This document shows positions 1-20,668 of a stretch of 20,668 nt of DNA, piece after piece. The translations under genes and the position numbers were made by a program. A model generated the notes under the pieces. That model was given only the letters and a program-made list of their open reading frames with translations, did not search any database and had not been told where the DNA came from. The stretch is taken from the IMG/VR virus record IMGVR_UViG_3300028394_000366, positions 1-20,668 of that record; one strand, written 5' to 3'. Origin of the DNA: a virus. Every line of letters begins with the position of its first letter. Within the stretch, counting starts at the first letter, position 1.

Positions 1-108
1 GTCGCCACAGATGGGACAAGAAAAGTTCCAGAGATAGGCATCCTTCTGCTTGAAGTTACGCAAGCGAGAAGAAACCAGTTTGATATATTTTGAGTCGGTG
101 TGTAACAT
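1..108 (-). CDS. DNA primase, gp61-like, N-terminal fragment (partial)
   Basis: The gene begins at the ATG at 108-106 and runs off the left edge of the window; 36 codons are visible. The residues read MLHTDSKYIKLVSS near the start and NFSCPICGD at the end. A Ser/Arg/Leu-rich start followed by Phe-x-Cys-Pro-x-Cys-Gly-Asp is what I know from the N-terminal zinc-binding domain of T4 gp61-type primases in marine T4-like phages. Only the first CxxC of the zinc ligands is inside the window. The family makes RNA primers for lagging-strand synthesis with the gp41 helicase. No convincing SD lies before the ATG, which fits the promoter placed directly upstream at 117-145. Another zinc-ribbon protein is possible because so little is visible. 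Confidence 0.6.
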   Translation of the reverse strand, partial: MLHTDSKYIKLVSSRLRNFKQKDAYLWNFSCPICGD

Positions 109-116
109 GTTTTCAT

Positions 117-145
117 ATTGTAACACACCACTCAGTCATTGTCAA
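117..145 (-). promoter_or_regulatory. sigma70-type promoter with extended -10, upstream of primase gene
   Basis: On the minus strand TTGACA (145-140) is a perfect -35 box. A 17-base spacer follows, then TACAAT (122-117), which matches the -10 consensus in five of six positions. The spacer ends in TGT, giving an extended -10 (TGnTACAAT). The expected start is about position 110, only two bases before the primase ATG at 108. The site lies between the lysis region and a replication gene, so it probably begins an early transcript read by unmodified host polymerase. Confidence 0.65.
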
Positions 146-147
146 GG

Positions 148-453
148 CTAACTTATCAATTTTATTAATGTTGCCGAGTGCCCAGACACCCAACCCATAC
201 AGGCAACTACGCCGGCGGCAGTCCACACCCACTTATCTCTTTGAGTTTTCAATGCAGTAATTTCTTCAGCTAAGGCTTTATGTTGACTACAAGAAGTATC
301 ATACATTGTAGTCAGCTTCTCTGTCAAGCTATCTCTGGTTTTATCAAGGCAATCATGCATATCTTTAACATCGATTTTAAGATCATCGATTTTGCCATCT
401 AAGTTTTGTACCTTAGTTTCAACAATACCAAGTCGTTCTGTTGTAGTTGCCAT
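148..453 (-). CDS. small coiled-coil membrane protein (XhlA-like topology)
   Basis: This 101-aa protein has a polar, heptad-rich N-terminal two thirds (about residues 5-73, with LDGKIDDLKIDVKDMHDCL and ALAEEITALKTQRDK) and one hydrophobic segment near the C-terminus (about 75-95, VWTAAGVVACMGWVSG). This layout resembles XhlA-type haemolysin/lysis accessory proteins, which work with holins. It is the last gene of the lysis region and begins one base after the previous stop (454-456). The SD is weak (GAAGAAATAA before the ATG), so translation may be coupled to the upstream gene. I cannot name the family from sequence alone. A role in lysis is inferred from topology and position. Confidence 0.7.
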   Translation of the reverse strand: MATTTERLGIVETKVQNLDGKIDDLKIDVKDMHDCLDKTRDSLTEKLTTMYDTSCSQHKALAEEITALKTQRDKWVWTAAGVVACMGWVSGHSATLIKLIS

Positions 454-660
454 TTATTTCTTCACAGGTACTTCTGTGCCTTCTAGTTTTTTATGTACTT
501 TGATAGTCTTGCAAATTTGTTGTGGTTTGCCGTCTTTGTCCATTACGACTTTATCGGCTTTGTCTTTTTTATCTTTACAGACTTTCTTTTCTTCACCGCC
601 TGCATACGCAGTTGATGATACTGCTAAACATAGACCTGCTACAAATATATATTTTTTCAT
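454..660 (-). CDS. small secreted Lys-rich protein
   Basis: The 68-aa product starts with a clear Sec signal peptide: two lysines, a hydrophobic core (IFVAGLCLAVSS) and an AYA cleavage site before GGEE at about residue 20. The mature part of about 48 residues is rich in Lys and Asp, has two Cys residues (in KVCKDK and QQICKT) and ends in VPVKK. The two cysteines could form a disulfide in the periplasm. AAGGA lies six bases before the ATG. The neighbours are small membrane proteins downstream of holin and endolysin, so it may help in lysis or act in the envelope. No family is recognised. Confidence 0.75.
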   Translation of the reverse strand: MKKYIFVAGLCLAVSSTAYAGGEEKKVCKDKKDKADKVVMDKDGKPQQICKTIKVHKKLEGTEVPVKK

Positions 661-669
661 ATTGATTCC

Positions 670-882
670 TTATTTTACCGCAAACTTTTCGCTTGCTGTA
701 AATCCTAGTCCACCGATAACAATGTACATAAGACTGTTAAATAATACTATGTCTATCTTTGTTTCAAACCATGTGTTACTGATAAAGCCAGCGGCACACA
801 GCAAAAATGCTAAGAATGTAACAGTACGTTTACTGCTTACTGCACCTGTGTCATCACTTAACATACTTCTTATTACATTCAT
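670..882 (-). CDS. small two-helix membrane protein, possible second holin or antiholin
   Basis: The product is 70 aa when started at the ATG at 882-880, which has GGAG six bases upstream. An in-frame TTG at 894 would place the SD inside the gene, so I reject that start. A short polar N-terminus (SDDTGAVSSKRT) precedes two hydrophobic segments, about residues 24-38 (TFLAFLLCAAGFI) and 47-63 (LFNSLMYIVIGGLGF), and the protein ends in ASEKFAVK. The size and hairpin topology suit a small holin or antiholin, and it lies in the lysis region. I recall similar small proteins in marine T4-like phages without an assigned function. The SD lies inside the end of the upstream 47-aa gene. Confidence 0.75.
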   Translation of the reverse strand: MNVIRSMLSDDTGAVSSKRTVTFLAFLLCAAGFISNTWFETKIDIVLFNSLMYIVIGGLGFTASEKFAVK

Positions 883-884
883 AA

Positions 885-1028
885 TTATCTCCAAAAAAAT
901 AGTATAACTTTTAACTTGTCAATATACTTTTGCAAGTACTTTGTTTGAATGCTTTTTGCAAACTCAGGTTGTGGAAAATTCCAACCTACAAATGCGCCGA
1001 GAAAAATCCAAAATAATGTTTCTAACAT
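885..1028 (-). CDS. 47-aa single-pass membrane peptide
   Basis: This is a short gene, below usual length cut-offs, with a strong SD (AAGGA six bases before the ATG at 1028-1026). It reads MLETLFWIFLGAFVGWNF, then PQPEFAKSIQTKYLQKYIDK, then LKVILFFWR and a TAA stop at 887-885. The N-terminal hydrophobic stretch (residues 4-17) would be a membrane helix with a basic, amphipathic C-terminal part. It fills the space between the holin stop (1038) and the next start (882), and its last codons carry the SD of the next gene, so the two may be translationally coupled. Function is unknown. Position suggests a lysis or membrane accessory role. Confidence 0.7.
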   Translation of the reverse strand: MLETLFWIFLGAFVGWNFPQPEFAKSIQTKYLQKYIDKLKVILFFWR

Positions 1029-1037
1029 TGTGTGTCC

Positions 1038-1532
1038 TTAGAGTAAAGGTTGTGATGCTGGTGGTGGTGCAGCTTTACCACCAAAACCTACTGTTGCTGA
1101 AACTGGTTGTCCTGGTTGATTGAAGTTGGATTCACCACTAAACCTATTTTGTGATGATGTATAATTGGGTTCAAAATTATTTTGTGGTAGTGAATAACTA
1201 GGTTGATTGTTCACTGGTGGAACATATGATGTACCTGTCTGAATGCCACCATTGTTAGCCCCGCCAAGTTTCTCTTGAGTGCGACCAAATGCCGCAATAC
1301 CTAGTACTGCACCCATTGCAATGTGGAATAGACCAGCGCCTTGCAATGTTAGTGGTTGCCATTGACTTGTAACTTGCCCGTGATTTAAAGACTGTAATAG
1401 ACTCCATAGGATAGGAAATACAACCATGTCCATAGTACAGACTAGCATATACATCCAACCCATCATTGGACGCCATTTGCTGTTCATCCAATGTTCGCTT
1501 TCGCTTTCTTTTACTTCTATTTCGTTAGCCAT
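1038..1532 (-). CDS. holin (3TM/GTA-type holin family)
   Basis: This 164-aa protein has an acidic N-terminus (MANEIEVKESESEHWMNS), the motif KWRPMMGWMYMLV entering a first membrane segment (about residues 23-49), and a second segment (about 62-84, LTLQGAGLFHIAMGAVLGIAAFG). The SKWRP motif before the first helix is typical of the three-helix holins described from gene-transfer agents and many marine phages. From about residue 90 the tail is rich in Asn, Pro, Gln and Ser and is probably disordered. Holins collect in the inner membrane and open it to start lysis. The gene follows the endolysin by one base, with AGGAG six bases before the ATG, which supports the call. Confidence 0.8.
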   Translation of the reverse strand: MANEIEVKESESEHWMNSKWRPMMGWMYMLVCTMDMVVFPILWSLLQSLNHGQVTSQWQPLTLQGAGLFHIAMGAVLGIAAFGRTQEKLGGANNGGIQTGTSYVPPVNNQPSYSLPQNNFEPNYTSSQNRFSGESNFNQPGQPVSATVGFGGKAAPPPASQPLL

Positions 1533-1533
1533 A

Positions 1534-2157
1534 TTAAACTCCTAAAACATGTAATGCGTGTTCATAATGTTTAATTCGATCTTCAAGACCTATGGTGCCG
1601 CCGTTGATTCTTTTCGTTAAGGTAACAATATCACCTTTATCTGCCCATTGATTTAGATTGTTTGATTCCCAAAACCAACATGCAGATTGTGCTGCACCTT
1701 CAAATGTGGCCAAATACTCAGACACATCTTCAGGTGTCATTTCTAAACTATCAGCAAATGATGTGTAGTTTTGTTTACCAGTTAATTGAATGAGGCCTCG
1801 ACCACAATATCTGTAGCCGTCACCAGATGCCTCATCACCATTACCCATGCGTGATGCATACACTCTATTTGCAATAGCTTCTTGTTTGTTTGGCTTAGCA
1901 CAATATTCTTCTGCAAGTGCATCATTCGGGAAATACTTGGAGAACAATTTACGCAAAGTTGCTGGTCTATAATTTAGATTTTCTTTGAGTGCGGTAAATC
2001 CATTAGATTCATGTGAACATTGTGCAATGAAGGCTGCAACACGGTTTGGTGTATTGATCTCATAGTCTGGCAATAGTTTAGACAGTGCATCGTACCAATG
2101 GTCAACGTAAGGATTTTTAGGTAGCAATTGTTTTAATTGTTCTATTGTTAATTCCAT
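1534..2157 (-). CDS. endolysin, glycoside hydrolase family 19 (chitinase-like lysozyme)
   Basis: This 207-aa protein is a single GH19 domain. The catalytic acid is Glu50 in AAFIAQCSHESNGF, with a second acidic residue, Glu59, in LKENLNY. The family signature GYRYCGRGLIQLTGKQNY is at about residues 114-131, and RINGGTIGLEDR near the C-terminus is the usual substrate-groove motif. There is no signal peptide or membrane segment, so export depends on the holin. The family cuts the glycan strands of peptidoglycan between MurNAc and GlcNAc. The length is normal for a phage GH19 lysin without a cell-wall-binding domain. The gene overlaps the upstream outer spanin by one base (TAATG) and sits directly before the holin. 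Confidence 0.93.
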   Translation of the reverse strand: MELTIEQLKQLLPKNPYVDHWYDALSKLLPDYEINTPNRVAAFIAQCSHESNGFTALKENLNYRPATLRKLFSKYFPNDALAEEYCAKPNKQEAIANRVYASRMGNGDEASGDGYRYCGRGLIQLTGKQNYTSFADSLEMTPEDVSEYLATFEGAAQSACWFWESNNLNQWADKGDIVTLTKRINGGTIGLEDRIKHYEHALHVLGV

Positions 2158-2420
2158 TACTTTATTCCTTCAAATATTAATTTATGCACTTGATACCATT
2201 CAATCCAAGAATCGACTTTCACAGCACATTCATAATATGTTGAATAATTTATTGTAATTGTTTTAGATACATCACTCAATTTAGCTTCGTCTTTTAGTTT
2301 TTCTAATTGTGGACATATAGTTTGCAATTTAGATGGAGCTTCAGGAAACTTAACTGTTACAGGAACAACTGTTGAACACCCCGATATGAGCATAAACAAA
2401 ACGCATATAATATATTTCAT
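2157..2420 (-). CDS. outer-membrane lipoprotein spanin (o-spanin, Rz1-like)
   Basis: This 87-aa protein has a lipoprotein signal peptide with the lipobox ISGC (Cys15) after a hydrophobic stretch (IICVLFMLI). The mature part is about 73 residues and contains two more cysteines (in QTICPQLEK and YYECAVKV). The start overlaps the stop of the upstream inner-membrane coiled-coil gene by four bases (ATGA), the usual arrangement of i-spanin/o-spanin pairs. Spanin pairs bridge the periplasm and fuse the two membranes at the last step of lysis of Gram-negative hosts, so the pair also indicates a Gram-negative host. Other phage lipoproteins are possible, but the context favours o-spanin. Confidence 0.75.
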   Translation of the reverse strand: MKYIICVLFMLISGCSTVVPVTVKFPEAPSKLQTICPQLEKLKDEAKLSDVSKTITINYSTYYECAVKVDSWIEWYQVHKLIFEGIK

Positions 2421-2851
2421 TTGTTTAATTCCGTTGCATCATTGTGAGCTTTAATAAATTCTTTTGGTATTACACACGAACTATCGTACTTAACGATTTC
2501 TCGATCAACATACTGAATTACTTCTTCACCTTTTCTAGTTATATATTCAGTCTTTTTAACAACTTTTTCTAGTATTTGCACATTCTGCTTAACTGATTCG
2601 ACTTCAGCCATAGCAACTTTAGCTTCAACTTCTTCGACTCTTGCATTCCATTGTTCTTCGTTTGCAATACCACCAAACATGTATGTTGCAAACACAATTA
2701 AAACAATAGATACCAGTTGAATTGGTATCTTGTATATATTAATTGATGGAATTGGTATGAATTGCAGTAAGTAGGACAAAAATAGACCAATCAAACCTAC
2801 TGAACCCACAACATAAAAAACCCAATCAGGTAAAAAATTAAGAAGCCACAT
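2417..2851 (-). CDS. inner-membrane spanin (i-spanin, Rz-like)
   Basis: This 144-aa protein has two hydrophobic segments (about residues 10-32, VFYVVGSVGLIGLFLSYLL, and 43-63, IPIQLVSIVLIVFATYMFGG). A long charged coiled-coil follows (about 65-118, rich in Glu, Lys, Val and Ala), and the C-terminus carries one Cys (DSSCVIPKEF). That is the build of an inner-membrane spanin, although two membrane helices rather than one is less common. It overlaps the lipoprotein gene by four bases and the upstream 73-aa gene by 14 bases. Partner and function are inferred from this context. Confidence 0.7.
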   Translation of the reverse strand: MWLLNFLPDWVFYVVGSVGLIGLFLSYLLQFIPIPSINIYKIPIQLVSIVLIVFATYMFGGIANEEQWNARVEEVEAKVAMAEVESVKQNVQILEKVVKKTEYITRKGEEVIQYVDREIVKYDSSCVIPKEFIKAHNDATELNK

Positions 2852-3059
2852 TAGATTTTCTCTTTATGAAAGAAATGAAAGAAGCAGTTTTCTTCTTCCT
2901 GTTTACACCAGGTTCACCTTTAGGACCAACACCAATGCCTGCAATTTGGCCACCACCAACTGCATTGACTGGTGCATCTTCTTGTATAGATTTGCAGATC
3001 ATGTCGGTTGTGCACCAATATTGACCCACCCCACATTCTTTTTTAAATTCGTTTGTCAT
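2838..3059 (-). CDS. small Cys- and Gly-containing protein, unknown function
   Basis: This 73-aa protein has three cysteines in the first 22 residues (KKECGVGQYWCTTDMICKS), a Gly-rich middle (AVGGGQIAGIGVGPKGEPG) and a basic C-terminus (NRKKKTASFISFIKRKSN). AAGG lies five bases before the ATG. The start overlaps the previous stop by four bases (ATGA) and the end overlaps the i-spanin start by 14 bases. The cysteine spacing hints at a small metal-binding or disulfide knot. I have seen this kind of ECGxGxYWC start in small phage proteins of unknown role. No function is proposed. Confidence 0.75.
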   Translation of the reverse strand: MTNEFKKECGVGQYWCTTDMICKSIQEDAPVNAVGGGQIAGIGVGPKGEPGVNRKKKTASFISFIKRKSNVAS

Positions 3060-3445
3060 TTTCGCCTTAGTACTTCTGCAATTTTAGTGTCGATTGGTAT
3101 ATTTGAAGATAATATATCATGGCCTTTAATTCCTTTAACTACATCAGGCATACAACTCAAGAACAACAAATATGTTTTTAACGCTGGAAAATCATCTTTA
3201 GACACTTTAAAGAATAACAATCGTGATGTTACCTCTGGTCCAAAAACATTATAGAGAACAACTAGATGGTTTAACACCAATTGTTCTCTAAGTTCGTTAA
3301 CTTTGCGATATCTACGAAACAATCTTTTTAGGTAATTGAATCGTTTCATATCGTCTTTAAATTCACTCATAACACAATTGGGCTTATCATAAGCCTTAAT
3401 TGCATAAATCATAATATTATCATTTGTCAAATCATCAAAGGACAT
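3056..3445 (-). CDS. conserved T4-like phage protein, unknown function
   Basis: This 129-aa, mostly helical, basic protein has no signal peptide. The middle reads KRFNYLKRLFRRYRKVNELREQLVLNHLVVLYNVFG (residues from about 34), followed by the hydrophobic TYLLFLSCMPDVVKG. This block resembles an uncharacterised protein present in many T4-like marine phages. The Arg/Lys-rich helix could contact nucleic acid, but nothing shows it does. The gene starts directly after the previous stop (3446-3448) and overlaps the next start by four bases, so it sits inside one transcription unit. Confidence 0.8.
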   Translation of the reverse strand: MSFDDLTNDNIMIYAIKAYDKPNCVMSEFKDDMKRFNYLKRLFRRYRKVNELREQLVLNHLVVLYNVFGPEVTSRLLFFKVSKDDFPALKTYLLFLSCMPDVVKGIKGHDILSSNIPIDTKIAEVLRRK

Positions 3446-3847
3446 TTATTCTTCTTCTTTGTCTTCCCCGTCCGATAAAAGTTCTTCCATACGGCTTTCG
3501 TTGCCTACTTCAGCATAAAACTCATAGTTATCGTCATCGGTTAAATAGTAAATTATGTAAACACTCAAATTTTCTTCTAAATCTAATATAACTTCATCTC
3601 CATCAGGATCAGCATCGTAAAGTGCTGGCATATCATAACCATATGCACTCAACACTTTACGAATGCGTTGTAAACCGGATTCGGGAGATAGTAGTAAATC
3701 ATTCAAGTCTTTATTTAAACGATTGTTGATTTCAGTTTGTGACTGATTAGCACCAATATTATCAAATGGCACTTCTTTAGCAACAATGGGTTGGCTATAA
3801 TGCATTTCTGCATTTGCCAACTCATTTAAATATTGACTGAATCGCAT
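3446..3847 (-). CDS. acidic protein with capsid-targeting-like N-terminus
   Basis: This 133-aa acidic protein starts MRFSQYLNELANAEMHYS. The first ten residues fit the pattern shared with four other proteins here (hydrophobic at 3, 6 and 7, and LxE at 7-9), which resembles the T4 capsid-targeting peptide with a prohead protease cut after Glu9. The rest includes a globular-looking stretch (LLSPESGLQRIRKVLSAYGY, then LSVYIIYYLTDDDNYEFYAE) and a Glu/Asp-rich tail (GEDKEEE). It overlaps the upstream structural-type gene by one base. I do not recognise a family. Packaging inside the head is an inference from the N-terminus only. Confidence 0.75.
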   Translation of the reverse strand: MRFSQYLNELANAEMHYSQPIVAKEVPFDNIGANQSQTEINNRLNKDLNDLLLSPESGLQRIRKVLSAYGYDMPALYDADPDGDEVILDLEENLSVYIIYYLTDDDNYEFYAEVGNESRMEELLSDGEDKEEE

Positions 3848-4449
3848 TAACTGTCTGGATAAATGATATCGTCAGATCCGTCACCAACCATAGAACCCAT
3901 AGCAACTAAGGTTTCTGTGTGAACACGATTTGCACGACCGCCCATGACAATAGTAAATGATCCGTTACCTACAGCAGCACTATATGCAATAGCTGGAGTA
4001 TTTGCATAGAATCCAGGATTATCAATTACAATTGAAGTAATATATTGAGCTGTATTAACAACTACGTTTGCTCTTGCTTCTACTAATGGATTTGTAACAC
4101 CACCAGTTTGACGAGCAGCAATATTGCTAAGACCTTTGTTACCACCTGTGAAGATGATTGTGCCGTTAGCGCCAACGGCACCAGTATTTGCAGTAATGGA
4201 TACGATTGGACCCATGCCTGCTTTTCTTAGTACCCAACCTGCGTGAGTTGAAGATTTACCATCAGAACCAAGAATACCTTTTTCTGTTGGGTCAACTCCA
4301 AAAACACCTACGGCTGCGCCTGGTACATGAAAACTTGCTTTTGTGTTAGCATAAAGCGTTCCTTGTGTGTTTGCAGAAAGGCCTAAACCTCCAGTTCCTG
4401 CAAACTTTGGTGCACCGTTAGATGCATCAGTATTCGTCCATAAAGACAT
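3847..4449 (-). CDS. putative virion structural protein
   Basis: This 200-aa protein is rich in Gly, Ala, Thr and Asn with almost no charged helices. It starts MSLWTNTDASNGAPKFAG, a start I know from proteins of marine T4-like phages that are thought to be structural. Repeated short beta-type segments (ITANTGAVGANGTIIFTGG, YITSIVIDNPGFYANTPAI) suggest a beta-sandwich or fibre-like surface protein. AAGGAG lies seven bases before the ATG and a T4-type late promoter is at 4485-4492, so it should be made in quantity late in infection. The exact role (head decoration, tail or fibre) cannot be told. Confidence 0.7.
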   Translation of the reverse strand: MSLWTNTDASNGAPKFAGTGGLGLSANTQGTLYANTKASFHVPGAAVGVFGVDPTEKGILGSDGKSSTHAGWVLRKAGMGPIVSITANTGAVGANGTIIFTGGNKGLSNIAARQTGGVTNPLVEARANVVVNTAQYITSIVIDNPGFYANTPAIAYSAAVGNGSFTIVMGGRANRVHTETLVAMGSMVGDGSDDIIYPDS

Positions 4450-4484
4450 ATTTTTCTCCTTGTTTTATATCCGGTTTGTTATTA

Positions 4485-4492
4485 TATTTATG
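4485..4492 (-). promoter_or_regulatory. T4-type late promoter
   Basis: The minus strand reads CATAAATA, seven of eight matches to the T4 late consensus TATAAATA, with AT-rich sequence around it. It lies in the 55-base gap between the 695-aa and 200-aa genes. Predicted transcription starts near 4479, leaving about 30 bases of leader with AAGGAG before the ATG at 4449. No -35 box is expected for gp55/gp33-dependent late promoters. Confidence 0.6.
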
Positions 4493-4504
4493 CTTCAGTC
4501 ACTA

Positions 4505-6592
4505 TCATACATTTCTTGTTATCGAATTTGACAACACAGGATCTGCCTGAAATTTGTCTTCTGATGCAGATTTTTTCTTGTCTTTGGCAGTTTTAACTGC
4601 ATCACGGACAATAGAAGCCTGTTTCGATTCTTTGATACCTTTTTTCTTCATGGCCATTTGCATACCTCTGTGAGCTGCATCTTTGGCCATTGATTGTGCT
4701 GTGTGTACAGCACCAGATTTATCTTTTACAACACCATTTGATTTTTTGTATGGACCATCAAAAGGTGGTTTGTTAGCATCATCTGCCTTCTTTTGACGAG
4801 CTTGAATAGAGTTATTGTAATTTGGTTCATCCATAGGTTTAAATGCCTCTTTCATATGACCATATTTCTTTTTGTACCAGTCTGGTGTTCCACTTGTTTT
4901 ACGGAAATGTCTTACTGTTGCAGAATCATTTGCTTGGTCACGATACTTGTTTTCAGCAGTAGTGTTGTGTGACTTCATTGCTTCAGCGGCAGCGTGTGCA
5001 TCTTTGGCAATATGAACTAATTCAGCATCAGACTTCTTGTGATACTCATGTCCTTCTAAAGGATGGCGTTGAGATGGACGGCCTTCTTGTAAAGGTGTAT
5101 CATCAATTTCAACAGAGTCTCCAAGATTTTGTCCAGGCCGAGCAGATTTGTAATATGCTGCAGGTGAACTCATATCAATCTTTTTTTCTGGAGTTTGTTT
5201 TACTACAGGGTTGGCTTTATTGTATGCCGTTTTAATACCTACACTTAATTTTCTTTTTTTGTCCGGTGAGGCTGAAGGATATGCCTTATGACCAGCACGC
5301 ATGTATGCGTTTAATTTATCCTTAGATAACTCATCTAAAACTTCTTCTTTCATTTCAGAGTACATATAATCTGCCGCAGTTTGGATATAGTCAGTAGCAA
5401 GAGTAATCTTAGATTGAACCCATTCAGGCATATCAGTATCTGGTTTCAACATATCTTTAATCATTTCACCACATCGTATTAGTGTTGCCAATTGATTCAA
5501 GGCCATATCACCTTCATAACCATACTCTTGTTCATCTTTTGCTTCTGTGGCCAATCTTTGTTTAGCTAAAGACTTTGTTATTCCGTGTTTCTTAACAAAT
5601 GAAGTCTTATCTAATACATCCAAATCACCTTTGACTTGAGGCATAACAATTTCAGATATTTCTTTGAATCTTTTTATCATAGTCTTACTTCCTTTTTTAG
5701 CAAGACCATCTGGCATCTCTTGGGTAGTTGGATCATCACCAACTTCAGATGCTTCTGAAACAGATTTCCATCCACCACCTTTAGATTTGTACCACTTTGA
5801 TGCCCAACCATTTGCATAGGCAGAAGGATAAACATCAAACTTAGATTTTGCTTGAGCAATAGCTCTTGACCACAATTCTGGATTAGTAGGTTTATTTTTT
5901 TCGTTTATTTGTTCCATATTTTCATTTACCTTACTTTTAACATTGATTGGTGCGCCTTGTCTTTCGGCATTTGGATCTTGTTGTCTTTTTCTTCTTACAG
6001 CAGAGGCTCTTTCTTTTTTACTTAAAGACGCTCTTAGTCCTTGTGACATGCATTTGGGTTTAGGTTCACCAGGTTCTCTTGCACAAGGACCAATTGCTTC
6101 GCCCTTACTATTGATTCTTTTCCAATCACCTTTTGGATCAGTTTTACTGAACCACTTTCGTAAGTCTTCTTTGAGTTCTGCTCTTCTCTCATCATTAGTT
6201 TTACGATTTGGACTATCTGGATTTTTATAAGGAGTTTTTCTAAATCCTTCTTTGTCGTAATTACCAGATTTCTTTTTTGCAATTGCAGTAGCAGCCGCAA
6301 TTGCAGCCGCAGCAGATTCATTCATACCACCATGAGTTTCACACATGCCACAATCTGGACATACATGTTCCATCTCAACGCTTTCATTCTGTTTCTTTTT
6401 ACCTGCACAATGAGCCTTTTGACTGAATCCTTTAGGGTGGGAGCAATTAATACTACTTTTGTATTTTTGACTCCAACCTTCTTCCATGTCTTCTTCTTTT
6501 ACACAAGAACCAGGAGAATAAGGCGTTTTACCTGGTTTTGGTTTGTAACCAGGCCAACACCTCCCCTCTAAAAAATCAGAAAACTTTTTCAT
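4505..6592 (-). CDS. large mosaic protein of short phage modules, probable head-internal protein
   Basis: This 695-aa, Lys-rich protein is built from short modules in tandem. It contains CWPGYKPKPGKTPYSPGSC (12-30); NCSHPKGFSQKAHCAGKKK (49-67); a zinc-knuckle-like CPDCGMCETHGG (78-89); a WKRINSKGEAIGPC module (157-170) with a basic follow-on; a DUF5872-like module PELWSRA to KWYKSKGGGW (238-275); a helical module ending near YMYSEMKEE (about 305-417); HPLEGHEYHKKSDAEL to DWYKKKYGH (510-579); and a C-terminal DKFQADPVLSNSI. I know several of these from marine T4-like phage proteins of unknown function. The N-terminus MKKFSDFLEG resembles the capsid-targeting peptides of its neighbours. LKE142, INE231, LDE421, LQE503 and IKE655 are possible prohead protease cuts. 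The ATG is one base after the previous stop and has only a weak SD. Confidence 0.8.
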   Translation of the reverse strand: MKKFSDFLEGRCWPGYKPKPGKTPYSPGSCVKEEDMEEGWSQKYKSSINCSHPKGFSQKAHCAGKKKQNESVEMEHVCPDCGMCETHGGMNESAAAAIAAATAIAKKKSGNYDKEGFRKTPYKNPDSPNRKTNDERRAELKEDLRKWFSKTDPKGDWKRINSKGEAIGPCAREPGEPKPKCMSQGLRASLSKKERASAVRRKRQQDPNAERQGAPINVKSKVNENMEQINEKNKPTNPELWSRAIAQAKSKFDVYPSAYANGWASKWYKSKGGGWKSVSEASEVGDDPTTQEMPDGLAKKGSKTMIKRFKEISEIVMPQVKGDLDVLDKTSFVKKHGITKSLAKQRLATEAKDEQEYGYEGDMALNQLATLIRCGEMIKDMLKPDTDMPEWVQSKITLATDYIQTAADYMYSEMKEEVLDELSKDKLNAYMRAGHKAYPSASPDKKRKLSVGIKTAYNKANPVVKQTPEKKIDMSSPAAYYKSARPGQNLGDSVEIDDTPLQEGRPSQRHPLEGHEYHKKSDAELVHIAKDAHAAAEAMKSHNTTAENKYRDQANDSATVRHFRKTSGTPDWYKKKYGHMKEAFKPMDEPNYNNSIQARQKKADDANKPPFDGPYKKSNGVVKDKSGAVHTAQSMAKDAAHRGMQMAMKKKGIKESKQASIVRDAVKTAKDKKKSASEDKFQADPVLSNSITRNV

Positions 6593-6593
6593 C

Positions 6594-7454
6594 TCAATCT
6601 TTCATCGCCTGTTTGTTGGCGGTGGCATACATCACGTTTTTAGCACGATCACCATAACGCTCTTTGAATCCGGCCATACCTTTTTTCATCGACTTAACAA
6701 TGTGTTCACGTTTATTCATTTCACCGCCAGTCATGTGACGTTCTTCAATGTCAACTTGGTCAATACCGTTCATTAAATCTGCATCAATAACTTGAATGTC
6801 TTGTTCAACTGATTCTTGCTTAACTGCTTGAACAGATGCTTTTGCAACATCAGCTTGTGGTTTAGTACCAGCTGCACGTTTCTTTGCATCTTCTAAGTCT
6901 TTTACGAATTGTTCTGAATCAGGTTCTTCAATAATCAAATCTTCTTTTTTAATTGATTCAAAGAAAGTCTTTAGACCACCTTCTTTGTAGATGGCAATCA
7001 TCTCAGACATTTTCTTTTTCTTTTTCTCTGCATCAATAGCAGCCAATTCTTTATTTTTTGGTCCGTCTAATACATCAACTGCATGTGGTTCTGGCTTAGA
7101 TGCACCATATGAACGACCTTGAACTTTAGTTGATGGCAAATCAGCCATCTTAACTTCATCAATTTGTTCTTCTTCTTTAACGACTTCTTTTTTATATTTT
7201 GCAGCTAAAGCACCCTTATCAGCTGGAGTGCCACCACCTGCAGCTACTTGACCTTCTTTTGCTGGTGTCATTTCTTCAATCTTTTTCTTTTCACCTTTCA
7301 AGATTTTAAAGTCTTGACCATCAATTTTACCATTGTGGTTCTTATCAAGCTTAACTTGACCGCCTTTTAATTCTTCTTGAATTACTGGTAAACCAGCCAT
7401 GATTCGTGCAGCAACATCTGCAACATCACGGATTTGTTTATTATTTGAGTACAT
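6594..7454 (-). CDS. Lys/Glu-rich protein with EF-hand-like loop, probable head-associated protein
   Basis: This 286-aa protein begins MYSNNKQIRDVADVAARIMAG and then carries VIQEELKGG (IQE at 25-27, a possible prohead protease site). Next is a canonical calcium-binding loop at 37-48, DKNHNGKIDGQD: Asp37, Asn39, Asn41, Gly42, Asp45, Asp48. A long charged, low-complexity middle follows. The C-terminal module (MNKREHIVKSMKKGMAG to ERYGDRAKNVMYATANK, about 245-282) is common at the ends of marine T4-like phage proteins. AGGAG precedes the ATG. It stands between the DUF6321 gene and the 695-aa mosaic in the same direction and shares their composition, so a common role in the head is likely but unproven. 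Confidence 0.75.
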   Translation of the reverse strand: MYSNNKQIRDVADVAARIMAGLPVIQEELKGGQVKLDKNHNGKIDGQDFKILKGEKKKIEEMTPAKEGQVAAGGGTPADKGALAAKYKKEVVKEEEQIDEVKMADLPSTKVQGRSYGASKPEPHAVDVLDGPKNKELAAIDAEKKKKKMSEMIAIYKEGGLKTFFESIKKEDLIIEEPDSEQFVKDLEDAKKRAAGTKPQADVAKASVQAVKQESVEQDIQVIDADLMNGIDQVDIEERHMTGGEMNKREHIVKSMKKGMAGFKERYGDRAKNVMYATANKQAMKD

Positions 7455-7484
7455 TAATTTTCTCCTAGTTTAATTTTTTTATTC

Positions 7485-7781
7485 TTAGCAATTCCAACGG
7501 CGTAATGCTTTATTGATTGGTGAATCAGGATCTCTTGCATTTTCTGGATTAGTCAATCTCTTTTTCATACCACTCATTCTACTGCAAAAAGATTTTCTTC
7601 TGTTTGCATCTTTTGAACCTGCTTTTAGTTTAGATGGATCTTTTGTTACCGCAGTCTTTAACTTTGAGCCTGGATTTTCTCTACGATAGGCATTAACTGC
7701 CTTCTGTGAAAGACCATCTGTTTTATCGGCTTTATTGACTTTACTCCAGTCTTCGGAAATAAAAGATTTAAATGATTTCAT
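7485..7781 (-). CDS. DUF6321-like small basic protein with capsid-targeting-like N-terminus
   Basis: This 98-aa basic protein starts MKSFKSFISEDWSKV, which matches the T4 internal-protein leader MKTYQEFIAEA in length and in the positions of its aromatic and hydrophobic residues and Glu10 (cut motif ISE). The remainder (KTDGLSQKAVNAYRRENPG, then FCSRMSGMKKRLTNPENARD, then NKALRRWNC) matches what I recall as DUF6321, a small Arg/Lys-rich module found in phages and large DNA viruses. The charge would suit DNA binding inside the head. It overlaps the upstream 744-aa gene by four bases (ATGA). Its function is unknown. Confidence 0.8.
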   Translation of the reverse strand: MKSFKSFISEDWSKVNKADKTDGLSQKAVNAYRRENPGSKLKTAVTKDPSKLKAGSKDANRRKSFCSRMSGMKKRLTNPENARDPDSPINKALRRWNC

Positions 7782-10012
7782 ATGAATTTCTTCGCTTTGA
7801 AAGTTTTAAGGTTGATACCAACTCTTTTTAATTCACCTTCTTTTTGGTCACCAATTGATGCACCAGTTTCATCACCAGTCAACTCTTTAATAGTTTTCTT
7901 TTTTGGATCACGATTATATTTGCCGCCAGTTGTCGCAACAGTATTACTTACACCACGACTAAAGTTTTCACCAGAAGATGACATTGATAAACCGGGTTCA
8001 ATACCCATGTCTATAGATTCAATCACTTTTTCTTTCTGTTTTGCCCTAATTTCGGAGAGACTGATTGTTTTCTTACTGGCGAGCGTGTTTGTGGTTTCGG
8101 TGTAATAACCGGAGTCTTTACTTCCACTGGTGTCTGCACTTCCAACACTTGTTCTGGTACTTCCACTTTCGGCAAAGTAACTTGCACCGGTACTTCTACT
8201 GGAACTTCCTGTTTGACTTCCGTAACTGGCTCTTGCACCGGTTTCTTCGTGAATAGGTTCTTTAGATATTTCAACATTTTCATTCTCCTCTTTGATTTTA
8301 ATGGCATAACCATTTTTATATTTAATTACTTCACCATCGTGAGTGTGTGCATGTTTAGCCGCAGAACGGCGTAACAAAAACTTATACACATCACCACTAG
8401 GTTTACGCAGAAGTTTTACCTTCTTTCCTTCGAACAATTCAAGTATATCATCATTCAAGAATTCTTCTTTAACAGTTTTCTTTGCAGAAGTTCCTGTAGT
8501 TGGAACTTTTGGATTTGCAATTGGTTCTTTAGGCACTTCAACAAGTTTATCATGCACAGAACGATATGTGACTTTGCCCTGTTTGCCGTATCTACCAAAA
8601 CCGAAGTATTGTAATCCTAATTTTCTTGCTTGCTCAGCAGCTGCTGAATCAGGATGAGGTGGTTTCTCTGCACCATTTTTTGGTACAGGTAACGTATCTT
8701 TCTTTTCTAACTCTTGTGCAATCCACTCATCTGCTTGTTTTGTTTTTGGTGGTCTTGCAATGAATTCTTTGATGCCCTTAAAGAGTTGCATTAGTTCTTC
8801 TTTTTTTGCCTTTACAACAGCAGGATTGGCACTTCTCAAGTCTTCAGAGTTATCAAACTCCATATAATTTGCACCAAACAACTTTGAATACTCTGCTCTA
8901 GCTCTCTGTACATTGTCCCATTTATCTTTACGGATGTCTTCTGGCACTGTACGACCACCACGCATACCACGTTCTATGTTTCTCTTTTTAGATACTTCAT
9001 CGTGTGTATTAACTACAAGCATAGATGTTTCATATCCAGCTGATTCTAGTTTTTGTTTAATCTTCTTAGTCTTTTCAATGTCATCGCCTGTGCCATTGAT
9101 AATCAAACCATTTCGGCCTACAATTGCAAGACGTTGACGTAATTCTGTAATGTTCTTTGCACGACCACGAACAAGGTTTCTTTTTTCTTCTTCTGACGCA
9201 GGCATCTTCTTATCAAGACTTTCTTTGTCCATCAGAAACTCAAGTGCCTTATCAGAATTCATTTCAACTAGACCATGACCAGCAAGTGTATTGTCTAGTA
9301 CATAGTCTTTGCCTGAACCAGGACCACCAGCTAAAAACACGGCTTTAAAAATGCCATGATCGTGTACACCTTCTGTTAGAAAGATATCATCGAAATCATC
9401 ATTGATATCTTCTTTGACTTGCATACCTTTACGAACATCATGGTACATTTCTTTTGCATGATGTTCTGGTACATGAGATGGAATACCTTTTCTGAATTCT
9501 TTGAAATTACCAGTTTTTGCATGACCTCTCATCTTAGATGCAGACATGCCTGTAGTACCCTCAGCATCAGGATCACGTTCACCTGCATTGTGTACTGTAA
9601 TCTTTTTGAAGTTATACAACGCACCTTCGTGTGTGCCATTGTATTGTGCAAGTTTCTTTTTGTATTCTGGAACCCGATCCGATCCAGCAACCATGTGCAA
9701 GTGAGTTACACCTTTTTTGTGTAACTCAGCTGCATGTTGTAGAAAGGTGGGTTTTTCTTTGCTTGACGTAGAAAGATTCGTATCAGGAAAGAATCTTTTA
9801 GCGTGTTTGAGTTTTTGTTCTGCTGATAAAGGGTTTTTATCTTTATCTTGAGTATGAGATAGAACAACACTGTGCTCGCCGCTGTGTTGTTTAGAGACTT
9901 CTTTGACTTTGTTAACAACCAATTGATGGCCAGTTGTTACCGGATTTGCTCGCATAAAAGTAAAGGTGTGATGTACCTCTTTAGCTTCTCTCAAAAAATC
10001 TCTAAAATTCAT
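7778..10012 (-). CDS. nucleotidyltransferase - P-loop kinase mosaic protein, probable packaged polyprotein
   Basis: This 744-aa protein is modular. (1) Leader MNFRDFLREA with LRE at 7-9. (2) Cytidylyltransferase/NMNAT-like domain, about 15-195: FMRANPVTTGH (19-29) is the HxGH-type motif, then AGSDRVPEY, and GMSASKMR (155-162) replaces ISxTxxR. (3) P-loop kinase domain, about 220-415: Walker A GGPGSGKD (229-236) with Asp where Ser/Thr is usual, followed by Arg-rich segments (IERGMRGGRTVPEDIR). (4) Module KLGLQYFGFGRYGKQGKVTY (464-483). (5) Module GKKVKLLRKPSGDVYKFLL (529-547). (6) Ser/Gly/Thr-rich linker (about 595-645). (7) C-terminal tail after TIKE710. FLTE214-G and LFE528-G lie exactly between modules. 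NTase followed by kinase recalls NadR, but substrates are unknown. A GAGG is six bases before the ATG. Confidence 0.85.
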   Translation of the reverse strand: MNFRDFLREAKEVHHTFTFMRANPVTTGHQLVVNKVKEVSKQHSGEHSVVLSHTQDKDKNPLSAEQKLKHAKRFFPDTNLSTSSKEKPTFLQHAAELHKKGVTHLHMVAGSDRVPEYKKKLAQYNGTHEGALYNFKKITVHNAGERDPDAEGTTGMSASKMRGHAKTGNFKEFRKGIPSHVPEHHAKEMYHDVRKGMQVKEDINDDFDDIFLTEGVHDHGIFKAVFLAGGPGSGKDYVLDNTLAGHGLVEMNSDKALEFLMDKESLDKKMPASEEEKRNLVRGRAKNITELRQRLAIVGRNGLIINGTGDDIEKTKKIKQKLESAGYETSMLVVNTHDEVSKKRNIERGMRGGRTVPEDIRKDKWDNVQRARAEYSKLFGANYMEFDNSEDLRSANPAVVKAKKEELMQLFKGIKEFIARPPKTKQADEWIAQELEKKDTLPVPKNGAEKPPHPDSAAAEQARKLGLQYFGFGRYGKQGKVTYRSVHDKLVEVPKEPIANPKVPTTGTSAKKTVKEEFLNDDILELFEGKKVKLLRKPSGDVYKFLLRRSAAKHAHTHDGEVIKYKNGYAIKIKEENENVEISKEPIHEETGARASYGSQTGSSSRSTGASYFAESGSTRTSVGSADTSGSKDSGYYTETTNTLASKKTISLSEIRAKQKEKVIESIDMGIEPGLSMSSSGENFSRGVSNTVATTGGKYNRDPKKKTIKELTGDETGASIGDQKEGELKRVGINLKTFKAKKFI
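8023..8277 (-). CDS. possible overlapping gene: Pro/Val/Glu-repeat protein
   Basis: Inside the 744-aa gene, in another minus-strand frame, an 84-codon ORF starts at the ATG at 8277-8275 with AGGAG seven bases upstream, better than most SDs here. It reads MLKYLKNLFTKKPVQEPVTE, continues with PVEVPVQV and VEVPEQVLEV type repeats, and ends in a basic tail (SPKLGQNRKKK). In the same stretch the host frame is a Ser/Gly/Thr linker with many AGT, ACC, GCC and TCC codons, unlike the rest of that gene. A short GGAAGT-type DNA repeat explains both low-complexity readings, so the ORF may be an accident. Without homologues I treat it as a candidate only. Confidence 0.35.
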   Translation of the reverse strand: MLKYLKNLFTKKPVQEPVTEVKQEVPVEVPVQVTLPKVEVPEQVLEVQTPVEVKTPVITPKPQTRSPVRKQSVSPKLGQNRKKK

Positions 10013-10033
10013 GCTCCGCCTCTACAGCAGTTG

Positions 10034-10055
10034 TTAATACTCTATTTAGTATTAA
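10034..10055. repeat. 8-bp perfect hairpin between methyltransferase and nucleotidyltransferase genes
   Basis: TTAATACT (10034-10041) and AGTATTAA (10048-10055) are perfect inverted repeats around a 6-base loop. On the minus-strand RNA the 5' arm contains the stop of the methyltransferase gene, and the next ATG lies 21 bases after the 3' arm. There is no T-run after it, so it is not a classic terminator. Arm and loop together include ACTAAATA, a weak (6 of 8) late-promoter match. Confidence 0.5.
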
Positions 10056-10735
10056 TTAGTCCTGATAACTAAAACCTCATCAGATTTAACATATTCATTT
10101 GGATATTCCTGTGGTTCTTTTAAACCAATGTCACCTTTATCAAATACCACAATACTATCATAGACTGACATACATTTTGTGTGTAACGTATAATAATCTG
10201 CATCAATTTGACCTTTAGTGTGTGATGCATTAATTCTATCAACCATCGTTTTAGCAACATTATTGATAGAATCTGGATGACTAATACTTCCACCATGTGA
10301 TGGCCAATAAGCTGCGTGTGTATCTTCAATGAAGTATACTGCTTCTTTTGCAATACGCGGATATAACACTTCAAATGTTTTTCTTACATGGTCAACGTGA
10401 TGACTGCCATCGTCTAATACTACATCAAATTGGCCAAATTCTTGAATCAAACTAGCAAGAAACTTCGGATCAGACTGATCGCCAATACGAACATGTACGC
10501 CATTTTCTTCGTGTTCTTTACATGCAGGATTGATATCAATACCAACAATCACACTATCAGGATGAAAGTACTTCTTCCACATCTGCAATGAACCGCCATT
10601 GAGAATACCAATCTCAAGCATCTTAATTGGTTTCTCTGTCAATGGTTTAAAATGTTTCTCATACACCCAAAAGTAATGAGTCCATTTAGTAATCTTTTTG
10701 CCGGTGTTATTTAACCAATATTCTTGTAAGTCCAT
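10052..10735 (-). CDS. class I SAM-dependent methyltransferase
   Basis: This is 227 aa from the ATG at 10735-10733, which has GAGG five bases upstream and lies just after the previous stop (10743). A longer in-frame start at 10807 would overlap that gene by 65 bases and has no good SD. The SAM-binding motif I is MLEIGILNGGSL (39-50), motif II ends in VGIDINP with Asp67, and FDVVLDDGSHH (103-113) gives the acidic and His residues found in Methyltransf_24 and sugar O-methyltransferases. FIEDTHAAYWPSHGG follows. It is the last gene of the sugar island, so the substrate may be a sugar or a glycan end, but this is inferred from context. A cephalosporin-hydroxylase-like variant of the same fold is the main alternative. 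Confidence 0.85.
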   Translation of the reverse strand: MDLQEYWLNNTGKKITKWTHYFWVYEKHFKPLTEKPIKMLEIGILNGGSLQMWKKYFHPDSVIVGIDINPACKEHEENGVHVRIGDQSDPKFLASLIQEFGQFDVVLDDGSHHVDHVRKTFEVLYPRIAKEAVYFIEDTHAAYWPSHGGSISHPDSINNVAKTMVDRINASHTKGQIDADYYTLHTKCMSVYDSIVVFDKGDIGLKEPQEYPNEYVKSDEVLVIRTN

Positions 10736-10742
10736 AATATCC

Positions 10743-11435
10743 TCAGTAAGTTTCTGTTGCACCTGTTCCGGCCACGATTCCGTCACAATGTAGTTTATCA
10801 AATTCAATCAAATGATCGTGCTTTATATATCTATAGTGGGCGTGTTCAGTATCTAGACCTAATTCTTGCACAGTCTTAAAACAACCCATTAACACACCAA
10901 GATAATCATTTAGTAATGATGGGCAGAATGAATACATTCTTGTAATGAACAAGTAATCATTCTCATTCTTCCATGATGGCATCTTTTTCTTAAACACATA
11001 CTTGCCAAATAAATTATCATATTCTTTGATATCAAAGGAATCGTGTAGTGTACTTCTTGCAGAGAACTTAAAGATTCTTTTAACAGAAGCCATCATGTTA
11101 TTGTCAGTATTACTCATCAACAATCTAAGAGTCTTGAACAATAATACAATTTCTGATTCACTCTTGCGACCATTAGATGCCAACAATTGAATATCAGGAT
11201 CGGTATTCCAACATGCAAGAACATCCACAAGCGGCGCAATCTCTTTCAGTTTGTGTTCTTCTACTGCATTTGGTGATCCATCAGTAAACACAATGATATC
11301 ATTTGGAAAATGTTTACGCAAAGAATGTAAAGAATCCATCGTTTGTTTAAATCTATCTTCTGGTTGTACAACACCAATAACAGGATTTAATGCAGATGTA
11401 ACTATAATTAAATTTTTATCTGGTAATAAGCTCAT
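10743..11435 (-). CDS. putative glycosyltransferase (GT-A-like)
   Basis: This 230-aa protein starts with a beta-strand LIIVTSALNPVIG, continues with a helix and then DIIVFTDGSPNAVEEHKL (46-63), and has FKFSARSTLHDSFDI (122-136). That last block resembles the S/GR-x-x-L-x-D-D-F motif of a group of phage and bacterial glycosyltransferase-like proteins. The C-terminal part has a Cys/His-rich stretch (KHDHLIEFDKLHCDG). No clear DxD is seen, so activity is uncertain. It overlaps the epimerase gene by 20 bases and is followed by the methyltransferase at eight bases. The SD is weak. Its place between sugar genes supports a role in glycan building. Confidence 0.6.
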   Translation of the reverse strand: MSLLPDKNLIIVTSALNPVIGVVQPEDRFKQTMDSLHSLRKHFPNDIIVFTDGSPNAVEEHKLKEIAPLVDVLACWNTDPDIQLLASNGRKSESEIVLLFKTLRLLMSNTDNNMMASVKRIFKFSARSTLHDSFDIKEYDNLFGKYVFKKKMPSWKNENDYLFITRMYSFCPSLLNDYLGVLMGCFKTVQELGLDTEHAHYRYIKHDHLIEFDKLHCDGIVAGTGATETY

Positions 11436-12414
11436 AATTTTTCTTCATTGTTTCTGTCATCAACTTAGATATTGTGATGTTTGGCATCCAACCTAGTTCC
11501 CACAGTGCTTTTACATAAGAACCTAAAGAAAACTTATTGACTTCTCTTTCAACTGCATCTTTAGATATTGATAAATTGTAACTATACCAATATTCTTTTG
11601 AAGGCATAAATTCATACTTTAAATCACCAAATGCGATAACGGCAGATTGAACAACGTCTTTTACAGATGTTAATGTGCCTGTGCATACATTATAGATTTG
11701 TCCTTTTGCTTCTGGTTTATTGACACACAATTCAATCAACTTCACCACATCATCAACATGAACATAATCCCGTTTCTGTTCACCATTTGAGTAGAATGTG
11801 CATGGTTCTCCATTAGCAACTTGCTTTACGATATAATTTAAAAGTGGTGGTGATGGACGATGCACATCTTGCCTTGGCCCAAACACGTTGAAGAATCTTA
11901 GTGTCACAATATCCATATCATAGTTGGTAATATAAGATTGTACTACATCTTCCATTAGTTTCTTTGATAGTGGATAGAACAATGTTGGTTTAACTTGTAG
12001 ATTCTCAAGGAACGGTGCCTCTTCTTCAGTATTACCTTCATAGATGGCCGATGTACTTGCAACAATGGTTCGTTTGACACCAGCATCTTTGGCTGCTTTG
12101 AGAACAGAGGCAGTGCCTGCAACATTGACACTCAAACACTCAGCAGGATTAGATTCACATTCAGGTAAAGATGTTAATGCAGCCAAATGCACAATAACAT
12201 CAGTCTTGTTAAACTGCAAAAGTTCTGTTAGTTTGATTGTTTCACGAATATCAAGTGCAACTGCATCACAGACTTGCTTGTCATTATCATATAGGTTCTC
12301 CATGTAACCATGGCTAAAATCATCTAGTGCAACGACTATATGACCATTCTTAGTCAATTCAATGCATAAGGTTGAACCAATACCACCTGCACCACCAGTA
12401 ATCATTATATTCAT
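11416..12414 (-). CDS. NAD-dependent sugar-nucleotide epimerase/dehydratase (extended SDR)
   Basis: This 332-aa protein is a full-length extended SDR. The NAD-binding motif is GGAGGIG (7-13), with Asp31 in VALDDFSHG to hold the adenosine ribose and VIVHLAALTS (74-82) next. The catalytic residues are Ser/Thr in VASTSAIYEG (118-127) and YPLSK (Tyr147, Lys151). RFFNVFGPRQ follows, with substrate-loop residues after it. This is the UDP-glucose 4-epimerase/WbpP/dTDP-glucose dehydratase superfamily; the exact reaction cannot be told. It acts on nucleotide-activated sugars in the cytoplasm and fits the neighbouring nucleotidyltransferase. It overlaps the coiled-coil gene by four bases. Confidence 0.88.
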   Translation of the reverse strand: MNIMITGGAGGIGSTLCIELTKNGHIVVALDDFSHGYMENLYDNDKQVCDAVALDIRETIKLTELLQFNKTDVIVHLAALTSLPECESNPAECLSVNVAGTASVLKAAKDAGVKRTIVASTSAIYEGNTEEEAPFLENLQVKPTLFYPLSKKLMEDVVQSYITNYDMDIVTLRFFNVFGPRQDVHRPSPPLLNYIVKQVANGEPCTFYSNGEQKRDYVHVDDVVKLIELCVNKPEAKGQIYNVCTGTLTSVKDVVQSAVIAFGDLKYEFMPSKEYWYSYNLSISKDAVEREVNKFSLGSYVKALWELGWMPNITISKLMTETMKKNYELITR

Positions 12415-12596
12415 GCTAATTTATCCACGTTTTGGCCATTTCTATTCATTTCACGATTCAATTTCAACCTATTTTCTTCAAGTTGTTTCAATCTATCATC
12501 AAGACGCCTTCTCTCCATAATTAATGCATCATGCTGTTTTTCTATTTGATGTTTTTCAAGTTGCCGAACTTGTTGTTGTACTCTTTCTATTTTCAA
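12411..12596 (-). CDS. 61-aa coiled-coil protein
   Basis: This short, highly charged protein is predicted to be one continuous helix: VQQQVRQLEKHQIEKQHDAL followed by RRRLDDRLKQLEEN with Leu/Ile at heptad spacing. It overlaps both neighbours by four bases (ATGA), which argues that it is a real, coupled gene and not noise. It has no membrane segment. A role as an adaptor or oligomerisation piece for the sugar enzymes is possible but not supported by more than position. Confidence 0.7.
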   Translation of the reverse strand: MKIERVQQQVRQLEKHQIEKQHDALIMERRRLDDRLKQLEENRLKLNREMNRNGQNVDKLA

Positions 12597-13618
12597 AGCA
12601 TTTCTCCTAGTGTATCAGTATCTCGTTTAAGATTAATTGCAACTGCGGATGGATATGGATTAGAGTTTGCATAATCATTAATCACAACTCGGCAAGAATG
12701 ATTTGCTTCCATGATTAGAATATACTCTTTAAATCCCAACTCATCTAAAATATTTCGTGTGTAACTCTCATACTTATTCTTACGAGCAGTTACAAACACC
12801 AGTTTGCAACCACGGGATTGTTCTTTCAATAATACAGCCACATTACCCACAATCGGTTCATATGGTGCATCGTGAAAGTCTTTAGTCTTAATTATTGTGC
12901 CGTCAATGTCGCAGAAGTATGTTGGCTTGTCATTGTACTTGAACCAATCATCGGCAGTACCCACATCAACAAAGTTCTCAACTTCTTTTTCTGTAAATAC
13001 TCGGTCATTTGAAATCATGTAATCAATAATGTTAGATACAAAAATTTCTGAAGTAGAACTGTCTTTTAGTGTTTCAAACGTATCAACATATTCACCAATA
13101 CTCGCAAACTGATAACCACCAACACAGAAAGAATCACTTACAATTTGTTTTTCAACAACAGAAGTAATGATACCTTGTTCATTAGTAATGGTGTAACTCT
13201 TTGCAGGTGCATTACGAATATCAGGATTCTTTGACAACTTAGAAACATAAATTGCATTACCATCAATCAAATCTGTATCATAAAACCCATCACAATCTTT
13301 AATTAACATCGGTGAAACTGATGTGAAGGAATACTCAGCCTTCATTATGGCCTGATAGACTGTATCAGCAGGACCACTGGTCGGTTCATCTAGTACAACG
13401 ATGTTAACTTTGTCACCAAAGGCATCACGCAATTTATTCTCTGCGTTAAACTTTTCATTATGTTGTTTTAAAATAGCAATTGTGATGTTGTGTTTGCCAA
13501 TAAAATGTTTGGCTGCATTCTCAATCATCAACTTGCCGCTGTAATCAGTCAACAAATATTTTGGTCTTAGGTTAGGAAACCTAGTAGATAGACCCGCACA
13601 TGGCATAATTATTTCCAT
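12593..13618 (-). CDS. sugar nucleotidyltransferase fused to HAD-type phosphatase
   Basis: This 341-aa bifunctional protein has two domains. Residues 1-225 are a GT-A nucleotidyltransferase: MPCAGLSTRFPNLRPKYLL (5-23) has the Gly, Arg and Lys of the NTP-binding loop, SGPADTVYQA (81-90) follows, and KDCDGFYD (107-114) holds the metal-binding Asp. VGGYQFASI and FVDVGTADDW follow, as in sugar-1-phosphate nucleotidyltransferases. Residues about 233-330 are a HAD domain: DIDGT (237-241) with the nucleophile and acid Asp, FVTARK (275-280), and VVINDYANSNPY (311-322) with the motif IV acid. HAD domains commonly remove phosphate. Together they could make an NDP-sugar in two steps. The gene overlaps the APH-type kinase gene by ten bases. 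Confidence 0.85.
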   Translation of the reverse strand: MEIIMPCAGLSTRFPNLRPKYLLTDYSGKLMIENAAKHFIGKHNITIAILKQHNEKFNAENKLRDAFGDKVNIVVLDEPTSGPADTVYQAIMKAEYSFTSVSPMLIKDCDGFYDTDLIDGNAIYVSKLSKNPDIRNAPAKSYTITNEQGIITSVVEKQIVSDSFCVGGYQFASIGEYVDTFETLKDSSTSEIFVSNIIDYMISNDRVFTEKEVENFVDVGTADDWFKYNDKPTYFCDIDGTIIKTKDFHDAPYEPIVGNVAVLLKEQSRGCKLVFVTARKNKYESYTRNILDELGFKEYILIMEANHSCRVVINDYANSNPYPSAVAINLKRDTDTLGEML

Positions 13619-14355
13619 AATCTTCTCACTTCTCTCATTAAATATTCTTTATCTTTTTCATTAGTAGTATAAGGCAAAACTCGCATCAACATTAGAATCA
13701 GTAAATAGTGATTCTCATTATGTACAAAATTGTTTAGTTTGTCTATAATGAGATACAGTTTTGAATCAAGATATACATCATCATTTCTTATGAACCACTT
13801 ACACACAAGGTCTTGTCTCAACTTAGCTAAATCAAATACAAACGAATCAAACTCAGTTGTCAATGGATCTATCAGTACAAATTTATCATTCTTTGTATCA
13901 TACAAAATGTTTTCAAGTGTAAAGTCACCGTGATACTCAGATGCAGGTAGAATCTTAGGTAACTTATCTATCAATTCATCTGCCGTAAAAGGCATCTCAA
14001 ATTTTGTAAAATCAAACTTAGATAACTTATTTCGGTATGTTTCAGTATAGTCTTTTTCGTATGTATTCTTTGATAGATTATACACTATTTCCTGAATAAA
14101 GTCAACTAGTTTATTGGCCTTATTAAAGGACAAATACTTCTTCATCTCTAGGCAAGAGATGTATTCCATATCATAATAGTTACCATAAATCTCATATATT
14201 TTAGGTAAGTTGATATTGTAATTGGAAAGAACATCGTATCTTTCCAAGTTGCGGGCAATATCACCAGTTTTTCTTACGAAGATTTTATCATCATCTTGCA
14301 TTAAAGAAACATGACTGGCAGAATGGCCTTTCAGTTCTTTTAATGTTTTTACCAC
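13609..14355 (-). CDS. APH/choline-kinase-like small-molecule kinase
   Basis: This 248-aa protein has the catalytic loop YHGDFTLENILYD (141-153) with Asp144 as base and Asn149, and a metal-binding FVLIDPLTTEFD (159-170) with Asp163. Lys29 in KIFVRKTGD may be the ATP-binding lysine. This is the APH superfamily (aminoglycoside, choline and sugar kinases). It overlaps the nucleotidyltransferase gene by ten bases. A kinase followed by a nucleotidyltransferase recalls choline kinase/CTP transferase (LicA/LicC) or the MurNAc kinase/uridylyltransferase pair, so I infer it phosphorylates the sugar or alcohol that the next enzyme activates. The substrate is unknown. Confidence 0.75.
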   Translation of the reverse strand: MVKTLKELKGHSASHVSLMQDDDKIFVRKTGDIARNLERYDVLSNYNINLPKIYEIYGNYYDMEYISCLEMKKYLSFNKANKLVDFIQEIVYNLSKNTYEKDYTETYRNKLSKFDFTKFEMPFTADELIDKLPKILPASEYHGDFTLENILYDTKNDKFVLIDPLTTEFDSFVFDLAKLRQDLVCKWFIRNDDVYLDSKLYLIIDKLNNFVHNENHYLLILMLMRVLPYTTNEKDKEYLMREVRRLWK

Positions 14356-15053
14356 TTTGCGAAATCATCTCTAACTAATGAGTGTCTTGTACCGTTGTGA
14401 GCGCCAGGACCAAATGGATGGTTCATATTGCAGTACACGAGATTCTCACCGACTAAATCAGATACTTTCCAATTCATACTCATCATTTCTTCACCAATCA
14501 TTGTAACACCGACATCATAGAATTCATCTATACGATTAAACACGTTACAATACTTATCCATGTTGCGTGACGATGAGAAAGCAAACTGATCGTTGCCAAA
14601 GTCTCTATTCGGTGTCATTCGACAGTTTGGAATGTACAACTTAGAATTGTCTAGTTCTTCAAATGGAATTTCAGTATTCAATGCAAAATCAAAACGTGAA
14701 CGAATGACCCAATCGAAGTTCATTCCAAATTCTCTTTCATATTTCACCTTTAAAGAGTTGGCTTTATTCAACGAATAGAATTGTGCCCATGTAGACAACG
14801 CAGGATTCTTTACTTTCCAATTTGGTTGTGGTGGTGGTACTCTTGTGTACTTTGATAAGTCTGGTTCTTGTGGCGGTTCTTTTAACCACAACTGACTGTT
14901 TGTATATAAGTTTAGTATCTCAGTTTCACTCACAGTATTCCATGTGTGAAAAAATACTGTAACATTGTGTTTGTCAAGTAAATTCTTTTTTACAAATGGA
15001 AAAGCCTTGTCAAAAGACCTTGCTTGACCAGATAGGCATAATGCAACTCTCAT
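14349..15053 (-). CDS. putative glycosyltransferase (SGQARSF type)
   Basis: This 234-aa protein starts MRVALCLSGQARSFDKAF and has VFFHTWNT (33-40), QFYSLNKANSLKVKYE (91-106) and WVIRSRFDF (115-123). This set (SGQ-x-R, H-T-W, QFYS-x-x-K, R-x-R-F/Y-D) is what I know from GT-A-like phage and capsule proteins. RxRFD would act as the metal or nucleotide motif. It ends close to the kinase start (seven-base overlap). It is similar in plan to the next protein, which has MAGHIRTF and SRYDTH at matching places. The donor and acceptor are unknown; head, tail or host surface glycans are possible acceptors. Confidence 0.65.
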   Translation of the reverse strand: MRVALCLSGQARSFDKAFPFVKKNLLDKHNVTVFFHTWNTVSETEILNLYTNSQLWLKEPPQEPDLSKYTRVPPPQPNWKVKNPALSTWAQFYSLNKANSLKVKYEREFGMNFDWVIRSRFDFALNTEIPFEELDNSKLYIPNCRMTPNRDFGNDQFAFSSSRNMDKYCNVFNRIDEFYDVGVTMIGEEMMSMNWKVSDLVGENLVYCNMNHPFGPGAHNGTRHSLVRDDFAKW

Positions 15054-15054
15054 A

Positions 15055-15765
15055 TCATCTCTTTATATGAACGGGTAAATCAATCGCAATGTATGGTGTA
15101 TCAGTTTCAAAGAAGTTTCTCATACACAACATATGTGGACAGTATCGTCTTTCATCATGTAACATGATATCTCTTTGACCATTTTCCCAAAAGAATTTAA
15201 TACTCAACCATTCTTTTGTTTTCTTACTGAATCTTTTTGACATAATTTCTTCAGCTCTTGGGTAGAAGAAATACTTATCGGCATATTTCCATGGCACAAT
15301 TGCAAAGATATCAGACACCATTCCATATTGTTCATTCGTTGGTGTAACCACAACATCAGAATAATCTTTTACTAGATTGCGTAATTTGAATGGGTATAAA
15401 TGTGTATCATATCTACTGAATATAATATTATCATATTCTTTTTCAATCAACTCAAATGCTTTTCTGCGAGCAAAGTGCATTGATAATGTAACGTGATTTC
15501 TATCATTAACCATCAAGTCTTTAGGATTCTTCTTTGCAATTCTTTCTTCTGCATCAAAGAATTGTTCTGCATAAGTTTCGTTCTTTTCAACTAACCATTT
15601 TACTGGTTTCAACATTTTAATAACAAAATCAATTTCTTCTTGATTGCCTTCATCCCAAATAAACAAATAAACATCTAATTCATTTTGTTCTTTAAAATGT
15701 ACAACTTCATCGGCAATATCTTTGAATGTTCTGATATGCCCAGCCATTACTAATGCATTAGTCAC
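15055..15765 (-). CDS. putative glycosyltransferase (AGHIRTF type)
   Basis: I set the start at the GTG at 15765-15763, giving 236 aa beginning MTNALVMAGHIRTFKD. AGGAG lies seven bases upstream, and the start overlaps the previous gene by eight bases. An ATG at 15810 would overlap by 53 bases and add residues without homologous look; an ATG at 15747 has no SD. The core has LDVYLFIWDEGNQEEI, the motif FSRYDTHLYP and VVVTPTNEQYGMVSDIFAI. The layout parallels the following SGQARSF protein, suggesting duplicated, diverged transferases. Enzyme activity is inferred, not shown. Confidence 0.65.
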   Translation of the reverse strand: MTNALVMAGHIRTFKDIADEVVHFKEQNELDVYLFIWDEGNQEEIDFVIKMLKPVKWLVEKNETYAEQFFDAEERIAKKNPKDLMVNDRNHVTLSMHFARRKAFELIEKEYDNIIFSRYDTHLYPFKLRNLVKDYSDVVVTPTNEQYGMVSDIFAIVPWKYADKYFFYPRAEEIMSKRFSKKTKEWLSIKFFWENGQRDIMLHDERRYCPHMLCMRNFFETDTPYIAIDLPVHIKR

Positions 15766-16594
15766 CGTACTTCTCCTCGATGATCTTACGCCATTCTGGA
15801 ACTCTATCATACTGATGAACGATGTAGTATGGTGTTCCAGTTGATGTTACCACTATGTCACCAACTAACTTAGGAGTTCTCTCTAATAGATATGGCCTGA
15901 ACTCACCAATCTTAGATGGATCAGCCGTAGTTCCTAATTGACATGCCCAACCATCTTCTGAACAAGTATACTTACATGTATCAAGATATGGATGCATTGA
16001 TATCATAAAGTTAAAAGTTGATTGGTCACAGATTGGGATTGGTTTACCCAAACATGAAGTAAAGATATTGATTGCAATATCTCTCATTGCAGTACCAGAA
16101 CCTGCAAGAACACCTACGTTATAAATTTCATTTTTTCTATAAATGTCATGCAAGAATGGTCCATAGGTTTCTAAGAGATTCTTATCACCCCACGGTTCAT
16201 GTTTGTATAACAAACTTTCAGATGAGAATACAAGATTTTCAGAAATAAGATTAGCTTCTAACCAATCAATTGGATTCTGTTGAAAAATAACGTCTTTAAC
16301 ATCGGTTGTAATTACATACCGATATTCATTATTGCGTAGGTGATTGTAGATGTGAGCAAAGCGCTCAACGTGGATTGGTAATTGAGATTCATATTTCAAA
16401 TTACCATCGGCATCTTTATTGATTGCTACAACTGTAAATCCAGATGCAACAACCTGTTCAACTGTGTTCTTGTCACAATTAAAAAGAACCAGTACTTTGT
16501 CACCTTCAAAGCCTGATTTGTTGATTGAGTTAACCCAATACTTTAATTTATCCCAATCGTAGTTGGTGCTTGCGCCTATAATCAAATCTTTCAT
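15758..16594 (-). CDS. glycosyltransferase (GT-A fold, DxxD type)
   Basis: This 278-aa protein begins MKDLIIGASTNYDWDKLK and has YRYVITTDVKDVIFQQNP (91-108), where the Asp98/Asp101 strand is typical of GT-A enzymes that bind a nucleotide-sugar through a metal. IYNVGVLAGSGTAM, DQSTFNFMISMHP and a C-terminal YIVHQYDRVPEWR complete the pattern I know from capsule and phage transferases of this group. It is the first gene of the sugar island. CTGGAG stands seven bases before the ATG, preceded by an AT-rich possible late promoter. Confidence 0.75.
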   Translation of the reverse strand: MKDLIIGASTNYDWDKLKYWVNSINKSGFEGDKVLVLFNCDKNTVEQVVASGFTVVAINKDADGNLKYESQLPIHVERFAHIYNHLRNNEYRYVITTDVKDVIFQQNPIDWLEANLISENLVFSSESLLYKHEPWGDKNLLETYGPFLHDIYRKNEIYNVGVLAGSGTAMRDIAINIFTSCLGKPIPICDQSTFNFMISMHPYLDTCKYTCSEDGWACQLGTTADPSKIGEFRPYLLERTPKLVGDIVVTSTGTPYYIVHQYDRVPEWRKIIEEKYGD

Positions 16595-16607
16595 AATATA
16601 CTCCAGT

Positions 16608-16615
16608 TATTTATT
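16608..16615 (-). promoter_or_regulatory. possible T4-type late promoter before the sugar island
   Basis: The minus strand reads AATAAATA (seven of eight to TATAAATA) in the 30-base gap before the first glycosyltransferase gene. Predicted transcription would begin near 16602, inside the SD, leaving almost no leader, so the site may be chance in AT-rich DNA. Confidence 0.3.
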
Positions 16616-16624
16616 TAGTTGATA

Positions 16625-16906
16625 TCAGTCTCTTGTAAGATTTAAAATCTTTTGTATTTGTGTTTCTAAAATTGGTTTACGATTTGGCCATTTAATAATT
16701 GGTTGATCGGATGTCTTCAGTAATTTAGTTAAGAATGGTAGAATAATCTTTTCTACTTCATGTAGACGAGCTTTGTACTCATCTACTGTTTCTTCTTTCT
16801 CGGCAATAACCGAGTTATATTCTTCTTCGTCAGTTGCCGTGAATCCAAAATCATTATCACCATATTCGGCCATAATTTCAGTTAGATCATATTTCTTTTC
16901 TGCCAT
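16625..16906 (-). CDS. conserved marine T4-like phage protein, unknown function
   Basis: The product is 93 aa from the ATG at 16906, which has GGAAG six bases upstream. A longer in-frame start at 16954 reads through the neighbouring gene and is rejected. It starts MAEKKYDLTEIMAEYGD, has an acidic DFGFTATDEEEYNSVIAEKE, a helical middle and a C-terminal IKWPNRKPILETQIQKI. I recall this combination (DFGFxAxDExEY and WPNR) as a conserved protein of marine T4-like phages with no known role. It overlaps the 51-aa gene by 20 bases and marks the border between conserved phage genes and the sugar island. Confidence 0.8.
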   Translation of the reverse strand: MAEKKYDLTEIMAEYGDNDFGFTATDEEEYNSVIAEKEETVDEYKARLHEVEKIILPFLTKLLKTSDQPIIKWPNRKPILETQIQKILNLTRD

Positions 16907-17042
16907 TTTTTTCTTCCGTTGCGTTTTCGTATCCCCGAGCAAAATCTGATGCATCGGCTTCTAGACCTTCTTGGTTTAAATACGGATTACTATACTTTTT
17001 ATTATTCAAAGATAATTCATAACCTTCTTCATATGGTGCCAT
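16887..17042 (-). CDS. 51-aa small protein, unknown function
   Basis: This short gene lies between the DUF6267-like gene and the 93-aa gene. It starts at the ATG at 17042-17040, overlapping the previous stop by one base (TAATG), with GGAG six bases upstream. It reads MAPYEEGYELSLNNKKYSNP, then YLNQEGLEADASDFARGYEN, and ends ATEEKNGRKEI with TGA at 16889-16887. It has no membrane segment. The DFARGYE ending resembles the C-terminus of small soluble phage proteins, but no family is recognised. SD, coupling and fit in the gap make it a real gene. Confidence 0.7.
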   Translation of the reverse strand: MAPYEEGYELSLNNKKYSNPYLNQEGLEADASDFARGYENATEEKNGRKEI

Positions 17043-18274
17043 TACTTACTCCAATTTTTAGCTGCGTTAAAGTTAGCATGAGCAAATTCTAGTCTATCAA
17101 TTAACTTAACTGCATTACCTTTTAATTTATCTACTGCCACAAAACCTTCTGGATTAGTCACTCTGTAACCATCATCTGTACGAAGGAATGTACCAGTAAC
17201 TTGTTTTAGTTGTTGTAACTTCTTAACAATCATATTCTTTGCATCAACAACATAATTCATCATATCAAAAATTCTAACTAAGTCAGTTCTTGAATTGCGA
17301 AAGAAACGCATAATCTCTGTCTTCTGTAAAGACTTCTTATGTTTAGTATCTTCTTTCTTTGCATCAGCAATATCTTTATTTAGCTTCGCTTCAACCCAAC
17401 GAATCAATTCTGTTGTGTGTGCTTGTGTGTCTCTAATCTTTAGACCTTCACGCACTTTTGTGTTATTGAAAGTCTTGATGTATGTTAGAATAACATCACT
17501 TGCAGCTATTCTATTTAGCGACAAAGAACTAATTGACTGTAATGTTCTACCAGCAACAGATAGAATGCCTGTAATTTGTTTTGTTTCTTCTTCAGTGAAT
17601 GATGCAGTACCAGATGCATCAACAAAATATGCATCACGAAACCAAACATCTTTAGTTGTTGTTAGATTCTTAATATCTATGTTGAATGATGCCTTCATAT
17701 CAGAGAATGTTTTACCTGTGTATGAAGTATGAAAGACAATACCCATTTGTGCAGATGTCATTGTCTTTGCAAGTTTGGAATCTGATGGCACAGCGTATAC
17801 AATTGTGTTTGGTTGAAACGTAATGTATTCTTGGCCATCAATATTCTTTTCTGTGATATCACCTTTAGCAAACATCATATCGCCTTGCAGAACACCCTTG
17901 ATGCCTAATTTAGGCAAATATCGCAATGCAACTTTCAGTTTAGCATTTAAACCTTCACTTGAATGGTTGTTATCAATATCTTCATCGGTGTAATTCAACT
18001 TAGGGTTTGCGTTGAATACGCCTTTAGTACCAACAAAGAACTTACCATTGTCTGGATTAATACCGCAGAATACAGCAGGTGCACCATCCCATTTTGTAGT
18101 AAGATTTACTTTAGATGTAGAATGGCCTGCAAGCATATCTCGCAATGATTGAAGAAAGTTAATAGTATCACGAGCGCCATTGACACCACGATTCAGTATC
18201 TCATCTTCAATGTGTTCAAGGTGCAAATTAGCACCTTCTTTTTTCGATTCGGTTAAAAATTGTGCGAAGTTCAT
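17042..18274 (-). CDS. DUF6267-like protein with ligase/nucleotidyltransferase motifs and capsid-targeting-like N-terminus
   Basis: This 410-aa protein starts MNFAQFLTESKKEG; LTE at 7-9 would be a prohead protease site. NLHLEHIEDEILNRG and TINFLQSLRDMLAG match what I know as DUF6267 of marine T4-like phages. After VNLTTKWDGAPAVFCG, KWDG (61-64) looks like motif I (KxDG, nucleotidyl-lysine) of ATP-dependent DNA/RNA ligases. GTKGVFN (82-88), KGVLQGDMMF (126-135, motif III-like with Asp for Glu), PEGFVAV (375-381, motif IV-like) and VKLIDR (389-394, motif V-like) follow in order. A mainly helical insert (about 230-350) separates III from IV. It could seal nicks or RNA. The ATG overlaps the previous stop by one base and has a weak SD. 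Confidence 0.75.
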   Translation of the reverse strand: MNFAQFLTESKKEGANLHLEHIEDEILNRGVNGARDTINFLQSLRDMLAGHSTSKVNLTTKWDGAPAVFCGINPDNGKFFVGTKGVFNANPKLNYTDEDIDNNHSSEGLNAKLKVALRYLPKLGIKGVLQGDMMFAKGDITEKNIDGQEYITFQPNTIVYAVPSDSKLAKTMTSAQMGIVFHTSYTGKTFSDMKASFNIDIKNLTTTKDVWFRDAYFVDASGTASFTEEETKQITGILSVAGRTLQSISSLSLNRIAASDVILTYIKTFNNTKVREGLKIRDTQAHTTELIRWVEAKLNKDIADAKKEDTKHKKSLQKTEIMRFFRNSRTDLVRIFDMMNYVVDAKNMIVKKLQQLKQVTGTFLRTDDGYRVTNPEGFVAVDKLKGNAVKLIDRLEFAHANFNAAKNWSK

Positions 18275-19374
18275 TAACTATACTTTATAAAAATACTACT
18301 ATTCTTTGTCGATGAAGATGCATATTCATATATGTATTTACACAAAGCATCCTGCTTTTTTTCTTTCATAACGGTGTAAACCAAATCAATACCAATATAT
18401 TTGGACATCCACCAAGTTTTATCTTGTCTTTGTCCGGCTTTTGCTTGATTAATTAGTGTATCAAGTTTTTCATTTGTACCAGATAATTCTTTAAACATCA
18501 TAGCAAACTTTTTAAAATCCGCTTCAGTTGGTTTTTCAATTGGTACTTGATTTGGTAAAGTCAATTTAGACCTTGAGATGCCAATATCTTGAGCACCTTG
18601 AAATATTATACCACCGCCAATTTTACCACCTGCAGCCGCCTTGCCTTTGATCTCGCCTTGCCATGAAGATGGAACAGGACGGCCTGAGAAATTTCTTAAT
18701 TGAACTTCTCCATCTTTACCTTCAGATTTGTATTGAAGGTAAATGTCTTTTGAATCGATCATATTTCGACCAAGTTTTATTCCAGTAAATTCTGCAATCA
18801 ATGGTTTGCCATTATTAAAAAGCTTAGAATGTGGAATATCTTTAGGTCCAATTTTCTTCAATGAAATACCAATCATATTGGTATATGCAAACTCATCATA
18901 AACATAACGATTGTATTCGGTTAAAGTATCAAAATCTTTACGCAATTTAAAACTCTTTTTAATCATCCAAATATCAGCAGGATTCCATTTATCATCACCT
19001 GTGATTCCACTTCCACTTTTAAATTTACGCCAATTACTATAGATAGAATCTACAAGAGAACCACCACGATAAAATTTAAAATTTTTACCACTTGCAGCAC
19101 CAGGAACTTCTGAGAAAATTAAGTTAGCGGTTAAAACCACACTTCTGAACCAGTTCTCATCTAAACCCTTCATACAGGCTTCTAAAGTTCGGTCACAATC
19201 TGCATCACCAATAGTTTGTTTTGTAATCTGTGATACATCTACCAAATCTTCACCAAAATGTTGTCTTGTAGCGCAAGCATATGCTTGTAAACTTTCTGCA
19301 AGAGCAGTAATTTCTGAACCAGCACCAGAAACTTTACCTTCTGTATCATTATTGACTTTTGTTGGGATTCTCAT
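18274..19374 (-). CDS. conserved phage protein with possible PD-(D/E)XK nuclease core
   Basis: This 366-aa protein contains a helix with Glu (ITALAESLQAYACA, 22-35), then GDDKWNPADIWMIKK (126-140) with Asp134, then a hydrophobic strand and charged end MIGISLKK (167-174) with Ser171 and Lys173. Helix-Glu, strand-Asp and strand-SxK is the order of the PD-(D/E)XK nuclease core, with Ser in place of the second acid, as in some variants. I recall the WNPADIW...GISLKK pair from other phage proteins of unknown function. The rest (GKIGGGIIFQGAQDIGISRS) is not recognised. It precedes the ligase-like gene, overlapping it by one base. A hairpin with the SD and a possible late promoter stand just upstream. 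Nuclease activity is a hypothesis. Confidence 0.7.
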   Translation of the reverse strand: MRIPTKVNNDTEGKVSGAGSEITALAESLQAYACATRQHFGEDLVDVSQITKQTIGDADCDRTLEACMKGLDENWFRSVVLTANLIFSEVPGAASGKNFKFYRGGSLVDSIYSNWRKFKSGSGITGDDKWNPADIWMIKKSFKLRKDFDTLTEYNRYVYDEFAYTNMIGISLKKIGPKDIPHSKLFNNGKPLIAEFTGIKLGRNMIDSKDIYLQYKSEGKDGEVQLRNFSGRPVPSSWQGEIKGKAAAGGKIGGGIIFQGAQDIGISRSKLTLPNQVPIEKPTEADFKKFAMMFKELSGTNEKLDTLINQAKAGQRQDKTWWMSKYIGIDLVYTVMKEKKQDALCKYIYEYASSSTKNSSIFIKYS

Positions 19375-19376
19375 TT

Positions 19377-19400
19377 ACCTAGTTCTCCATTTAACTAGGT
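19377..19400 (-). promoter_or_regulatory. hairpin at the ribosome binding site of the 366-aa gene
   Basis: On the minus-strand RNA ACCUAGUU, a loop AAAUGGAG and AACUAGGU form a perfect 8-bp stem ending two bases before the AUG at 19374. The loop holds the SD core GGAG, ten bases from the AUG. A three-codon reading frame (AUG GAG AAC UAG) also starts in the loop. No T-run follows, so this is not a terminator; a translational role is likely. Confidence 0.55.
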
Positions 19401-19407
19401 ATTTATC
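19400..19407 (-). promoter_or_regulatory. possible T4-type late promoter overlapping the hairpin
   Basis: The minus strand reads GATAAATA (seven of eight to TATAAATA) in the gap after the 371-aa gene. By T4 spacing transcription would begin near 19394, so a late transcript would lack nearly all of the 5' arm of the hairpin at 19377-19400, while read-through RNA would keep it. Confidence 0.5.
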
Positions 19408-19416
19408 CTACCTGAA

Positions 19417-20532
19417 TTATCGAATTATGTCAAGCACTTTATCACCAGTCCAAACTTCTTGTTCTGTACGAATACGACCTTCAGTCTTTAACGTATCAAA
19501 TCGATTGATAGCCTTCTTACGCCACCACTCTGTGATGTTGGCCAGATTATGTTTCTCATAGTTCTCACCTGGAATTAACTTATCAGTCTTTCCATTTACA
19601 AAATCAACCATATTCTTAAATCCATAGTCAGAAATAAAGTACCGTTTTTGTTCGTTTAAATTCTTGGCATTGTCAATAGTCTGTGCAAACTTAGCAGCCT
19701 CTGGCGTGCCTTTGAGGCCAATCTTAATCATAGACACCATTGCATTAGAAATCTTCAACTTGCGTGACGAAGCGCCTTCTGGTGCCAATGGTTCACCAAT
19801 AATGCCTTCTATGTATTCTTTGAGGTCACTATAAGTTTTACCATGCAACATCGGTAAGAAATCACTATCAGTTAACCCTTTGAAACGAATCAGAGGTTTC
19901 ATACCATCATACTGTGATACTGCTTTTGAAGAACCATACAAACTGGTTGTCTCAAACAAGCAGGTGGTCATCTTATACTTTTCATCCAACATTCTCCGCA
20001 CTTCATGTGTTGTACAGATGGCTGCAAGTAATTTACCACCAAGATAATTAAAACCAAATGGTTGTGAAGGCACAATCACGAAACCCATGGCCGCACATTG
20101 ATTAAACAATTGAGCACCACCTTCATGTTGTGTGAATACTTGACCTAGCATATTATTACGAGGTTTACAATTGATAACAGGAGAACCAAGACGAATGAAA
20201 CCAACCCACTTCTGTGACTTCTTTTCAAACACAGCCAGTCTCAAACACCGGCCAGGAATACTGGTCATATTTGAGTGACTAGAAATCATATTAAGATAAA
20301 TGTCCCATCTATCTTGTGGCAACTCAAGGATTTCAAATTCCATATTAGCGGGTGACATGGTAAAATCAGAGAACAAATCTTCTTCTGGTCCCATGCCAGG
20401 CAAAGTAAATGGTCTTTCTGCCATTGAGTTTAGTTTTTGTTCACGCATGTATTCATCAATACGACCAAACTTATCAAAGTAGTTTGAGAATACATCAGCA
20501 CAATGCACCGCTTGTTCTTTAGTTAGCGTCAT
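19417..20532 (-). CDS. DUF4338/DruA-like conserved phage protein
   Basis: This 371-aa protein has a middle part (about 108-220) that reads WVGFIRLGSPVINCKPRN, then LFNQCAAMGFVIVPSQPFGF, NYLGGKLLAAI, a helix with DEKYKM, and CLFETTSLYGSSKAVSQYDG. The order (I-x-LGSPV, LGGKLLA, Tyr followed by an ETT/ETF strand, then G-S/T...Y) resembles DUF4338, the family of the Druantia component DruA, which also occurs in phages. What DruA does biochemically is not settled. The N- and C-terminal parts are helical and unrecognised. It overlaps the upstream gene by four bases (ATGA). Phage homologues need not be defensive; a DNA-processing role is only a guess. Confidence 0.55.
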   Translation of the reverse strand: MTLTKEQAVHCADVFSNYFDKFGRIDEYMREQKLNSMAERPFTLPGMGPEEDLFSDFTMSPANMEFEILELPQDRWDIYLNMISSHSNMTSIPGRCLRLAVFEKKSQKWVGFIRLGSPVINCKPRNNMLGQVFTQHEGGAQLFNQCAAMGFVIVPSQPFGFNYLGGKLLAAICTTHEVRRMLDEKYKMTTCLFETTSLYGSSKAVSQYDGMKPLIRFKGLTDSDFLPMLHGKTYSDLKEYIEGIIGEPLAPEGASSRKLKISNAMVSMIKIGLKGTPEAAKFAQTIDNAKNLNEQKRYFISDYGFKNMVDFVNGKTDKLIPGENYEKHNLANITEWWRKKAINRFDTLKTEGRIRTEQEVWTGDKVLDIIR

Positions 20533-20668
20533 ACTTTAAAACCATCAAAGTTTTTTCTACGTTCACGATTACCAAATGTATTCAAAGGCTTGTCTTCAAC
20601 TTTACCTGCATCAACAATATCATTCTGTGCAGAGTCTTCAACATCATACAGTCTCATCTTTGATCTAT
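20529..20668 (-). CDS. C-terminal end of an unidentified gene (partial)
   Basis: An open minus-strand frame enters from the right edge and ends with TGA at 20531-20529, overlapping the next ATG by four bases. The visible end reads RLYDVEDSAQNDIVDAGK, then NTFGNRERRKNFDGFKV. An ATG in frame lies near the edge but has no SD, so the true start is probably outside the window. The charged, polar tail gives no clue to family. Confidence 0.6.
   Translation of the reverse strand, partial: RSKMRLYDVEDSAQNDIVDAGKVEDKPLNTFGNRERRKNFDGFKV

Follow-up and report, generated by a model that had tools for sequence, protein, structure and literature searches.

Five open reading frames on the minus strand of a 20,668-nucleotide sequence of a T4-like virus (IMG/VR record IMGVR_UViG_3300028394_000366; hereafter the window) encode proteins with similar N-termini, all of which are present as described in an earlier note on this DNA. 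All window features given here are on the minus strand, and a slash marks the end of a leader or of a predicted site. The 133-aa protein (3446..3847) has the CTS-like leader MRFSQYLNE/L (codons 3821-3847), which in relatives is kept or re-coded (MRFREYLQE, MKKFADYLTE, MRFSEYIRE); Leu is unusual after the leader Glu. The 695-aa multi-module protein (4505..6592) starts with the variant leader MKKFSDFLEG (6563-6592), directly followed by an RCWPGYK module. The remaining three are a 98-aa DUF6321 protein (PF19846, E 1.3e-14; 7485..7781) with the leader MKSFKSFISE/D (7752-7781), a 744-aa putative cargo polyprotein (7778..10012; MNFRDFLRE/A, 9986-10012) and a 410-aa DUF6267 protein (PF19782, E 1.3e-113; 17042..18274; MNFAQFLTE/S, 18248-18274). 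Two proteins in the gene block are without leader: a 286-aa protein (6594..7454), in which an EF-hand-like DKNHNGKIDGQDF stays under the Pfam cut-off, and a 200-aa protein (3847..4449). The N-terminus of the latter looks like those of virion or head proteins that cyanophages encode at the corresponding position (S-SZBM1_136, S-PM2p148), a resemblance that does not rest on an alignment.

The shared leader is real, and its motif had to be corrected. The pattern given in the earlier note, with one or two residues between position 2 and the first Phe, fits only two of the five leaders when coded with an optional residue before Glu; in three, the first Phe directly follows position 2 without a residue between. 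We replaced it by M-(0-4)-[FYW]xx[FYW][LIVMF]xE, which is matched by 4 of the 27 window genes. With shuffled N-termini, the comparison that the note had proposed, 0.015 genes match on average, and four matches never occur in 20,000 shuffles. LxE is present in four of the five leaders, and the exception already recognised in the note, Phe-Leu-Glu in the 695-aa protein, indeed fails the LxE part of the corrected pattern. Since both leader forms precede the RCWPGYK module within its family (MKSFKSFIAE/RCW and MKKFSDFLEG/RCW), we regard the FLEG start as a variant of the same leader; some relatives have an internal VKSFSDFLEG/RCW ahead of this module. The T4 internal-protein start MKTYQEFIAE/A, with which the leaders had been compared, was confirmed in T4 proteins of 100 and 193 aa, and the T4 internal proteins are recovered by the same leader pattern. 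MKSFKSFISE aligns with MKTYQEFIAE residue for residue. In the aromatic targeting positions the leader of the 98-aa protein equals that of IPIII position for position and the 695-aa protein has F4 and F7, while the 133-, 744- and 410-aa proteins have a leader shorter by one residue than the T4 capsid-targeting sequence (CTS).

Related genomes show the same preference for gene starts. Starts were tested on the annotated genes of S-CREM2 and S-SCSM1 and on start-like Met codons. In ~260 related contigs, 70 of 1174 start-like Met codons carry the motif vs. 1.0 expected (~70-fold), whereas deep inside ORFs it occurs at chance level (5 of 6903 vs. 5.6 expected). Chance as the source of the leader is ruled out by the shuffles and the internal-Met controls. 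About a dozen unrelated families in these contigs have the motif and the bodies of the window proteins belong to different families, in agreement with the claim of unrelated domains behind one leader. Among 120 distinct leaders, Glu is at position 9 or 10 in 114, and residue 2 is Lys in 77 even though the pattern does not demand it. For DUF6267, 45 of 47 distinct leaders keep the motif, in which F and Y or L and I replace each other and P1' is S, A or G; M1, F3 and E9 are invariant in 28 homologues. The isolated phage Melnitz, for instance, carries DUF6267 behind MINFSKYITE. Loss of the leader in homologues, which according to the earlier note would refute the reading, does occur and counts against it: marine DUF6267 homologues carry no tag, and DUF6267 is untagged in S-SZBM1, S-PM2 and S-CRM01. 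The function of DUF6267 itself stays obscure: a ligase-like role, considered from a KWDG motif, found no sequence match in the PDB, the structural model (pLDDT 58) gives only non-specific helical matches, and we found no paper on the family.

The 744-aa protein consists of the leader, an adenylyl/cytidylyltransferase-fold module, a kinase module and a third module, in that order. Module 1 (residues 12-202; 9407..9979) has a nucleotidyltransferase fold (phosphopantetheine adenylyltransferase, VIA Z 14.8, rmsd 2.8, 153 aligned) and module 2 (residues 218-435; 8708..9361) is a P-loop kinase (Zeta_toxin PF06414, E 2.3e-13). The low-pLDDT linker between them contains a predicted gp21-type site, DDFDDIFLTE/G (residues 205-214; 9371..9400), of which E214 and G215 are invariant in 27 aligned homologues of the family. 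A second predicted internal site, FLNDDILELFE/G (residues 518-528; 8429..8461), is degenerate in the window, where homologues have FESFLSE, FENFLNE or FQSFLNE. These features suggest that the 744-aa protein is a cargo polyprotein with sites between its domains; there are no virion peptide data for the family. It is also possible, though less likely, that the internal LxE/G elements are merely acidic flexible linkers and that the protein is packaged whole. The junction linker is acid-rich with pLDDT <50, which would fit, as would the degenerate third site. The association of leader and junction site (30/30 against 4/16) is no help in deciding the matter, as it collapses to one clade boundary on the tree; the joint loss is a single clade-level event, and we dropped this weak correlation as independent evidence. 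Packaging of the whole protein is harder to reconcile with the 1.79 motifs per protein in the family vs. 0.14 after shuffling, clustered at residues ~3, ~207 and ~505-525, with the insertion of whole modules directly behind an LxE (L158, L342, L288), and with HTVC008M, in which the kinase is a stand-alone gene starting MIPFILKE/GLYD. In addition, a leader-like LxE/G is present at 33 of 42 distinct kinase/domain junctions vs. a background of 4.8%.

Cutting by gp21, as claimed in the earlier note, is supported only indirectly, and no cleavage has been measured. The search for a gp21 homologue that the note had suggested gave none in the window record, which is a 20.7-kb fragment, but Peptidase_S77 (gp21-type) is present in 9/9 long relatives searched and in 11/11 phage records. 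Seven of nine relatives have, in their major capsid protein (MCP), an LxE at the position known from T4, and the other two have close variants there; the putative MCP sites (ML(T/Y)E, LLNE, LLSE, YLNE or ILQE, followed by A, T or V) are of the type seen in the leader. In T4 IPIII mutants, targeting depends on positions 4 and 7 and processing on 8 and 10, and the two functions are separable because Asp at position 10 stops processing and still allows targeting (PMC9026906). The leader could likewise be a docking tag that carries cargo into the head with its LxE uncut and the proteins at full length, and the frequent replacement of FLxE by FLEG in the 695-aa family would be in line with this. 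We nevertheless consider docking without processing improbable: Glu is, together with Phe, the most conserved leader residue, the leader LxE corresponds to the putative site in the phages' own MCP, and the LxE/G is repeated at the kinase junction, where no second docking is needed.

Published virion MS data for other phages fit packaging. In S-CREM2, 4/4 non-lysis virion enzymes have the motif within residues 1-30 (chance 4e-7). Virion proteins of this phage with the motif are a SAM hydrolase (MKDFDSFLEE), an APH-like kinase (MKRFDAFLTE), a cytidylyltransferase (MKNFSSFLTE), a Cas9-like protein (FASFMAE/A, residues 19-25) and gp136 (MQTFSMFFSE). The cytidylyltransferase S-SZBM1_140 (MRFRQFIIE) was detected by MS, and the annotation of S-SCSM1 counts the NMNAT (MKSFLQFLKE) among the virion proteins. 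Taken alone, S-SCSM1 shows no association of motif and virion status (1/48 vs. 1/234, p 0.31); its labels are GenBank annotations, 48 in number vs. 45 proteins in the paper. The tagged ~105-aa protein SCSM1_30 (MKTFKQFMSE) has no virion label in S-SCSM1, and the S-SZBM1 virion list contains no protein of that length for its homologue. Many virion proteins lack the tag, as expected for tail proteins, but so do SCSM1_89, 90 and 92. Given that MS of CsCl-purified virions may include contaminants, as the S-CREM2 authors themselves point out, the leader might instead direct proteins to the membrane, the replisome or the host nucleoid, for example, with abundant enzymes contaminating the preparations; the location of the genes next to replication genes (gp41, gp61, nrd) in cyanophages is compatible with this. 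We regard such a destination as very improbable, as contamination would not select just CTS-bearing proteins among the enzymes and cannot explain LxE sites at domain junctions, and the untagged DUF6267 protein S-SZBM1_141, a neighbour of the tagged gene, is missing from the list of 30 virion proteins. Finally, a functionless likeness, whether inherited with a short N-terminal domain of common origin or arisen by chance at gene starts, can be dismissed: a shared start might go back to old duplications among some of the neighbouring genes, but the bodies are unrelated, the start enrichment is accompanied by selective conservation of those residues that would matter while others vary, and the leader is mobile, with the same module N-terminal in one phage and internal in another.

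Homologues and other tagged proteins occur in the published virion data of S-CREM2, S-SZBM1 and S-SCSM1, with the exception of the ~105-aa family, and there are no virion data for the phage of the window. The sorting tag proposed in the earlier note is thus borne out by start-only enrichment, unrelated bodies, agreement with the T4 CTS residues and tagged homologues in virions. Head packaging of the tagged proteins is well supported, although it has been measured for no window protein; injection is inferred. We consider it very probable that the shared N-terminus is a T4-type CTS that is cut by gp21 and whose cargo is ejected, with scaffold binding, cleavage and ejection all inferred for these proteins. 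The two aromatic residues (3/6 or 4/7) would bind a gp22-type scaffold core, and the protein would thereby be incorporated into the prohead; gp21, the prohead protease, would then cut after the Glu of [LI]xE, leaving the mature protein in the DNA space, from where it would depart together with the genome. The tag may be a modular cargo label on DUF6267, DUF6321, nucleotidyltransferase/kinase and other unrelated proteins, and in multi-domain cargo a gp21-type element between domains could convert one tagged polyprotein into separate enzymes inside the head. More broadly, we lean towards a modular head-cargo system in Kyanoviridae-type T4-like phages, in which modules are swapped between stand-alone CTS proteins and polyproteins with CTS/gp21-type elements between modules, loaded and diced by the prohead protease, so that each virion would deliver, at time zero, a set of individual enzymes such as a nucleotidyltransferase, a kinase, DUF6267, a SAM hydrolase and a Cas9-like protein. 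Our data suggest a second task for the prohead protease, the processing of cargo polyproteins. A ten-residue tag would make packaging predictable from sequence, help to tell packaging from contamination, and provide a means to list injected effectors, candidates for first-minute anti-defence, from metagenomes.

How does this compare with known systems? The T4 internal proteins IPI, IPII and IPIII and their CTS were reportedly described by Mullaney and Black in 1996. The ejection proteins of the giant phages SPN3US and phiKZ are head cargo cut C-terminal to Glu in a short motif by a gp21 relative; this is a distant group, and according to the literature motif and propeptides differ. The earlier note knew of no published description for the present families. 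That a single CTS can precede diverse proteins has already been published for T-even internal proteins (PMC3012670), but our literature search found no report of a shared CTS on these enzyme families or in cyanophage-type T4 relatives. As in IPI, IPII and IPIII, there is a ten-residue N-terminal leader with aromatic residues at 4 and 7, an aliphatic one at 8 and Glu at 10, in front of diverse bodies. Whereas the T4 leaders precede small or anti-restriction internal proteins, those described here precede enzymes and multi-domain proteins of Kyanoviridae-like phages; the tag is also repeated inside polyproteins, and cleavage is inferred. This carries the T4 CTS over from small internal proteins to enzymes of an abundant group of aquatic phages. 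T4 Alt, a packaged ADP-ribosyltransferase that is gp21-processed and injected (PMC9026906), is likewise a head-borne enzyme, but we found no homology to it, and the cargo here comprises a nucleotidyltransferase, a kinase, DUF6267 and others. Phage polyvalent proteins (Iyer et al. 2017, PMC5512222) are also multi-domain, and packaging and delivery to the host have been predicted for them. Several modules, including a Zeta_toxin-like kinase, are present here, and no peptidase, ParB or ART domain was detected. In the parts of that paper available to us, the processing of polyvalent proteins is attributed to peptidase domains of their own, without mention of a common leader, whereas here there are a shared N-terminal tag and gp21-type sites between domains. 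A further parallel is with the virion NMNAT/cytidylyltransferase and kinases of cyanophages, the same or similar families seen by MS (PMC9602691, PMC9146016, PMC10665884). These enzymes, like the SAM hydrolase and the Cas9-like protein, turn up repeatedly in cyanophage virion proteomes and have until now been ascribed to packaging or contamination; the accessible portions of those papers propose no packaging signal, and the leader provides one.

The five window proteins (all on the minus strand) described in the earlier note are all present, with N-termini as it had given them, and domain and family assignment bears out its statement that the bodies behind their shared leader, a capsid-targeting-like sequence of about ten residues, are unrelated. 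The 410-aa protein (17042-18274) is a DUF6267 protein, the 98-aa protein (7485-7781) belongs to DUF6321, the 744-aa protein (7778-10012) joins a nucleotidyltransferase to a Zeta_toxin-like kinase, and the 695-aa protein (4505-6592) has several modules and includes families known only from phages; the 133-aa protein (3446-3847) matches no Pfam family over that family's cut-off. The genes of this 20.7-kb contig have their kin in Kyanoviridae phages, and the nearest isolates at the protein level are Methylophilales phage Melnitz, Pelagibacter phage HTVC008M and phages C48C1 and DLP6. Elsewhere on the minus strand, a 286-aa protein (6594-7454) has an EF-hand-like loop, DKNHNGKIDGQDF, scoring under the Pfam cut-off, and a 371-aa phage protein (19417-20532) matches the Druantia defence protein DruA (PF14236, E 4.8e-9). 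A sugar/glycan-type block (about 10052-16594, minus strand; epimerase-, nucleotidyltransferase-, methyltransferase- and glycosyltransferase-like genes, judged by eye) is inserted between the cargo genes and DUF6267.

The resemblance among the leaders is far above chance, with the motif in 4 of 27 window genes where 0.015 are expected; the pattern as originally worded needs slight mending, with the spacer residue lacking in three cases and an FLE form allowed as an option. In about 260 IMG/VR loci with relatives of window proteins, 70 of 1174 start-like Met codons (good Shine-Dalgarno, near the 5' end of the ORF) match the leader pattern vs. 1.0 expected, and 5 of 6903 control Met codons deep in ORFs, without Shine-Dalgarno, match vs. 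5.6 expected. Enrichment, which the earlier note had proposed to test for, is seen at starts only. Because these loci were picked via window proteins, the absolute rate is not genome-wide; the start-only contrast is independent of locus choice. Residue 2 is Lys in 77 of 120 distinct leaders, though the pattern does not demand it, and Glu stands at residue 9 or 10 in 114.

The T4 prohead protease gp21, whose homologue the earlier note had proposed to find, is present (Peptidase_S77) together with the major capsid protein gp23 in all nine long relatives searched, and gp21 also in 11/11 phage records tested. At the position of T4 FLTE/A (slash, cut site, putative outside T4), the capsid-protein N-termini of seven of the nine relatives have LxE followed by a small residue or Val (MLTE/A, LLNE/T, LLNE/A, LLSE/V, MLYE/T, YLNE/A, ILQE/T), and the leader LxE therefore matches these phages' own putative head-processing site. 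The other two have FLYE/S and YITE/Q; cyanophages S-CREM2 and S-SCSM1 have LLTE/A and FLAE/A.

Homologues without the leader had been named as refuting a sorting tag. Complete leaders are kept in 45 of 47 distinct DUF6267 15-mers, the other two being incomplete matches, with F/Y and L/I swaps at motif positions and Ser, Ala or Gly after Glu; M1, F3 and E9 do not vary among 28 homologues. DUF6267 proteins of S-SZBM1 (MAKNTHLEHLEDD), S-PM2 (MATQNKHLEHLEDE) and S-CRM01 (MAKDGKNVHLEHLEDD) are leaderless. Judged from these sequences, the tag is gained or lost within one gene family. DUF6267 also has an invariant TTKWDG motif (KxDG) resembling covalent nucleotidyltransferases/ligases; its fold is not established.

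Published virion proteomes agree with the tag. In S-CREM2, whose virion proteome has been published (PMC10665884), 7/219 proteins have the motif within the first 30 residues, among them 4/4 non-lysis virion enzymes (SAM hydrolase, APH-like kinase, cytidylyltransferase, Cas9-like protein; hypergeometric 4e-7). When every virion protein is counted, the link is weaker (5/52 vs. 2/167 non-virion, p 0.009), and virion protein gp13 starts MKDLHSFLTE, with Leu replacing the first aromatic. The Cas9-annotated protein (OR473000 7704-10313, minus strand) has FASFMAE/A at residues 19-25 and may be head cargo too. The authors were unable to distinguish packaging from contamination (PMC10665884). The tagged cytidylyltransferase (_140) was detected in S-SZBM1 virions; the neighbouring untagged DUF6267 protein (_141) is not among the 30 listed virion proteins. 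The S-SCSM1 NMNAT (MKSFLQFLKE) is an annotated virion protein, and the kinase reported from S-CRM01 virions in PMC10665884 is most likely g130 (MISFDQFLSE). On the opposing side, motif and virion status are not significantly associated within S-SCSM1 alone, and a tagged family of about 105 aa is not reported from S-SCSM1 or S-SZBM1 virions. This conserved 105-106-aa protein (S-SCSM1 44215-44535, S-SZBM1 122311-122628) has a perfect leader, MK(S/T)FK(S/Q)F(L/M)SES-VNISGDFNGNLY, without virion MS support.

AlphaFold2 models of the 744-aa family show folded modules at residues 12-202 and 218-435, a third, small one around 532-575, and low-confidence linkers between them. Module 1 begins right behind the leader and superposes on phosphopantetheine/NMN adenylyltransferases (Z 14.8). 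The motif recurs inside these proteins (1.79 per protein vs. 0.14 shuffled), clustering at residues ~3, ~207 and ~505-525. Distinct kinase junctions have LxE then G/A/S/D/N in 33/42 vs. a 4.8% background, and all 27 aligned homologues share E214-G215. One clade of 12 has neither leader nor junction site; this joint absence counts as one evolutionary event. We infer, with moderate probability, that the protease dices these proteins within the prohead. Modules also move between leader-initial and internal placements: the RCWPGYK module is preceded in some proteins by MKSFKSFIAE at the N-terminus and in others by an internal VKSFSDFLEG, DLRKWF stands behind MKTFNTFVVE at a protein start and behind FESLFSE within a protein of locus L288, and in HTVC008M the kinase is a separate gene starting MIPFILKE/GLYD. 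Leader-like starts in related contigs also precede a Fe/Mn superoxide dismutase (MFNFIKYVVE; L345, start-like Met at 5051; PF02777, 3.6e-23), a SET-domain protein (MMRSFVNFLRE; L340, start-like Met at 7953; PF00856, 1.4e-11), HAD-like and phospholipase-A2-like proteins (weak matches) and several unknowns, most of these types resting on single examples. A 169-aa protein in L291 (1085 onward; MKTFSEFITEAL...) has a STTYHGTT stretch recalling ADP-ribosyltransferases; it has no Pfam match.

Varied bodies behind a conserved targeting sequence are already published for T-even internal proteins (PMC3012670; PMC9026906), and multi-domain packaged effectors are known as polyvalent proteins (PMC5512222). 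So far as the searched literature goes, it is new that Kyanoviridae-like phages use the tag on enzyme families, that the tag agrees with published virion proteomes, and that the leader element recurs between modules. The same pattern picks up T4's own internal proteins (3 matches vs. 0.24 expected). The hypothetical 54-aa T4 gp61.1 (NC_000866 18966-19130, minus strand) has a start like the capsid-targeting sequence, MKTFKEFIKEDM, which that of the 105-106-aa protein vaguely resembles; gp61.1 may be a head protein of T4 that has gone unrecognised. In T4 internal protein IPIII, targeting is set by positions 4 and 7 and processing by 8 and 10 (PMC9026906); the T4 leader MKTYQEFIAE agrees with MKSFKSFISE of the 98-aa protein at positions 4, 7, 8 and 10.

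Follow-up and report, generated by a model that had tools for sequence, protein, structure and literature searches.

Is the long gene product encoded at this locus one protein, or a chain from which several proteins are released during phage assembly? The window, i.e., the whole stretch of 20,668 nucleotides that was analysed (a 20.7-kb fragment of virus record IMGVR_UViG_3300028394_000366), carries an ORF for a protein of 744 aa on its minus strand, at 7778-10012 including the stop codon. An earlier note on this DNA had proposed that the product is a capsid polyprotein, as motifs resembling cut sites of a phage prohead protease seemed to lie exactly between its domains. All four motifs named there are present: MNFRDFLRE9/A, FLTE214/G, LFE528/G, and IKE710/L (the slash marks the known or predicted cut position). 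FLTE/G does differ in one residue from the cut site of the major capsid protein of T4, the gp23 record of which reads FLTE65/A. From its N-terminus onward, the protein has the following layout:

9986..10012, minus strand: N-terminal leader of the capsid-targeting type with the cut site MNFRDFLRE/A, residues 1-9 (conserved F3, F6, and E9; leader logo)
9401..9985, minus strand: nucleotidyltransferase of the cytidylyltransferase/NMNAT kind, residues 10-204 (PHROG 3041; confident model fold; NadD/NMNAT fold matches)
9368..9409, minus strand: linker with an internal leader-like segment and the predicted cut site FLTE214/G, residues 202-215 (pLDDT < 50; P3/P1/P1' conservation)
8708..9370, minus strand: P-loop kinase of the Zeta_toxin/AAA_33 superfamily, polynucleotide/adenylate-kinase-like, residues 215-435 (Pfam and fold matches)
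8513..8707, minus strand: small beta module after the kinase (GLQYFGFGRYG...VHDKLVEV), residues 436-500 (kept in relatives; folded in the model)
8423..8509, minus strand: linker with the candidate site LFE528/G, residues 502-530 (residues 526-529 at 8426-8437; pLDDT < 50)
8288..8428, minus strand: GKKVKLLRKPSG...IKIKE module, residues 529-575 (model strands 560-565 and 568-573; 42 contexts listed)
8069..8287, minus strand: Ser/Gly/Thr low-complexity linker, residues 576-648 (pLDDT < 50)
7880..7891, minus strand: candidate site IKE710/L, residues 708-711 (tail-border contexts)
7781..7882, minus strand: conserved C-terminal tail LTGDET...INLKTFKAKKFI, residues 711-744 (alignments)

The match of PHROG 3041 (cytidylyltransferase) to residues 10-204 has an E value of 7e-65, and the fold matches of this domain include NadD/NMNAT structures; TTGH and GMSASKMR are what we take to be its nucleotidyltransferase motifs. 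The kinase domain is matched by PF06414 (E 2e-13) and PF13671 (E 7e-7), the Pfam Zeta_toxin/AAA_33 span running from residue 223 to 371, and its fold matches are polynucleotide and adenylate kinases. In the AlphaFold model of the protein, pLDDT falls below 50 at residues 202-217, 502-530, 576-648, and 670-718, stretches that contain sites 214, 525/528, 589, and 710, respectively. The location of the three internal motifs, 214, 528, and 710, at domain borders is thus borne out by the model. No border cut site was found between the kinase and the small beta module of residues 436-500, and this module probably belongs to the same released unit as the kinase.

Counting motifs in the single sequence is of little help. 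The protein contains 12 [LI]xE sites, as compared to 6.83 expected by shuffling (P 0.03), and 3 [LI]xE/[GAS] sites, as compared to 1.56 expected (P 0.20). Beyond the four sites singled out by the earlier note, E250, E290, and E416 are located inside the domain limits (13-200 and 216-435), while E492, E525, E575, E589, and E654 are outside them; the four are present as named, but they belong to a set the size of which is near chance. Such counts hardly exceed chance and are unconvincing from one sequence, and single-sequence statistics (motif counts and the split into sites inside and outside domains) were dropped as the main evidence because they gave little signal. The motif alone does not make a cut, since LxE is also present at a conserved position within the kinase, in 50 of 118 contexts. 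IKE575, the end motif of the IKIKE module in 41 of its 42 contexts, may simply represent the final strand of the module, and no cut site is claimed there. The statistical weight for the predicted cut sites comes from relatives, and mainly concerns site 214.

A kinase was recognised in 168 entries, which were reduced to 112 unique kinases, 62 of them fused and 50 separate. P1 is Glu and P1' is Gly in all 112 of them, counts that do not represent independent events as the relatives share descent. P3 is Leu or Ile in all of the fused kinases and in 48 of the 50 separate ones, the exceptions being Thr in L070 and Val in L171, and P2 is free at this site throughout the set. The fused copies use six Leu and three Ile codons at P3, four Gly codons, and two Glu codons. 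In an alignment of 40 sequences, E214 and G215 do not vary at all, and the conservation of L212 is 90 % or more. Loss of FLTEG in close homologues, which the earlier note had named as a refutation, was not observed: LxE/G has been lost in none of the 62 fused relatives. The first kinase search was seeded with EG[VL][HY]D and hence was biased toward the motif; a repeat search, using a leader-free alignment that starts at the P-loop (seeds AGGPGSGK and GRxG), gave the same outcome. The P-loop regular expression missed L128, L140, and L142 in the repeat set, the last of which was found by another pattern and reads ENLNE/G. A scan of cellular genome contigs yielded 22 loci, most of which resemble phage contigs binned in MAGs and have the same leaders; L219 and L220 (25-26 % identity) are without LxE/G and too distant to serve as a clean cellular control, and L206 gave no match to the pattern used. 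The distant phage homologues L221, L222, and L225 gave no P-loop match with the regular expression used. On the comparison of relatives and the structure model, site 214 is a conserved predicted cut site between separately folded domains, retained in every fused copy and located in a linker that is predicted to be unstructured.

The nucleotidyltransferase and the kinase also occur as separate proteins. Pelagibacter phage HTVC008M encodes them in two adjacent genes and Methylophilales phage Melnitz in genes that lie ~50 kb apart. The start of the separate kinase of HTVC008M, MIPFILKE/GLYDPGIFKAFFLAGGPGSGK, aligns with DDIFLTE/GVHDHGIFKAVFLAGGPGSGK of the window protein, and many more separate kinases on viral contigs have leaders such as MKTFRELKE/G, MKTYNALLE/G, and MKSYQELQE/G immediately N-terminal to the kinase. 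From these alignments we infer that FLTE214/G is the end of the leader of a once-separate gene, which is now internal.

In T4 IPIII, according to the available part of the source, residues 4 and 7 are needed for targeting and residues 8 and 10 for processing (PMC9026906); these residues correspond to P7, P4, P3, and P1. The N-terminal leader of the 744-aa protein has T4-type residues at both the targeting (P7, P4) and the processing (P3, P1) positions, and its F3, F6, and E9 each reach a conservation of 90 % or more among 40 aligned relatives. The N-terminal leader logo of the fused proteins has F at P7 (43 of 52) and at P4 (40 of 52), [LIF] at P3, and E at P1. At the internal site, F is present at P7 in 39 of 62 copies and P4 is mostly Leu or Ile, with an aromatic residue in only 8 %, while P3 and P1 are 100 % conserved. 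With P3 and P1 complete and the targeting residues drifted, the internal copies look as would be expected if they were kept for cutting and not for loading. Of the 61 fused proteins whose N-terminus is complete, 9 are without a leader, so the leader route of packaging may not apply to all fused proteins.

Leaders and modules of the same kinds are found in other genes of the window:

7485..7781, minus strand: next gene, a separate DUF6321 basic module with the leader MKSFKSFISE/D (/DW) (PF19846; strict leader pattern)
4505..6592, minus strand: 695-aa mosaic protein with the leader MKKFSDFLE/G and a DLRKWF module immediately after LKE/ (sequence)
17042..18274, minus strand: DUF6267 protein with the strict leader MNFAQFLTE/S (PF19782, E 1e-113; strict leader pattern)

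A structure search returned no structures related to the DUF6267 protein. Across relatives, the occurrence of [LIMFV]xE exactly at module borders was counted in every ORF of 70 aa or more from the loci retrieved up to that stage, with the T4 stretch excluded. At the kinase border, the motif is present in 116 of 117 contexts, as compared to 2.27 by chance (113 with strict L/I at P3). The numbers are 33 of 34 against 0.90 for the border of the DLRKWF module (strict 16/34), 13 of 13 against 0.36 for that of VTVSITGD (strict 10; the site was counted one position farther upstream from the anchor), and 28 of 30 against 0.89 for the C-terminal tail (strict 16/30). DLRKWF is also found in genes of its own that start with a leader, e.g., MKPFSNLQE/D, MKTFNTFVVE/D, or MKSFLSFQE/D, and the DUF6321 module occurs both in separate genes with a leader and inside other proteins, where it is fused after xE sites. 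Upstream of the 529-575 module, 35 of 42 contexts have [LIMFV]xE within a loose window of 20 residues, a frequency to be read against roughly 40 % by chance alone (estimate). Two anchors for further modules, CWxGY and FDVYPSAYANG, were dropped as they had only 4 and 1 contexts.

How many cuts there would be is a point on which the evidence divides. It is quite possible that site 214 is real and that sites 528 and 710 are due to chance, so that a single cut would separate the two enzymes and the rest would stay on the kinase. The number of [LI]xE/[GAS] motifs, which is within chance, fits such a single cut, as does the residue that follows 528: Gly is found there in the window only, among the 42 contexts of the module, and close relatives have LFE/E. 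Site 710 is followed by Leu, and Leu or Met stands behind the tail-border site in relatives; a Gly or Ala after the motif, put forward as evidence by the earlier note, is not a requirement. On the other hand, T4 Alt is cut at ITE6 according to the available part of PMC5694885, and the residue following ITE6 in the Alt sequence is Leu, so the Leu after IKE710 is no bar to cutting. The near-constant motif at the tail border and the xE sites that precede inserted modules in relatives also speak against a single cut. With respect to a polyprotein cut between its domains, the comparison with relatives argues strongly for FLTE214/G and less so for LFE528/G, and IKE710/L is at a conserved border.

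The internal sites might also be scars of gene fusion, i.e., leaders of once-separate genes that persist through inheritance but have ceased to be cut. The segment clearly comes from separate genes and its P7 and P4 targeting residues have drifted in the fused copies, both of which a scar would explain; a scar located in a linker predicted to be disordered, however, should decay evenly at all positions, whereas P3, P1, and P1' never change among the fused copies, in spite of differing codons and of variation at P2, P4, and P5, which makes this explanation unlikely. It is highly improbable that LxEG serves the kinase as a structural or functional element unrelated to proteolysis: although the motif stands immediately before the conserved G(V/L)xD..IFKA segment and every one of the unique kinases has it, save for P3 in two, the model has pLDDT < 50 up to residue 217, unrelated modules are preceded by the same xE border, and in separate genes the motif ends a short leader that matches the T4 leader rules. 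The whole model has its top fold match in NadR (6gye, E 1.7e-7), an enzyme in which an adenylyltransferase is followed by a kinase, the same order as in the 744-aa protein. That the latter is likewise an intact, unprocessed bifunctional enzyme is nonetheless very unlikely. The match extends over 454 aligned columns at 16 Å rmsd, and the domains are thus not arranged as in NadR; the separate genes of HTVC008M and Melnitz indicate that a covalent link between the domains is not needed; and the downstream modules and linkers of the 744-aa protein are unlike NadR. Pfam assigns the kinase of the 744-aa protein to Zeta_toxin/AAA_33, apparently a family other than that of the ribosylnicotinamide kinase of NadR.

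Cleavage of a packaged chain is the reading preferred here, and it was also considered in the light of the protease and of virion data. An S77 (gp21-type) prohead protease and gp23 are both encoded in 10 of the 12 larger records of relatives, and neither was found in the other two, G004 and G006; a protease gene was not found among the annotated ORFs of the window. At the equivalent of the T4 cut, the gp23 proteins of the ten records have LxE or IxE, e.g., LSE/A, LNE/A, or LQE/T, as judged by eye. Separate homologues of the first domain are reported from cyanophage virions: S-CREM2 gp154 (PMC10665884, accessible part) and, from the same family, the virion-detected T4-GC190 of S-SM1 (PMC3037559, accessible part). 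The gp154 cytidylyltransferase starts with MKNFSSFLTE/A. Among 204 annotated S-CREM2 proteins (a set lacking gene 134 and all genes numbered 206 or higher, and with gene 85 truncated), a broad leader pattern was matched by 4 of the 45 virion-detected and 4 of the 159 other proteins, which is not significant (P 0.07). A strict pattern, derived from the leader logo and chosen after the result with the broad pattern was known, was matched by 4 of 45 versus 0 of 159 (P 0.002).

Most probably, the 744-aa protein is the cargo polyprotein of a T4-like phage, which is packaged and then cut by the prohead protease into separate enzymes. The MNFRDFLRE leader would carry the chain into the prohead core, where a protease of the gp21 type would cut after LxE and thereby remove the leader. 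A cut at FLTE214/G would split the nucleotidyltransferase (10-214) from the P-loop kinase (215 onward), one or more further cuts would probably follow at the borders of downstream modules, near 528 and 710, and the pieces would enter the host with the injected DNA. The modules would once have been separate genes, as they still are in relatives, each equipped with a leader and a cut site of its own; upon gene fusion, the cut site would have been retained, with P3 and P1 kept fully, while the aromatic targeting residues were left to drift. In a wider sense, it seems likely that widespread T4-like phages of natural waters shuffle injected modules together with their leaders, and that fused leaders become prohead-protease sites, giving rise to true polyproteins that are cut within the prohead to yield several injected enzymes as well as small basic proteins.

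If true, this would show how phages build multi-enzyme payloads. The leader of nine residues would be a loading signal that, once internal, is also a release signal, and this double role would allow any two leader-bearing genes to be fused without loss of function. The sequence pattern would provide a list of predicted injected enzymes and of their mature ends in many uncultured phages, and the unit of leader plus cut site could be read as a natural design by which several proteins are delivered from one chain.

A search of the open-access literature found no report of a phage cargo polyprotein that is cut between enzyme domains by the prohead protease. The polyvalent proteins resemble the 744-aa protein in that several unrelated domains are combined in a single chain, which presumably is injected along with the DNA, and in the accessible part of their description they are likened to the polyproteins of eukaryotic RNA viruses (Iyer et al. 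2017, PMC5512222). In the same part, their release is ascribed to peptidase domains in the chain itself, whereas the sites found here fit a separate prohead protease and are kept by the shuffled modules, one each. No peptidase family was among the Pfam matches of the 744-aa protein at E values up to 1. From what is accessible of PMC5512222, an embedded peptidase seems to be absent from some polyvalent proteins as well, and a paucity of these proteins in cyanobacteria is mentioned. Phage P1 provides a further parallel in its injected proteins DarA, DarB, and DdrB, which are multi-domain: DarB is capsid-targeted, and DarA and DdrB are described as processed (PMC9024508, PMC5512222). These proteins involve another protease and other sites, and the sections available of these papers do not describe leader-like cut sites that recur at the borders of modules. 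The prohead protease of the giant phages phiKZ and SPN3US has many head proteins as substrates, which it cuts after Glu in a short motif, with multiple cuts in propeptides (PMC9026906, PMC5694885, PMC10052503); the cuts described in the available sections remove propeptides, and the release of two enzymes from one chain, as predicted here, is not mentioned in them. The T4 internal proteins and Alt share with the 744-aa protein a short leader with hydrophobic or aromatic residues at P7 and P4, L or I at P3, and E at P1, as well as the packaging of an enzyme. Besides its cut at ITE6, Alt is cut near its C-terminus, at LTE619 (PMC5694885, in the part available). The cuts in T4 trim proteins with a single function, whereas the conserved internal site predicted to be cut here lies between two folded enzyme domains, in a chain with other modules. 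The 744-aa protein would thus represent a variant in which shuffled modules keep their loading leader as an internal cut site, its nearest kinds being the T4 internal proteins and Alt, the head proteins of giant phages, and the polyvalent proteins.

Relatives of the 744-aa protein carry inserted stretches between its modules (a slash in a motif marks the predicted cut point of the prohead protease, after Glu):

L068:1990-4635, relative with a stretch inserted between the nucleotidyltransferase and the kinase, reading AHELVHH
L012:4001-6712, relative in which an insert, weakly matching DUF6934, separates the kinase unit from the GKKVKL module

The AHELVHH insert looks metallopeptidase-like by eye, and YLSE/G is again found just before the kinase of this relative. 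In the L012 relative, the insert is followed by IIME/GAGERQ, possibly another cut site.

The window also encodes the following proteins:

4505-6592, minus strand, mosaic protein of 695 aa with leader MKKFSDFLE/G
17042-18274, minus strand, DUF6267 protein that starts with MNFAQFLTE/S, a capsid-targeting leader of the strict pattern
19417-20532, minus strand, Druantia DruA-related protein (PF14236), in a phage

The motifs of the 695-aa protein suggest that it would be a second cargo protein cut into pieces: LKE/ directly precedes its DLRKWF module, while INE/, VSE/A, LQE/G, and MKE/A precede other stretches. The DUF6267 protein contains a KWDG motif, which resembles motif I of ATP-dependent ligases; a structure search against solved structures yielded no relative. 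Paired with the kinase, this protein could make up an injected set for repairing nucleic acids. A match to PHROG 19197 spans the full length of the DruA-related protein.

The phage kinase gene and its leader were also present on contigs L199-L217 (from genome_contigs), assigned to bacterial and archaeal species, which are probably phage contigs binned into MAGs.

In cyanophage S-CREM2 (L227, L229), leaders of the MKxFxxFLxE kind or nearly alike open gp6, gp13, gp14, gp15, gp136, and gp154, the last a cytidylyltransferase homologous to the first domain of the 744-aa protein. The leader-bearing set detected in virions includes a SAM hydrolase, an APH-like kinase, and small proteins (PMC10665884). 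As these virion-detected proteins have similar leaders, the likeness suggests that injected enzymes of cyanophages have one loading route in common.

What the first reader, a model, noticed from the sequence alone, without database searches (positions are those of the whole stretch)
17042..18274. DUF6267-like protein carries ordered motifs of a nucleotide-dependent ligase
KWDG (61-64), GTKGVF, KGVLQGDMMF, PEGFV (375-379) and VKLIDR appear in the order of motifs I, Ia, III, IV and V of the covalent nucleotidyltransferase superfamily. The family is usually left as unknown function. The helical insert between III and IV and the Asp in motif III make it atypical.
Basis: partly seen in the sequence, partly recalled or inferred. 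Interest (0 to 1): 0.7.

Follow-up and report, generated by a model that had tools for sequence, protein, structure and literature searches.

The report
Hidden ligase-like enzyme of marine phages
A protein of unknown function, carried in one copy by the T4-like marine phages examined here, appears to be a very divergent relative of the enzymes that join broken DNA or RNA strands, and it usually sits beside a gene that looks like a strand cutter.

Summary
The gene (17042-18274, minus strand, 410 aa) matches PF19782/DUF6267 (E 1e-113). The motifs lie where stated. Lys61, Asp63, Gly64 and Asp132 are invariant in 374 distinct relatives; Glu376, Gly377 and Lys390 are kept in 373. Two AlphaFold2 models were made: the window protein (pLDDT 84) and a natural 302-aa relative with a much smaller insert (pLDDT 91). 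For both, all 50 best-aligned PDB entries belong to the covalent nucleotidyltransferase (ligase) superfamily, Naegleria RNA ligase first (Z 9.2 and 8.7). Sequence profiles alone do not detect the kinship, and no existing ligase profile matches. DUF6267 is best read as a new divergent family with the ligase core: Asp for Glu in motif III, one Lys in motif V, a helical insert, no OB domain. In most clades the gene sits directly behind a restriction-nuclease-like gene (signature only) and ahead of a HIGH-type nucleotidyltransferase; two proteins fuse these parts. Nineteen of 19 DUF6267 phage records checked carry no recognised DNA or RNA ligase, but Stenotrophomonas phage DLP6 carries a DNA ligase as well, so DUF6267 is not simply a replacement. 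Activity, cofactor and substrate are untested.

The parts
17042..18274 (-). DUF6267 gene, 410 aa: divergent covalent-nucleotidyltransferase (ligase-like) protein
   Evidence: (PF19782 E 1.3e-113)
18203..18223 (-). N-terminal HLEHIED (18-24), H18, H21, E23 and D24 nearly invariant; family-specific, role unknown
   Evidence: 371-373 of 374; D24 370
18083..18094 (-). Motif I KWDG (61-64); predicted nucleotidyl-lysine K61
   Evidence: K, D, G invariant 374/374; loop between strands 57-61 and 67-72
18014..18031 (-). Motif Ia candidate GTKGVF (82-87), K84 invariant
17879..17887 (-). Motif III QGD (130-132): Asp where ligases have Glu
   Evidence: Q130 and D132 invariant 374/374, in strand 128-136
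17795..17812 (-). PNTIVY (155-160), possible motif IIIa region; P155, N156, Y160 invariant
   Evidence: assignment to IIIa is inference
17216..17593 (-). Helical insert (228-353) between motifs III and IV; contains invariant N271 and K346; much shorter in 302-aa relatives
17138..17149 (-). Motif IV EGFV (376-379)
   Evidence: E, G 373/374, V 371/374; strand 377-382
17093..17107 (-). Motif V KLIDR (390-394): one Lys (K390) plus R394 instead of K-x-K
   Evidence: K 373/374, R 372/374; strand 387-392
18274..19374 (-). Upstream neighbour, 366 aa (phrog_1462), PD-(D/E)XK-like signature KWNPADIW ... IGISLKK; stop codon next to the DUF6267 start
   Evidence: nuclease assignment is inference from the signature
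7778..10012 (-). HIGH-type nucleotidyltransferase + P-loop kinase (Zeta/PNK-like) protein, 744 aa; relatives lie directly behind DUF6267 in other phages

Best explanation
DUF6267 is a divergent family built on the covalent nucleotidyltransferase (polynucleotide ligase) core. It most likely takes a nucleotide onto Lys61 (motif I), with Asp132 (motif III), Glu376 (IV) and Lys390 (V) around the pocket, and passes it to a nucleic-acid 5' end to seal a break. It most likely works inside a phage end-processing module together with the upstream restriction-nuclease-like protein and the downstream HIGH nucleotidyltransferase (and P-loop kinase in some lineages). DNA is the more likely substrate, judged by context; RNA is nearly as possible, judged by fold. 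Shown: conservation, predicted fold, gene neighbourhood, fusions. Inferred: the catalytic steps, the substrate, the nuclease identity of the neighbour, and the cooperation between the parts.
For: Invariant K61/D63/G64/D132 and near-invariant E376/G377/K390 in 374 relatives. Two models of 410 and 302 aa with pLDDT 84 and 91. For both, all 50 listed PDB entries are ligase-superfamily proteins: Naegleria RNA ligase Z 9.2/8.7, TbREL1 8.3, Trl1 8.0, T4 Rnl1 7.8/8.0, T4 Rnl2 7.8, DNA ligases lower. For the short model, Foldseek's first eight hits are also ligases, though weak. The Naegleria mutants (K170, D172, E227, E312, K326) have the same K-x-D spacing in motif I and the same 14-residue IV-V spacing as K61/D63 and E376/K390. 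Gene order nuclease-like / DUF6267 / NTase recurs across clades and also in Stenotrophomonas phage DLP6 outside the replication cluster. DUF6267+NTase fusions: S-PM2 mutant 591 aa, and L444/L445 936-938 aa with a third part carrying GAGDVKIGDYQVEVKS. Clade E members follow DNA methyltransferases.
Against: Foldseek alone gives no PDB hit with E<=0.001. The Z values (5-9) lie in a range that can reflect a common arrangement, although the consistency of the list argues otherwise. hhalign against T4 Rnl2 and DNA ligase profiles is not significant. Motif III has Asp instead of Glu, and motif V lacks the second Lys. There is no OB domain or motif VI. Model coordinates could not be inspected, so superposition of the catalytic residues is inferred from motif order and spacing. 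The nuclease-like assignment of the neighbour has no Pfam or PDB profile support.
Confidence: 0.68

Rival explanations
1. DUF6267 is the long-missing replicative DNA ligase of T4-like cyanophages, a non-homologous stand-in for T4 gp30 that seals Okazaki fragments.
For: PMC2984593 states that gp30 homologues are not found in cyanomyoviruses and allows for unidentified distant homologues. Nineteen of 19 DUF6267 phage records have no PF01068, PF09414, PF09511 or PF01653 over the cut-off, while T4 has the first three and no DUF6267. In most marine isolates examined the gene lies just behind uvsX/gp41.
Against: Stenotrophomonas phage DLP6 has both a DUF6267 module and a PF01068 DNA ligase (PMC5349666). 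No OB domain/motif VI, which DNA ligases need. Clade E copies lie by uvsW and methyltransferases instead. The same paper notes that host ligase can substitute for gp30.
Confidence: 0.2
2. DUF6267 is an RNA-repair ligase (tRNA or mRNA) used with the kinase and nucleotidyltransferase against host RNA-cleaving defences, like T4 Pnkp + Rnl1.
For: The best structural neighbours are RNA ligases (Rnl5-type, REL1, Trl1, Rnl1, Rnl2). No OB domain behind motif V. A P-loop kinase with PNK-like matches is linked in some lineages. Phage ligase/kinase/NTase repair sets are described in PMC7824862.
Against: Neighbours are DNA-type: nuclease-like genes, DNA methyltransferases, the replication cluster. The linked NTase is HIGH-type, not the RlaP Pol-beta type named in that paper. 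The kinase is absent from most clades.
Confidence: 0.3
3. An active covalent nucleotidyltransferase that is not a ligase: it transfers a nucleotide to an end or another acceptor (capping- or marking-type reaction).
For: Asp in motif III, single Lys in motif V and no OB domain depart from known ligases; capping enzymes share the fold (weak hits 8p4c, 1p16).
Against: Ligases, not capping enzymes, fill the aligned lists.
Confidence: 0.2
4. Chance motif order in a protein with an unrelated fold or chemistry.
For: Motif order alone occurs in 0.7% of shuffles; sequence profiles find no kinship.
Against: Invariance of exactly these residues and two models with ligase-only structural lists.
Confidence: 0.06

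Closest known systems
PF19782 / DUF6267 (PHROG 455; 'T4-like GC 71' of cyanophages)
   Same: It is a full-length member; annotated as unknown function in the records seen
   Different: Nothing; this report proposes the fold and function of that family
Naegleria gruberi RNA ligase (Rnl5 type; 5COT, 6VT1-6VTG)
   Same: Best structural match (Z 9.2 and 8.7); motif I K-x-D; same IV-V spacing
   Different: DUF6267 has Asp in motif III, one Lys in motif V, a helical insert between III and IV, and an N-terminal HLEHxED helix segment; about 10% identity
T4 RNA ligases 1 and 2, TbREL1, Trl1 ligase domain
   Same: Nucleotidyltransferase core aligned (Z 6.7-8.3; Rnl2 5.8-7.8); no OB domain behind motif V
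   Different: No profile-level sequence kinship with T4 Rnl2; the C-terminal extra domains of those ligases are absent
ATP- and NAD-dependent DNA ligases (T4 gp30, LigI, LigA)
   Same: Core fold, KxDG, EGxV
   Different: No OB domain/motif VI; no match to PF01068 or PF01653; can co-occur with a real DNA ligase (DLP6)

Membership tests
PF19782 DUF6267 | Match to the Pfam profile over the gathering score | tested here: met
   380.6 bits against cut-off 27, positions 1-376 of 376
Covalent nucleotidyltransferase superfamily | Motif I K-x-D-G with invariant nucleophilic Lys | tested here: met
   374 of 374 relatives
Covalent nucleotidyltransferase superfamily | Nucleotidyltransferase-domain fold | tested here: met
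   Predicted models only; all 50 listed VIA-align entries for each of two models, best Z 9.2 and 8.7; Foldseek alone not significant
Covalent nucleotidyltransferase superfamily | Motif IV E-G and motif V Lys | tested here: met
   E376, G377, K390 each in 373 of 374
Covalent nucleotidyltransferase superfamily | Formation of a lysyl-nucleotide intermediate | not testable with these tools
   Needs labelled ATP/NAD+ and a K61A mutant
Known RNA ligase families (Rnl1, Rnl2) | Match to PF09511 or PF09414 | tested here: not met
   Only PF19782 found in Pfam; no hit in 19 DUF6267 phage records, T4 control positive
Known RNA ligase families (Rnl1, Rnl2) | Motif III Glu and two-Lys motif V | tested here: not met
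   D132 invariant; V/I at the second motif V position
ATP-dependent DNA ligase | Match to PF01068 | tested here: not met
ATP-dependent DNA ligase | OB domain with motif VI behind the nucleotidyltransferase domain | tested here: not met
   Chain ends 16 residues after R394
NAD-dependent DNA ligase (LigA) | Match to PF01653 adenylation domain | tested here: not met
PD-(D/E)XK nuclease (upstream neighbour) | D ... (D/E)-x-K active-site signature on the core fold | tested here: inconclusive
   D-h...S-[LVIH]-K pattern in 226 of 245 members of five BLAST-separate clusters against 67 of 664 control ORFs (pattern chosen after viewing); no Pfam or PDB profile match; fold not predicted

The most novel reading that the evidence does not exclude
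A previously undescribed phage system: an exchangeable sequence-specific nuclease, a new ligase family and a HIGH nucleotidyltransferase (sometimes with a kinase) encoded together or fused, which cuts DNA (host or competing phage) and reseals or protects the phage's own ends. In one form the ligase would use NAD+, and the fused NMNAT-like enzyme would rebuild NAD+ from the NMN released.
Probability: 0.22. Interest if true: 0.85.

Novelty: new variant of a known kind. Interest (0 to 1): 0.62.

Why it matters
T4-like cyanophages and pelagiphages are among the most abundant viruses in the sea. It was reported in 2010 (PMC2984593) that cyanomyoviruses lack the T4 DNA ligase and the T4 host-DNA-degrading nucleases; the review offered undetected distant homologues or substitution by host enzymes for the ligase, and an undescribed mechanism as one option for DNA degradation. 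A ligase-like family present once in each of 19 such phage records, usually next to a nuclease-like gene, is a direct and testable candidate for part of that gap. It would turn a universally 'unknown' family into an enzyme with a named nucleophile, and may add a new ligase scaffold for laboratory use.

Tried and rejected
phmmer and profile HMM search of the PDB with DUF6267: no ligase found. hhalign of DUF6267 against T4 Rnl2 (14 and 73 diverse sequences) and T4 DNA ligase: not significant; the best local match pairs motif IV with motif IV (NPEGFVAVD / TAEGYVLKP) at P 0.18. Foldseek against the PDB with the window model: top rows are noise with LigA and T4 ligase scattered among them. Pfam/PDB profiles for the upstream gene: nothing. 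PDB profile search for the HIGH NTase: only weak hits, so its substrate is not assigned. Literature: no paper in the library mentions DUF6267. The simple 'replacement DNA ligase' reading was lowered after DLP6 proved to carry both. Cellular occurrence was rejected: genome-contig hits look like phage or phage-contaminated contigs (the Nonlabens contig is 99.5% identical in this protein to cyanophage P-TIM40).

Full report
WHAT IS THERE. The finding's coordinates hold an ORF on the minus strand, 17042-18274, ATG to stop, 410 aa. Pfam assigns it to PF19782/DUF6267 over its whole length (E 1.3e-113) and PHROGs to family 455, a 764-position profile whose second half matches cytidyltransferase proteins. 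The motifs are at the stated residues: KWDG 61-64, GTKGVF 82-87, QGD 130-132, EGFV 376-379, KLIDR 390-394.

IS IT MORE THAN CHANCE. The ordered pattern alone is not impressive: 147 of 20,000 shuffles and 6 of 862 unrelated ORFs of at least 240 aa. The weight comes from conservation. Five scans of viral contigs and one of genome contigs, plus eight isolate loci, gave 374 distinct sequences of at least 260 aa, down to about 27% identity. K61, D63, G64, P66, K84, Q130, D132, P155, N156, Y160, H182, T183, Y185, N271 and K346 are invariant; E376, G377 and K390 are kept in 373, R394 in 372, H18 and H21 in 371 and 373. Most other positions vary.

FOLD. AlphaFold2 on the window protein with 87 aligned sequences gave pLDDT 84.1, pTM 0.79. 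The motifs fall where ligases have them: motif I in the loop after a strand (57-61), III in strand 128-136, IV in strand 377-382, V in strand 387-392. Six helices (228-353) are inserted between III and IV. A natural 302-aa relative with a much shorter insert, modelled separately, gave pLDDT 91.3, pTM 0.85. VIA-align against Foldseek's best 1000 PDB chains listed only ligase-superfamily proteins among the 50 best entries in both cases: Naegleria RNA ligase Z 9.2 (183-189 residues, 3.6-3.8 A) and 8.7 (176 residues, 3.8 A), then TbREL1, Trl1, T4 Rnl1, T4 Rnl2, archaeal RNA ligases and DNA ligases. The Foldseek ranking also held unrelated folds such as carbonic anhydrases, which did not reach the list. 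Foldseek's own E-values are weak (best ligase 0.77 for the long model and 0.035 for the short one), and Z values of this size need that consistency to be convincing. In the viral library, family members come first, and among the weak hits that follow are three viral RNA ligases. The Naegleria mutants named (K170, D172, E227, E312, K326) share with DUF6267 the K-x-D spacing of motif I and the 14-residue IV-V spacing. I could not inspect coordinates, so residue superposition is inferred.

HOW IT DIFFERS. Motif III carries an invariant Asp (QGD, QAD or QCD) where ligases have Glu. Motif V has K390 and R394 but not the second Lys. The chain ends 16 residues after R394, so there is no OB domain or motif VI behind the core. 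The invariant N271 and K346 lie in the helical insert, and an N-terminal HLEHxED segment is nearly invariant; whether these help build the pocket is unknown. No known ligase profile (PF01068, PF09414, PF09511, PF01653) matches, and profile-profile comparison finds no kinship. I therefore place DUF6267 in the superfamily by fold and motifs but not in any named ligase family.

WHERE IT OCCURS. tblastn finds it in 469 records of the phage collection, nearly all cyanophages (Synechococcus, Prochlorococcus), with pelagiphages, methylophages and a few others. In isolates examined it lies just behind uvsX and gp41 (S-PM2, HTVC008M, Melnitz-3, S-RSM4, S-IOM18, S-CAM9), or by uvsW in another clade (S-SM2). 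Nineteen of 19 DUF6267 phage records hold one DUF6267 gene (split into two matches in a few) and no recognised DNA ligase or T4-type RNA ligase over the cut-off; T4 is the reverse. A 2010 review (PMC2984593) states that cyanomyoviruses lack gp30 DNA ligase and the denA/denB nucleases. Its table of shared genes of unknown function includes S-PM2_138. By the tags of the re-sequenced S-PM2 mutant, S-PM2d138 is the DUF6267/nucleotidyltransferase gene, so S-PM2_138 is probably this gene (inference).

THE NEIGHBOURHOOD. Downstream, in several clades within a few hundred to about 1,700 bases, lies a HIGH-type nucleotidyltransferase (GRFNPPTTGHEKLI ... GSDRV ... GMSASKMR), with a P-loop kinase resembling Zeta/PNK in clade B and in the window. 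In the window a surface-sugar cassette (10052-16594) separates the two. Upstream, with a median gap of 3-76 bases by clade, lies a gene that differs between lineages: five BLAST-separate clusters nevertheless share a D-h ... S-[LVIH]-K signature typical of PD-(D/E)XK nucleases (226 of 245, against 67 of 664 control ORFs). The pattern was chosen after viewing, and no Pfam or PDB profile supports it. In clade E most upstream genes found are DNA methyltransferases. Two contigs of a MAG carry one 936-938 aa ORF with DUF6267, the nucleotidyltransferase and, in the one read in full, a C-terminal part with GAGDVKIGDYQVEVKS, a PD-(D/E)XK-like signature. S-PM2 has a DUF6267-nucleotidyltransferase fusion of 591 aa.

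MECHANISM. Most likely Lys61 attacks the alpha-phosphate of a nucleotide (ATP or NAD+), Glu376 and Asp132 hold the ribose and metal, Lys390 contacts the phosphate, and the nucleotide is passed to a 5'-phosphate end that is then sealed. All these steps are inferred from the superfamily. Context points to DNA ends made or handled by the upstream protein; the nearest folds point to RNA. A plain replacement of gp30 is less likely, because phage DLP6 carries the nuclease-like / DUF6267 / nucleotidyltransferase set away from the replication genes together with its own DNA ligase.

VERDICT. DUF6267 is best described as a new, divergent ligase-superfamily family of marine T4-like phages. Activity and substrate remain to be shown.

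Noticed in passing
window 18274-19374 (-) and the equivalent gene upstream of DUF6267 in loci L001-L329: At least five unrelated-by-BLAST gene families occupy the same slot directly upstream of DUF6267, all with a PD-(D/E)XK-like signature, as if the nuclease were exchangeable. Phage DLP6 (L543 4070-4987) has TPKSDFHF...WMSHK there as well.
   Followed up: partly
L444 1828-4638; L445 288-3104: Single ORFs of 936-938 aa fuse DUF6267 and a HIGH nucleotidyltransferase; the L444 one has a C-terminal part with GAGDVKIGDYQVEVKS. Contigs of a 'Firmicutes' MAG, probably phage.
   Followed up: partly
window 19417-20532 (-): Protein with a DruA domain (PF14236, E 5e-9), a part of the Druantia anti-phage defence system, here in a phage; tblastn finds relatives near DUF6267 in other loci, about 49% identical in one of the isolates.
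   Followed up: no
window 10052-16594 (-): Surface-sugar type cassette (epimerase/dehydratase, methyltransferase, kinase-like and several unassigned genes) inserted between DUF6267 and the nucleotidyltransferase/kinase gene.
   Followed up: partly
L082 (S-PM2 NC_006820) 5989-7768 against L544 (LN828717) 2992-4767: The DUF6267/nucleotidyltransferase gene is split in the reference S-PM2 sequence but is one 591-aa ORF in the re-sequenced mutant, so a sequencing error or real frameshift splits it in the reference.
   Followed up: partly
L438 (Nonlabens xiamenensis contig, 188 kb): The DUF6267 protein is 99.5% identical to that of cyanophage P-TIM40 and the contig length is close to that phage's genome; the bacterial assembly seems to hold a contaminating cyanophage.
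   Followed up: partly
loci L330-L409 (clade E): Short DUF6267 genes lie behind DNA methyltransferases of several unrelated types (N6_N4_Mtase, D12 class, others) instead of nuclease-like genes.
   Followed up: partly
L543 6715-8883 (phage DLP6): The nucleotidyltransferase protein has a C-terminal stretch resembling a ParB/Srx nuclease-type domain (KPIIASKDDKVIDGHHRWKA).
   Followed up: no
window 1534-2157 (-): GH19 chitinase-class lysozyme-like gene (PF00182), probable endolysin.
   Followed up: no
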